From positions 23,934,001-23,998,000 of the forward strand of contig OX485804.1 of assembly GCA_950295325.1 (NCBI GenBank): a stretch of DNA of 64,000 nucleotides, in the 5' to 3' direction. Positions 1 through 64,000 of this stretch are shown piece by piece. The notes below the pieces were generated by a model. It did no database searches, had not been told where the DNA came from, and was given only the letters and a program-made list of their open reading frames with translations. The stretch is from Polytrichum commune (taxonomy: Eukaryota > Streptophyta > Polytrichopsida > Polytrichales > Polytrichaceae). The position numbers and the translations under genes were made by a program. The first letter of the stretch is position 1. Each line of letters begins with the position of its first letter.

Positions 1-2995
1 GGAAATATGACTTGTTGTCACATTTGAACTTGGAGTTAGCTGCAGGATAGATTGTTACCAAAATTCGGCCTCTATCTAAATCACTTGTTCGTCAGCCTCT
101 TGATTAAACGATTAGTAAGGATCAACCCATCTTCTGGTGGGAGTTAAAGATGCGAAGTCTTTAGTAACCTGTTGAGTGAGGGAGTAATCAAAGGATCAAA
201 CCGATTGACTTTCCCGAAGCAAGGGTCTGGTGATTAAACCTTGGGAAAAAAGGGAAACCGAATTGATAAACCAACTTACGAAGCCAAACAATATCCAGAG
301 TAGAATCGGAGATAAGATATGAATGGTGTGAAATGCAGTGCAATTGTGTCTCATCCATTAGCGCTCAAGAAGTGAAGCTCTAGTTTCTCAAGAAGACTAG
401 AATATCAATCTCTGGTCCAAGTGTTCCATTTTAGAGAGCAAATACAATCCATATCCCGATTTTGAAGTGCCTTGGTAAGTGGCACCATACTGAAATTGAA
501 CAAAAAGGGGGGAAGTGAAAGCGGTCTGCAAGACTGAGTAGAAGCGGAATTCAATTAATATTGTTTCATAATAAGTTTCAAGTGAACTATCAGGAAGCTT
601 CTGTAAATCTGGGGTATTGTTTCTTGAGAAAAGAACCTGCGAAGTATTAAATTCACGTGTTGGTTACCCGGAGTACGAGGTGTAACTCAGTCGGTTATCC
701 TCAATCAAGACATTAAAATTGTCTCATTGGATGGGGTGAATGTGGCTCATTAGTTCACATGATTGGAGTTCATGGAGGAACCTACGGACAACAACTTGGA
801 GACTAGAATCTTCTTTGGGAAAAAATGAAGATGGAGCGGAGTCTGCTGAAGAAATCGCTTTGCTGTAGACGGGGGACGAAGTAGTTGCGTGGCTGACGAA
901 GAAGCTGTGAAGAGAGGAGGACACATGCCTTACTTATCCCATATCGATTGGGAGAGGGGCCCAGGGCAAGTATAAAGGGCATCCTACCAGGAATACTAAT
1001 GTGACTAGATGCTTCTCTGACACTACAAGACTCGATACTTGGGATTGATTACTGGTTACTAGATGCTTACTGGTTACTTGTGACTAGACGCTTACTTGGA
1101 TACTAGACTCGAGTTACTGTTCTGGTCCGATTCGCTTAGGATGCTTCTCGCTTAGTTCCTTGTTTGTGGTTCTGTCACTTGTACATAGACTTTTATAAAA
1201 ATTCACTAAGTCTTAATTTTTACAAGTATGGAAATATGCTAAGTAGTATCATCATATGTGTAATGAATAAATCCATTTATGGTGAAGGAGTGACAAGTCA
1301 AGTCACATAAGAATAGAGTTCTTATGAGACTTAAGTGTTAAACCCATTCTATTATCCCTTTGAACTATCAATTGACCTTATCGTGACAGACTAAAGATAC
1401 CTCTGACACTTATTTAGTCTTCCCTGGGTATTTTTTCAAGTGGACCCCTGGCATAAAATCTTTACTACAAATTCCCACGTGGAATTTGAGTGAGTTTCAA
1501 CCAATGCAAGACTGCCATGTGGCACATTTTTCAAGGATGTTTTGCTTTACAACCTAAACCATGAAGCACTCTCTATGTTACCCTTGGGACGCATAAAGGT
1601 AGTCTTTCACAATTGCCAAGGATATTTTATTTTAAGGTACTTCCTAATACAGTTTATTGTGATGCCAAACTTATTATAATTGCCATGCGGGATTGGGGTG
1701 GGTTTCAAGCAATGTGGAAAATTTTCAAGGATGGTTCCTTAGTAAAGGTGCAAGCATGAAGCACTTGAATCCAATTTGGAAACCACATTTTGGCATTAGA
1801 GAAGATGAAATAGAGCGACGTCTGCAATAAATGATTATCTTTTTCAACATGTATCATATGTTATGTTCACAGTGGCTAGTACATGTAAAAAATCTTGCAT
1901 ATTTGACATGTACAATTAATCAGTCTAGCAAGTAAGTGGATGTTGAATCGCATAAGCACGTATGGTTAAAGGGCTCATGTATGGAGAGCCAATGAAATCA
2001 ATTGATTATAGCTTCATATCCAATTGATTATAGGACTTCATATCCAATCTTATGAAACCAAGATGTCGAGAAGTTTGCCCTTATACCCTAAAGCCTTCAC
2101 ATTTGATTTTCGGGCAGGGGCACCACCAGTGCTTCAAATTTCAGTCATGTAAAAGATAAGACTATGTTGTTTTAAATTTCAACTGTAGAGATATATACTA
2201 GACTACCATATATTTTTGTTCTTAAAATTTGAAGTCAATCGGACCATATTTGCTAGGTGAGATTGACATATGAATAATGCCTTCATTGTGGGGGCAACTA
2301 GCGAAAAATCTGAATTTCTTTGTTTCATGCCCATTTCGGTCAGGCCAAAAAAAATTAATAGTTGAAAACTTTGCCATAATATATTATGTGGTTGAAAAAT
2401 GAGTTTCTCCCAAATTTGGGTTATTTTGATGAAATTTGGATGAAGTTTGTCACCCTCAAAGTTGAAGGGTCATATGAGGACATTTTGGGATGTCCACCCT
2501 TTGACTGAGACAAAGCAACACATGTATTAATTTTTTTCAAATCCATCCGGTGAAGTCGAGCACAACCATCACCTTGTTCTAAGGTGGGGAAAGGCCCGCC
2601 CAAATTGAGCATAATATGTGAAAGATATTGTTCCTAAATATTAAAGAAAATTATGTTCATGTTGGGCAGCTCATGGGCTAAATTGAAATGGCAAGGCACC
2701 CTCCCCTTGCGTTGAAGTACTCAACATGCCTCACATAACCTACGTTTATTCCCTTGTGGGGCAGCCCGGCCAATTACAAGGTGGCTAAAATTGCACAAGC
2801 CAAACTCATGGGATGCCTCTCAAAACAAATAATTTCAAACTAACAAATACTCTTACATGTTTGGAGTATGCATTTTTTACATATTATTTTGGTCCACATG
2901 CTACATAAGTAGATACCTTCCATTCACGTAGAATGCCATCTATTGGGTTGCAAACCCCATCAAAAGACTAAGTGGCAACTCATTTTAGGTTGCAT
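1..2995. other. Anonymous AT-rich DNA, no supported gene
   Basis: Only short ORFs (under 70 codons) without recognisable motifs occur on either strand. A microrepeat cluster lies at about 1005-1135. No LTR ends, terminal inverted repeats or splice-consistent exon chains were found. Confidence 0.5.
1005..1135. repeat. Short degenerate direct repeats
   Basis: Variants of 'gactagatgctt' and 'actggttact' recur at irregular 10-35 bp spacing. The tract looks like replication slippage. No coding frame runs through it. Confidence 0.5.
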
Positions 2996-3716
2996 TGTGA
3001 GCCCAAAATGATGCCCACATGTGTTCTTAAGTCTTTGAGACCATTAGAAGTTATGTTTAACGGTTATTAATTATTCACAAAAATATAAAAAGAATGAAGT
3101 GTGGTGTGGATTAAGTTTAGACATTAGGGGGTGTTGTGTGATTGTCTCAAGGTTTAAGTTCAATGAGGTAATGCCTTGACTAGGTGAATATGGAGTAAGG
3201 TGAGGCGAGAGGGAATCCGCGGGTTAAATGCCCACATTAGGATCCACCTTGTTGGTTTAGAAATAGAAGAGCCTTGTAGATGGGATGAATCCCTACTTAG
3301 AAGGAGAAAGTTAAGGGGTTGTGATTGGAGGCTCTAATCCTCTCACCCTATCCTTACCTCATGCCCTCTCTTCCTCTTTGCTACTTAAGACTTTCCTCTT
3401 TCATTTCTTTTCTCTCTCTTTCCTTCGTGCTCCTTGGCACCCCACATGTTATAAGTGTGGGTGTGTGGGAAGCAAGATAGGAGCACGTGTGTGTGCATGG
3501 GTGTAAGGTTAGGAGCCAAGGCTAGTTGGCCTTGAAGAGGGCTTGACCTCTTGTTAGTAATAGTTTGGGTGTGAATGATTTAAAGTTTAATTTATGGCTT
3601 TGTTTGAATACTTGGATTTACATTGATTAGCCATATACTTATGTGGATGTGCAAAGTCTCTTATTTAAAAGTTGGGGCATGTGATGTTGTTAGAAGTTAT
3701 GAATTTACATCTGGAT

Positions 3717-3965
3717 GGATTAGTATCTGCATAGTAAATAGTTTAGTATCTGCAGCAGTAGAGCTGCGTATTCACAGCGTATTTTCAGCATAGAGCTGTG
3801 TATATGTAGCAGTAGAGCTGCGTATTGTAGCGTATCTGCAACGTATCTGCAGCCGCAGAGCTGCGCATCTGGATGGATTAGTATTTGCAGAGTAGAGATA
3901 CGTCTTTGCAGCGTATCTGTAGCGTATCTGTAGCATATTTGCAGCTTATCTGTAGCGTAGAGCTG
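3717..3965. repeat. Tandem array within TGTGAG copy A
   Basis: Units of the type 'gtatctgcagc' and 'gtagagctgcgtatt' alternate over about 250 bp. Arrays lie in the same relative position, before the small ORF, in copies B, C and D, but with unrelated unit sequences. Confidence 0.75.
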
Positions 3966-4050
3966 CTGTGACATTTGAGGGTGTGGGATAAACTAAGAAA
4001 GATAGGTAGTTGTGTTGACTTAAGGGAGAAGGGCCGATGATAAGTCATGT

Positions 4051-4068
4051 AAGTGTTTTTCAACACTT
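4051..4068 (+). other. Hairpin upstream of small ORF, copy A
   Basis: AAGTGTTTTTCAACACTT forms a 7-bp perfect stem with a TTTC loop, 13 bases before the ORF start. The identical hairpin occurs in copy C at 31713-31730, and variants occur in copies B and D. Confidence 0.6.
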
Positions 4069-4081
4069 GCATTAAAGACTT

Positions 4082-4306
4082 ATGTGCTCATGGAATCAAC
4101 ACGCGAGGTGTCATGTACTAGCGAGGAATCAACGGCTAGGACTAGATTCACACGAGGTGTCATGTACTAGCGAGGAATCAACGGCTAGGACTAGATTCAC
4201 ACGAGGGAAATCATTGAAGGCATGCGTAGCTAAGGCGGCCGGGTGGACATTGGAGAAGGCTAAGGATGTGATCTTACCCGAAATTAAGGAATATAAGATG
4301 ACATAG
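4082..4306 (+). CDS. Conserved small ORF of TGTGAG family, copy A
   Basis: The ORF has 74 codons. Its C-terminal half contains SLKACVAKAAGWTLEKAK and ends in a Lys/Glu-rich tail (LPEIKEYKMT) that resembles the tail of copy D (APEHKEVKIT). I recognise no named domain. Over the 14 codons of ACVAKAAGWTLEKA this copy and copy C differ at ten codons, all synonymous, which points to selection on the protein. A 49-bp tandem duplication (first unit from about 4104, second from about 4153) lies in the 5' half. Since 49 is not a multiple of three, the N-terminal frame here probably differs from the ancestral one, and the start at 4082 is uncertain. Cell location and partners are unknown. Confidence 0.55.
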   Translation: MCSWNQHARCHVLARNQRLGLDSHEVSCTSEESTARTRFTRGKSLKACVAKAAGWTLEKAKDVILPEIKEYKMT

Positions 4307-4448
4307 TGTGGGATTAGTCAAGTTGTGTATATTCCAAGGGTATATTGGAATTATACATTAAATTACCGAAGGAGAATTTTCTACGTGTCATTATAGTTTT
4401 TCCACTCGGGCTAGGACGAAATCGAAGGGTGAGGAACTTTTGGTGACA

Positions 4449-6546
4449 TAAATGAACAATTTAATTGTTCAATAAGTTTTGGTGTTCTTAATATTTGAAA
4501 ATAATTGTTGAGATTATCATGATTTAAAATAAGTATCATAAGATTATCATAGCTTATGTAGGGGAAAAAAAATCAAAGATAAATTAGCACACACTTCAAT
4601 GTGGAGAGGGGGCCCAAATTTTTATCATCTAGTGGTTTTCGCCGACTTTGCTATTAACGGAAGTATGCCGTAAGCCTATTTTGTGTAGTCAATCCAGAGA
4701 CAATAAGGCATCTTGAAGGGCAAATCTGAAACAAACATGAAGTCACTTTACCTTATCAAGTCCAAGTTTACATTCAGCTACATAACCATAGGAGATTGTA
4801 AGCTTATTGTATGCCAAACTTGGCTCACACTTTGATTGCCTTTGTTGACTCATGCTGAATTATAACATCAATATCACTCTCATATCCACAAGGCCTTGAA
4901 CAGTTCCACAACCTAAGCCACCATTATAACCAAAAATGATCATAGCGGTGTGAAGTGACAAACCTTTATGTGATGGAGAAGCAATAATAGGGATAAGCAC
5001 GACCAAAAATAAAGCCTTGTTGGGGCTTGAAGGGGACCTCCTACATTATGAATCTTATAATAAGTTACATAAGCTTAACATTTTTCACCTATGATTGATC
5101 GAGTTGCACTAGAAGAAAACTTGTCCATGGCAAGAAAATGCATAAATAAATCAGAACAAGTGTGGACGCGAAGGTTTTTAATTACAGTTTTGGGATAGAC
5201 AATCAAAATGTCGCAATGGCCAAGTCCAATGAATGGTTGTAATGAACAAGTTTTGTTTTTTTTGTTTTTTTTGTTTTTTTCCCCCAAGTGTTGGTCAATG
5301 TGCAATAATATACAACATTTCTATCATCCCTTTCTCCCACTTCTATCCGGACGAGGAATGACGATGGCTAACAACCACATAACATCATTTGAACTCATAA
5401 CAATGTTCTGCAAAACTGATAGTATTCCATGGAATATTGTCAGTCCCACAGAACACTGTTATGGATCTGAATAATGTTATGCATGTTCTCGTCAAAAAAG
5501 GACAAAACGTTCTCTTTCTTTCTTCTACACAATTTCTACCAAACTCACCAAGTTTTAGAATCATGTTTTTTTTTCTATTTATGAAAACTTTGAAATTTTC
5601 TTCACTACATCATGTTATGTCAAGAAGATAATATAAACATAAATACATGTGGCATTAGTAGTCGCAATACTAAGCATGTATTTGCATCTATGAACACCCA
5701 AGTTGTGTACCATAAAGGTCACTCTAATCCATCTTTACTAGGGCTGGAATGTACATAATTTTCACTTTGGATTTGAATGGGTATTGTCGAATGGAGGAAT
5801 GCCATGTGGTGCAATTTGAGGTAGAACCAATTATGTTATGTTAGAATTGAGAGCCCTCTGTTATATTTGAACCCTAAGTTCTCATTTGAGGTGTTCATTC
5901 AATTTGACATTTTTTGGATTTCATGCACTTTGTTTAAGACTAAATCCTACACCCATCTTCTTTCCTACCCATACATTTTGTAGTTGAGACCTACAATCTC
6001 TAATGGTGGATTTAGTAGCTTCGCTTTGTGGATCTACATGAAATTGAACTTGTCAAAATTCAAGAGATTCTCTTAGTCTAGCCTTTTCAGCCCTGTCTAT
6101 GGCAACTCTAGAAATACTAAACTATTTATAATAGTTAATGATTTTCTACGTTTTGTAAAGAGATTCATTTGAAGACGAGATGCCTCCCATAATGCCTTAA
6201 TAAAATCTTTTGGCTTCTTGCAAAAAATCTAGCGTTAACCTTCCGGAAGGGGCCACCCAAGGGGCTAATTCTACAATTAATAAGAAGAGAAACTGGGCAT
6301 TGGTCAAAAAATGATGATTCTCCCAAGTATCTTATACTACATAATATGGGAAGATGGGTTTTGAACCAAATTAGAAAACAAATAGAATCTATCCAATTAA
6401 AGTAAAACCCCAATACTATCATTTCGTAGGTTGTCCCATGAGTCATTAGGAGGGAATTGAACCCAAGAAGGGGCTGCTTTGTAATGCAAAAATTTGGGTG
6501 GGAGAGCCTCCTCAACTTACTAACTAGGGCAAGAATTGAATGGTGG
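4449..6546. other. Anonymous AT-rich DNA
   Basis: No supported gene. A T-rich microrepeat (runs of seven to eight T separated by G) lies near 5258-5280. Short ORFs at 5075-5631 lack motifs. Near 6430-6480 is a fragment ('ggttgtcccatgag', 'aggagggaattgaaccc') related to pieces at about 11030-11080 and 21540-21600, so it is probably an old dispersed repeat. Confidence 0.4.
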
Positions 6547-7312
6547 TGTGAGCCCAAAATTGATGCCCACATTGGTTGTTAACACTTGTAAAACATTACA
6601 AGTGGTGTTTTGGTGATTTATGATTATTCACAAAAATATAAAAAGAGTGAAGCTTGAAGAAAGCTTAGTTTGAATCATTCTTATTGGATGTGGACTTTGC
6701 ACATCCGCATAAGTATAAGGCTAATCAATGTAAATTCAAGTATTCAAACAAAGCCATAAATTGAACTTTAAATCATTCACGCCCAACTATTACTAACAAG
6801 AGGTCAAACCCTCTTCAAGGCCAACTAGCCTTGGCTCCTAACCTTACACCCATGCACACACACGTGCTCCTATCTTGCTTCCTACGCACCCACACTTATA
6901 ACACGTGGAGTGTCAAGGAGCACGAAGAAAAGAGAGGATGAGTGAGGGAAGAATGAGGGATTATATAGTGAGTTTGAGGGGGTGAGCACCCTCAAGGCTC
7001 ACGATAAGCCCTCGAGATTTCCTCCTACTTTGTAGACTCTTATCCTATCTCCTAAGCCTTCCTCCCTCAAATGATCAACAAGGATCCTAATTCAAACATT
7101 TAACTAACTTTGGCTTTCTACCTACCACACTTTACCAAGGTTTGTCTTTCTCCTACTTAAATCCACTCCACAAAAGCCTAATGATTCAAACTAAGCTTTC
7201 TTCAAGCTTCACTCTTTTTATATTTTTGTGAATAATCATAAATCACCAAAACACCACTTGTAATGTTTTACAAATGTTAACAACCAATGTGGGCATCAAT
7301 TTTGGGCTCACA
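6547..7312. mobile_element. Fold-back derivative of the TGTGAG family
   Basis: Both ends carry TGTGAGCCCAAAATTGATG in inverted orientation, and about 130 bp of the left end reappears inverted at the right end. The right-hand 600 bp or so is the first part of a family copy on the minus strand; it matches 50860-51060 closely and also the 3530-3655 stretch of copy A. The tandem array, small ORF and opposite family end are missing. Flanks are GGTGG on the left and GATGG on the right, a possible 5-bp target duplication with one change. A minus-strand ORF of 135 codons at 6165-6572 runs across the left end and has no support. Confidence 0.65.
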
Positions 7313-7800
7313 GATGGGCTGAATGGTACTTAATGATTATCCAATGCATTTCGATGATCTGATAGATCAACGGTCCAGACTTCGGGCCTGAAAGCGTGCG
7401 ATCCTGGCTGGAGGTCGACGTGTGTCCTGGCTGGAGGTCATGTTTGGCGCCAAGCTTCAACCGTTTCTTGATTCCCGCTGAAGTTTTTTCAGTTGAAGCT
7501 TGGCTATTTTCTTGGGCGCCTTCCAAGCTTGTTTGTGAAGTGGCCCTGAAGCCTCCCTTTAAAGAAGATACAATGTCATATTGGAGCAGTTGCATCTGAA
7601 ACGATTTCAATTCCTTGGATGTCCATTTCTTCTGAAGTTATGCATAGATGGATAGGTTGCGAAGCATAAAGATCGGACAGATCCTCTGTTTACTTTCAGA
7701 TATCATTCCCTTGGATATTATTTGGGTGAGACTCGGACTTGTGGAATGCATGTAGCTCATGCGCGGTTCAACTTGTGACCTTTCATAGTCAACATCAGTT
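7313..7800. other. Unassigned DNA between fold-back and hypothetical gene
   Basis: It holds overlapping ORFs of 67-100 codons on both strands (7308-7889), none recognisable. It may be 3' sequence of the minus-strand gene that follows. Confidence 0.3.
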
Positions 7801-9070
7801 TTATCGTTGTAGCCTTGAGAGAAAATTGTTTTGAGTTGAGTCCAAAATGACGCATGGTGGTAATGCCAATCTATATAGGGCACAAGCATCTATAGATTCG
7901 AAGTATGCCCCTTTAATACAGAGGGGCAAATTTTTGCATGAACAAGTGTCACGGTCTTCTTTCCCTAAGAAGAGAAAGGCAGGTGACACCAATTTGGATT
8001 TGTGGCTAGATGGCAGTTTGTACCCCAAGGACATTCGAACTGGAAAACGGCCAAAATTCACATGCTTGAAAGAATTGTTGGAGTTCCACTGCAGATGGGT
8101 TTGTCTGCTGCCGGTGCTAGGTTTCATTGATGCTAGAAAATCTAAGCGCATTTTTGCCCGAAAGGATTCAGTCGTAAGCATGTCTGGGAGCGGCCAGGCG
8201 GGATCCTCAAAACTCGGCAATGGTATTTCCTCAAGACGTCCATACTGTTGTTGTCCTGTCCGTGGGTAATAACGTGCGTTATAGAAGAATAAACTAGCTT
8301 GAAGAAGTTCCCTATGAGAGCGCCCCCCTCGATACAACTCTCCAATCTCTACATGAACTACGGTAATAATACCTATCACACTCTTGGCATCAACCCAATC
8401 CTCGTATTCTGACATGTACAGATCTGTGCAGCAGGTTCCAAATGTTAATTATGATAACAAATTTAGCCTCTGAAATTTCAAAGTTAGAGGATGTAGATTT
8501 AAACCCTCTCAAGGCACAATTTAGATCTTCCAGTGAATACATCTAATTGATTGTTACCTAGAATTTGAGAACAATTGAGTCTTGTTTTTGTGTCAAGGAC
8601 ATTCAAGAAGACATATTCTGGGCAGTCTACTGGTATCCATGTAACAAACCAAGCCCAAGACCCTCAATTTACTCAATGTATCAACAAATGACACAAGCGT
8701 TGCCTCTTACTGTGGCATGAGATATAACAAATCAAACAACAAATATGAAAGACTCACAGTTAGCTCTGCCGAAATTTTCTTGAGTTTCTCGCCTCAAATC
8801 CAGTAGTTGTCGATGCATGTAGGCGTGTTGCACTCGAATCTCCTCTACAACCGTAGAAACAACATTCAGGCAAAATTGTAAGACGCGCGCTTTGTACGAC
8901 CCTTCAACACTGCTGCCTCCATGCTTCTGCGCATCTTTTGCATGCCCTCCCCTCTTTCCTGGCATCAATGAAACCCATGAATTCACCTCAACCCTTGTCG
9001 GAACACAACCACCTTCCTCTTCACCAATGAGGTCAAGCAAAACAGCTTGGATACGTGATCGAGAACGCAT
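7801..9070 (-). CDS. Hypothetical two-exon protein, unrecognised
   Basis: Exon 1 starts at an ATG at 9070 (MRSRSRIQAVLLDLIGEEEGG) and ends at 8758 before a GTGAGT donor. Exon 2 starts at 8423 after TGCACAG and stays open to the stop at 7801. The phases agree: one base remains in exon 1 and two open exon 2. The product would be about 311 residues. Exon 1 contains a helix-rich stretch (FCLNVVSTVVEEIRVQHAYM). Exon 2 contains YEDWVDAKSVIGIITVVHVE and an acidic, Pro-rich LEEIPLPSFEDPAWPLPD. I recognise no family. The start lies 250 bp from the end of TGTGAG copy B, next to a primer-binding-like string, so this could be the internal region of a retroelement, possibly with captured sequence, instead of a host gene. 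A 140-codon ORF on the opposite strand (7847-8269) overlaps exon 2; I prefer the spliced model. Confidence 0.4.
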
Positions 9071-9295
9071 ACTGAGACCCTAATCGGAAACAACAACAAT
9101 TGAAAAAAACCCACAATAAACGCAACTCACGCGGCTGTTCGAAAACAAAAGAGTGAGAGTCGCGAGAGAGTTGGGGGAGCCGCAAAATGATAACAAAGAT
9201 TAGGGCGCGAAACAACAGGTGTACAATTGTAATTGCATTGCCGCTTTGCGTGAGCGTGAATTCAGCATTTACCTTCGAAGCAAACGATTTTGGAT

Positions 9296-9319
9296 CCACC
9301 CCCTGATGGTCGCCAATTA
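9296..9319 (-). other. Primer-binding-site-like sequence beside TGTGAG copy B
   Basis: Reading the minus strand leftward from the LTR end (CTCACA), the next bases are TAATTGGCGACC and then AGGGGGTGGAT. The gypsy element at 56838 has TAATTGGTGCG followed by GGGAGGGTGGAT at the equivalent place. TGG just after an LTR end is the usual opening of a plant primer-binding site. Confidence 0.4.
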
Positions 9320-10027
9320 TGTGAGCCCAAAATGGTGCCCACATGTGGTGATTAACTCTTCGAAACCAATTTTAGTTTGACTTTGAGGTATCATGATTAT
9401 TCACAAAACATAAAAAGAGTGAAGTGTGGTGTGGATTCAACTTTAGGCATTAGGTGGTGTTGTGTGATTATTCCAAGGTTTGATTTCAATAGGAGAATGC
9501 CTTGGTATGTGAGTAAGGGGTTAGGTGAGGCAAGGTGAGCTCCGCGGGATAAATGCCCACTTTTGGATCCACCTTGTTAGTTTAGGAAGAAGGAAGCTTG
9601 GTGGAAGGGGATTAGTCCCTCCTTAAGAGGTGAAGATTAAGGGATTGTGATTGGAGGTGTTAATCCTCTCACCCTATCCTCACCTCTCTCTCCCTCTCTC
9701 CCTCTCTCCTTCTTTACTACTTAAGGTGGTTTCTCTCTCATTTTCCTCTCTCTCCATCAAGCGCTCTCAAGAGAGCAAGCTCTTAAGAGCTCGAACCACG
9801 TAGGTGGGTTATTAGTTGTAGTGAAGGTAGTTAGTTAAGCTCTCTCTCTCAATCTCTCTCACGTGGAGGGACCCCTTAGAATTACTAGATAGACACGTGT
9901 GATTGGGGGTTAACTTGAGGAAATTAGTAGGATAGATTAAGTATTAGTTAATAGATTAGGGGAATGTTAGATTAACTACTAGGAGTTTAGAATGGTTGTA
10001 GGATTGCTTAAATTTATGTTCAACCAT

Positions 10028-10505
10028 AGCTGGGCCGAACTGAATTAGGCTACTAAGCAGCTGGGCCGAACTGAAGGAGGGCTACTAAGCAACTGGACGA
10101 ACTGAACTAGGCTACTGGAGCAGCCGAGGCAACTGGGTTAGTGCTACTAAGCAGCTGGGCCGAACTGAAGGAGGACTACTAAGCAGCTGGACGAACTGAA
10201 CTAGGCTACTGGAGCAGCCGAGGCAATTGGGTTAGTGCTACTAAGCAGCTGGGCCGAACTGAACTAGGCTACTGGAGCAGCCGAGGCAACTGGGTTAGTG
10301 CTACTAAGCAGCTGGGCCGAACTGAAGGAGGGCTACTAAGCAGCTGGACGAACTGAACTAGGCTACTGGAGCAGCCGAGGCAATTGGGTTAGTGCTACTA
10401 AGCAGCTGGACGAACTGAAGGAGGGCTACTGGAGCAGCCGAGACAATTGAAGGAGGGCTACTAAGCAGCTGGGACGAACCGAATTAGGCTACTGGGGCAG
10501 CTTAA
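10028..10505. repeat. Tandem array within TGTGAG copy B
   Basis: About a dozen alternating units are built on 'gctactaagcagctgggc', 'cgaactgaaggaggg' and 'ctactggagcagccgaggca'. They sit between the conserved 5' block and the small ORF. Copy C has an array of different sequence in the same place. Confidence 0.85.
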
Positions 10506-10685
10506 GGGCTTAAAACTAAGCATAGGTTAAATCATGCATTTTAGAATTATTCTAGCACGTAGGTAAGTGTTAGGTTTATTAGCGTGAGGCGTGGCTTGCT
10601 AGTGAATGTGATTTGGGTGGATCATCAAGGACAATGTTTTTAAACACTTACATCTTATTGGTCAAAATAAGTTACTTGTTCAAGA

Positions 10686-10850
10686 ATGGGGAAGGTGGTT
10701 GATCCTAGCAATGGCAAGGCAAAGGAAGTAAAGATTAATGGTGTTAGGGGGATGTCTTTACGAGGATGCGTGGCCAAAGCCGAGGGATGGACTTTGGAGA
10801 AGGCTAAGGCCTCATTTGTTCAGGAAACATGTATTAATAAAACATCATGA
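10686..10850 (+). CDS. Conserved small ORF of TGTGAG family, copy B
   Basis: A 54-residue ORF opens with MGKVVDPSNGKAKEV and contains RGMSLRGCVAKAEGWTLEKA, followed by a short divergent tail. The lead-in NGKAKEVKINGVRG is similar to NGQVTKRIIKGQRG in copy C. No known domain was recognised, and there is no signal peptide or membrane segment. Most third-codon bases differ from the other copies while the core residues stay, apart from Ala to Gly and Ala to Glu changes. The ORF is read from the strand on which the element starts TGTGAGCCC. If the primer-binding-like sequence at 9296-9319 marks the retroelement sense, this ORF would be antisense to the genomic RNA. Confidence 0.6.
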   Translation: MGKVVDPSNGKAKEVKINGVRGMSLRGCVAKAEGWTLEKAKASFVQETCINKTS

Positions 10851-10928
10851 ACTTTAGAACTAGAAGTTCACTGAGATATAGGATACGTATTATATCATTG
10901 AGATTTGATACTACACATGTGATTCACA

Positions 10929-10968
10929 AACCCATCATCCGGACTAGGACGCTTAAGGGTGGTGGGTT
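10929..10968 (+). other. Terminal hairpin, copy B
   Basis: AACCCATCATCC (10929-10940) pairs with GGGTGGTGGGTT (10957-10968) as 12 pairs, two of them G-U, around the loop GGACTAGGACGCTTAA. It lies 10 bases from the element end. The loop is unchanged in copy C, while the stem changes in a compensating way. Confidence 0.65.
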
Positions 10969-13929
10969 TGGCCTCACAACACACTGCCATAATTAGTTAT
11001 AATAATAGTAAAAAAACTCACGGCCTATGGGAGGGTTCAATTCCCTCCTAATGAGATAGGCATGGGTTGTCCCATGGAGGATGGATAAATCAAATCATCA
11101 TTCATGTTGTCATCAAACTTTCAAAAATCGCATTTTTCCAATGTTGCCCCAATGTGAAAGGTTTGACGTTGACGTGAGTTTGACCAGTCTCAAATAGGGT
11201 TCACCAAGAAAGTGATTAAAACATGTGAAAACATTAGACATGGCCTGCTTGGGCAATGAAGGATTAAGCTACATTGTTTCATTCTTACCCATGTTTTTCC
11301 ATCATGATGTGGTAAGTTAGAAGGCTTTGTGTGTTCATCATGAAGTGAGTGCACCAATTTTGGGGCCTTGAGGGTAGTCCTATTAATGAGATTGACGATA
11401 CAAGACTAGGGGTAGGGGAGAGGGGGAATTGCCAGGTGCATCCACACAAGATTGGAGCCACTCATCTATGATCAAGGTTCCCTAGCCCAAAATAGAGTCC
11501 AATGGATTAGATTCAAAGGCCTGCATTGAAGGTGATGTCGCCAAATCATTATTATTCAATTGCAAGTTGTGAACATCTCATGTGATTCTTGGGGTGAGAG
11601 TTTGGAACATGTCAGATTCATCACCCTTAAGTCATACCATTACTCAATTCCTTGGATGCGTCATGTGGGATTGAGCGAGAATAATTCTCATGTAATTCCA
11701 AGATTCCCCATTTATCGGGAACACTCTTTTTGTGTATTGTGGAGTTTTTGACAAGCAACTATGAATTCAAAGTTTCTCAATTGCATCCCCTTTCTTTGGA
11801 ATGAGACCATCATCTAGGTGCTTAGTTATGTGATGGTACTCGTACAAGCACTTTTTGAAAAGTCATGAGGTCGACCCATTCAATTGCAAATTGCAATGCA
11901 ACAAGTCCAGAAGCCATGAAATGACCCCTTAGTTGAATGGGCCTCCTATGGGCACTTAAAGGTTAACATGTCCACTGTTGAAGATAGTGCCAAAGGTGAA
12001 GGTGATGGGGTACCAAAAGTAGGCTTGACAAAAACATTGTTTCATTGGTGGACCCTATGATAGAAATGATGAAACGTGTCTTAGATGTGGGAGTGTACCT
12101 CTTATGTTAACACGTTTTTGTTGCATGTACAATATGTTCATCATTAAAAACAACACATCTTTATTGGTGTTTCCACCACATTGCTTCTCAAAGTATGTAT
12201 AAATGACATTTTCACCACATGATAATGATTTCTTTCCCTAAGTAATTTCTTTTGCAATAGACATGTATTGACAATTAAAGTGTACTTTCATGTTTATTGT
12301 TATTTTTAGATAATAACTTTTGTCCATATTACATGAGCCCCTAAGTGCCCACCCGATGGAGGTCTTGAGATGACTTTGATTGCCCCTCTGTGACACTTTG
12401 GGAGTTATTTCTCCACATATGATAAGTAAATGACAACTCCAATCTTATAGATGGTTAGATCTAGTAGGTGAATATACCTCAAACAATTATAGCCATCTAA
12501 ATGTTTCCATTTGGGATAGAATAGCAAACATTTGAAGGAGTGTACTTGAATATGAAATGTTTAGATGGGCTTAATTTCAAACCAAACAAGCAATACAACA
12601 CTAGGAACTCTTATAGAAGATTTTAAAATCTGAAACAATTTGATGACCAAAATGGTCACATTTGAGTTTTTGACAAGCCTTCCTATGGGAACTAGACATT
12701 GCTGGATAAAGTTCCAATCTTTTGATAGAGGTACTTAAGGACTTCAAAATTTAAATCCCAACCGTAGATGTGACAAGAAGAATATTAAAAAAATACATAA
12801 AATATTTAGTGCATACGATTAAAAATTCAAAGGGAGATATGGCCCAAAACAATTAACATTCTAAATCCCTAAGTCTACCGGTTTGGGGAGCACTTACACT
12901 AGAAATCCCAACTGGTGAGAGTTTGACCCAATTTGTTAAAATTGCTAGGTCTCATATCTACTTCAGCTTGCAAAGAGAGTTCACATGTGGTTTTCAAATC
13001 TTATAACACCTACATACCAAAATACGAAAAATGTAGACCAAATTCAATCAACAAAACCGTAACACATTGCATGCATTTTGACACATCTAGTGGGCTTCGT
13101 GGGCACTTAGGGTTAACTCTAGTTCTTAGATTCATTACCAAATTCAAATTCCTACTAGTTCTTATTAAGGCATTCTATGCTGCATTTGTCGATTTTGGTT
13201 TGTTTCCTTCTTAGCCCTTGTTGGTGGATTGCATTATAAATTCAAACTTTCTTGTGTATTGTATGTTTGGAGTCATGTTGGGGATGTTGTACAAATATGA
13301 TAGCTATGAAAAAAATAACATTATAAGTAATTGAAGAGGTGACAAATAATATTGTCTTGCATTGAAAAGATGGTGGAGATTTATTGTCGTGGTTGATGAG
13401 TTCGTGTTCTAATTATGTTGTGTTAATGTGTTAGCCTTAGTTGTTTTTGTCATTTGGTTTGTGTTTGCTGACATCATCAGGAGCACAGATGATGATGTGT
13501 AGAAAAAAAAAAGGCTAATTATAAGAAATTGGTGAAAATCCTAATTATGGTGTGACGGATCATCCTAATTTCCAACGATTAAGCTACAATTAAAGCCTTT
13601 GTTGTTTTCAACTAAGGTCACCATTTCTGTGCCCAATTTTTATCTGTGAGGCATTTATTTAGGTTCCATGACTACTCCTTAATTTTAGGTTGGATCTAGT
13701 ACATGTCGATGTCTCAAGGTTACGATAACATCTGGCTTTCTCATGCCTATAGTGATTCCCACATTGTTGTATTTACTGAGGACTAATGCACTATTTTGAC
13801 AAAATGTCTTTGGATAGCTTCTGTGCATGGTTTGGATTTCTCATTCTGAGCTATCTAAAGTAGATGTGGCTAATTTCAACACAACAATATTCTGGAGATC
13901 TATGTTTGAGTAGTATGTGATTAGGTTTG

Positions 13930-14024
13930 GATCTAAAGTCGGACACCAAAAATACATGTGTTTAGAAAAGATTGGACCACGTGCTCAAAATTTGTTAATC
14001 ATTCTAGGTTCAACGGTCAACATG
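13930..14024 (+). repeat. Dispersed repeat, shared with 19383-19472
   Basis: 'ggatctaaa', 'cggacaccaaaa', 'gttaa.cattctag' and a final 'gtcaac' occur in the same order and spacing at both places, at moderate identity. Probably two old insertions of one family. Confidence 0.5.
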
Positions 14025-14507
14025 ATCATGGGACCTATATGACTTCTCAATAGGCACAAGAATCTTCACTCAAATAATTCAATATAAGCTCCGATAATTA
14101 TTCAATTTAGATTTGCTAATAATCATCTTGCATTAATTGCGTGTTTCATACCCTATGAGAAGTGGGTGCAGAGAGAAATGTACCACATAACACACATTTA
14201 AAATTTTGCAGCAATGAGTTGTTGTGGCTCGGGGATTGTAAGGCATGTGTTTCTCTTGTGGTATTTTCTGAGTGGATTTTGTAGTTCTTACATTAGACTC
14301 ATTATTGATGGTATCCTATGCATGTGCGTGACAATAGAAGGACATGAGGAATGGGAACTAGGCGAAAGCTCAAGAATCAATATTGCATGGCGCAATTGTG
14401 GGCTAGTAAGTCCTACAAGAAGTCCCACTTGGGTAACAAGTGGAAGAAGTTTTTTGCTAGCTCATCTCACGCCAAGGGAATGATCCTTGAGAAAATGTAA
14501 ATTGCCT

Positions 14508-14790
14508 CTTGCAACCAACCAACCAACACTCACTAAACACCAAACCTTCAACCCATATGCATACCCAAGTACCCACCCAATTGCACCCAACCCCCACCGA
14601 ACTCCAACCAATAAGCATTCAATATCTACCCAACGCCCACCCATAAACATCCAATACTCATCCAATGTGCACCTAATCCCAACTGAGCACCCACCGCATA
14701 ACATCTAACACTAACCCATTAACCCAATATCCCCACCCAACTCCAACCCCTCAACACTCTACCCCCACTCAACATCAATCTACCCTCATC
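14508..14790. repeat. C-rich degenerate repeat
   Basis: Repeated 'acccaacccc' and 'cacccaa' motifs give strong strand asymmetry, C-rich on plus and G-rich on minus. The tract creates open frames on both strands (14462-14708) that look like composition artefacts. Confidence 0.55.
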
Positions 14791-16422
14791 CGATAGCCAG
14801 TGATCTTGGACAGTTCCCACTCATGGGTAACCAATGACACCCTTGGTGGTCACCGAGGAGTTGATGATTGTGCTAGCCACCCACAAAGTAGTATAGGTCA
14901 CCAAAACAAGCAACACCACTTTGATACCGAGAGTTCCACTTGGCCATCTCAACTGGAACCCAATTATACACCAAACAACTACTAGGGCAGGTTTTCAATG
15001 CAAAAACAACTACCTTGCAAGATTCATTTGGACAAGATTTCTTCTAGTGGTGTCTACCATGTGTCTTCTTGTTAGGGTTTGCATTTTGGATTCTAGGGTT
15101 TTACAAACTAAAGGTTCTTGGAGCTCTCATGGGCTTTCTTTACTTCTGCAATCTAGATTGTGGCTAGCATACTGTAAACTTAGCTTTATTTGTTTGATAT
15201 ATCGGTGAGTTACATGCTATGGATGAAAAATATTCAATGGCTCTCTTTTTGGAAAGTGACAGTGGATTTTATATGTAATAAAGGATTGCTTAATTCATGA
15301 TGTATGGTTTGTATATGTAGTGGAGGCATTTATCACATTAAATTGAAAAGCTTAGTATAAATACATGACTTCACTCTTTAGCATGCTATTAGTATGTATA
15401 AACTATTTTTCTTTGTAAACTTCTTGTATATAGGGAGTTTAATTTCATAGTAAAATTTCTATATGTAAATAGGCATGTCATAAATGTTCTAAATTAATGT
15501 CTTTTTCTTGCTAGTCTTGCAACCTTCATTTTATAGGATATGGACAATATTTGTTAACATGAGAAAATGTTTGGGCATTTTGGAATGAAGTAGAGACCTA
15601 CCTAAAACAATTGGACTTTGTGTATTCAAATAGAAATGTTTGAAGGAATTACTTGAAACATATAATATGTTTTGCTACATCAAAAACATGTCATCTATTA
15701 GCTCATACCACTTGAAAAGTTTCAACCAAATTTGGTGATGTCTTATGGATTTATGAATAAGTAATAAATTGGTTTCAAGTGGAAATTTGCTTACATAATT
15801 AGATTTGCCAAGTTCTTCAAGTTAATGTGTGTTTTTGGTTGTGGGACTTTAGTGCAAGTTGAGTATCATGGATAATACTGCAAGTCTCAGAGTCGCTGAA
15901 GCTGAGTTTCTACCTCGCCAAATGATTAAACTTGAGGGCAAGATTGAACTCCAGAACACTCATTTGAGACATAATGTGTAGAGCTCAATAAAAGATTCCC
16001 GAAACTGAACACATAATGTCGATTGATATGATCAAGCCTTATTTTGTGAGAATATTTTAAAATCTCCCACATTTTGGTAATTTTTTAGGAAGATACTGAA
16101 GTTATTTTAAAAAATCACAAGAAGCGATTGTATGGGGAAAACATGTTGGTAATATCGGCAAACATTCTTGTACTCAAATTTTGGAACGTTGTGGGAGAAT
16201 GAAATTTTATCGAATAGTGAGTTCTGGTTTGATTCTGATCAGAGTGAAACTTGCATAATCATCCTTAGTAACTTCACCAAAACATAATCCTGGACTCTCA
16301 AAAGATTGATTGGGACCAAGTTATCTCCAACATCTGTGTTGAGTCCCACTTCAACTTTGCTTAGCTTATCTATCAAGCAAGAAGGAACTGCAAAGTCACT
16401 CTCTCCGTATCCAACACTGTAA

Positions 16423-16971
16423 GGGCCAAGTTCCATGTACCGGTCCCGGTCCGTTTTTTTTGAAATAAATGGGTGGGCCGGTGAAAAGAGGGTGGTGCCA
16501 TGTGCCCATCCCTCTCACCCAAGGACCGGTACCCCCCATGGATGGGTGTCCCATGTTTTGTGTTGTGGAAGAACGGGTGCCAAAGGACCGGCGGTCCTAA
16601 CGGTAACGTGAAGGACATGTGCCAGTTAGAGAGCTATGGTGACCGGATCGGCCGGTCACCTAGGGTACACCCTTGGATACTAAAGGCCACTTTGTTCTTC
16701 TAATCCCTTCTTTTGAGGAGTACTCCTAGGGAACCGTGTATTTTATGATGTTTTTAGAATCTAGATGACCTTCATTGCCGGTGACCTTCATAAAGTGTCA
16801 TGTCTTATCACTCACCAAATTTAGTTAGAAAGTAGGAAATCGGAATAAACTGGCACCCCACATAGAAGTACCCCTCCATAAAATGGGTGACATCACCCAT
16901 TTTTTGGATGATGTCACCCGTTTCTCACCCATCGGAAAAACGGACCGGGACCGGTACATGGACCTTGGCCC
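16423..16971. mobile_element. MITE, PIF/Harbinger-like
   Basis: Terminal inverted repeats of about 37 bp: left GGGCCAAGTTCCATGTACCG, right the inverse with CTTGGCCC at the end. Both flanks carry TAA (16420-16422 and 16972-16974), the 3-bp duplication typical of PIF/Harbinger and Tourist elements. It is 549 bp long with no transposase. The inside holds further palindromes, such as the GTGACCGG..CCGGTCAC pair near 16640. Confidence 0.7.
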
Positions 16972-17162
16972 TAAGAATGCAGAAGGGATGGCATATAATT
17001 TTGCATGGAGAAAGTTTATGTCAAGGTTTGAACACCATTACCTGCTAATATTATAGAAGTCTTCTTAAGATAACCTTTGAGTATGACCGGGGGCTTAATA
17101 TGAAATGTGCTTCGACAGTTGTATGACTTGGTTGAAATCTGCCTGTTCGATATTTATTTAGA

Positions 17163-17419
17163 TGGTGGAGGATGGGGCTAGAATTTTCGACTTGGATCAT
17201 CATGACGTTACTAGATAGGCCAAGCGCTAGATGATCCGAATCGAAAATTCCAGCCCCATCCTCTACTAAACATGAGGATCCGCTGCATGTGCGTCGATTT
17301 TGTGAAGTTTCAAATGGTGGAGGAAGGGGCTAGAATTTTCGACTTGGACCATCATAGGGTGGGCACGCCAAGCTCTAGATGATCCGAATTGAAAACTCCA
17401 GCCCCGCCCTCTACTAAAT
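17163..17419. repeat. Pair of tandem long hairpins
   Basis: Two units (17163-17270 and 17314-17419) each consist of a roughly 38-base arm starting GGTGGAGGA.GGGGCTAGAAT and its near-perfect inverse, around an unrelated short loop. The arms are conserved between units while the loops differ. About 43 bp separates the units. Confidence 0.75.
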
Positions 17420-20400
17420 GGGAGTTCGCCTTGGAGACCTTGACTTGGATAAAGTATTATGGTTTACCGCATGGGATCTGCAATTGAAAAACAAATAGAG
17501 ATCAGTCAGTTGCTATTTGCAAAATTTTGGAACTGACAAAGGTAGACATTTTGAGTTGGAGAATCATTTGGAGCCCAGGGATTTGATATGGGAGAATCCC
17601 AAGGACATATGACTGAGTTCAATCTATAATGTAACTGTAGTAGGTTGGGCTTTATCTTGTGTTTAGTAGATCCTCTTACAAATACCCCCTTTGATGTAGT
17701 AGAATGTCCTAGTTAAGGTGGAGTATGACTTCATGGCCCAGTCATGAAATAGTGTTGCACAAGCTACAATTGTTTCTTAGTACTATTCTACCAACTCATC
17801 CCACTGTGATACTAGAAGTGCAATAAAGGTTTTGAGATTTGATATAAAACAAAACAGGAAACCTCTTATAAGTCAATGTAAGCACAAAGCCCATTCAAGT
17901 GATGAAGTGGGCCTCACTACTAGTAACCTACCTACCAGACCTCATCTGTCCTCCTCCACTCACATTCGCAAACTTGCAACACTTGTTCCGGTTGCAAAAT
18001 GTTAAATTGAATGCACACAGAACATGTTTTGCCACACAAGTTAACTAGGAGGTGAACGTTAAATCAGTATAAATGGAGGGCTCAAGGCACCACACTGTAT
18101 CTCCCAATGTGCAGTTCCTCTGCCAAACAACCATTTTTTTTAAGTTCAAACTAGGAAACTAATGAAGATGAAGGTTCGGAAACTTATGGCCACATGAAGT
18201 TAAGCATATTATATTACAGTGGTTTTCTATTAGACTACGACACATGTATTCAGATGAGTGGCTTAGAGAGGGAATAACCAAGCTTTTGCATGTTGCAGGG
18301 CTTTACAGAACTGAATTATACTTGAATGCAGCAAATCACACCTTGTGGCCACGATCCAGGCATGACCGGGACGAATATTGGAGTCTCATCAATTAAGAGA
18401 GAGGAGAAAACACTGCAAATAGCTGCAATTAAGAGATTAATTACACATATTCTTGAAAAAAGGCTCCCGGCCATGGCCACCAGATCCAGAAAGACAAACC
18501 CTTTGCATCTCTTAGATTGGGAGTTAACATGTAAGTCTAGGAGAAACGATGCACAGTCTGCGGGAGAGAGGTCATCAATCACATCAAATTTGCTGAGAGT
18601 GCTCGAAACTTACCAATCTGAAGAGGTCCACTTGAAATGAAGTTGGGATGCAAGCAACCCTTAACTATTCCCAAGAGGAATGTCAGGCCAACACTCAATC
18701 TAAAGAGATCCAATGAGTATGAAGGTGTCAAGCTAACCGACCTCACGCTAACTATTTTCAAGTGGATCTAGTTTCGAGTGCAACCAGCTCATCCCAGATC
18801 GCATGAGACAGGCATGCCCCACACCATCCTTCCACACCAAACCTGCAAAAACTTTGTTCTTATTTGACACATAATCTATCCTTTGAGCTAGTTTGTGACT
18901 AGAGTCCTACCACAGGCTCTAAGTTATAAGATGCAGTGAGCCGGTCATTGGAAACAGTTGGTACGAAGCATTGGAGGAACACCAGCTCCAGCTGCTTCAA
19001 AACTTTTCAAACAGATGCCCTACACACACACACTTGAATTCTCCCTACAATCTGCATACTGCTCACCCAAACACCTTCTTTATACATGCTCAGTCTACGA
19101 AACTTTCGCCTCCTTGACAGAAGTAGGAACCCAAGTGAGTGCAGATTATTACTTCCCCGGTGTGAAGTTCTTTGACATACAACCAGTTTCCATTGAGAAG
19201 ATATTATGGAAGTTGGAAATCTTGTTGAGCCACTTTCTGTACCTTGTCTGTCTGGATCTTGTTGATTTCAGCTGAGGTGCTTCCTTACTAGACTTAAGCT
19301 GTCATTTATGACTATTAAGGTAAGAGAGCCTAATATGGTTACATATCTTATATGGACACCAATATACGTGAGTTGGCATGGATCTAAAACGGACACCAAA
19401 AGACATGCATTTACAGAAAAATCATATTAATATGCCTTCAAAATATGTTAACCATTCTAGTTTTAAGAGTCAACATAAATTGGGCCGGTGGGGAGAGACT
19501 TACGGAACCAAGTTATGATACCATGGTCGTCATCTTTGAACTATCATGTCTATTTTTGAGGGCCTCCAAATTTCTCTGCAGTTGAGCCTAACTCCTCCAT
19601 CCACATCTCCAGATTGACAACCAAAATTTAGAGATTGTGAATCGATTGCATTTCATAACGAACATATAAAAAATATTATGTTAAGATAACAAAACCTTTT
19701 TAGTTCTTTCTACCTTATGTAGACTGAGTTTGCATTGTTGTGAGCTGGACAATCACAATTTTTAGACTTACACAAGTTGTTAACATGGTGTGATTCGTAT
19801 GATCTAGGTTATAGATTGCATATTCCACCAGTCAACTTATACAGTGTTTATAGATGAGCCACACTTCACCAAGTTATGGTTGACTCGTGATTCGAACTTT
19901 CCTCTGAGAATCGATCGAAGACCATGAGGCAAGAGTCCATCTTGATACAGTTCTCTCAATTTCCATGTGCTCTGTATAGTCCAGTGACATCCTAGTCCGA
20001 TCTCCAGCTTGTTGGCTCTTGTTCATTTTGGTAAGTTGTTGTTTTCTTGTGGTTTCTCAACAATAGATGATCTTTCCATAGATGCATGTAGGTGTTCTAT
20101 TCTTACAAATCAAATGGCATGCTTAACCCCTACAGTATTCAAAATGGGTCATCCGAAGCCCTGTCTGTTTGAGAATTCATTCATAGATGCACATTGAAAA
20201 GTATCTAACAGAATCTAATCGTATGGGTGTAAAGAAGTTGAAGCTACAAAACCCAATATTATTATTCAGCAATCAAAATCTCAAAAAATTTTAGATCTTC
20301 ACAAATGTAGGAGTAGAGGTATGATGTGGGTAGCATTGGAGCCTATTTTTGGAGGGTATAAAAAGTGAAATGTTACATTATTTTAAGAATTTGGCAAATC

Positions 20401-20725
20401 TTATGGGGGTCCGATTGAAGTTGGAAAATGAAGCTTCCTTTCATTTCACCTTAATGATAATTAACTTTGACTCTTCAAATGTTGAACTCTAATAAAGAGT
20501 CTCAAACAAATCCGTCTTCTATGTCAGAAGATTTGAAGATTTGTACAGTAGGTGTTCTTATAGAATAGTTAACAAGTGCAACTTCCATGTAAACTATGGT
20601 ATTTGATAAGTTCTAGGCATGAATGGTTATTGCTTAGCATCCAAATTGGGACCTATATAACTAGTCAAATCTCAGTATAAAATTCATAAAATGGTAAACA
20701 AAGCCTTGAAAATTTGGACTACTTA
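17420..20725. other. Mostly anonymous DNA with possible exon fragments
   Basis: No complete gene is supported. On the minus strand an ORF ending near 18610 runs into a good donor (GTAAGT) and encodes a hydrophobic stretch (LSVGLTFLLGIVKG). A second frame at 18316-18530 after CCCGCAG encodes another (VINLLIAAICSVFSSLL). These could be exons of a membrane protein, but no family is recognised. A dispersed repeat (19383-19472) also lies here. Confidence 0.3.
18316..18761 (-). other. Possible exon pair of an unknown membrane protein
   Basis: The upstream frame (about 18761-18610) ends at a GTAAGT donor. A pyrimidine-rich run ending CCCGCAG lies about 60 bases on, and the following frame is hydrophobic to a stop at 18316. 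The implied intron is very short, and alternative readings are equally possible. Nothing links it to a named family. Confidence 0.2.
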
Positions 20726-20733
20726 GACAATAT

Positions 20734-21240
20734 CCCGGGTACGCAACTCCCATATTATACGCAGGGGGCATCGTATGAAAAACGGTTTAGAGGACGGCTT
20801 TTGTAAAAATTATATCAAATTACATCAAATTAAAATGATCAAAAAGTTGGGTGAAGACCAAATTAAATAAAATGAGATGAAAAAAAAGTTGGGTTGCATA
20901 TTTATTAAGCCTCCCATTAAAATTATAAGCCACGAATAGTTGCCTCCCATTAAAATTATAATCCATTCACAATGTTAAAATTTTATTAAAAAGTCCAAAA
21001 AGTTGGGTAGTTTGACCTATGGTACATGTATTAAAAAAAATCATATAATTAGGTTTTTAATGCAATTATATGCTTCAAAATATATTCATTTCCTATATAT
21101 AATTACATTTTTGGATTCCTTGTTAGAAAGGCTACAAGGGTTTCCTGCATTGAAACAAATTGTATCACTCAATATTAGACTAAAACGCATTATAAGTGAT
21201 TATAATCAGGACCATATAATACGGGAGTTGTGTACCCGGG
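20734..21240. mobile_element. MITE with 8-bp target duplication
   Basis: Terminal inverted repeats CCCGGGTACRCAACTCCC continue as RTATTATA. The left copy starts at 20734 and the right copy ends at 21240. Both are flanked by GACAATAT (20726-20733 and 21241-21248). Eight bases suggests hAT; reading one more shared base would give nine and suggest a Mutator-like element. The 507-bp interior is AT-rich, and the 102-codon ORF inside (21003-21311) crosses the right end, so it is not an element gene. Confidence 0.75.
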
Positions 21241-21248
21241 GACAATAT

Positions 21249-22072
21249 CCAATATCAAAATTTATCCCCACACTAGAGGGGGTATTGGTGGACTTTTTGT
21301 GTGTCTCTTAATACCTATGGAAAATCTCAATCCTTGTATTATGCTCAAATCATGTAGGAACAATTGGAGATGATGTATTGCAATTTTGCACACAATTTTT
21401 TAGGAGATTTGAATGAATTTGAGTATGATAAGACCTCCAAAGCTCGCTTCAAATGACTTTCTCGGACACATACACCCATCACCATAGTACTTAAGGATTC
21501 ATCCTTAAGACCCCACCACAACTCAAAATGATGTCATTTCATGGAGGGAACTCCCTTTTAATGCCCTTAGGTGGGGCCAACCCATAATTTGGGGTGGGAG
21601 ACTCTTCATTTGGTAATGGACATGTGTTGAATCAAACAAGCAAACTTTCCCTCCAAAATTCTTGAGGATGTTGCCACAATATGCAATTAAATTCTATGCA
21701 TTTTCCAACACCAACTTTAGTTTTTGCCCAAAAGATATTTTCCAAGATGACGTGAGGATTCGTATATCTTTCACAAAATCTTGGGATCTTAGAAGTGTGT
21801 CAATGGGTTTGCTAATAAAATTGAAGCAACCAAAAAGTCTGGATTATAAAAGTTATATGACAAAATTTACATTAATACGAATTTTTAGTGATCTTGCCAT
21901 GCTTGAAAAATGAAGGTGGGCAACATTAATTCCAATCAGGGGAAACATCATAGTACTTTGGATCGCTCTTAAATCACCCGACCTTCCAGTCAATGTTGTA
22001 TGTATGCCCACAAAGTCTAGATAAAGAGTCCAATGTTGGAAGTTTAAAATCCTATCGTTGACTTGAACAAAC
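21249..22072. other. Non-coding DNA upstream of the split transposase exon
   Basis: No supported gene. It includes a dispersed-repeat fragment (about 21540-21600) and probably the intron that ends ACAAACAG just before 22073. Confidence 0.35.
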
Positions 22073-22101
22073 AGCCTCACACTGCAATTGAAGCCATCAG
22101 G

Positions 22102-23208
22102 CAGGGGTGTTTTTTCACAAGGTCCCTAACATGTCTAGGGACATGTTCATAAAAAAAAAACATTTCCAGTGGACGGGTTCTTAGAAAATGAACCGGTTTT
22201 GGGACGTGTCAAATTCACTTTGGACGGGTTCTAAAAATAACATTTTTTAAATTAAAAAAATGGTACAAATATCAATTACGTTATGTCATATATGACATGT
22301 GAATATAAGCATAATGCAATCAACCCACTAATACCCAATCAAACTATCAATCTTGAAGTGCTTTATTCACCTGCATACATTAATTCATCAACCACAAAAT
22401 TTAGAACCTTTTTAACATAATGTCAAAGACAACGCTTCCACCATCTTTGGCACATGTAAGGCTCAAATATCTACTCATACATTGACCCAACAACTTACAA
22501 GCTCAACCCTGCAATTTGCTAGGGTTTAACTCGAATTGACAGAAATTTCCTGCACAACCCTCGAATCTGCACTCAACCCACAACAAAAGAGAGGAATAAG
22601 ACTCTCAAGATTTAGGATGCTAATGAATCGAACATATGCAACTGAAAGCTAAAGCAACTGAGAGACTGGTGAGAGATAACTTGATTGCAGTCGTCAAATC
22701 AGCCGGTTGAGTTTGAGAAAACACTTGTTGAAGTTCAAGATTGCAGGAGGAGATTGTTCCAGCGGCACTCTCCAACTTCTTGAATTCGAGTTAGTTTCAA
22801 ATGAACCGGTTGAGTTTGAATGACTGAGTCTAGTTCAGTTTCTCTGAACTAGTATGTGGACAAACAGACAAAATGGGGCAGTGGCAAGCTGGCAAATTGG
22901 TAATTATAATAGAAAAAGTAGAAATGAACGAAGATAGTAAGATACTATTGTTTCCAAGTGGCAAGTGCACCAATCACATGCCGACATCTTTCGGGTTATC
23001 TTTATCGATTTTTTTTTCCTTTAACTTTTTCATGAACGGGTTGGTTTAGAAATTACCGGTTTTGGGACGGGTTGTTTTTTCTTCAACCTCTCCATGGACG
23101 GGTTGGTTTTGAAATTACCGGTTTTGGGACGGGTTGCAATTTTTTTTGCCTTTCAATTCGAGGTTTTGGGACGTGGACGGGTAAAAACTTTGTGAAAAAA
23201 CAGCCCTG
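22102..23208. mobile_element. Non-autonomous hAT element
   Basis: The left end CAGGGGTGTTTTTTCAC and the right end GTGAAAAAACAGCCCTG are inverted. The flanks carry CCATCAGG (22094-22101 and 23209-23216), an exact 8-bp duplication. The subterminal regions hold clustered GGACGGGT and CCGGTTTTGGGACG motifs, likely transposase binding sites. No transposase frame is present in its 1107 bp. It lies inside a coding exon. Confidence 0.85.
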
Positions 23209-23244
23209 CCATCAGGCGTCGACGGGATGAAGCATGGGAGTATG

Positions 23245-23543
23245 TATTGAAGGATTCAATAGGAGTAGAGAAAATATTGCACAAACATTCACACATACAC
23301 AAAGACATGAACAATGCTTGGAGTGAAATGGTTTTCCTCACCCCCGGCCTCGCCGTTTATTCATAAGTTTAGGTTACATTGTGCCGGCCAACACTAGCTT
23401 GGTGGCCAACCCTAGCTTCGGCGGCCAACCCTAAACCGAGCGTTGACTTCTCGGTTTTTGTTGACTCTTTATTTACCAATGCAACCTTTGACCAAGAGCA
23501 ACATTAAGGCTTTCTTTCTCCATTCAAAGCCTTTCTTTCTACA
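23245..23543 (-). repeat. Copia 3' LTR
   Basis: 299 bp, highly similar to 28094-28376. On the minus strand it starts TGTAGAAAG and ends CCTTCAATA. It includes the additional 'gccaaccctagctt' repeat unit. Confidence 0.9.
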
Positions 23544-24574
23544 CTCCCACTTTGCGAATTGTCAAAGACTTCTAAACCCATTGCCCTACTTAATGAATGA
23601 TGTCTATCCTTTGCTAATGTTTTTGTTAGTACATCCGCTATCATATGCTCCGTAGGACAATAATTCAAATATATCTCTTCCGTCTCTAATTTCTCCCTAA
23701 TGAAATGGTGTTGGATGTCGATGTGTTTGGTGCGGGAGTGATGCATGGGATTCTTAGCAAGTTGTATGCAACCTTGGTTATCACACATGATGGATGTGGC
23801 TCCTTCTTGCACATATCCCACGTCCGCCAATAGTTGTCGTAGCCAAATCGCCTCTTTTGTACATTGGCTAGTAGCCATGTATTCCGCCTCCGTTGTGGAC
23901 AATGCAATGGTGGGTTGTTTCTTGCATTTCCACGAAATGGCTCCACGGCCCACAAGAAATACGTATCCTGTTGTAGACCGTCGGTCATTGGTGTCGCCCA
24001 CCCAATCCGCATCGCAAAATCCTACCAAAGATATGTCGTTACCTCTAAGCAAAAGTTTGAGTTCCAAACCCCCCTTCAAATACCTCAAGATACGTTTAAC
24101 GGCCATCCAATGCGACGGACCAGACTTGGTCATGAATTGACTCACCGTACTTACCGCAAATGCGAGGTCCGGCCGTGTGCCCACCATGGCATACATGAGA
24201 GATCCCACCGCCGCTTTGTACGGCACCCCTTTCATCTCCATTTGTACATTGCCAAATTCCTCATCCGAAAGTTTCAACAACTTAGAATTTGCATCCGATG
24301 GGGTTGCCACCGGTTTGCAATCTTCCATGTTGAAACGCCTCAACACCTCCTTGATGTAGCTTGTTTGGCTCATGGTGATGGTGTGGGTCTTCCTATTCCA
24401 TTGAAATTGCACACCTAAACAATAATTCAACTCCCCGAGGTTACTCATTTCAAACTCCTTTTCAAGTTGCGATTTAAGCCACTTCAATTTGGTCACATTG
24501 CTCGACAATATGATCAAGTCGTCTACGTAGAGAATGGTCACCAAGATGTAATCGCCCGTTTGTTTGATATACAA
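23504..24574 (-). pseudogene. Copia RT (C-terminal half) and RNase H
   Basis: The frame covers the RT active-site region (LYVDDLIIL), the connection, and RNase H with GFCDADWVGD, STTGYVF and ALSTTEAEYMA. It ends in the 3' LTR. It continues the polyprotein from the preceding segment; the 24575-24634 interval is open after a nonsense codon (TAA) that follows the RAWY motif. RT copies element RNA and RNase H degrades the template, both in cytoplasmic particles. Confidence 0.88.
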
Positions 24575-24631
24575 TGAGTGGTCCGCATGGCTCCTACAAA
24601 AGCCTTCATTAATGAAAAATGAATCGATTCG

Positions 24632-25963
24632 TTAGTACCATGCCCTCGGCGATTGCTTAAGCCCGTATAACGTTTTGATGAATTTACACACGAGATGTTC
24701 TTTGCCTTTTTGCACAAACCCCTCGGGTTGGTCCATATAAATGACCACTTCCAACACGCCATTCAAAAACGCGGTTTTCACGTCCATTTGGTGAATCTCC
24801 CAATTCATGGCCGCCGCTATGGCTAGGATACACCGAATCGTGATGAACTTGGCCACAGGTGCAAAGGTCTCGTCGAAGTCCACTCCTACCACTTGAGAAT
24901 AACCCTTTGCCACCAACCGTGCTTTGTACGTTATGATGTTGCCCGATGCATCGTGTTTGGTGCGAAACACCCATTTGCACCCAACACTCCTACGACCCTC
25001 GGGAAGGGTGTTCAACTCCCACGTTCCGTTGGCCACGAGCGAGTCGTACTCCTCTTGCATTGCAGTCTCCCACTTGCTCGCATCCTCGTATCGCATGGCC
25101 TCACACAAATTCAACGGGTTGTCCACAAGTGCCACATTGGCACGTTCTCGTTCGTGTTGGGGAAGAATGTGATTTTTCCACCATTCTCCGCGTGGCCGCC
25201 GTTCCCTCAAAGGATACCTTCCATCCTTACCAAAACTCTCTCCATTGCCATCATTCAATGTGCGCATTGCATCACGAACATTCGTTCCATTGCCATCACT
25301 CATTGCATGCGGTTGCGGAGCCTCACCAACTCTCTCATCCGTGCCATCACTAAATGTTGGTCCTCCATTTTGAGCCACATTATCTCCCACTCTCTCCTTA
25401 CACTCATCATTATGCTCACGTTTTGGAGATTCGTCCACAATGACTACATTTGGTCCTTCATTTCTCCCACTTGGACGTATCTCTGAATCACCCCCCATGC
25501 TTGTAGAATCCTCTAAAAATTCCACGTCCCTACATTTTATGATTTTCTTTGTTTGCAAACACATAAGCATATAGGCCTTAGTACCTTCACAATATCCTAG
25601 AAACAAACATTTGGTGCCTTTGGCGTCGAGCTTACCCCTCTTCTCGTCCGGCACCATTGCATACGCCAAGCATCTAAACACTCGCATATGCACAACGCTA
25701 GATTTCCTCCCGCTCCACGCTTCCTCGGGAGTCATGCGTTCCAATGTCCTTGTTGGACACCGGTTTCTCATATAAACCGCGTTCACCACCGCTTCCGTCC
25801 AAAATGATTTGTCGAGCTTTTGAGCATGGATCATGCTCCTCGCCATCTCTACAATGGTACAATTCGCACGTTCCGCCACTCCGGTTTGTTGAGGCCAATA
25901 CGGTGTAGATGTTTCTTTGGCGATGCCGTAGTCCACCAAAAACTTCATGAATGCCTTGGACAT
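24632..25963 (-). pseudogene. Copia integrase (core end) and RT (N-terminal half)
   Basis: It begins just after a stop that lies directly behind the SDNGG part of the integrase active-site region. It continues through the integrase core (STPYWPQQTGVAERAN, VYMRNRCPTRTL), a variable acidic linker, and the RT fingers and palm (GCKWVFRTKHDASG, KARLVAKGYSQ, QMDVKTAFLNG, LYGLKQSPRAWY). It ends at a nonsense codon at about 24632. Both boundaries look like point mutations in an otherwise continuous reading frame. Confidence 0.9.
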
Positions 25964-25966
25964 GAA

Positions 25967-26929
25967 CTATCCGCCATTGTCCGAGCGAAACACCTTGATC
26001 TTGTGCTCGGATTGCGTTTCCACAAGCGCCTTAAATTCCTTGAACCTTATGAAACATTCGTCTTTGGTCTTCAACACGTACAACCACACCTTCCTCGAGA
26101 AATCGTCAATGAAAGTGACAAAATACTTTGCACCGCCCATGGATGTGGTGCGCATGGGTCCGCATACGTCGGAGTGCACAATTTCCAAAGGCTTTGTGGC
26201 TCGCCTCGCTCCTTCGGTGGGAAATGGCAACCGATGTTGTTTGCCTTCAATGCATGCTTCGCAAACCAAAGGCGAAGGACAAGAAATTTTGGTGAGGTCG
26301 ATGCCGGTCACCATGCTCCGGAGTGCACGTACGCCTTTCTCGTTCAAATGACCGAGGCGGCGGTGCCAAAGTTTGAGACCTCCGTCTCCTCCATTAGATT
26401 GCACCAAGTTGGCCGCAGCCATTCCGTGTACCATGATGCATTCGTTGATGTTGAATTGCACCTTCAAACCGCTCGACACAAGTTTGCTCACCGAGAGCAA
26501 ATTGACATGCAATTTCGGTACATGAAGGCATTCATTGATGCGGATCTTATTAATCTTGCCTCTCACCATCACTTCCGCCACAATGGATCCAATACCGATT
26601 GCCTCCAAGATGCTATCATCTCCCAAATATACACTTCGTGAAGTGAGTACCTCATATGTGTCGAATGCGAGGCGATGAGAGGTCATGTGCTTCGTTGCTC
26701 CGGAATCCATTATCCATTCCGACATGCTCCGCGCATGAGGTTTGTGTTGCACGGTGAATACAAAATCGGCGTCATCCTTCACAATCTTGGCGTTCTCCCT
26801 CTCCTTGTTCTTGGCCTTGTAACAAAACCGGGCAATGTGACCCGGTTTGCCACAATAAAAACACGTTCGTGTGCCTTGCCCAATTTGGCGTGAAGACGAT
26901 GTATCCATCTTACCTTGCCGCAACATCAT
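25967..26929 (-). pseudogene. Copia zinc knuckle, protease and integrase N-terminus
   Basis: In order: a CCHC zinc knuckle (CFYCGKPGHIARFC), the aspartic protease site (WIMDSGATKHMTS), the GAG-pre-integrase zinc region (LWHRRLGHLNEKGVRAL, then CEACIEGKQHRLPF) and the first integrase catalytic block (FVTFIDDFSRKVWLYVL). It stops at 25967 after SDNGG at a TAG codon. It is one frame away from gag, so a frameshift lies near 26930-26970. Confidence 0.9.
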
Positions 26930-27546
26930 TGCCGCATCCTCACTTCGCGGGTCCTTCTTCTTGCGCTTTTTGACACCTCATGCATTAATCGCGCCGTGAC
27001 GTAATCCATCGTAAGCTCCTCCCTCGCCTTGGTCTCCAATGCCGTGATCAAGTATTCGTACGAGGGCGGCAAGCTCTCGAGCAACGTCATGAAGGTGTCC
27101 TCGTCTCGCACGGGTACCTCCATGCATGCAAGTTGATCCGCAAGTGCCTTCACGTGGTTGATGTGATCCAAAACATCTTCTCCTTCTTGCATCTTGCACG
27201 TGAAGAACTTGCGGCGGATGAATAGAATGTTGGACAAACTCTTTGTCTCATGGATGTTACAAAGAGTCTTCCATGCCTCCGCGGGTCCCTTACAACTCTT
27301 GATGTGGGCAAGTTGGTTGTCGGCCAAGTTGAGGCCGATCACGGACATGGCCTTCCTTACACGCCGCTCGTACTCCTTCTTCACCTTCGGATCCGCATTT
27401 GAGGGTGGAGCCTCCTCGGATCCATCGATAATGTCCCAAAGATCCATGGAGGCCGAGAGCATTTCAATCTTGAACTTCCAAAGGTTGAACCTTTCTCCAT
27501 GGAACTTATCAATGGTTTTGGCACTCTCACCTTCAAAAGTAGCCAT
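26926..27546 (-). pseudogene. Copia gag
   Basis: 206 codons from an ATG (MATFEGESAKTIDKFHGERF) with the plant copia gag pattern: LWKFKIEMLSASMDLWDI, then LADNQLAHI, AWKTLCNIHE and LADQLACMEVPV. It forms the particle shell. The C-terminus leaves frame before the zinc knuckle, the most upstream of the three defects in this element. Confidence 0.88.
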
Positions 27547-27693
27547 CTCTCAAATGCCTTCACTAGGATCCCTCTCTACTCAAGGATGGTATAAGAAGCC
27601 TAGAATCACTCAATAAATCCTCTTTCCACTCAAAGCTCTTAAGTTGGATCTTCTAAAAGTCTCACAATGTTAAACTCACCTCAACAAGTGAGT

Positions 27694-27893
27694 GTCCACT
27701 CAAATCCTTCTTCATTCAAAGAGACTAAGAGAGCACTCAAATCATTCAAAAGAGGAGTTCCTCATGTCATATGCACCTCAAGCTTTCAAGTATGTCCACT
27801 CAAATCTTTCTTCATTCAAAGAGACTAAGAGAGCACTTAAATAATTCAAAAGAGGAGTTCCTCACCTCATATGTACCTCAAACTCTCAAATGC
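27694..27893. repeat. 100-bp tandem duplication in the copia leader
   Basis: Two copies (from 27694 and from 27794) share 'gtccactcaaatc', 'attcaaagagactaagag' and 'aaaagaggagttcctca'. They lie in the untranslated leader between the 5' LTR and gag. Confidence 0.8.
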
Positions 27894-28093
27894 ATCACAT
27901 CATATTGTAATGTCTCAAAAATGCATCAAAAAACACAAAAACAAGTGAGCAAGAAAAGATTACAACCTCAACACCTCGCCTCCTTCAACCACCGGTCGAT
28001 GCTGCACCTCCCGAAGCTCCGGCCACCACGATCCACCCGCAACAAGGATGCACTCAAATCTCTACTTCCACTAGCATGAGTGGGCCCATAACC

Positions 28094-28376
28094 TATTGAA
28101 GGATTCAATAGGAGTAGAGAAAAGATTGCACAAACATTCACACATACACAAAGGCATATGAACAATGCTTGGAGTGAGATGGTTTTCCTCACCCCCGGCC
28201 TTGCCTTTTATTCATAAGTTTAGGTTACATTGTGCCGGCCAACCCTAGCTTCGGCGGCCAACCCTAAACCGAGCGTTGACTTCTCGGTTTTTGTTGACTC
28301 TTTATTTACCAATGCAACCTTTGACCAAGAGCAACATTAAGGCTTTCTTTCTCCATTCAAAGCCTTTCCTTCTACA
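28094..28376 (-). repeat. Copia 5' LTR
   Basis: 283 bp, paired with 23245-23543. On the minus strand the bases just after the LTR read GGTTATGGGCCCA. This resembles a diverged initiator-Met primer site only loosely. Confidence 0.88.
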
Positions 28377-28999
28377 GTATGTAGACTGCAAGCTCCATGA
28401 TCATGCATTTGAGAAGCATTTGAAGCAGATTTTGAAGAACAAACGACATCTCCTAAAGAATCGCATTGAGGCTAATAAGGAGAGGCCGAAGACCTGCATT
28501 CCAGAGCATTGGGAGAACATGAAGTTTTTAATCAAACATCCAGAAAAAATAGTTGAGGCTGAGAGGTTGAAGACTGTACGAGGATGCAATCAAACATCAT
28601 CAGCTCGTGGAGAAGAATCCATTCGAGAGCGTTTGGTATGTGAGAGGGATTATGTATTATAATTTGTTGATTTGTTGAACATTTTTATTTGGACAATACT
28701 TCTAATTTTGTGACATTGTAGGAGGAGGAGCTTGGGAGGATACCAACAAATGACGAAGTCAATGATGAAATGAAGAGGTTGAGGGCAACCAAAAAACAGA
28801 AAACAACTGCCTCAGGATCTCTACAATCTTGCGGGTTCAATTATTTTCTCTTACTTGTTGAAGTTTCTACTGATTGTTCATGTTTTCTATGTAATTAACC
28901 AAATAACACTTGGATACCTTAAAAGATAGTTGTAAAGCAGAATTCAAGTCAAACCAGAGTCTCTAGAAGTCAGAATTGGAGGCTCCAACAGTTTTCAAA

Positions 29000-29424
29000 C
29001 AAATTATCCACCCAAAACTTAACCTCTGACTGTGAATCACATCAAAACTCACACATGCACTAGAGTAGAATCTGTTTAGAGCTTTTGATGTCTTACCTTA
29101 GTTGTCTTGTTGTTTTACTTGTATCTACTGTAAGGTGAATATGAATATATTTGTATCTACTGTAAGGTGAATATGAATAAGATCTACTTGATCTTATTCA
29201 TTGTCAAAGTAAAGAGGCCTTTTTGTTTTTGAATGCTCATATAGGTCCCTCCGACCACCTAACTAAACCTTCTGCAACCAGAGTCATTAGAAGTATAAAA
29301 TGGTATCTATATCAACAAATTGTCCACCCTAAACTTAACCTCTGATTGTGAATCACATCAAAACTCACACATGTACTAAAGTAGAATCTGTTTAGAGCTT
29401 TTGTTGTCTTACCTTAGTTGTCTT
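29000..29424. repeat. Direct duplication in the non-coding part of the transposase gene
   Basis: About 108 bp from 29001 ('caaattatccaccc' to 'ttagttgtctt') recurs from 29316 with a few substitutions. A 31-bp direct repeat ('gtatctactgtaaggtgaat') lies between them near 29125-29180. Confidence 0.7.
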
Positions 29425-31289
29425 ACCTAACTGAACCTTCTGCAACCACCTAACTGAACCATTCAACTTGACTCCAAATTTCCTAATTGGGCTTTGATGT
29501 CTTGCTTTGTTAATTAGACTAAGACGTTTGATGACTTGCAGGAGGTAAATTCAGGGGTTGGTGGAGGTAAAAAAGCCTCTAATATGGTTTGTTTGTGGAT
29601 GTATGCAGTGGAAGGGGTGTTCACATGTGGATGTAATGGATCCGAATTTTGGTTTAGTTGCTCAAGGTCGAATTGCAGGTTGTCCATGTGACAACTACAA
29701 TGGAGATGAAATTCTAGAGGGATGTTTTAGTGTTCTTGTACACAAAGTGTGGGTACAAGATGTGAAGTTGCAATATCCAAACCTTGCGGGGAATCCTCCG
29801 CAAGTACGCATGAAGGACTCTGAATTTGCACCAATTTTGTGGAGAAAAGATGATGTAATTCTTGTTGGTGGACTAACCAACATTTTGTGAGACTAGGGAA
29901 CTCATTGTAGACTGTCATGACTTCATATATAGTAAAGGTCCACATACGGCATTTTGTCTACATAGCCTCATGTTGCAAGTTTTATTGACTCTAATGGAGA
30001 CCAATCATAGTTTCATGAATGTGTTTGATTGGTTTAAAAGACACAACATGCCATTTTCTTCTAGTCAATTTGCAAAAGAACCTAGTGCAATATGCTCCTA
30101 CTTGACTGCAAGATGCTTTGATGTTGATGTTCTTTGCACTCCAAGTAGACAAACGACTAGTCAATTATGCCCAACATCATTTACAATTAATATATTGTAT
30201 TATAATGCACTACATATTGTCTATTCATATGCCCATAACATGTCTTAATCGACTACAAGCAACCTATTCGTACACAAACGATAGTCAATTAACCATATAA
30301 GTCATGTTCTTTTTTACTAATGAACCCTACCATAATATAATCAATTACTATACACCAATTAATCAACAATGCCACAAAAAACTATGTTTTATTGACTAGG
30401 AGTAGTCTATTATGTCTCAGAATGTTTGTCAAGATGAATCATTAGGGTAGTTTATTTGACCATCCATAGTCTACTTATGTGTGTTTTATTGACTATCCAT
30501 ATGTGAGCCCAAAATGGTGCCCACATGTGGTGATTAACCCTTCGAAACCAATTTTAGTTTGACTTTGATGTGTTATGATTATTCACAAAACATAAAAAGA
30601 GTGAAGTGTGGTGTGGATTTAAGTTTAGGCATTAGGTGGTGTTGTGTGATTATTTCAAGGTTTGATTTCAATAAGAGAATGCCTTGATATTGTGAGTAGG
30701 GGGTAAGGTGAGGCAAGGTGAGCTCCGCGGGTTAAATGCCCACTTTTGGATCCACCTTGTTGGTTTAGGAAGGAGGAAGCTTTGTGGATGGGGATTAGTC
30801 CCTACTTTGGAGGAGAGGGTTAAAGGATTGTAATTGGAGGTGCTAATCCTCTCACCCTATCCTCACCTCTCTCTCCCTCTCTCCCTCTCTCCCTCTCTTT
30901 GCTACTTAAGGTGTTTTTCTCTCATTTACCTCTCTCTCTCTCAAGTGCTCTCAAGAGAGCGAGCTCTTAAGAGCTTGAGCCACGTGTGTGGGTTGATTAG
31001 TTTTTAGTGAAGTTAATAAGTTAGTCTCTCTCTCAACACCTCTCAAGGGGAGTGAGTTCTTAGAGTTCATCATTACATGTGGGGATTAGGTAGAGTTAGT
31101 GAAATTAGAGTGTTAAGGATTAGTTTTAACTACTAAGTAATAGGCTTCATTATTAGGATTAGCGGGTGTAGTTAGTTAATTAGAGGTCTAGATAGGGTGG
31201 ACCAAAACCCACGAAGAAGGAATTAAGCTAAAAGCTTGATTAGCGACTGGGGAAGACTATTTAGGTGGCAGCTTAATAACTGGGAGCTT

Positions 31290-31500
31290 AGCCAGAAGAC
31301 TGCTGCAGCCGAGAGGGCTGAGTTAAGGACTGGGCCGAGAGGGCTGAGCTAAGGACCGAGCTGGACTAAGCCGCTGGTTAGCCAGCAGACTGCTGCAGCC
31401 GAGAGGGCTGAGCTAAGGACTAAGCCGCTGGTTAGCCAGCAGACTGCTGCAGCCGAGAGGGCTGAGTTAAGGACTGGGCCGAGAGGGCTGAGCTAAAGAC
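31290..31500. repeat. Tandem array within TGTGAG copy C
   Basis: Units 'cagccgagagggctgag', 'ttaaggactgggc' and 'gccgctggttagccagcaga' repeat over about 210 bp. Position matches the copy B array; the unit sequence is largely different, though both contain 'gcagccgag'. Confidence 0.8.
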
Positions 31501-31712
31501 CAAGGTTGGGGTGGATGCGACGAATACATTTGGGATCTGGTTAGTTAGCTAAGGCTTAGCCTAAATTGAATGGTGAAACCAACCTAATCATAGGCCCTGT
31601 TATGCCATTTTAGACTAGATTAGTTAGTATGCAAGTGTGGACTTATTAGGCTAGTTAGAATCAAGTGTGGCCTTAAGGGCAATTGTGTTGGAGTGTGTTA
31701 AACCATTGAGGA

Positions 31713-31730
31713 AAGTGTTTTTCAACACTT
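31713..31730 (+). other. Hairpin upstream of small ORF, copy C
   Basis: AAGTGTTTTTCAACACTT, identical to 4051-4068 in copy A, ends 36 bases before the ATG at 31767. Conservation between the two most separated copies suggests function. Confidence 0.6.
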
Positions 31731-31766
31731 GAACCTCGTGGCCAAAATAAATCACTAGCATTATTA

Positions 31767-31991
31767 ATGGAGAAAGTGGAGGACATCCACATTGGCGAGA
31801 CAAAGGAGGTTAGGCCGATGGAGAAAGCGGAAGACTCTAGCAATGGTCAAGTAACGAAGAGAATAATCAAAGGCCAAAGGGGAATATCCTTGAGAGCTTG
31901 TGTTGCCAAGGCCGCCGGTTGGACCCTTGAAAAGGCCAACGCGGCCCAAAGCCAAGAGGCTACCACTAATAAACAAAGTGATTCAAAATGA
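31767..31991 (+). CDS. Conserved small ORF of TGTGAG family, copy C
   Basis: 74 codons from the first ATG (MEKVEDIHIGETKEV) to a TGA. The N-terminal half is charged. The core RGISLRACVAKAAGWTLEKA is followed by a Gln/Lys-rich tail. The product would be small, basic and soluble, with no recognised domain. Against copy A the core differs at ten of 14 codons, all synonymous, the signature of purifying selection on a protein. A related N-terminus (MENVEHSRDGKTKEA) exists as a separate short frame in copy D on the minus strand near 50015. Function unknown. Confidence 0.65.
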   Translation: MEKVEDIHIGETKEVRPMEKAEDSSNGQVTKRIIKGQRGISLRACVAKAAGWTLEKANAAQSQEATTNKQSDSK

Positions 31992-32055
31992 CATGAACGC
32001 CTTGGGATGCAAAGAGATCATTCTTTTGATACAAACAGTACATGTGATTCTCAAT

Positions 32056-32091
32056 ACCATCACCCGGACTAGGACGCTTAAGGGTGGTGGT
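32056..32091 (+). other. Terminal hairpin, copy C
   Basis: ACCATCACCC (32056-32065) pairs with GGGTGGTGGT (32082-32091) around GGACTAGGACGCTTAA. Compared with copy B, a C-G pair has become A-U and a U-G has become C-G, with pairing kept and the loop unchanged. Confidence 0.65.
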
Positions 32092-32413
32092 TTTGGCCTC
32101 ACACCATAGTATAATGTCTCTATGTGTTTTGACTACCTGTAGTCTAATGTGCTTTGATACTTGTGACTAGATGTAGTCTAATGTATCAATGTTTTATTGA
32201 CTGACTATAGTCTAATGTAAAGATCAAAAGCATAGTCTAATGTACATACCCGGCCCATAGTCTAATGTACACCATGTTTTTTAGACTGTGTAACATTTGA
32301 CTATGCCTTATTAGACTAACCTGAAACGACTAGGAAGTCAAAAAGTATTTGAGTGTTTTATAAACTCAAAGAAGTCATATGTCCAGTCATATAAACCGTG
32401 ATCTGTTGTAGTG

Positions 32414-34253
32414 ACCCCAAGCCAATTTGGTTGGTAAAAGTATTGGCTTCACCCAATTTTGTCTGAACTAGCCCCAACTTTCGTCAAATTGAAGTGGAAT
32501 ATTGCCGTCCTAGCACCAAAGACCAGAACGTTCTCCGCACCTATTTAGGTTGGGACACCAAAAAGAATTTCAAGTGGACAGTGGACTCAGCGTATGAACA
32601 AGTTTGGATAAACACGGATACCGTACTTTGTACTTAGAAGTTGCGTAAGGGTTTTAAATCGGAAGCAATGACCATCCCCCAAAAACATATAGATTTTGCC
32701 AAAGACAACTTAGCACGTATTGCAGTTGCGGAAAATGACGCCGAGAATGGATTTGAAGCAAACTATGGAGACGGAGAAATATAACATAAGTTGGAATTAA
32801 TGGCTAAACATAGGGGCACTTTATAGACTTGGTATCATTGCAATTATTATATTTAAAATTATAATATTCAAATGTATACATACGATTGGGATGTGCCATC
32901 CAATTCCATAAGACCCTTATATGGGATGCACACCCTAAACTTTATAATGACATAAAACTATTTGATTTTGGGATTCGATTGTTTTTTCCACGTGTAGTTC
33001 ATGTTTATATTATGATATGAAGACTTATTATTTTTGGTAATGTGAATATTCTTCGCGTGAGAATTGTAAACCGTCATGTTCCCAATGTTCCATATGCTCA
33101 CAATATTGGCATCCCAAACTATGGGCGTATTTTATTTTGAGACTTTCCAAAGTCTCCGATTAATGAATATAGTGTTTTGATTTCAATTTGAAGTTTGAAG
33201 TTGAGATAGCTAGTGACGTTTCTTTTAAAGAAACAACTAGGATTTAAGTATTGTATTAGGTTTAGAGCATGATGAATTCCAACCACCGATATGATGTACA
33301 CTAGATCACAAAACTACACAAATATGGTGCTTGGCAAACATGGAATATAAACATATAAAGTTGTGCTTGTGTTATTGCTTTTGTTGTTGTTGTTTGATGT
33401 TTGTGTCCCCACAAGTGCACATCCCTTATTATTTTTGAACAAGTAGTTTGTCCAAATATGTTTAGATGTCAATTAAACCTTTGATGACATGGTGAACATT
33501 GCCTAATCTAGTATGTATTCCATTATTTATTCATTTTTGGTTTCTAATGCAGAGTTCATATGCCTTTCCCTAAACACTTGAAGTGGTCAGATGACAGAGT
33601 TCGATTATCTGATTAATATTTATTACTTTGTGTTAACCAAGTGATTAGAATTAAATTAAATTACAATGAATAAAGAGCACAGGGCTTTTAACAATGTCAA
33701 ATCGTGGATTTCAGAAAACTTTGCCACATGTCCTTGTCGCATAGGCTGGAACCCTTCAAACTCTCCTGTGGAGTTAAAATTTTGCACTCAAAGTGCTCAA
33801 CCACGTAGGCCTATCCTACTATAGAGGCCTATCCTAGTGATTGCAATTTTCAATAAGATATGTTGGATGTGAGTGATGTTTGCGGGTGGCACGTGGAATT
33901 CTTCTTTGAGCCAACTAGCCGCATTTAAATGGGAAAAGAGTGTAACATGTTTAGTTGACTACATGAAGAGGTTTATCCAACCATATCGTTATTTTCAAAA
34001 ACACATGGTTCCATGCCATGTTGGTACAGTTTGTGTAAGTTCACTAACATATATGTATCCACATGTCCGGTAATTATGAAATGGACACTTATATGTGTGG
34101 ACATGATGAGAGTATTCTTGGGAGTTTGTATCATGATGGGATTGAAGAAACTATCCTCATACCGTTTGCATTGGTTCAAAAAATTTACTATGGAGAATAC
34201 TGAAAATTACTAGGGCAATGACAAGAAAATGATACGAAGCAATAGTTAGGTGC
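32414..34253. other. Anonymous AT-rich DNA
   Basis: No supported gene. Frames are short and broken. The last few hundred bases may hold the unreadable N-terminal part of the piggyBac-like gene that follows. Confidence 0.35.
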
Positions 34254-35544
34254 TTGCATTTGGTTGATAATGACTTGGTTATGAGTGACAATACCCAACC
34301 TCAGTATAGTCCGATAGCCAAGATAGAATGGTTAGTGAACGAGCATAACTCTTTATACACAAAATATTGGCATCCAGAGCAAAACCTAACCGTCGATAAG
34401 ATGATGGTTAGGTACATGGGGAAGAGGTCTCTGATAAGATAGTACTTGAAAAATAAACGTTGCCGGTATGGGCTAAAGTGTATGGGCTAAAGTCCATGGG
34501 GAGGTCACTTCATTGTCAAGTTGACACCATGTGCGGACAAAGTTTGCTACCCCTATATTACATGCCATATATAATTTTAAAATTTATGATATTTTTTCTA
34601 CATATACATAACCATTGATAGTATCTTTTGTATACTTTTTTGAAATTTTTAGTCTTTTTTTTTAAAGTAATTGTTTTAGTTCAATTCTGTGTCATTCTAG
34701 TTAGAAATGGTATGTTTTATGAAAAAAACAAATCATCAAATTTAGTTACCACTTTTGACTATGTCATAGGTACTGTGTATATCTACTCATGAAAAAAAAA
34801 TTGATAAAATTTTGACCCATTTTGGTGGTGCAACTTACCAAAAGAAGATTTTTTTTGGTCACACGTGGTGTTCAACTTGACAATGGAGTGATCTACCCAT
34901 GCTAAAGTCTGTACAAAAGTTAGAGCTTTATCGTGGAAAAGAAGAGTCATTAAGTGCAAAGGACTAAGCACTAGTTGGCTACAAAGTTCTAATGATTCTT
35001 CTAGAAGGCTTGGAAGATAAAGGCCATATTGTAACATGTGACAACTTTTTAACATCATGATTTGATCTAGAAAGGGGTAGGTGCAACAAGTACTTAGATC
35101 AATAGAAAGGGATGGCCACAAGCATTTACTTTGGCTAAAGAGTGTCCGAAGAGGGGAGACTTATTATGGAGAATGCATGGATCTAATTTACTAGAAGCAA
35201 TAACTTGGTATGAAAATAAGCCAATTAGTTTGTTGAGCATGACGTTCTCACCTATTGACATGAATGATGTTGTGTTTGTGAAAATGTGGCATAAGACTCC
35301 GGAGAAATCCATTCCTTCTTTCCCAGTTCTAGTTCATTACCAAGCTCACATGAGAAGTGTGGATGTGGTGGATCAACTTCGAGGCTACCACACGGTTCAA
35401 AACAAAGACCACAAGTGGTGGCATCGTTTATTTTTGCACACTCTTGACATGTCATTGGTAAACTCATGGGTCTTGTATAGAATTAATATGCAAGAGAAGG
35501 GTGAAATAAAAAATTATCCCATAGGGAATTCAATTATGCAATAG
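34254..35544 (+). pseudogene. piggyBac-like transposase, decayed
   Basis: Segments in several frames fit a DDE_Tnp_1_7 (piggyBac) transposase. 34254-34442 encodes KYWHPEQNLTVDKMMVRYMG, and frame-broken pieces near 34980-35060 read like 'GHIVTCDNF'. 35131-35544 encodes a clear C-terminal part: CPKRGDLLWRMHGSN, ISLLSM, HMRSVDVVDQLRGYHTVQN and KWWHRLFLHTLDMSLVNSWV. The VD..DQ..GY and KWW..LF motifs are typical of the family. Stops and frameshifts between segments make it non-functional. No TTAA-flanked ends were identified. Confidence 0.7.
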
Positions 35545-36219
35545 CAAAGACATTAACGTTGTTCGATAAACGGCCTACATCTACATGCACGATGGAGAAA
35601 GGAGTTAAAAATGCACACATGCTTCATTAGAGCATGATGTGGAGTGGGCATAAAGAACGGAAAAGAAAAAATTGTGGAACATATTATCAAAAATAAAAAA
35701 TTTGATTGCCCTACATGTGATGACCAAGCACTTTGCCTAGGTTAGTGTTTTGTGACATGGCATGCAAAATAGTCACATATTATATTTAAATGTTTACTAC
35801 ATAAGGGTAGGGGGTAGGTAGAAACTAGTGCTTGTAGGGGGGTTGGAGATGACAAATTCCTCTCACTAGCAACTTATATATATAAAGGAAATTATGCACA
35901 ATATCATATAAATGGGACATAATATGGAAAGCAATTTTGAGATAATTGCACGTGAGATGTTATTTAGTAGGTATTGTAAGTCGAATGATGAATTATTGTA
36001 TGGAAGCGTGAAATTACAAGGAAGTCCGGATTACCGGCCAAACCGGTCTTTAGTAAGGAAATAGGTAGGTTGTTTTGATTAAGTTAAGAGACTTTAGCAT
36101 AGCTTAACTATTTTAGGAAATAACTCATGGTGCGTCCGACCAAACGCAATAAAATGGTTAAAATGGACTCTTTAACCGAGCTGGAACCGGACCGAAAATA
36201 CCTTTAGATAACTGCTAGT
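35545..36219. other. AT-rich spacer
   Basis: No gene seen. It contains a short 'tatatatata' run near 35877 and the transition to the GC-richer, CCGGA-rich sequence of the LTR2 element. Confidence 0.4.
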
Positions 36220-37028
36220 TCCAGAGTGGCCGGAATGATGGCAGTTGTACGGGAATCAAACGGTTACCACAAACGGTTACGGAGCCGAACCCACGGAGGA
36301 AGGAGGCACTTAAGGAAATCAGCCGTCCCCTTAGAGCCATTTGCGTTGTGTGGCATTGTAGAGAGAAAGAGTGGTGAGGAATTCTTGTCGAATCATCAGC
36401 AGTTGCATTGCTGAGATTCTGTTTTAGGTCAGGACGGGTCCAATTAATCCCCAATGCCGGAAAGGGCTGAGACTCCGGAAAGGGCTAGGACTCCGGAACG
36501 AGCAAAGACCCCGGATCGCGGGTAGGCCCCTGTGGTACAGGTTTCGCAGCCGCTGCACGCGACTGCATGATTGTGGAACCATGGGGACAGCCACCTCCTC
36601 AAGCACTGATGGTAAGGGAGCAAAGGATCACCCCAACCCCGTGTGGCCAAAACAGGGAAAGGACGGCGGAGAGCGATCATTCACCACGACAGGGCTCCAG
36701 GAAGAAGAAGGTTCCGACCCCGGAGCGTTCCAGTGCAAAAGACGGATCGTGGGAGCAGACAGGGCCTTCAGCAGTAGAGGAGTCAGAGGAAGAGGTCATC
36801 CCTCTCCCAGCATGCGCAAAATCTTCACTCGGCTGCAGGAGAGGAGATTACTGACCCCTGGTGGTGGAGCATCCGGAATCAGTGGGCCAGCTGGGCCAAC
36901 CTGTCAGTCCAAGGCAGGGACAACTATGAAGAATCACCGCACCACTTGATTTAGATAGTTAGGTAGTGTTAGGCAGTTGGGTAGTCAGGAATAGGAGATC
37001 ATGTTAGGACTAGGCAGTTCAAATTTTG
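36220..37028 (+). mobile_element. 3' internal end of the LTR2 retrotransposon
   Basis: A CCGGA-rich stretch leads directly into the LTR at 37029. Its C-terminal frame parallels that in the inverted copy at 47704-48440. Upstream domains are not present, so this is a fragment; its left border is approximate. Confidence 0.55.
36581..36949 (+). pseudogene. LTR2 polyprotein C-terminal tail
   Basis: The final part, SMRKIFTRLQERRLLTPGGG followed by SGISGP and a basic end MKNHRTT, matches NMRRMLTRLQKASPGGGSS and KKHRSS in the minus-strand frame ending at 47704. The rest is low-complexity, rich in Gly, Ser, Arg and Pro. An alternative frame (36567-36854) carries PTPERSSAKDGS, so a frameshift is likely. 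No enzymatic domain is visible. Confidence 0.5.
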
Positions 37029-38314
37029 TGTCAGCGTAAAAGTAGGATATGAGATCCGGAATTTCCGCAAACGCGTCGATTCCAGGGCACTCTCAGTTAG
37101 GGTAGGGTAGAGTGGCCAACGGCGCCGCCCCTTCAGTTTGGGGTCAAAGACCACTATTTAGGAGGCTTTGAAGTTGGAGAAGGGGTCTTTTTCCCCCTTT
37201 GTGTTGTTTTGTGCTCTCTAACCCAATAAAACTCTGATTCTCTATAGCCCTGGTGTGTTTATGCATGAGCAGTCCGGAGTGTGTCCAAGGATCAGGGAGA
37301 ATAGGAAAGTTAGGAAGTCATGATAGTACGAGAGGGAAAGGCCCGGATCGGATCCGGCTACAGGGTTGGATTGACCATTTCTGTGGTGTAGTGGGAGGTG
37401 AAACCTCGCTGTTCCGTTTGCCTACATAACTTCTATATGGGATAGCCGCTGTTAGGAATGGGTAAGGGGTCGAGGGGTACTCGGACTTACGCCATCCGAC
37501 CTTCTGATGAGGTCCCACAGTATCTGGGAGGGGTAGTATGGAAAGCGGTACGGGCCGCCCAGTTATCCCGGATTTACTGGACCCCAGTCACTTGTAGCCG
37601 GAAGGATCTGTCGGAAGAGGGAGAGAAACCGGATAGGTTAGGATTCCGGATCGGGTTGATCACTTCTGAGGTGTAGTGGGAGTGAAACCTCGCTGGTTCA
37701 TTTGCATGTATAACTTCTATGTGGGATAGCCACTGTTAGGAATGGGTAAGGGGCGCGAGGGGTACTCGGACTTACGCCATCCGACCTATTGATGAGGTCC
37801 CACAGTATCTGGGAGGGGTAGTTCCAAGAGCGGTACGGGTCGCCCAGTTATCCCGGATTTATAGACCCCGGGCGTATCCAGATCAATGTGTCGTTGTAGT
37901 TTTGGGCATATGTTACGGATTCTCTGTGTGACCTACCAGGCCAGATGAAGCTGATCCGGACTGGTTGTGAGGGAATACCGGAACGTGGCCATAGCGGAGG
38001 ATTTTCCTCGGACGAACCACATCACCATTGGAGTTAGGACTAGAGGAGGTAGGATTTGAGGAGATAGGAGTAGGAGTAAGTCTTAGCTTTAGTGGTTCAT
38101 CTAGAAGGCAACACCTGGAATTGAGGATTTCCAAACTGACCATCCGAAAACGTAAAGGCCATTCTGCCCGGTGGTTGATTTTCAGGCAGGGAAGGAGAGG
38201 AGCAACCATCTTACACTTCACAGGGTCCCTGGAACGATACTCGGATCATCCGGACAGCCGGTTAAGCACTAAAAACGCTTAACCGGATTCTTTTGGTGAT
38301 CATGTGTTCCCACA
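37029..38314 (+). mobile_element. LTR2, plus orientation (3' LTR)
   Basis: It starts TGTCAGCG and ends GTGTTCCCACA, 1286 bp. The inverted copy at 46325-47609 is 1285 bp with the same ends. It is GC-rich with many TCCGGA palindromes. A block of about 200 bp ('ggtgtagtggga' to 'gttatcccggattta') is repeated with a period of about 285 bp (from 37385 and from 37670). 'aacccaataaaactctgattc' near 37220 resembles a polyadenylation region. Confidence 0.8.
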
Positions 38315-39265
38315 TATTGGCAGGGCGGGGCGGGTAGGAAATTATTGGCATTGCTCGAAAAAATCCGGACAAATAAACGGGCAAGCCCATAATCGTCTTC
38401 ATCATGCACATGGGGATGAGAGTTTCCCACATGAGTATGCCTAGAAATCAGTCAATAAACTTTACCCAACCATAACGTCATCATAAAGAGTCCAAACCAA
38501 TATTTAAAAAAAGGGAGATTACTCTATTTTGAATGGGGAATATGCATATAGACTTATTTGAGGGTCTATGGTAAACCAATCATCCATTTATAGAAAAAAA
38601 ATAGTATTCTCAAAGTTGCCCCTACATGGGTTATTGAAATTTGACACCGTTGGATTTTGTGAGATTTCTATGGATTTTTTTTTATCATAAAATGTGTGTT
38701 GAACTTATGTAACACAAGCAAAAGCCCGATCAAAAAAAGGTGATTTAAAAGGCTTGAAATCCATGTAACAAAGGAGGTGGACTAAAATTTAAGGTTACCA
38801 TGTAATGGACCCAGGGGCAAGAAAGGCTTAAATTGCTTGATTTGACCACATGTCCAACACATAATAATTAGTATCATCGAGTTTGACATCCAAGACCTAG
38901 AACTAACTCAAATTTCATAATTATCTACACTGACATGTGCAATTAAGTTCCCTATTTACCCAAGATAATCACCACTACTAGCACACGAGTCATATGCAAT
39001 TGTCCCATGTAGATGAAAAGAACAATGCAAATCTATCAATATGCTAGATTTGAATTTTTCCTAGGACAAGTTTCTAGTGACGTAGGACAATTGTCTAGTG
39101 TTAAAACATGTACACAAAACTTGTAGCTTTGTTTATTCATCAGTAAAGCAACCGCAATAGAAAGCAAAGATTACATTTTGTTCTTGTGGTAGTAAATATT
39201 CAAAATAGTGTGGAATATCGGTAAATTAGCCAAGGGGAACCTGATTACACATATTAATGGAGTGT
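38315..39265. other. AT-rich spacer before the SDR gene
   Basis: No gene or repeat structure recognised. The last 150 bp or so is the likely 3' UTR of the minus-strand dehydrogenase. Confidence 0.4.
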
Positions 39266-40303
39266 CTACAATTGCACTGGGATTGGCAAATATGTCTTGC
39301 TCGAAGTGAACCCCCAGTCGACCACCAAGTTGTGCCCCGTGATGCACTTGGCATCATCGCTGACAAGAAACAGCGCGGCATTCGCGATGTCGTCGGTGGT
39401 TAAGGCTGCTCCTTTCAATTCTGAGGAGTTCAACATCAGAGCCTGGAGCTCCTCGCAAGCCAAATCAGGTACAAGGCTTTGGATGGACGACATGGTAAGA
39501 GGCGTTGGCACCGCGTGGGGCGACACACAGTTGACACGGATACCGTGTTGCGCGAGCTCAAACGCAGTGCTCTTCACCAGCCCCAGCAATGCAAACTTGC
39601 TGATGCTGTAGGGATGCGGGGATGATCCGGTCATGACGCTGGCCGTGCTCGCGGTGGAGAGGATGACGCCTTTTTTTGCGGGAATCATCACCCTTGCAGC
39701 GTACTTCGTTCCAAGCAGCGCTCCTCGGAGGTTCACAGAATACACCGCGTCCACGTTCTCCATGTCCAAGTCCTTGATGTCCGCGTCCATCTTCCCCATC
39801 ACACCCGCATTGTTGTACATAATGTCGAGGTGCCCGTGCTTCTCCACAGCAAATTCCACCAATCTCTGTACATCTGCCTCCTGCCTAACATCGCAATGGA
39901 CGTAAGAAACTTCAAGTTGCGAATTCTTCAACGTTTGTGCCAGAGCTTCACCGAGGTCGTCTTGGATGTCGCCAAACACAACCGAAGCTCCATGGGTTGC
40001 AAACAACCTCACCGTGGTCGCTCCAATCCCACTTGCCCCGCCCGTAATTACTGCGACTTTTCCTTCCAGCCTTTCAAACAAATATGTAGCATAGCATTAG
40101 TAGGCCGCAGCTCCTATATAAAATTGATTCAATCATGTCAAAACTTATTAAATTCTCGTCCCCACACAATGCAATTGGGAAGTGATAGGACATTGTGCAA
40201 TGAAACACAATGCATGACAGACATGGCCATGGCCATGGTGCTCAAACAATACATACCTTTTTGCGGAGGGGGAAGCTGTATGTTGATTGTGTAATATGTC
40301 CAT
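39266..40303 (-). CDS. Short-chain dehydrogenase/reductase (plant SDR110C-like)
   Basis: Two exons: 40303-40257 (starting MDILHNQHTASPSAK) and 40070-39266, separated by a 186-bp intron with GTATGT at the donor and GAAAG at the acceptor. The junction falls in the Arg of AKRLEGKVA, where many plant relatives have one. The product has 283 residues. Visible motifs: TGGASGIG cofactor loop (25-32); Asp50 at the end of strand 2, which favours NAD(H); NNAG (102-105); Asn129; catalytic Ser157, Tyr170 and Lys174 in YSISK; and IRVNCVSPHAVPTPL after the active site. Known relatives include ABA2-type xanthoxin dehydrogenases, secoisolariciresinol dehydrogenase and tropinone-reductase-like enzymes; substrate cannot be assigned. 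No signal peptide, so probably cytosolic. Reading only the long open frame would miss exon 1 and start at a TTG. Confidence 0.9.
40071..40256 (-). other. Intron of the SDR gene
   Basis: GT (40256-40255) to AG (40072-40071), 186 bp. An in-frame stop lies upstream of exon 2 inside the intron, which rules out a single-exon model starting at an ATG. Confidence 0.8.
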
Positions 40304-40579
40304 CCTTCCTGAACGAGGTCGCTTAATTCAAAGACACACTTTAAGGGATACTCTGCTTCTCAACACACCTTCAAATTTTCACAGTACGTGCTGTATGAAT
40401 ACTGTTGCTTTCTATTATGTATCGCCTCTTTGGAATAAGCGGACAATCTATGAGCGTGCAGATCACATGTGACAACGTCAAAAGAGACGTGTGCTTGAAA
40501 TCCAGATGAATCAACTGGGAGCTGGAGCAAGCTTCGAGCCTCTGAAAGGTATATTCTATGACAACAAGGCGCCGATCCT

Positions 40580-40920
40580 TACTTGAGATCGGCACTTCCA
40601 AGCAACTGTCCCACCCTGGAGATTCAGTTCATCAGGGATCGAAAATTTGTTTCTCTTCGACTCTGACCCACTTGACTGTATGTCGATAGGTTTCGATCTT
40701 GATGGTGAGGCAGCAGTGTGAGGCATGCTCTCTTTCTGGTTACGCTCAGATAACCTCTTTACAGGACTAGGACTGCTCTGAATCCTCTCACTTCTACCCT
40801 GACGCTTCCCAGAGATTTTCACAACAAGACTGCTTTTAGACTTCTCACTCTTGTCCTGCTTTTCCATTGGTTCGGATGCCACCAATACAGGACTGCTGCT
40901 TTGTAGACAGCATTGTAGAC
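40580..40920 (-). CDS. Possible exon of an unknown Ser/Lys-rich protein
   Basis: An open minus-strand frame encodes a basic, low-complexity stretch (VKISGKRQGRSERIQSSPSP, then SKPIDIQSSGSESKRNKF) and ends IPDELNLQGGTVAWKCRSQ just before GTAAGG, a good donor. It looks like one internal or first exon of a nuclear or disordered protein. Neighbouring exons were not found; the downstream side soon reaches the SDR promoter. It could be a gene fragment. Confidence 0.35.
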
Positions 40921-41279
40921 TGGTTAGACATTGGAAGAGTGTTTGTCTGACATCCCTCTCATTACTTGTACTCGCAAATCAGACCAGGTCGACAAGATTC
41001 CTAGCATATATTTTAAGCCCCTCTCCAAGCCAAGAAATCTGTGACACAAGAGCCAAATGACCTTTTTGAAGGCCCCTCTTTCACGCCTTCATCATTGTGG
41101 AGCGTGGAGCTAATGATTCTGCCAGGAACTGGGCAGCCATGTGCCCAAACAAAAAGCAAATAGAAATAGAAACATAAGAGATTTTTACCATGACATCGCA
41201 ATGTTTGTTGACCGCCTCCCTCTCATGTCTGTGTTAGCATGAGAGTGGGGGCGGCTTGGTGGTTATTTTCAAGGGTGGA
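40921..41279. other. Unassigned spacer
   Basis: A 62-codon minus ORF (41013-41201) has no recognisable motif. The last five bases (GTGGA) are the target duplication of the solo LTR. Confidence 0.35.
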
Positions 41280-44119
41280 TGTGAACCCTTTGAGTGGTCC
41301 ACCACTCTGCGGGATCACTTTTAGTTAGAATGTTAGCATTAAAAGTTAGAATTGATAGGGAATTTAGGAAAAATTAGTTCATTTAGCATTTAGCCTAGAA
41401 GAAGGAAGGTCAAAATGAAACTAAGTAGTGCTAGAAGATAGCAAAGTAGAAAAAATGTGCTAGCTAGTAAAAACAACTAGCTAAGCAAATATTAGTAGAT
41501 GCTAGTTATTAAGCAAATGTTAGTAGATGCTAGCTAAGCAAGTGTTAGTTTATTAGTTAGTGTGAGGCACACAAGACTATTGGAGGTGTTTTACGTAAGA
41601 AGATAAAATCGGCGTGAAGAATTTTGAAGACAAAAAAGAAAGAGAGCAAGGGGGATACTTGCCCACTTGCCCCCTTGCCAACTCGATGGCGGAAAAATTA
41701 GAAAGATTTCTAAAGGTTTTTTGTCGGAGCCACCTCGGCGAGAGGGTGGCAACCTCAACCGGGAAAACCCCCGAGCCAAAATTTCGGGAAAGGGTTTGAA
41801 AAATGGATCCGGTGGAGGAGGGGTCCAACCCTTTTGTGAGAGGGTTTAAAAAACCCCTCCTTCCACCTTGTAGCTCTCTCTCTTTCTCTAGTTTTTGGGC
41901 GAAGCCCTGCTTCAATGTAGTTAGGAAAAAATCCTTTAGCATGTATTCTCAATGGTCTAAAAGAAAGGCTTGAGAACCTCCTCTACTCTCTCTCTCCTAG
42001 TTAGGTTGTGTGTTTATTAACACACCAACAAAATTATTCCTTCTTTTGTAGAGGTAGGTTGGATGGTAGAGTTTTGAGTAGAGGCATTATAGACCTCATC
42101 TGCCAATGCCCTGAAGGCTTAGTTCAAAAGCTAGAACAAGATACTTATCATTTTTCTCTTAGAGAGATTTCATATAGCTATCCATAGCCGTTTCCCATTT
42201 GTGATTTGGTTGAGATGACAATTAGTTATGGATTTTCAAAGATGGAGTAGAAAAACTGGGTGGTCTTGTGGGTAGCGGCTGCTGGATCAGACCTGCGAGC
42301 CCAATAGGAATTTTAATTCCAAGAAATTATATTTTTCCCAAGTAGAACTTTTGTGTAGCTTTCCAAAATGGCTTAGAACATTTGATTTGAGCATGATTTG
42401 AATTAGATATGAATTGTGCAAGATGGGACACATAGTTTGAGAACTTTTGGTTGACTGCTGCATTACAGAGGACCTGCTGGGTTCACTTCGGCTTACCTTT
42501 CTAATCACATATTTTTATCAAATACATCTTTTTAATATCTCTCCAGGGTCATATAGAACGTTTGATTTGACTAAGATTTGAATTAGATATGAATTGTTGA
42601 AGGCGAGATACATAGTTTAAGCCTTCTTGATTGACTGCTGTGTTACAAGGAGTCCGCTGAATTTCTATTAGCTTAACCTGCTGATGTCATAATTTTTCTA
42701 GTTAGAGCTTGTTCATAGCTTTCCAATGGTATAAGGAAAGCCTAGATCCAAGTAGTAAGGAATGTGCTATGAATTTTTGAAGTTAGAAGGTAGATAGGTG
42801 GGTTGGAAGGGTCGGTTGAATCGACCTCACACTTCCAACCCTCATAACTTTTGCATTTCTTATCCGATTAGAGTGATTTTTAGATCATTGGAAAGATAAT
42901 TTGGTGCACTAAGTATAAATATTATGCTTAGGATTAAATTACAGGGCAGAATAACACTTTATATTTTAATTGTTAACTAAGGTACGCTTACTACCAAACT
43001 AGTTACAAAGAAGGAGGCAAGGTCGACGCTCGGAAAGTGGAGCAAGGAAGGAGGTAGCGGCTCGGCCTACATCAAGCCCAAATCAACCGAGGAAAATTGA
43101 GGTAAATTAACTAACCTTAAGCCTTCCATTTAGGATTGGAGGGAGCACGGCTAAGGTACGCATCTCTAAACCCACTCACCTATCTCGTAAGGTCAAGTGG
43201 CTTGACCACTTGACCGCCAAGGGAGTACCCAATTCCATTGTTTTCGGGGCCCTTGGTATGTTTTGTGGTAGTAGCTTCATTTATTAGCAAGTTTCGTGTG
43301 TGGTAAGTCGGATTAATCACCGACACGACCACTCTGAATGTTGTTGGTGGAAAGGTGGGGTTAATGACCCGCGAATCCACTATTATGTTGTTGGCCCCAT
43401 AGATTGGGAGTAATGGCCCCAATTTATGAAGATTGCGCAACAGGTTGAACCTACAGGTCGCCCGTCACCCTGGTCCCATTTAGTTGCATTTCGTGGTCTA
43501 TCCAGTGTAAACACATTTAACAATCAAAACATACAAAATAAATCGTAAACCCTTGTTGGCAAGAGACCCGAGGTAAGGGGTGATGCCTAATATGTTAATG
43601 TAGTAAGTTAGGACGTGCAAACAAAAGTAAGTAATTAAGAAGGAATTTGTGTGAAGGGTGGGACTTAGGCCAAGTTCCCCCGCTTAGAAAACTAAATAGA
43701 ACTAAATAAAGAAATAGGAAGAATTGAATGGTCCATCAAATTGTCGTTATTCCGTTCGTTGAGTTAGGGTGGTATGAGTCACACCCGGTTGGGTATATCA
43801 GAACCATCCCAATTCACAAATTAGGATTGCCTTGGTTTCAAGGCTGGTGCGTCTGCGCGTAGAATAGGTTGTAGGTTAAGGTTAGAACTAGATATGAAAT
43901 TGGTTAGTGGAGTTTAAAGCCACACTAGTAAAAAACTAAGGCCTAACCTCCGGAGGTACTACGACGCATATTTAATCTCCCTTAAAAATCTAACTACTCA
44001 CGTTATACACCTATCATCCGGGTTCGGCTTGGGCGCCTGCAAATGCAGGCCACCTTCACCGAAGGGCTTGTGTGATACTTTTAGGCTCCCTCGAAAGGGG
44101 GTGGCCCAAAAGTACCACA
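41280..44119 (+). mobile_element. Solo LTR1 (gypsy), 2840 bp
   Basis: It starts TGTGAACCCTTTGAG and ends AAAAGTACCACA, with perfect GTGGA duplications on both sides (41275-41279 and 44120-44124). It has exactly the same length as the minus-strand LTR at 56839-59678 and is nearly identical to it. No internal domain remains, so it is a product of LTR-LTR recombination. All ORFs inside (such as 41577-41942 and 43180-43440) recur in the other copies as LTR sequence, not genes. Confidence 0.93.
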
Positions 44120-44124
44120 GTGGA

Positions 44125-45089
44125 CAATGTGATTAGTATTAGAGTTATGTGTTTTATGTTAGTGTTGGGTTTTAGTGTCAGTAAGTGTGTTTAGTCAAGT
44201 GGGACCAAGGCTTGACTCTTTTTTATTTTCTTTGTGTTTAGGATTATGTGCGTTAGGTACCTTAAAGCAATTTGGGAGAAGGATTTCATTAGTTTATGGA
44301 TTTTGGAGTTGGGGATTTGCAAATCTTGAAGGAGTTTAATAGTTGTTGTATGTATGGTGGCCTTCATTACTGCCATGATTATAATGGATGGGGAATGTCG
44401 TATTTATCATGTTTTTAGTTGGTGGCTTATGCGGAGAATATATCATTGCAATAAGTAAATTCAAATATTTGTACTTTCTGGTTTGGGCTAGGTGTGAAGG
44501 ATGGTTTATCTGTAGGTGGGGTTCCTAAGATGCATAATGTAGTCTAAGTCGAGCTAAGTATTTACATCTTGGTAGATAGCATGTGCATGAGAGTAGCCAT
44601 AAGGGTATGATGTTTGTCAGGTGTGTGGTCTTTAATGTTACCGGCGTTGATTAGGGTAAAGCAATGGGTTGTGAGGTGGGCTAGAAGTGTGTTCGTTGGT
44701 GCGTGTATTGCTTTATTGTGTCAGTTTGTCTTTAGATTGTTTATATGTTAATTAGTGCAACATGATAGTAGGTGGAGAAATGTGTCATTTTGGTGGGATG
44801 TGCATAGGTTAGATGTTGGGGACATGTCTTGTTTGAGGATGTGTTTTTTTTCGTTAGTTCCCAAAGTATCTTCCATATCTAAATTTCAAGATTTGTGTTA
44901 ATTTGCACATCGGTAATCCAAGGGGCATCTCAAAATAGATATGATCATTTTATGTGTATGTTTGTTTTGGAGAGCCATTTGCCTATATAGGGTATTGTAC
45001 TTTCTGCCTGGGAGATGAGTGCACTTACATACTCTTTTTTTATGTAGTCCTTCAAGTTGCGGACTGAGCTATTATGTTGTGAGGATATA
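44125..45089. other. Unassigned DNA, possibly 3' part of the LINE relic
   Basis: G/T-rich plus strand with no usable ORF. It lies downstream of the minus-strand LINE fragment and may be its decayed 3' portion. Confidence 0.3.
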
Positions 45090-45500
45090 AAAGGGATGGA
45101 TGGCTAATATGGCATTTGATGGCCGATGAGGTCGAGAGGGGTTTCCACAATGTGGGGTTGTTATGCTCCTTGTCTACCCAATTTATCAACCTCATTGTTT
45201 CTAACAATGGTTGTGTGGGGTCTAACTTTGTGGATGGTGGTCTTGTGGTAGGAAGTTTTTGCATATTTATTATTTGGGTTATGAAGAGCTATCAAGGTGG
45301 TTATATTGGGAGGATGAGTTTCTTATGTGTTTGAGAAGAAGATAGATGTTGTTGAAATTGTCTGTGAATATGAATGTATCCCTTGGGAGTGTTTTGGTGT
45401 ATTCCACGACGATCAAGAGTGTGTATAATTTTTCTTTGAGAATATTGGGGTATCCTAGTAGGCGAGCAACAATATTGAGTTGTAGTGGACCAATCAAAAC
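45090..45500 (-). pseudogene. LINE-type RNase H remnant
   Basis: One frame (45497-45279) contains RDTFIFTDNFNNIYLLLKHI followed by SSQYNHLD. After a frame change another reads TIHKVRPHTTIVRNNEVDKL, then GRQGA. These are the TD..N.IY and HKVRAH..I.GNE.AD.LA blocks of RNase H in plant LINE polyproteins. Upstream minus-strand frames to about 46300 may be the RT C-terminal region but are too broken to call. Non-functional. Confidence 0.55.
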
Positions 45501-46324
45501 TCTAGCTTCTACAATATTTTTTTTCCTTCTCCATCTGGTGGTGTGAATGAGCCATCTCTATAGTAGGATTGGATGGGTGGGAAGTGTAGTGGAGCACTAA
45601 AGTTACAGTTCGTGGGAGAGGGGGGGGGGTGGCCGTACACCTCTCCATGAGGAGTGTCCACAACACCATGGGCACAAGGGGCACCCCGGAGTGACACCCG
45701 AGACTTATGGTAGCCATAGGTGAGAGGACCCAAGTGATCCTAGTGTGGGTGAGGGCCCTTAGCGTTGAGAATGCCTCCCACCCACAAAGACTAGGAGTCA
45801 TGAGGGTAAGGCCATAATCATCTAGTAGCTTATGGCATCTAGATTGTAGAATGCTCAAGAACTTCCCAATCGGAGTTGTGAGCTAAAAGATATGGTAATT
45901 TGAGTGGGGTGTTGCCTAGGAACGGCGCCCAACACTCCATAGGACAGATGTGACCTGGGAGTGGCGCCCAAGACTGCCAAGGTTAGAACAGCCATAACTT
46001 CCTCAATACTTGCCTAAATGGGGCAGGTAAGGAGTTCTTCGGCATCTACGTAAAGAGTAGATGTCTGTGGATGGTTGCACAATAGAATTGGAAATCAAAC
46101 AAGAAAGTTTTGAAGGCCTGAAGCTGATGGGGGATTGCACCTCCAGCGGCTAAGGGGTTTACTTGGCCCCAACTCTTAAGAAAGAGACAAAAACTTACTT
46201 GACTGTGGCGTAGGGGCTCTGCCCAAAGTCCTAGAGGCTTATATGGGGAGGCACCATTGCCGATTGATCCACCCGTTGTAGAACAACACGGCCTCCACGG
46301 GTGTTGGCCCAATGTGGGGGCCTA
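45501..46324 (-). other. Probable decayed LINE sequence
   Basis: Overlapping minus frames (45502-45858, 46046-46312) continue in the sense of the RNase H fragment. 'ggcgcccaa' recurs near 45925 and 45970. No catalytic motif of RT was found. Confidence 0.25.
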
Positions 46325-47609
46325 TGTGGGAACACGCGAACACCAACTTATCCGGATTGGCATTTTTAAGTGCCTAATCCGGGTTTGTCCGGATGACCCT
46401 AGTATCGTCCAGGGATTTTGTGAAGTGTAGGAGGTCTAGAACCCTCCGTACCTGCTTATTTCCTCTTCCTTAGCCAAATTTCTGGAAACCTTAATTTCCG
46501 GATTTTTGGTCTTTGGGGACACTCTTAGCCTTTTTCCGGAGTGTGCCTTTCCGGATGGTATCTCTAAGTCCTCATTATAATACTTACCCACCCCTTTACG
46601 TCTACCCTCTAAAATAGGTGGTTTCTTCCGGTGAAGACGTCCTTGATAAGATTGGAATCCGGAAACTCCCTCACAACCAATTCGGATTGATCAGATCCGT
46701 CTTGGCAGGTCACGCAGAGAGATCCGGATTGTTTCTTGGGACCATAGTAACCAGAGGAGTCCAGATTCCGACCGGAGATCTGACTTGACGGGATGAGTGG
46801 GTGACCCGTACCACTTTCCGGATTGTCCCGTCCACCGGTGATGAGACCTTTTCGGAAGATCGGTTAAGTCCGGATCCCTTCCGGACCTTTGCCTAATCTT
46901 CCCCTCGGCTATCTCACCGGGACGTTACCCAGATATCCGGGACAATGAGGATCTCTTCCTACTACACTCCGGAGGTGGCCTCCAATCCGGAACCCTGACT
47001 GATCCGGGCCTTCCCTTCTCCTTCCGACGGATCTGTCCGGCTACCTCTACCTTGGATTCTACTCAATCTGAGCTAACTGGGCGATCCGTACCACCATCCG
47101 GATGGGTCCGTCTAAGGGCGGTGGGACCTCTTTAGAAGATCAGATTGGTGTAAGTCCGGATCCCTTCCGGATCTCACCCAATCTTCCCAGCGGCTATCCC
47201 ACCTAGACGTTACTCAACCCACCGGATTAGTGAGGTTTCCTTCCCACTACACTCAGAGAGGATCTACAAGGCAATAACCGGATCTGATCCGGGTCTCCTC
47301 TCTCATGTCCTATCCGGAACTCCTATCCCTCATGCCCTCTTTCTCCTCCGCTAACAATCTCCGGATCATTCACACAAACATCATTCAAGAGGAGTCAAGG
47401 AGTGAGAAACTAAGGCATTTATTCAGAGTAGGAGTAATCACAATACAACAATGGAGAAGGAACCCTTCTCAAGCTCCTTATTCAACCTTAAGTAGAGGCT
47501 CAAAATCCCTAACTGAGGGCGGCGGCCCAGGCGGCCGCCCTTAAGGAAAACCCTAACTACACCCGGTCTCCCGGTTTTCCCGGATCAAGATCCGGATTTT
47601 CCGCTGACA
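46325..47609 (-). mobile_element. LTR2, minus orientation (3' LTR)
   Basis: On plus it runs from TGTGGGAACACG to CCGCTGACA, the inverse of 37029-38314, with similar length (1285 bp). It has the same CCGGA richness and the same internal duplicated block (from about 46790 and about 47070). The two copies have diverged clearly, so they come from separate insertions of one family. Confidence 0.8.
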
Positions 47610-47703
47610 CACCCAAGGGAGAATTTTATTACTCATCTTCAAAAACTCCTAAGTCCTACCTGCCTACCTCCATTCTGCCTAACTAATCTAGCTACTCCCC
47701 TAA

Positions 47704-48440
47704 CTAAGAAGAGCGGTGCTTCTTCGGAGCCGATCCCTCCTTTGAGTGACTGCCTAACCCGCTGACGGCGGATGAGCCCCCTCCCGGCGATGCCTTCTGC
47801 AACCGCGTGAGCATCCTCCTCATGTTCGGAGACGGGGCAACCTCGTCCTCCGAATCCACTGCTCTCTCGGTCCGCGGTGTCCCGGTCCCTGGTGTTCCGG
47901 AAACTGTCCCTGGGGTTCCGGAAATTGTCCCCATCCGGAGGCTCCGGATTGGAGAAGGATCGCTTCCGGTGCCCTGCTCCGGATTCCGTCCGCCTGAGAT
48001 CGAAGCCGTTCGCGGATCCCTGTTGGAGGCCGCCCTTGAGGGCGGCGGGGGAAAGGGACTGACCATTTGGCAATCCGGAGGAGACGATGGTGAGGCGTGG
48101 GTCATAGGGGCCTTGCCCCTACTCGGAGTTGCTTCCCGATCCGAAGTCTGATGCCGGATCGGCGTCCTAGCCCTGTCCGGAGTCCGGGACCGATCCGAGT
48201 TCCGCGGAACAGGGGACTGGCCTCTTCCGGATCTGACCGACCCGGTGCTCTTCCTCCTCACCTGGGGAGAACGGACCCTTTCCGGAGCCCCTCCGGTACT
48301 ACCAGGCCGGGAGCCGCCTCCCTGCTGGCTGGGTCCTGCAGACGACGGCGGATTCTGAACCAGGGCCACTTCACCAACCACCTCGTAGAGGGTTCCGGTT
48401 GGTGATCCTGGCGGTCCCGGATAGAGTACCGCTCCGGGGT
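47704..48440 (-). pseudogene. LTR2 polyprotein C-terminal region, truncated
   Basis: The open frame on minus ends 95 bp before the LTR. It is rich in Pro, Ser, Arg and Gly (SRTPDRARTPIRHQTSD), with repeated GTISGTPGTVSGTPGTGTPR and the shared tail NMRRMLTRLQKASPGGGSS..KKHRSS. This looks like a disordered extension behind pol, or a gag-like tail. It stays open to 48456, but its first few codons (MLTKV) belong to the joined LTR1 sequence, so the frame is chimeric at the junction. Confidence 0.5.
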
Positions 48441-49495
48441 GTACCTTAGTTAACAATTAAAATATAAAGTGTTATTCTGCCCTGTAATTTAATCCTAAGC
48501 ATAATATTTATACTTAGTGCACCAAATTATCTTTCCAATGATCTAAAAATCACTCTAATCGGATAAGAAATGCAAAAGTTATGAGGGTTGGAAGTGTGAG
48601 GTCGATTCAACCGACCCTTCCAACCCACCTATCTACCTTCTAACTTCAAAAATTCATAGCACATTCCTTACTACTTGGATCTAGGCTTTCCTTATACCAT
48701 TGGAAAGCTATGAACAAGCTCTAACTAGAAAAATTATGACATCAGCAGGTTAAGCTAATAGAAATTCAGCGGACTCCTTGTAACACAGCAGTCAATCAAG
48801 AAGGCTTAAACTATGTATCTCGCCTTCAACAATTCATATCTAATTCAAATCTTAGTCAAATCAAACGTTCTATATGACCCTGGAGAGATATTAAAAAGAT
48901 GTATTTGATAAAAATATGTGATTAGAAAGGTAAGCCGAAGTGAACCCAGCAGGTCCTCTGTAATGCAGCAGTCAACCAAAAGTTCTCAAACTATGTGTCC
49001 CATCTTGCACAATTCATATCTAATTCAAATCATGCTCAAATCAAATGTTCTAAGCCATTTTGGAAAGCTACACAAAAGTTCTACTTGGGAAAAATATAAT
49101 TTCTTGGAATTAAAATTCCTATTGGGCTCGCAGGTCTGATCCAGCAGCCGCTACCCACAAGACCACCCAGTTTTTCTACTCCATCTTTGAAAATCCATAA
49201 CTAATTGTCATCTCAACCAAATCACAAATGGGAAACGGCTATGGATAGCTATATGAAATCTCTCTAAGAGAAAAATGATAAGTATCTTGTTCTAGCTTTT
49301 GAACTAAGCCTTCAGGGCATTGGCAGATGAGGTCTATAATGCCTCTACTCAAAACTCTACCATCCAACCTACCTCTACAAAAGAAGGAATAATTTTGTTG
49401 GTGTGTTAATAAACACACAACCTAACTAGGAGAGAGAGAGTAGAGGAGGTTCTCAAGCCTTTCTTTTAGACCATTGAGAATACATGTGTGAGGCC

Positions 49496-49538
49496 AAACC
49501 CCCCACCCTTAAGCGTCCGTAGTCCGAGTAGTGGGTTT
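49496..49538 (-). other. Terminal hairpin, copy D
   Basis: On minus, AAACCCACTACTC and GGGTGGGGGGTTT can pair with one mismatch around GGACTACGGACGCTTAA, a one-base-longer variant of the loop in copies B and C. The full inverted pattern reaches TGTGAGCCC on one side and GGCCTCACA on the other. Confidence 0.5.
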
Positions 49539-49689
49539 GGGCTCACATTCCTCCGCGGTATTGGATTTGGACTTGGATGAGTCCATAGTGCAAGGTTCAC
49601 CCTTCAAGTGGTCTTGGATTTAACTGGATTTTCACTTTTAACAACTCAATGTACGATTTCAATACGTATGTGGAGAATGCACAAGTTAA

Positions 49690-49902
49690 CTATGTTATTT
49701 TAACCTCCTTATGCTCGGGTGCTATTTTGTCTTTGTTTGCTTCTAACGTCCATCCGGCCGCTTTAGCTACACAAGCCCTTAAGGATATCCCTCTCCTAAA
49801 TGGAGTCCGTGCCGTTGACTCTATACTACCACTTGAACTATCACTTGTGTATTCCGTATCGCTACTATAAGAGGTCTCACTTGGTGTCTCCATACCGTAC
49901 AT
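49690..49902 (-). CDS. Conserved small ORF of TGTGAG family, copy D
   Basis: 70 codons: a Ser/Thr/acidic N-terminus (TSYSSDTEYTSDSSSGS), then ESTARTPFRRGISLRACVAK, AAGWTLE and a tail ending APEHKEVKIT. The ESTART block and the tail match copy A (ESTARTRFTRG, LPEIKEYKMT), so A and D belong to one subtype and B and C to another. Core codons differ mainly at third positions from A and C. A second short frame upstream (from about 50013, MENVEHSRDGKTKEA) resembles the copy C N-terminus. The product has no recognised domain; function unknown. Confidence 0.65.
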   Translation of the reverse strand: MYGMETPSETSYSSDTEYTSDSSSGSIESTARTPFRRGISLRACVAKAAGWTLEANKDKIAPEHKEVKIT

Positions 49903-50184
49903 AAGCCTTTAAGTATTAAGAAATACTTATGTGACTTATGTCAATCTCTCCCTCGCACCTTTGGTCTTTGCTTCCTTTGTCTTGCCATCGCGAGAGTGCT
50001 CCACATTCTCCATTAATTTGTGCACGTGGTTTATTTTTAAAGAGAGGATGCAAGTGTTAAAAAAAACACTATTCTCTATAGTCAATCTCAAATACATTTA
50101 CTTGTGAAAGCCACCATAACACTAACTAGCATAATGTAACTAACTACTTGTCTATGAGCTAATTAGGTAGGCTATCTACTAAGC

Positions 50185-50370
50185 TCCTTCATGAACCCAT
50201 CTCTTTACTTTCTAATTACATAAACCTAGCTCCTTCATAAACCTAGGTCCTTCATAAACCCAGCTTCTTAGCTTCTAACTAAACAAACCCAGCTCCTTCA
50301 TAAACCCAGCTCTTTACTTTCTAACTAAACAAACCCAGCTCCTTCATAAACCCAGCTCCTTTATGAACCC
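50185..50370. repeat. Tandem array within TGTGAG copy D
   Basis: 'aacccagctccttcataa' and 'ctttactttctaactaaaca' alternate six or more times. Position relative to the small ORF matches the arrays of copies A to C; sequence does not. Confidence 0.8.
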
Positions 50371-50879
50371 ACAACTTTGTAGTTGTAATCCCCAACTACC
50401 TCACTAATTATTCAAGCCCTTAACTAATCTTCCTACCTAATTTCCCTAATTCTACTAACAACCCCTTTCTAATCACACAATTCTTCTCTAATCCTAAAAT
50501 CCTAAAATCCTAGAGAGGAGAGGGGGAGAGAGAATTTCCTAACTTCACTAAGACTAACTAATCCACACAAGTATATTTTTGCACTCATCACAACATCAAG
50601 TGCTCAACTCTTAAACATGGAACTTGCAACCACGTGTATTCAAAACATGAACTTTAAGTACCACAAATTGGAATCATGAATTAACTTTAAAATCCTTCAC
50701 GTCAACACTAATTCTACCAAGAGGTCAAGCCCTCTTCAAGGCTAACAAGCCTTGGCTCTCAAACTAAAAACTAAGCACACACATGTGCTCCAATATGGCT
50801 TCCCACACCCACACTTATAACTCGTGGGGTGCCTTGGAGCACAAAGGAAAGAGAGGATGAGTGAGGGAAGAATGAGGGA

Positions 50880-50888
50880 TTATATAGT
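50880..50888 (-). promoter_or_regulatory. TATA-like site in copy D
   Basis: On minus CTATATAAT is followed by a CT-rich tract (CATTCTTCCCTCACTCATCC, then CTCTCTTTCC). The fold-back at about 6960 has the same TATATA; copies A to C have CTACTTAAG at the equivalent place, also followed by a CT-rich tract. This would drive transcription on the same strand as the small ORF. Confidence 0.35.
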
Positions 50889-52255
50889 AAGCTTGAGGGG
50901 GTGAGCACCCTCAAGGCTCACGATAAGCCCTTGAGATTTCCTCCTACTTAGTAGGCGCCAATCCTATCTTCTAAGCCTTCCTCCCTCAAATGATCAACAA
51001 GGATCCTAATTCGAACATTTAACTAGCCTTGGCTTTCTACCTACCACACTTTACCAAACTTGGGATGCTTCAACCCAAACTTAGCCTCCTTCGCTTTCCG
51101 CCGCCATAACTTTCTCCCCTTACTTTCCCAAATCGTCGCTCACCACTTAATTCAAACCACGATGCTTAACTCGTGATTTGATTGGTGCTTTGAGAATTTG
51201 CTTATCCTCCACCTTGCATTCTTCCTTGGGCCTTCCCCATTAAGTGGCCATGATGAGGTGGTCCACTTGTGCGCTCCATGTGATCCTCCATTCATCCCAA
51301 TTCGAATGCACTTGCCTCTTGAGTCACTTTGGTTGTCTCCATCCATTTGTACTAGCCTACTCACTAACTACTCAATCCAAGTTCTCCTTACCTATCCTCA
51401 TTCACTCAAATCCTTCCGAAGGTAAAAACACAATAACAACTCACATCCTAGCCTCTTACAACATGGTACTTCTAAGACTAACATTTCACTCTTTTTATAT
51501 TTTTGTGAAGTAACATGCTACTTCAAAGTGCATCAACTAACGTTTCAAGGGTCTAAGACTAAATGTGGGCACCCTTTTGGGCTCACAACATTCTAAAGGA
51601 TTTTTTCCTAACTACATTGAAGCAGGGCTTCGCCCAAAAACTAGAGAAAGAGAGAGAGAGCTACAAGGTGGAAGGAGGGGTTTTTTAAACCCTCTCACAA
51701 AAGGGTTGGACCCCTCCTCCACCGGATCCATTTTTCAAACCCTTTCCCGAAATTTTGGCTCGGGGGTTTTCCCGGTTGAGGTTGCCACCCTCTCGCCGAG
51801 GTGGCTCCGACAAAAAACCTTTAGAAATCTTTCTAATTTTTCCGCCATCGAGTTGGCAAGGAGGCAAGTGGGCAAGTATCCCCCTTGCTCTCTTTCTTTT
51901 TTGTCTTCAAAATTCTTCACGCCGATTTTATCTTCTTACGTAAAACACCTCCAATAGTCTTGTGTGCCTCACACTAACTAATAAACTAACACTTGCTTAG
52001 CTAGCATCTACTAACATTTGCTTAATAACTAGCATCTACTAATATTTGCTTAGCTAGTTGTTTTTACTAGCTAGCATATTTTTTTCTACTTTGCTATCTT
52101 CTAGCACTACTTAGTTTCATTTTGACCTTCCTTCTTCTAGGCTAAATGCTAAATGAACTAATTTTTCCTAAATTCCCTATCAATTCTAACTTTTAATCCT
52201 AACATTCTAACTAAAAGTGATCCCGCAGAGTGGTGGACCATTCAAAGGGTTCACA

Positions 52256-52794
52256 TATGTCGGCCATCAGGGGAGCTGCTCGTTCGAGCGCTACGAACAC
52301 CAGTTCTTGCTCGCACGCCAATCCTGGGTACACGGTCACCTGCATGCACACAACCACTTACACATATATATTTTTTATTTATTTTTTGTTATTTTTTATT
52401 ATTACTTGCACTTTTGTCCGTTCAAAGATGTGAAGAGGAGAGAGAAAAGAAGAAGATAGTACTATACTAAAGCCAAAAAACACTTCAAAGCCGCCACACT
52501 CCCCCACCGGACTGGGTTTGTGTCTATCTAGGACACCCCCTCCGCCTTGCGGGAGCAACTTGGAGCTATAGAAGAAAAAACTTTCAACCCGCTTCCTTCC
52601 TCTTCGGAGAGAGTTCGGACTACAAGAGCAATTCCCAGGCGCTGAAGAAAGAAGGTCCCTCTACTGGTTTCCTTCAAACAATGACCACGGAGGGCCGACC
52701 TCTAACCTAGCACCTATTGCAGGAATTTAAAACCCTCCGCCTTTGCTTTGGGTCTAAAGGTATCACATCGCATTTAATCCGCTAGTTGCACCTG
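52256..52794 (-). other. Gypsy 3' non-coding region
   Basis: It lies between the polyprotein stop and the truncated LTR1. On minus it includes a purine-rich GGTGGGGGAG followed by TGTGGCGG near 52495-52510, which looks like a polypurine tract and LTR start but does not match LTR1. The base just outside the LTR1 end is not a purine tract. The structure here is therefore unclear. Confidence 0.4.
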
Positions 52795-55700
52795 TCACAC
52801 ATTATACAACTTACACCGACCCCCGTTAGTTCGCGTAGGGAAATATGTGCCATCAAGTGTAGCCAATTGAACCGAATTATTGTCATACACATTCGTGACC
52901 CAAAAAGGGCCCAACCACAAGGCGTGAGACTTACCTGGGAACTCCAGTTTCCTCGCATCTTGGAGCATTACCGACGTCCCGGGTTGCAAAGTTCTTACCT
53001 TGTGTCGTTTGTTGAAGACGGCCTTGCGCCTCCGTTTCATCGCCTCGAGATGTTGCACACTAGCTCGTCGTCGCTCGCTAAGACTCTCTAACATTAGCAA
53101 CCTATCTGATAGTGACTCGGCTACCGTAAGTCGTGAATCAACTGCAATTCGCAAAGAGGGGATCTCCAACTCGATTGGGAGCACTGCTTCAATCCCGTAT
53201 ACAAGGGCAAACGGCGTTTGGTTGGTTGGGCCTTTATACCAATCGTTTGGCACCGAAGGATATGACGCGAAATCATGGCCTACCTGAATTCCGGTAGAGG
53301 TGTTCTTGAAATGCAAGGATGGAATAATATCTTCTTCGAGCACGACGTCCTCTAGGCCTATAGGTTGCGTGCCATCAATCTCAAAGGAATAAATTGACTC
53401 AAGCGGTAGGACATCGGCTATGAGCGCGAATCCGGTGTGTCCACGTGACGTGTCCTCGGTGGCGGTGATCGCATATACCTGGGTGTGGTTGGGAATTTCT
53501 TCCGGGTTGAGTTCCATCCATGCTGTGAACTCACCTGTGTCCTCCCAACCATAGAGGCCAGGACCCATGTCCTTTACTGGGCCTAGATGGGTCTTAGTGC
53601 CCAATGTTTGGTTGGCTAAGTCTACCGAAACTATGTTGGGTTCTGGCTTCGACTTGGGTAGGTCGGATTCCGTGAATTCTGTCGAAGGCTTACGGAGTGC
53701 AATTCTTGTCGTTGTTCTGTTGTGAGGGGGCCCAAATGTTATTTGGGAGGTACCCGTAGACCACTCGGTTGTGGCATTTGCTCTCCGAAGCCAGTCTCTA
53801 CCTAAAAGTATCGGATAACTTTTGGATGTTACAGGGAGCCTCAAAACTTGAAACGTGATCGTATAGACTTCTCCCCCGACTTTCATCAAGCAATCCTTTA
53901 CCTGTCCAAGGGGGGTGACTTGTCTTTGGTCCGCGACATTGATAACAAAGGGTGAAGGGCCAGTGAGCTCGAGGCCAAGTTTTTCCAACGTTGAGAGTGG
54001 CATAATATTGATCCCACTACCCCCATCAACCAGGGTGTGCGGGATTATTTTGTCCATAATCTCAACCTCCACCTCGATTGGTCCTTCGTCCCCTAGGGGG
54101 GTTCTTCGGACCTCAACTGCCATCGTTGGGATTTTAGCCTTCCTAACCTGGGTGGCTCCTTCCTTGAATTCCTTTCCTAAGGCGGGAGCTACTTGAATTA
54201 GTTGTGCCAAAGAAATGTTGGCTCGTAGGCTACAAAGGTCTGACCAAAGGTCGTAGTCCTCGGCCGGGTTAAAGGCGCGACTAGGCCGGGGTTTCGGTGG
54301 GAAGTTAGCGGGCAGGCCATTGCCCCATGCGTCTCGTCTATCCACAAATCGGAAGAGGTCTTCCTCTTCCTCCAGAAATGGCTCTTCTACCGGTTCGTCA
54401 TCCGGGTTAGGCCCTAGGGAAGTTGTGGGAACCTTAGCCTTAAGGGCTGCGTTCTGCAAGAACTCTGGAAGTTCTGCGAATTTTGGTGACTTTTCAGACT
54501 CATTCGACTTCTCGGAACCTTCACCCATCACGGTTTGTGCCCTCTTCTGAGCCCTAGTGACCACTGCCACGTCTATTTTCTGCTTTAGTTTTTTAGGGGG
54601 AACCAGGATAGCCCGTAAAGAAGAATCGGCTAGCTCGTGAGAGATGAAGTTGCTATGACTATCGTTTGGGATAGGAAGGAATGGAGCTGAACAACTTGTG
54701 CTCGCCCTATTGTTATCAATGAACCTCGCGTCTTGGGTTTGTGCATGACCAAGGTTAAGGGGACCTTGGGATGTTGGAGGCCCATTCATGTTTTGCGCCC
54801 ATTGTTGGTTAGTATCCTGTCCACTCCCCATAAGATGTTGAGGAGGGTTGTCGGTATACTGACCGTTAAGACCATAAGCCTGACCTTGGTTCATTTGGTA
54901 CCCATAGAATGGGTTGCCTTCATTAGGGGAGTTATTGAAGGTATTACCTTGTTGTGCAACTTGGGGTCCATTGTTGAACCTATTCGGTTGGTTCCAGCCC
55001 ATCTGAGGGACATACTGTTGGCTTACCATTCCTACCAAGTTCGAGTCGGCTTGCCTACCACCGGCTGGGGGGTTTTGAGGGTACAAATTTTGTGGACCTT
55101 GATAGTTGTTCCCCCTATTACCTTGGTTTTGGTGGTTGGGTGGACCGTAGTTTTGTTGGCCATTGCTTTGAGGGTTACCTTGGTGATAATTAACCGACAT
55201 TCCTCCTTGGTTCTGTTGATTCCTATCATAGAAGAATGCCGGAAGTTGTTGATTCAGCTGAGAGTAATGGGAGGGTCGCTCCGCGAGAATCCTACGACAA
55301 TTATCGACCGGGTGATTACCCCCACAATGGTTGCAGACCACCCCCGTCTCGATCCAACACTTACCTGGCCCCAAAATGTGAACCTTGCCGCAAGTGGGAC
55401 AAACTCCTTTACCGTTGTTCCGGGCTTGAGTCTGGGAGTGGCCTTGTTGTGGACGGGGGGGTGGGGCTACTAGGTTACCTGTGAACCTAGGCTCCGTGCA
55501 AAATTGATTACTGTGGCCAGGTTTGTTGCAATTACGACACCAAATGTTGGTGCCATAATTACCCGCCTCCGAGGCCGGCGGAACTGGTTGTGCTAAGGGC
55601 CTAGATGTGATTGCCATTGTTAGCTGCTCTGTGAGGGTCTTGAGCGACTGCATGACATCGCTCCTCAACTCGTCGTTGGCCTTCTTAACTCTAAGTTCTA

Positions 55701-56700
55701 GCTCCTCGATCGTGGTGTGGCTCGGAGGGCTAGGGAGTGCTAAGAGCTCAGGGGGTGGCCTCGTAGCCAAAGGAACCGGGGCCGCTCGGTGGACTGCGTA
55801 TGCATCCGGTCGGGATGGCTCCAGCTGAGGAGGCTTACTCTGCTCGGGAGGAATGTAGGTTGTGGGTAGGAAGGCTGGCACAGGTGCAATAGTGCAATTC
55901 CACATCCGCTCATTTTGTTTGTCTACACCTTCGATCCTCCTAGCCTCGGCTTTAGCTTCTTCCAAATCCTGAGGGTTGGAGTTAAGAATTTCTCGGATTG
56001 TACCTTGTTTGTTGAACCCTTGTATGAAGTAGAATTTAATCGTGTCATTTGTGAGAAGGGTTCCTACATAACGAGTTACCACCGTCTCGAACCGTCGGAT
56101 GTATGATGTAATACCCTCGGATGGGCCTTGCCGCATGTTCGTTAACGCCACGAGTGCGCTTTGTTGGCCCATTTCCGGTCTAAATTGTCTAAGGAATGCC
56201 GTCTGCAATGCTCGCCAGTCCCTAAATGTCCCCTCATCGTGGGATCGGTACCACTCATACGCTATACCCTCTAGCGTAGTAGAAAACCAAACGAGTTTGT
56301 ACGTGTCTTCGGCTATCACGTTGGCCAACATTACCTCAATATATCGTTCAATGTGGGTTGAAGGATCCTCATGCGGGAGGCCACCGAACTTCGGAAAATA
56401 ACTCGGCATCGCCCTTGGCGCTAATGCTTGTGGCATTACAATGGGAGGCCCTCTAGGAGCCATCATTGCATCCAAAGGATTCGCCATGAGTTGGGGTCGT
56501 GCCACCCTAACCGGACTTTGTGGGGTGGGGGATTTCTCCCTCTCGCGCTCGGACTCTGGACCTAGACCTTGATATTTATTTTCCTTAGTCTTTCCGGGTT
56601 TTGGTGGTTCGTTCTTCGACCTCTTACCTGGTGTTGCCTCCGATGCAAATGCGGTTGTTGTTGTTGGGGTGTCGTACGATCGTCCCCTAGTACTAACCAT
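52795..56700 (-). CDS. Gypsy Gag-Pro polyprotein fused to integrase tail, RT deleted
   Basis: One uninterrupted frame of 1301 codons from ATG at 56700 (MVSTRGRSYDTP). In order: Retrotrans_gag domain (PSYFPKFGGLPHEDPSTHIE, FLRQFRPEMGQQSALVAL); CCHC knuckle CRNCNKPGHSNQFC and a second Cys-rich set (CPTCGKVH, CNHCGGNHPVDNC); a long Gln/Asn/Gly-rich stretch; aspartic protease (HTLVDGGSGINIMPL, LLGRDWLRRAN). After a linker it passes directly into the end of integrase (TPFALVYGIEAVLPIELEIP, LQPGTSVMLQDARKLEFPGK). RT, RNase H, the zinc-binding domain and the catalytic core of integrase are absent, yet the frame is intact. A typical gypsy polyprotein would have several hundred more residues between these points. 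The element could make particles and mature them but could not copy or insert itself without help. The frame also extends upstream to 56835 without an ATG at that end. Confidence 0.88.
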   Translation of the reverse strand: MVSTRGRSYDTPTTTTAFASEATPGKRSKNEPPKPGKTKENKYQGLGPESEREREKSPTPQSPVRVARPQLMANPLDAMMAPRGPPIVMPQALAPRAMPSYFPKFGGLPHEDPSTHIERYIEVMLANVIAEDTYKLVWFSTTLEGIAYEWYRSHDEGTFRDWRALQTAFLRQFRPEMGQQSALVALTNMRQGPSEGITSYIRRFETVVTRYVGTLLTNDTIKFYFIQGFNKQGTIREILNSNPQDLEEAKAEARRIEGVDKQNERMWNCTIAPVPAFLPTTYIPPEQSKPPQLEPSRPDAYAVHRAAPVPLATRPPPELLALPSPPSHTTIEELELRVKKANDELRSDVMQSLKTLTEQLTMAITSRPLAQPVPPASEAGNYGTNIWCRNCNKPGHSNQFCTEPRFTGNLVAPPPRPQQGHSQTQARNNGKGVCPTCGKVHILGPGKCWIETGVVCNHCGGNHPVDNCRRILAERPSHYSQLNQQLPAFFYDRNQQNQGGMSVNYHQGNPQSNGQQNYGPPNHQNQGNRGNNYQGPQNLYPQNPPAGGRQADSNLVGMVSQQYVPQMGWNQPNRFNNGPQVAQQGNTFNNSPNEGNPFYGYQMNQGQAYGLNGQYTDNPPQHLMGSGQDTNQQWAQNMNGPPTSQGPLNLGHAQTQDARFIDNNRASTSCSAPFLPIPNDSHSNFISHELADSSLRAILVPPKKLKQKIDVAVVTRAQKRAQTVMGEGSEKSNESEKSPKFAELPEFLQNAALKAKVPTTSLGPNPDDEPVEEPFLEEEEDLFRFVDRRDAWGNGLPANFPPKPRPSRAFNPAEDYDLWSDLCSLRANISLAQLIQVAPALGKEFKEGATQVRKAKIPTMAVEVRRTPLGDEGPIEVEVEIMDKIIPHTLVDGGSGINIMPLSTLEKLGLELTGPSPFVINVADQRQVTPLGQVKDCLMKVGGEVYTITFQVLRLPVTSKSYPILLGRDWLRRANATTEWSTGTSQITFGPPHNRTTTRIALRKPSTEFTESDLPKSKPEPNIVSVDLANQTLGTKTHLGPVKDMGPGLYGWEDTGEFTAWMELNPEEIPNHTQVYAITATEDTSRGHTGFALIADVLPLESIYSFEIDGTQPIGLEDVVLEEDIIPSLHFKNTSTGIQVGHDFASYPSVPNDWYKGPTNQTPFALVYGIEAVLPIELEIPSLRIAVDSRLTVAESLSDRLLMLESLSERRRASVQHLEAMKRRRKAVFNKRHKVRTLQPGTSVMLQDARKLEFPGKSHALWLGPFWVTNVYDNNSVQLATLDGTYFPTRTNGGRCKLYNV

Positions 56701-56818
56701 AGCACATGTGGCCCATGACGTATGACTAACTTCTATTGGACTAAACTCTTCTTCTCTTAGTCTAAACGTATAAGTACTCAAAGAAATATTATCCGAGTAT
56801 GGCAGGGGCATCCACCCT

Positions 56819-56838
56819 CCCGGCGGACGCACCAATTA
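56819..56838 (-). other. Primer-binding-site-like sequence of the gypsy element
   Basis: Directly after the LTR end (CCACA) the minus strand reads TAATTGGTGCGTCCGCCGGG. TGG begins four bases from the LTR, as expected for a tRNA 3' end complement; the tRNA cannot be named with confidence. Confidence 0.5.
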
Positions 56839-59678
56839 TGTGGTACTTTTGGGCCACCCCCTTTCGAGGGAGCCTAAAAGTATCACACAAGCCCTTCGGT
56901 GAAGGTGGCCTGCATTTGCAGGCGCCCAAGCCGAACCCGGATGATAGGTGTATAACGTGAGTAGTTAGATTTTTAAGGGAGATTAAATATGCGTCGTAGT
57001 ACCTCCGGAGGTTAGGCCTTAGTTTTTTACTAGTGTGGCTTTAAACTCCACTAACCAATTTCATATCTAGTTCTAACCTTAACCTACAACCTATTCTACG
57101 CGCAGACGCACCAGCCTTGAAACCAAGGCAATCCTAATTTGTGAATTGGGATGGTTCTGATATACCCAACCGGGTGTGACTCATACCACCCTAACTCAAC
57201 GAACGGAATAACGACAATTTGATGGACCATTCAATTCTTCCTATTTCTTTATTTAGTTCTATTTAGTTTTCTAAGCGGGGGAACTTGGCCTAAGTCCCAC
57301 CCTTCACACAAATTCCTTCTTAATTACTTACTTTTGTTTGCACGTCCTAACTTACTACATTAACATATTAGGCATCACCCCTTACCTCGGGTCTCTTGCC
57401 AACAAGGGTTTACGATTTATTTTGTATGTTTTGATTGTTAAATGTGTTTACACTGGATAGACCACGAAATGCAACTAAATGGGACCAGGGTGACGGGCGA
57501 CCTGTAGGTTCAACCTGTTGCGCAATCTTCATAAATTGGGGCCATTACTCCCAATCTATGGGGCCAACAACATAATAGTGGATTCGCGGGTCATTAACCC
57601 CACCTTTCCACCAACAACATTCAGAGTGGTCGTGTCGGTGATTAATCCGACTTACCACACACGAAACTTGCTAATAAATGAAGCTACTACCACAAAACAT
57701 ACCAAGGGCCCCGAAAACAATGGAATTGGGTACTCCCTTGGCGGTCAAGTGGTCAAGCCACTTGACCTTACGAGATAGGTGAGTGGGTTTAGAGATGCGT
57801 ACCTTAGCCGTGCTCCCTCCAATCCTAAATGGAAGGCTTAAGGTTAGTTAATTTACCTCAATTTTCCTCGGTTGATTTGGGCTTGATGTAGGCCGAGCCG
57901 CTACCTCCTTCCTTGCTCCACTTTCCGAGCGTCGACCTTGCCTCCTTCTTTGTAACTAGTTTGGTAGTAAGCGTACCTTAGTTAACAATTAAAATATAAA
58001 GTGTTATTCTGCCCTGTAATTTAATCCTAAGCATAATATTTATACTTAGTGCACCAAATTATCTTTCCAATGATCTAAAAATCACTCTAATCGGATAAGA
58101 AATGCAAAAGTTATGAGGGTTGGAAGTGTGAGGTCGATTCAACCGACCCTTCCAACCCACCTATCTACCTTCTAACTTCAAAAATTCATAGCACATTCCT
58201 TACTACTTGGATCTAGGCTTTCCTTATACCATTGGAAAGCTATGAACAAGCTCTAACTAGAAAAATTATGACATCAGCAGGTTAAGCTAATAGAAATTCA
58301 GCGGACTCCTTGTAACACAGCAGTCAATCAAGAAGGCTTAAACTATGTATCTCGCCTTCAACAATTCATATCTAATTCAAATCTTAGTCAAATCAAACGT
58401 TCTATATGACCCTGGAGAGATATTAAAAAGATGTATTTGATAAAAATATGTGATTAGAAAGGTAAGCCGAAGTGAACCCAGCAGGTCCTCTGTAATGCAG
58501 CAGTCAACCAAAAGTTCTCAAACTATGTGTCCCATCTTGCACAATTCATATCTAATTCAAATCATGCTCAAATCAAATGTTCTAAGCCATTTTGGAAAGC
58601 TACACAAAAGTTCTACTTGGGAAAAATATAATTTCTTGGAATTAAAATTCCTATTGGGCTCGCAGGTCTGATCCAGCAGCCGCTACCCACAAGACCACCC
58701 AGTTTTTCTACTCCATCTTTGAAAATCCATAACTAATTGTCATCTCAACCAAATCACAAATGGGAAACGGCTATGGATAGCTATATGAAATCTCTCTAAG
58801 AGAAAAAATGATAAGTATCTTGTTCTAGCTTTTGAACTAAGCCTTCAGGGCATTGGCAGATGAGGTCTATAATGCCTCTACTCAAAACTCTACCATCCAA
58901 CCTACCTCTACAAAAGAAGGAATAATTTTGTTGGTGTGTTAATAAACACACAACCTAACTAGGAGAGAGAGAGTAGAGGAGGTTCTCAAGCCTTTCTTTT
59001 AGACCATTGAGAATACATGCTAAAGGATTTTTTCCTAACTACATTGAAGCAGGGCTTCGCCCAAAAACTAGAGAAAGAGAGAGAGCTACAAGGTGGAAGG
59101 AGGGGTTTTTTAAACCCTCTCACAAAAGGGTTGGACCCCTCCTCCACCGGATCCATTTTTCAAACCCTTTCCCGAAATTTTGGCTCGGGGGTTTTCCCGG
59201 TTGAGGTTGCCACCCTCTCGCCGAGGTGGCTCCGACAAAAAACCTTTAGAAATCTTTCTAATTTTTCCGCCATCGAGTTGGCAAGGGGGCAAGTGGGCAA
59301 GTATCCCCCTTGCTCTCTTTCTTTTTTTCTTCAAAATTCTTCACGCCGATTTTATCTTCTTACGTAAAACACCTCCAATAGTCTTGTGTGCCTCACACTA
59401 ACTAATAAACTAACACTTGCTTAGCTAGCATCTACTAACATTTGCTTAATAACTAGCATCTACTAATATTTGCTTAGCTAGTTGTTTTTACTAGCTAGCA
59501 CATTTTTTCTACTTTGCTATCTTCTAGCACTACTTAGTTTCATTTTGACCTTCCTTCTTCTAGGCTAAATGCTAAATGAACTAATTTTCCCTAAATTCCC
59601 TATCAATTCTAACTTTTAATCCTAACATTCTAACTAAAAGTGATCCCGCAGAGTGGTGGACCACTCAAAGGGTTCACA
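56839..59678 (-). mobile_element. LTR1, intact 5' LTR of the gypsy element
   Basis: 2840 bp, from TGTGGTACTTTTGGG (plus) to GGGTTCACA. It is the inverse of the solo LTR at 41280-44119, with equal length and near identity. All small ORFs here (57518-57778, 58450-58671, 59007-59367) are repeated in the other LTR1 copies and are not genes. It abuts the hairpin-rich repeat field at 59679. Confidence 0.92.
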
Positions 59679-60163
59679 TATGGCCACTGTGCCCACTGTG
59701 AAATCTTGGTTCCGAGAGGGTGCACCATTTCAGATATATATCAAACCCAAAATCTACACCTCAAATCTGAAACCTCTCAAATTGGCCACCTAGCCCACCC
59801 TAATATGGCCCCTAAAAATTTATGAAATTTGGAAAAACTTCAAATCCTAGTATACACCTGATTTCAGAATCATCTAATATGGTCCCGAACACTTTTAAAC
59901 AAAAAAATCCGAATCCACACCTGATTTCAAAATCCCGTAATAAGGCCCCTAAAAATTTATGAAATTTGAAAAACATTTATGAACTTCAAAGCCTAGTCTA
60001 TACCTTATTTCAGAAAATTAAAATATGGCCCCGAACACTTGTAAACTACAAAGCCAACACCACCTAATTTCAGAAAATTTTAATATGGCCCCGAACACTA
60101 TAAAACCAGAAACATCACTCTAAACTTGATTTCAGAAACTTCAAAATCTAGCCACCGTGCCGA

Positions 60164-60183
60164 CCCTCTCGGAACCGAGAGGG
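60164..60183. repeat. GC-rich 20-bp hairpin
   Basis: CCCTCTCGGAACCGAGAGGG: nine-base arms with only AA between. It is preceded by 'ccaccgtgccga' and followed by 'tgcca'. Confidence 0.9.
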
Positions 60184-60374
60184 TGCCACACTCAAACATA
60201 TTGAAATTCATAACTACAATAAATGTTTAAATCCTCAAATATGGCCCCACATATATAACCAAATACCGATCCTACACCTCATTTCAGACAATCAAATATG
60301 TTCAAAATACTTTCAATTCAGAAACTCGAGCCCACACATGATTTCAGATTTATCATAATTGGCCACCTAGCCCA

Positions 60375-60394
60375 CCCTCTCGGTTCCGAGAGGG
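60375..60394. repeat. GC-rich 20-bp hairpin
   Basis: CCCTCTCGGTTCCGAGAGGG: the same hairpin with TT at the centre, equal to the other strand of the AA form. It is preceded by 'ggccacctagccca' and followed by 'tgcccatttca'. Confidence 0.9.
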
Positions 60395-60934
60395 TGCCCA
60401 TTTCACACTAATATACATATTGAAACTCAAATATACACTACATTTTGGAATCTCCAAATATGGCCCTCCCACGTATAACCAAATACCGACCCTACATCCG
60501 AACCAAAAACCAGACTCTACACTTGATTTCAGAAAATGTCCAATATGGCCCCGAACACTTGTAATAAGGCCCCTAACAATTTATGAAATTTGAAAAAACT
60601 TTATGAACTTCAAAGCCTAGTGTACACCTGATTTCATAATCATCTAATATGGCCCCGAACACTTGTAAACTAATAATCCGAATCTACACCTGATTTCAGA
60701 ATCCCGTAATAAGGCCCTGAAAATTTATGAAATTTGAAAAACATTTATGAACTTCAAAGCCTAGTCTATACCTAATTTCAGAAAATTAAAATATGGCCCC
60801 GACCACTTGTAAACTACAAAGCCGACAGTACACCTGATTTCAAATTTTTTTAATATGGCACCGAACAATGTAAAACCAGAAACATCACTCTAAACTTGAT
60901 TTCAGAAACTTCAAAGTTTGGCCACAGTGCCCAA

Positions 60935-60952
60935 CCTCTCGGTTCCGAGAGG
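60935..60952. repeat. GC-rich hairpin, slightly shortened
   Basis: CCTCTCGGTTCCGAGAGG after 'ggccacagtgccca', followed directly by 'aaactcaa'; the usual 'gtgcc' is missing. Confidence 0.85.
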
Positions 60953-61429
60953 AAACTCAATACTACACTAGATTATAGAATCTTCAAATATTGCCCCCCC
61001 ACGTATAACCAAACACCGACCGTACACCCGAAACAGAAACCAGACTCTACACTTGATTTCAGAAAAAATCAAATATGGCCCCGAACACTTGTAAACTAGA
61101 AAGCCGACACTACACCTAATTTCAGAAAACTTCAAATATGGCCCCTGGAAATTCATGTACTTGAAAGTCGAATGCACACGTGATTTTAGAATCCTCTAGT
61201 ATGGCCCCTGGAAATTTATGAACTTGAAAAACACCTATAAACTTGAAAGCCAAATCTACACCTGATTTCAGAATCCTCTAATATGGCCCCGATAAATTGT
61301 AAACTAAGAAGACAACACTACACCTGAATTAAGAATTACAAATATGGTCCAAATATTATAGTTTTTGGAGTTGCTTACCACTCCAGAGGGGACCACAGGG
61401 GATTGAAGGTCCAAATCATTCATCCCAAA

Positions 61430-63109
61430 TCAATCTTCAGCGATGTAGAAATCGTAAGTGTGTGCCCAATTAAAAACAGTTCTGGAAACAGAGGCACTAG
61501 CACAATGGGCAAGCACAAGGACACCATGATCATAGAGGTTAGATTTCGCAAATGCAAAAAAACACTCATAATATGATTCATGGAGTTTGTTCCAAGCAGG
61601 AACATCAGTGGAGATGTTGGGCACCGGCAAATTCTCGGGAACGTCTGCGAAGAGCAAATCGAGGCCCTTGTGAGTTGTAGTCAAGGTGTTCACACGGGAA
61701 CGATCTGTCCCAACCTGCAATTAAAATCTCATGAGAGAACAAGACGAAAGAAAATAAGAAGCAAATCAAAAGAGAAGTTTGAAAAATGACGAAAGGAAAG
61801 ATACAAACCTTGGCAATGAACTCCTGGATGCGGGTATATGCTGGGAGGGGACCTCCTGCAACCTCAGAATCCAGCATGAGTTGCACCATGTCCACATTTT
61901 TTATGAGGGCAAGAGTGTTAGGGGAACCCGAAGAGGTGGCACTCGTATCCAAAAGAGAGAAGAGAAGTGCCACTGTGAGAAGGAGTAGCAACAGTTTGTG
62001 GACGAAAGGCTGAGGGAGTGCCAGAGGGGGCAGCTGATGGAACAACAGAAGGAGTCCTAGATGGACTCCGTATGAAGGTGGATGGCTGAATGGGGGTCTT
62101 TAAAGCAGACCGAGTGACAAGTTGTGAAGTTGCTTGAGTGGCGGTATTCTTTGGTCTGCCCTTTCTTTTTGGTGCCTTGGGCGGAGGAGGAGGAATCTCA
62201 ACGATGTCGGGCTCCTCAAAGGGGATAATGCTCAGTTCGGGAGCAGTACTCACAATGCTGGCAAAAAGACTATTCTCTTCCGCAGGCACAAATCCTCCAG
62301 AACAATCCAAGTACCATCCCCCAGCCTGCAAGTGAGACTCCGGAAACTTTGCAACTTGAATGGCCGTATACACACAAAGAATGGAGTTGACATCCACCCA
62401 ATCTACAAGGAAAGTTGGCAAGCAGGAAGAAGGCAGGGCTTTCTTCACAACGAGCTCACGGTGAATGAACCTGGAAAATAAAGAAAATCAGAAACTAAAA
62501 AGGTGGCGGAAAGGAAATGAAATGAAAACAAAACGGACTAAATGAAAACTCAAAATATTACCGATAAGCGACGCGTTTGATTGATATGGGGCCTTCATCA
62601 AATTCCATGAGATCAAGGCCTTTGACAAATTTGAGGTCTCCCTTGTTGTCAAAATAAACCAGAAATGCCTTGTCCCACAAAATCAGCCTCCAATGTTCAA
62701 CATAATTCGCCGGTTGCAAAATATCCTCCGTGGAACCCCAGTCGATTTCAGCGGAACACTCATTCTCAAATGAAGCAATTTCAGCCTCAACCCCCTTCTC
62801 CAACTATAACAAGAAAGAAAAATGGTTAGAAATGTAAAGTAGAGAAATGAACAAATAGATGGAAAAAAGTTGTAGATGCACCTGAGCCCAAAAAGAAGCT
62901 TTATTGAGCCAGTTTTCGAGGACTTTCTCCCGAAGAGGGAGAGACGAGGGAAATTTGTTCTTCTCTTTGACCTCGGGAGTGGAATTCCACCACCGAAGCC
63001 ACTTGGCCTTATAATGAGCATCCACATGTGTGGTGGCCACCTTCTGGAGTTTCTCTATTGTCATATCTGTGACGAGGAAGGTGGAAAAATGACGGTCAAT
63101 CTGCAACAT
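61430..63109 (-). CDS. Unrecognised multi-exon gene within the repeat field
   Basis: Exons on minus: about 63103-62882, 62803-62562, 62470 into about 61930, up to 61809, and 61714-61430. Borders have proper GT..AG sites (GTTATAG, TTTTCCAG and AATTGCAG acceptors) and phases agree at 62882/62803, 62562/62470 and 61809/61714. The first exon follows TATGTTGCAG, so further exons may lie upstream; an ATG at 63109 is the alternative start. The first exon contains KWLRWWNSTPEVKEKNKFP. The second has YVEHWRLILWDKAFLVYFDN. The third has PPPPPKAPKRKGRPKN, an AT-hook-like basic motif, then Ser/Pro/Thr-rich sequence. The last has LDLLFADVPENLPVPN and NLYDHGVLVLAHCASASV, faintly like an N6-adenine methyltransferase motif region. 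One frame change between 62045 and 61918 is unexplained, either an unseen splice or a frameshift. No family assigned; it may be part of an unknown transposon. Confidence 0.5.
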
Positions 63110-63129
63110 ATAAGAGTGATTTGTTAAGA

Positions 63130-64000
63130 AGAATTAAGTCAACCATGTTACCGACTTACACCTGATTTCAGAAATCTCCTAATCTAGCCCCGAACACTTA
63201 CATACAAATATGGCCCCCACACTTATAACCAAACACCGACCCTATACCCGATTTCAGAAACTCAAAACATGGCCCCAAAACAGACTCTACACTTGATTTC
63301 AGAAAATATCAAATATAGGCCCGAACACTGTAAAACTAGAAACACACTCGAAACCTGATTTCAAAAATTTCAAAATATGGCCACAGTGCCCCCCCTCTCG
63401 GAACCGAGAGGGTGCCCCCCTTGATACATATTGAAACTCAAAACTAGACTACATTCTAAGATCATCAAATATGGCCTCACATTTATAACCAAACACCGTC
63501 CCAACACTTCATTTCAGAAACTCAAAACATGGCCCAGACAACATGAAAACGAGAAACCCGACCCTACACTTCATTTCAGAAAATCAAATATGTACAAATT
63601 ACTTTCAATTCAGAAACTCGAGCCCACACATGATTTCAGATTTGTCAAAAACGGCCACCTAGCCCACCCTCTCGGAACCAAGAGGGTGCCCATTTCAGAT
63701 ATATATCAAACCCAAATCTAGACCTGAAATCTGAAATCTCACATAATGGCCATGTAGCCCACCCTCTCGGTTCTGAGAGGGTGCCCCATTTCACAGTAAT
63801 GTCAAACTCGAAACCACACTTAATCACCTACACCCGATTTGAGAAACTCAAAATTAGGGCCCCGAATATTTATAAACTGAAATTAGACTCTAGAGTTGAT
63901 TCAAGAAAATGTCAAATATGGCCCCGAACACTGTAAAAACAGAAACACCACTCAAAACTTGATTTCAGAAACTTCAAAATCTGGCCACCGTGCCCACCCT
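63130..64000. repeat. Degenerate repeat field with GC-rich hairpins, right part
   Basis: The same units as 59679-61400 ('ccgaacact', 'cacctgatttcagaaa', 'aaccaaacaccgac'). Hairpins lie at 63393-63412, 63667-63686 (one mismatch) and 63762-63781 (one mismatch). The window ends inside another 'ccgtgcccaccct' lead, so the field continues. Confidence 0.8.
63393..63412. repeat. GC-rich 20-bp hairpin
   Basis: CCCTCTCGGAACCGAGAGGG after 'ggccacagtgcccc', followed by 'tgcccccc'. Identical to the copy at 60164. Confidence 0.9.

Follow-up and report, generated by a model that had tools for sequence, protein, structure and literature searches.

The window analysed here, a stretch of 64,000 nucleotides of Polytrichum commune DNA, contains four LTRs of a Ty3/gypsy retrotransposon family, each with a small open reading frame (ORF; table 1). 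The initial annotation had presented them as four full copies of an LTR-like family. All four ORFs that it placed in these copies are indeed open and lie at the positions given. Copies C and D are solo LTRs with 5-bp target duplications. Copy B is no simple full copy and is apparently a 3′ LTR remnant; copy A is old and rearranged. The 5-mers flanking copy A (tgcat/taaat) match at only three of five places, and those flanking copy B mismatch at three of five. For copy D, the insertion-free (empty) site is seen in a paralogous LTR at 41279–44119. Its 70 aa product is encoded identically in 150 of 150 scored genome matches, and its subfamily includes full-length members; the 74 aa product of copy C is encoded identically by one further genomic copy. 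In copy A, the core and the ATGGAATCAAC start known from related copies no longer share a reading frame, because of a tandem duplication. The N-terminus first given for this copy is thus a frame artefact and not that of the family. Two subtypes, as originally distinguished, are also too few: in several genomic copies an INK...S tail goes with a MEST... N-terminus. Neither Rfam nor ARAGORN detected anything in the window, and a plasmid collection contained no match to window positions 30001–33500.

Table 1. Features of the four LTR copies in the window.
Feature	Position	Strand	Remarks
LTR copy A, old, diverged, rearranged	2996..4448	+	start TGTGAGCCCAAAA, end GGTGACA
Copy A upstream hairpin	4051..4068	+	fold of 4046–4073, z-score −5.68
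Copy A ORF, 74 aa	4082..4306	+	homologous to the family protein only past the duplication
Copy A 49-nt tandem duplication	4100..4197	+	frame shift upstream of core
Copy A LTR-end hairpin, weak	4384..4448	+	z-score −1.67
Retrotransposon internal-region remnant beside copy B	9269..9319	+	51 nt, 79% match to L046 internal 3′ end, running into LTR
LTR copy B, apparently 3′ LTR of truncated element	9320..10978	+	adjoining internal remnant; no clear target duplication
Copy B upstream hairpin, imperfect stem	10633..10650	+	
Copy B small protein ORF, 54 aa	10686..10850	+	open frame
Copy B LTR-end hairpin	10917..10978	+	z-score −4.99
Copy C left target-site duplication CCATA	30497..30501	.	
LTR copy C, solo LTR, TGTGAGCCCAAAA...TTTTGGCCTCACA	30502..32103	+	flanked left and right by CCATA, a perfect 5-bp target duplication
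Copy C conserved RNA hairpin AAGTGTTTTTCAACACTT, upstream of ORF	31713..31730	+	compensatory changes elsewhere
Copy C small protein ORF, 74 aa	31767..31991	+	open frame
Copy C hairpin, last 62 nt of LTR	32042..32103	+	RNA fold z-score −3.57
Copy C right target-site duplication CCATA	32104..32108	.	
LTR copy D, solo LTR	49487..51587	−	5-bp duplication ACATG/ACATT
Copy D LTR-end hairpin	49487..49548	−	z-score −4.25
Copy D small protein ORF, 70 aa	49690..49902	−	open frame

That these units are true LTRs follows from paired copies, from 5-bp target duplications and from an internal region with gag-pol and a PBS-like site. Copies of the D type form 34 same-strand pairs in the genome at a spacing of 8.8–10.3 kb, accounting for 68 of the 150 scored copies. 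In element L046 both LTR/internal junctions are visible, and the parts follow in this order: (i) the LTR end CCTCACA, (ii) TTATTGGTGCGTCCGCCGGGA, (iii) a 2086-codon frame and (iv) the 3′ LTR. This single frame encodes gag-PR-RT-RH-IN in the Ty3/gypsy order (Pfam Retrotrans_gag, Asp_protease_2, RVT_1, RT_RNaseH, Integrase_H2C2, rve). A putative primer-binding site, the PBS-like stretch TGGTGCGTCCGCCGGGA and its variants, lies 3–4 nt past the LTR in L046, L033, L020 and L021. In L020 and L021 a variant follows a C-type LTR, and in L020 a gag sequence comes next, with 81% identity over 238 aa. The PBS-like sequence differs from the type TGGTATCAGAG, which did not occur in 15 matches to an LTR-end-plus-TGGTA pattern, among the match ends listed. 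The Pfam scan of L046, a single element, gave no chromodomain at the integrase C-terminus, which is a feature of the chromovirus clade. The LTRs have TG...CA ends, and the target-duplication survey yielded 19 rows with a perfect 5-bp duplication (16 distinct copies) and six with one mismatch (four distinct copies). Seven more paired rows have two to four mismatches, including copy B and two 5′ LTRs having internal sequence, and 25 rows had no partner end within reach.

The same units could be taken for non-autonomous DNA transposons with terminal inverted repeats. Their inverted ends are 13 bp long, if imperfect, and the C-type copies examined first were solitary, with such ends and 5-bp duplications; a fold-back derivative with two left ends lies at 6547–7312. 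This reading was dropped because D-type pairs and gag-pol were found. It is also contradicted by the PBS-like site and the internal-LTR junctions, and is refuted here. LTRs with inverted ends of 10 bp are described for rice Retrosat2 in the accessible text of PMC3485330. A putative pair of C-type LTRs at C2:54.68–54.70 Mb was rejected, because one partner belongs to a rearranged cluster and the other forms an entire LTR that has a duplication to itself.

The core of the small protein recurs far more often than chance would allow. Reverse translation of CVAKAAGWTLE gives a pattern with 982 matches in the genome (408 Mb); its reversed control has none. Thirty-two distinct DNA spellings of the core were chosen from among about 100 matches listed of the 982. 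Of these, 31 encode CVAKAAGWTLE and one CVAKAAGWTFE, because YTN in the pattern also permits Phe; apart from the first position of one Leu codon, they differ at third positions only. Direct reading of copy A against copy C over ACVAKAAGWTLEKA gives differences at ten of 14 codons, all ten synonymous, exactly as annotated. Selection on a protein had been proposed on that basis, with dN/dS as a check. In 17 cores dN/dS is about 0.05 in frame, against a pN/pS of 2.2 in one shifted frame and 1.9 in the other. Difference rates at the three codon positions are.12/.10/.50 in the core; the codons flanking it are weakly conserved (.38/.46/.58 and.37/.41/.46). Of 15 loci retrieved with LTR-end DNA, 11 have kept the core open. 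Purifying selection has acted on the core across subfamilies. Could the stretch instead be conserved as RNA or DNA, for example as a packaging, integrase or regulatory site, with the open frame incidental? Conserved hairpins lie nearby, and the LTR ends are conserved as DNA. This explanation is nearly refuted by third positions that vary at.50 per site against about.11 at the first and second, by the sites at which the picked spellings differ, as given above, by the inversion of pN/pS in the other frames, and by the loss of the entire stretch from a line that multiplies.

No named domain had been recognized for the protein at the outset, and profile and sequence searches bear this out: Pfam, NCBIfam, PHROGs and PDB sequences gave no convincing match and no relative. 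None of 14 members matched an HTH family in Pfam with the E limit set at 10, and there was no PDB sequence match. The SLBB domain (PF10531) matches three of 14 members with a best E of 0.011, at 16 bits, below the Pfam cut-off of 27. An AlphaFold model from four sequences is poor (mean pLDDT 55.9) and contains two helices of low confidence. HTH, SLBB and other domain ideas thus found no support in searches or model. In IMG/VR, 43 pattern matches were obtained, of which tblastn confirmed none. Among the open-access papers listed in literature searches, none showed a comparable sequence or a comparable ORF in plant LTRs.

The ORF is not universal in the family: three of the 15 loci fetched with LTR-end DNA are without it, through a common deletion.

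A D-type derivative has lost the entire ORF through one 333-nt deletion, the junction of which occurs in 281 exact genome copies. Among 100 places listed, 16 of 18 junction pairs are 8.97–9.21 kb apart, about one deletion below the spacing of ORF-bearing pairs. It follows that ORF-less elements integrated as full-length units. In the first 39 Mb of C1, the matches listed comprise 31 ORF-bearing D-type spellings and 20 ORF-less junctions. Because the ORF-less line has multiplied, the protein is not required in cis by each copy, and it may now be dispensable.

Selection on the protein can be placed in time with the C subfamily. Variants shared among its copies are 7 synonymous to 3 non-synonymous, whereas private variants are 4 to 16 (Fisher p 0.015). 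The private ratio of 16 non-synonymous to 4 synonymous compares with 136:44 possible changes (p 0.80). Change after insertion is therefore near-neutral in this subfamily, and selection worked during element spread, that is, in the spreading lineage. Retention of solo LTRs as dispersed small genes of use to the plant might account for the many open copies, C-type solo LTRs with promoter-like boxes among them. A host-useful gene is not indicated, since the private changes look as they would without selection; takeover by the host is very improbable, though a few domesticated copies could exist.

The ORF runs in the same sense as gag-pol, with the presumed LTR promoter before it and the end of the LTR after it. 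In L046 its stop falls at base 30 and the LTR ends at base 233, which puts the ORF inside the LTR, and in the full-length element it stands about 1.1 kb before gag. The hairpin upstream of the ORF shows compensatory pairs in L036 and L047; that of copy C, taken alone, folds no better than shuffles (z −0.58). Upstream ATGs between the TATA-like box and the ORF are fewer than expected in copies B (6 versus 14.7) and C (5 versus 13.0) and are not reduced in A (14 versus 10.5) and D (19 versus 14.9). The ORF could also be seen as an upstream ORF with a conserved peptide that would control translation of the downstream gag-pol in cis while nascent. The position in the sense leader, the length of 54–74 codons with a short fixed core, and the conserved hairpin upstream are all in keeping with this. 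Stalling peptides usually act close to the stop codon, however, and here variable residues separate the fixed core from the stop. Control in cis was downgraded when the ORF-less line was discovered, since the elements that lost the ORF altogether have gone on to multiply, in LTR pairs, and it is now distinctly improbable.

The ORF is probably (at a probability of roughly 0.8) a gene for a small accessory protein, encoded by the element within the LTR of an autonomous Ty3/gypsy family. Weighing against this are the ORF-less line, the upstream ATG counts of copies A and D, the weak conservation of codons outside the core, the poor structure model and the searches that gave no domain or relative in support of a function. 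LTRs are usually regarded as non-coding regulatory repeats, and proteins are rare there. In a full-length element the ORF would form part of the genomic RNA's 5′ leader, ahead of gag; on formation of a solo LTR it would stay behind. Translation would proceed from RNA begun at the LTR promoter. To judge from sequence, the protein might serve the element family in trans, as a small factor that regulates or that binds nucleic acids, with ORF-less copies spreading on the protein of others; this is tentative, with odds somewhat short of even. Its conservation over very diverged LTR subfamilies points to a long-run advantage for lineages that have it, and the common ORF-less derivative indicates that individual copies can manage without it. 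Taken together, the two observations provide a test case, in a plant-like genome, for a factor shared among retrotransposons. Since solo LTRs retain the gene, their number gives the study of element control a quantity that can be measured. More speculatively, and with considerable doubt, the gene could be a shared good. Each insertion, including a solo LTR, would then be a portable promoter-plus-protein unit, and ORF-less D-type elements would be cheaters that multiply with protein supplied by the full-length and solo copies. If so, the two lines in one genome are a natural experiment on retrotransposon cooperation and control.

A less likely account is that the protein restrains its own element, as a form of copy-number control, and that the ORF-less derivative escaped this limit or avoided a cost. 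Its 281 exact junction copies, many of them in LTR pairs, would fit, as would retention of the gene in solo LTRs, where dose would track copy number. Purifying selection across very diverged subfamilies is harder to explain for a pure self-restrainer.

Mouse mammary tumor virus carries its superantigen gene within the LTR, so that both LTR copies retain it. It resembles the present ORF in being an LTR gene; the comparison is with an animal retrovirus, by description, and no sequence relation is expected. Self-encoded copy-number control in Ty1 and proteins of the Tat/Rev type illustrate how a small trans-acting protein can alter the fate of its own family. They may serve as working analogies only, and not as a relationship by sequence, position or function. 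In rice, ORF0 of Retrosat2, RIRE3 and RIRE8 precedes the gag-pol ORF and has a higher rate of evolution than gag-pol, as set out in the accessible text of PMC3485330. On that account these elements share with the present family a sense ORF before gag-pol, long LTRs and inverted ends; they differ in that the present ORF is in the LTR, the comparison being one of descriptions. The additional ORFs (aORFs) of plant LTR retrotransposons, such as Grande gene23, those of RIRE2 and Retand, and env-like genes, are internal to the element, most of them after pol and before the 3′ LTR, as described in PMC7264820. By the same source, the likeness lies in an extra protein encoded by the element, its function unknown, that many copies of a family have and that is conserved at the protein level. 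The present ORF is likewise conserved as protein in many copies, though the ORF-less derivative is also common; it differs from the aORFs described there in lying wholly within the LTR and not in the internal region.

Self-comparison of the window yields four related units, A to D, each starting with TGTGAGCCCAAAA. In each, the initial annotation had placed a small open reading frame (ORF) with the core SL[RK][AG]CVAKA[AE]GWTLE; read directly, all four frames lie at the positions given there and are open.

Coordinates of the LTR copies, LTR-end hairpins and deletion junction
Feature	Copy or locus	Position	Strand	Remark
LTR copy	A	2996-4448	+	end GGTGACA
LTR copy	B	9320-10978	+	end GGCCTCACA
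LTR copy	C	30502-32103	+	end GGCCTCACA
LTR copy	D	49487-51587	minus	end GGCCTCACA
62-nt LTR-end hairpin	D	49487-49548		loop around GGACTAGGACGCTTAAG
62-nt LTR-end hairpin	C	32042-32103		loop around GGACTAGGACGCTTAAG
62-nt LTR-end hairpin	B	10917-10978		loop around GGACTAGGACGCTTAAG
333-nt deletion junction	L033 (and L035, L043)	1389-1390		

The family had been called LTR-like. In the 408-Mb assembly searched (64 contigs; the window is C2:23934001-23998000), the 150 top matches to C contain one same-strand pair 5-20 kb apart (spacing 9.5 kb), rejected as an element on inspection of both members. LTR status, doubtful from C-type pairs, was settled by the D-type search: 68 of 150 scored copies (1764 candidates) form 34 same-strand pairs 8.8-10.3 kb apart. 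In the retrieved locus L046, the internal region opens 3-4 nt past the LTR end with a stretch resembling a primer-binding site (PBS), TGGTGCGTCCGCCGGGA. A single 2086-codon frame follows, encoding gag, aspartic protease, RT, RNase H and integrase (a domain scan of this one element gave no chromodomain match in the frame), and then the 3' LTR. These are thus true LTRs. Judged from sequence, C-type elements were full-length too, because the C-type LTRs of loci L020 and L021 are followed by a variant of the L046 PBS-like stretch, with gag beyond it in L020 (81% identical over 238 aa). Solo LTRs make up the majority of C-type copies retrieved. The 70-aa protein is the same in all 150 of the scored D-type copies, which points to a recent burst; among the matches listed, copies with this protein lie on four contigs.

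Comparison of the flanks of LTR copies gave perfect 5-bp duplications in 19 rows (16 distinct copies), one mismatch in six (four distinct copies) and more mismatches in seven; 25 rows had no partner end in reach. Copy C has CCATA on both flanks, a perfect 5-bp duplication, and D has ACATG/ACATT. D is inserted within an LTR of another Ty3-type element, so that the unoccupied insertion site is visible in the paralogous LTR (41279-44119). By sequence comparison, 51 nt of element internal sequence lie directly 5' of the LTR of B.

A degenerate DNA pattern for the core peptide CVAKAAGWTLE occurs 982 times in the genome, counting exact matches, and the reversed pattern not at all. The 32 spellings chosen from about the first 100 matches, those listed, vary in the third base of codons and in the first base of one Leu codon; one spelling reads Phe instead of Leu, as the pattern allows. 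Fifteen representatives differ at codon positions 1, 2 and 3 by.12,.10 and.50 per site over a 17-codon core, by.38,.46 and.58 upstream and by.37,.41 and.46 downstream. Seventeen non-redundant 21-codon cores, collected by protein similarity and stop-free, and so biased toward conservation, have pS 0.719 and pN 0.117. The corrected ratio, about 0.05 (rough, as pS is close to saturation), is well below 1, compared with pN/pS of 2.2 and 1.9 in shifted frames of the same cores, and bears out the proposed selection on a protein.

The timing of selection can be read from variant frequencies. A search with C-type core DNA, allowing up to three mismatches, found 107 places; 97 of the 100 listed were used. 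Variants in at least three copies number seven synonymous and three nonsynonymous; those in one or two copies number four and 16, and among these 16 are the replacements C to W, C to Y and W to R. Relative to the possible changes (44 synonymous, 136 nonsynonymous), private variants fit no selection (p 0.80) and shared variants do not (p 0.003); the contrast between the two classes has a Fisher p of 0.015, on small numbers and non-independent copies. On our reading, the protein would be important to elements during spread, and single inserted copies would decay freely.

Given the position and orientation of the ORF, RNA begun in the 5' LTR would carry it ahead of gag. The most likely role for the protein, tentatively assigned a probability of about 0.45, would be that of a trans-acting factor common to the element family. 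A leader peptide acting in cis seemed somewhat unlikely at the outset, and distinctly improbable once a line lacking the ORF was found. That line appeared in a less biased sample of 15 loci retrieved by LTR-end DNA plus TGGTA (one, L031, is a copy also present as L008 and L015). The core is open in 11, broken in one (L041) and absent from three (L033, L035, L043). These three are D-type LTRs with a common, precise 333-nt deletion (D-LTR positions 1630-1962) that removes the whole ORF. Past its LTR, L033 continues with the PBS-like site and with gag; over 1648 nt it shares 99.6% identity with L046. The exact junction occurs in 281 genome copies and in none of the control. Among 100 places listed are 18 same-strand pairs 7.7-9.2 kb apart, 16 of them at 8.97-9.21 kb, about 0.33 kb under the spacing of ORF-bearing pairs. 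Matches listed for the first 39 Mb of C1 in the assembly comprise 31 ORF-bearing D-type spellings versus 20 junctions. Twice, close to C1:22.14 and C1:56.69 Mb, an ORF-bearing copy is preceded by a junction 0.3-0.5 kb upstream.

The ORF-less form is probably derived, because D beyond the junction retains KGAR codons corresponding to the stretch ahead of the core in B/C-type ORFs. Its multiplication, with 281 junction copies and LTR pairs, indicates that multiplication does not depend on the ORF in cis, at least as long as it is present in other copies. Self-restraint, whereby the protein would limit its own element, is an unlikely alternative to the trans-acting factor; the remaining probability goes to roles left unspecified.

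Nine residues are invariant in 14 diverse members: R38, S41, L42, C45, A47, W52, T53, L54 and K69 (C numbering). The two subtypes proposed are too few: the N-termini take three forms (MEK.., MEST.. and D-type MYGMETPSE..), mixed with various tails. Profile and sequence searches gave no convincing domain match, in agreement with the initial annotation, and AlphaFold modelling of four sequences returned a low-confidence two-helix model (mean pLDDT 55.9; helices spanning residues 42-49 and 54-62 in C numbering). The core may resemble a helix-turn-helix (LacI-like VAKAAG, Psq-like SLRxAA), a likeness without support from the searches here.

Aligning 24 copies, most of them C-type, shows conservation over the first ~540 nt and the last ~300 nt of the LTR, with a variable middle part between them. 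Copies A, B and C have a TATA-like or CTACTTAAG box at LTR positions 386-401; in D it is found at 701. Many copies have a AAGTGTTTTTCAACACTT-type hairpin upstream of the ORF (31713-31730 in C), possibly a leader RNA signal. Compensatory changes keep its stem (T-A to C-G in one copy of locus L036, G-C to A-T in L047); taken alone, it has z -5.68 against shuffles in A and -0.58, no better than shuffles, in C. Another hairpin is formed by the terminal 62-65 nt at the LTR 3' end (z -3.57 in C, -4.99 in B, -4.25 in D, -1.67 in A), perhaps a U5-type structure adjoining the primer-binding site. Copies A (ATTAAA) and C (AATAAA) have a poly(A)-like signal close to the start of the ORF; in D such a signal precedes the start by ~130 nt, and in B it falls within the ORF. 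Upstream ATGs are fewer than expected in B and C and more numerous in A and D.

Other elements share the window. The Ty3-type element at 48441-59682 has 2.8-kb LTRs at 56839-59682 and 48441-52259, the latter interrupted by D. Its 1346-codon frame encodes gag and protease, with no RT match in a domain scan; in the gag region it shares 39% identity with L046. A 766-bp fold-back derivative (6547-7312) carries LTR left ends (TGTGAGCCCAAAATTGATGCCC) at both termini, inner arms with 99% identity across 133 nt and flanking near-duplications GGTGG/GATGG; integrase may have used two left-type ends. Copia-type polyprotein pieces occupy several frames of the minus strand at 23504-27549 (RVT_2 in the one piece scanned), and mutually similar, diverged repeats form an array at 59800-64000. 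A piggyBac-like transposase fragment (DDE_Tnp_1_7, E 2.7e-11) lies at 35098-35544; the type is unusual in seed plants and hints at a bryophyte host.

Among the open-access papers listed by the literature searches, none placed a plant retrotransposon protein within an LTR. Retrosat2 ORF0 lies upstream of gag-pol (PMC3485330), and passages in PMC9289625 refer to further additional ORFs without LTR placement. Whereas additional ORFs of plant LTR retrotransposons sit in the internal region, as described in the review PMC7264820, the Polytrichum ORF lies inside the LTR.
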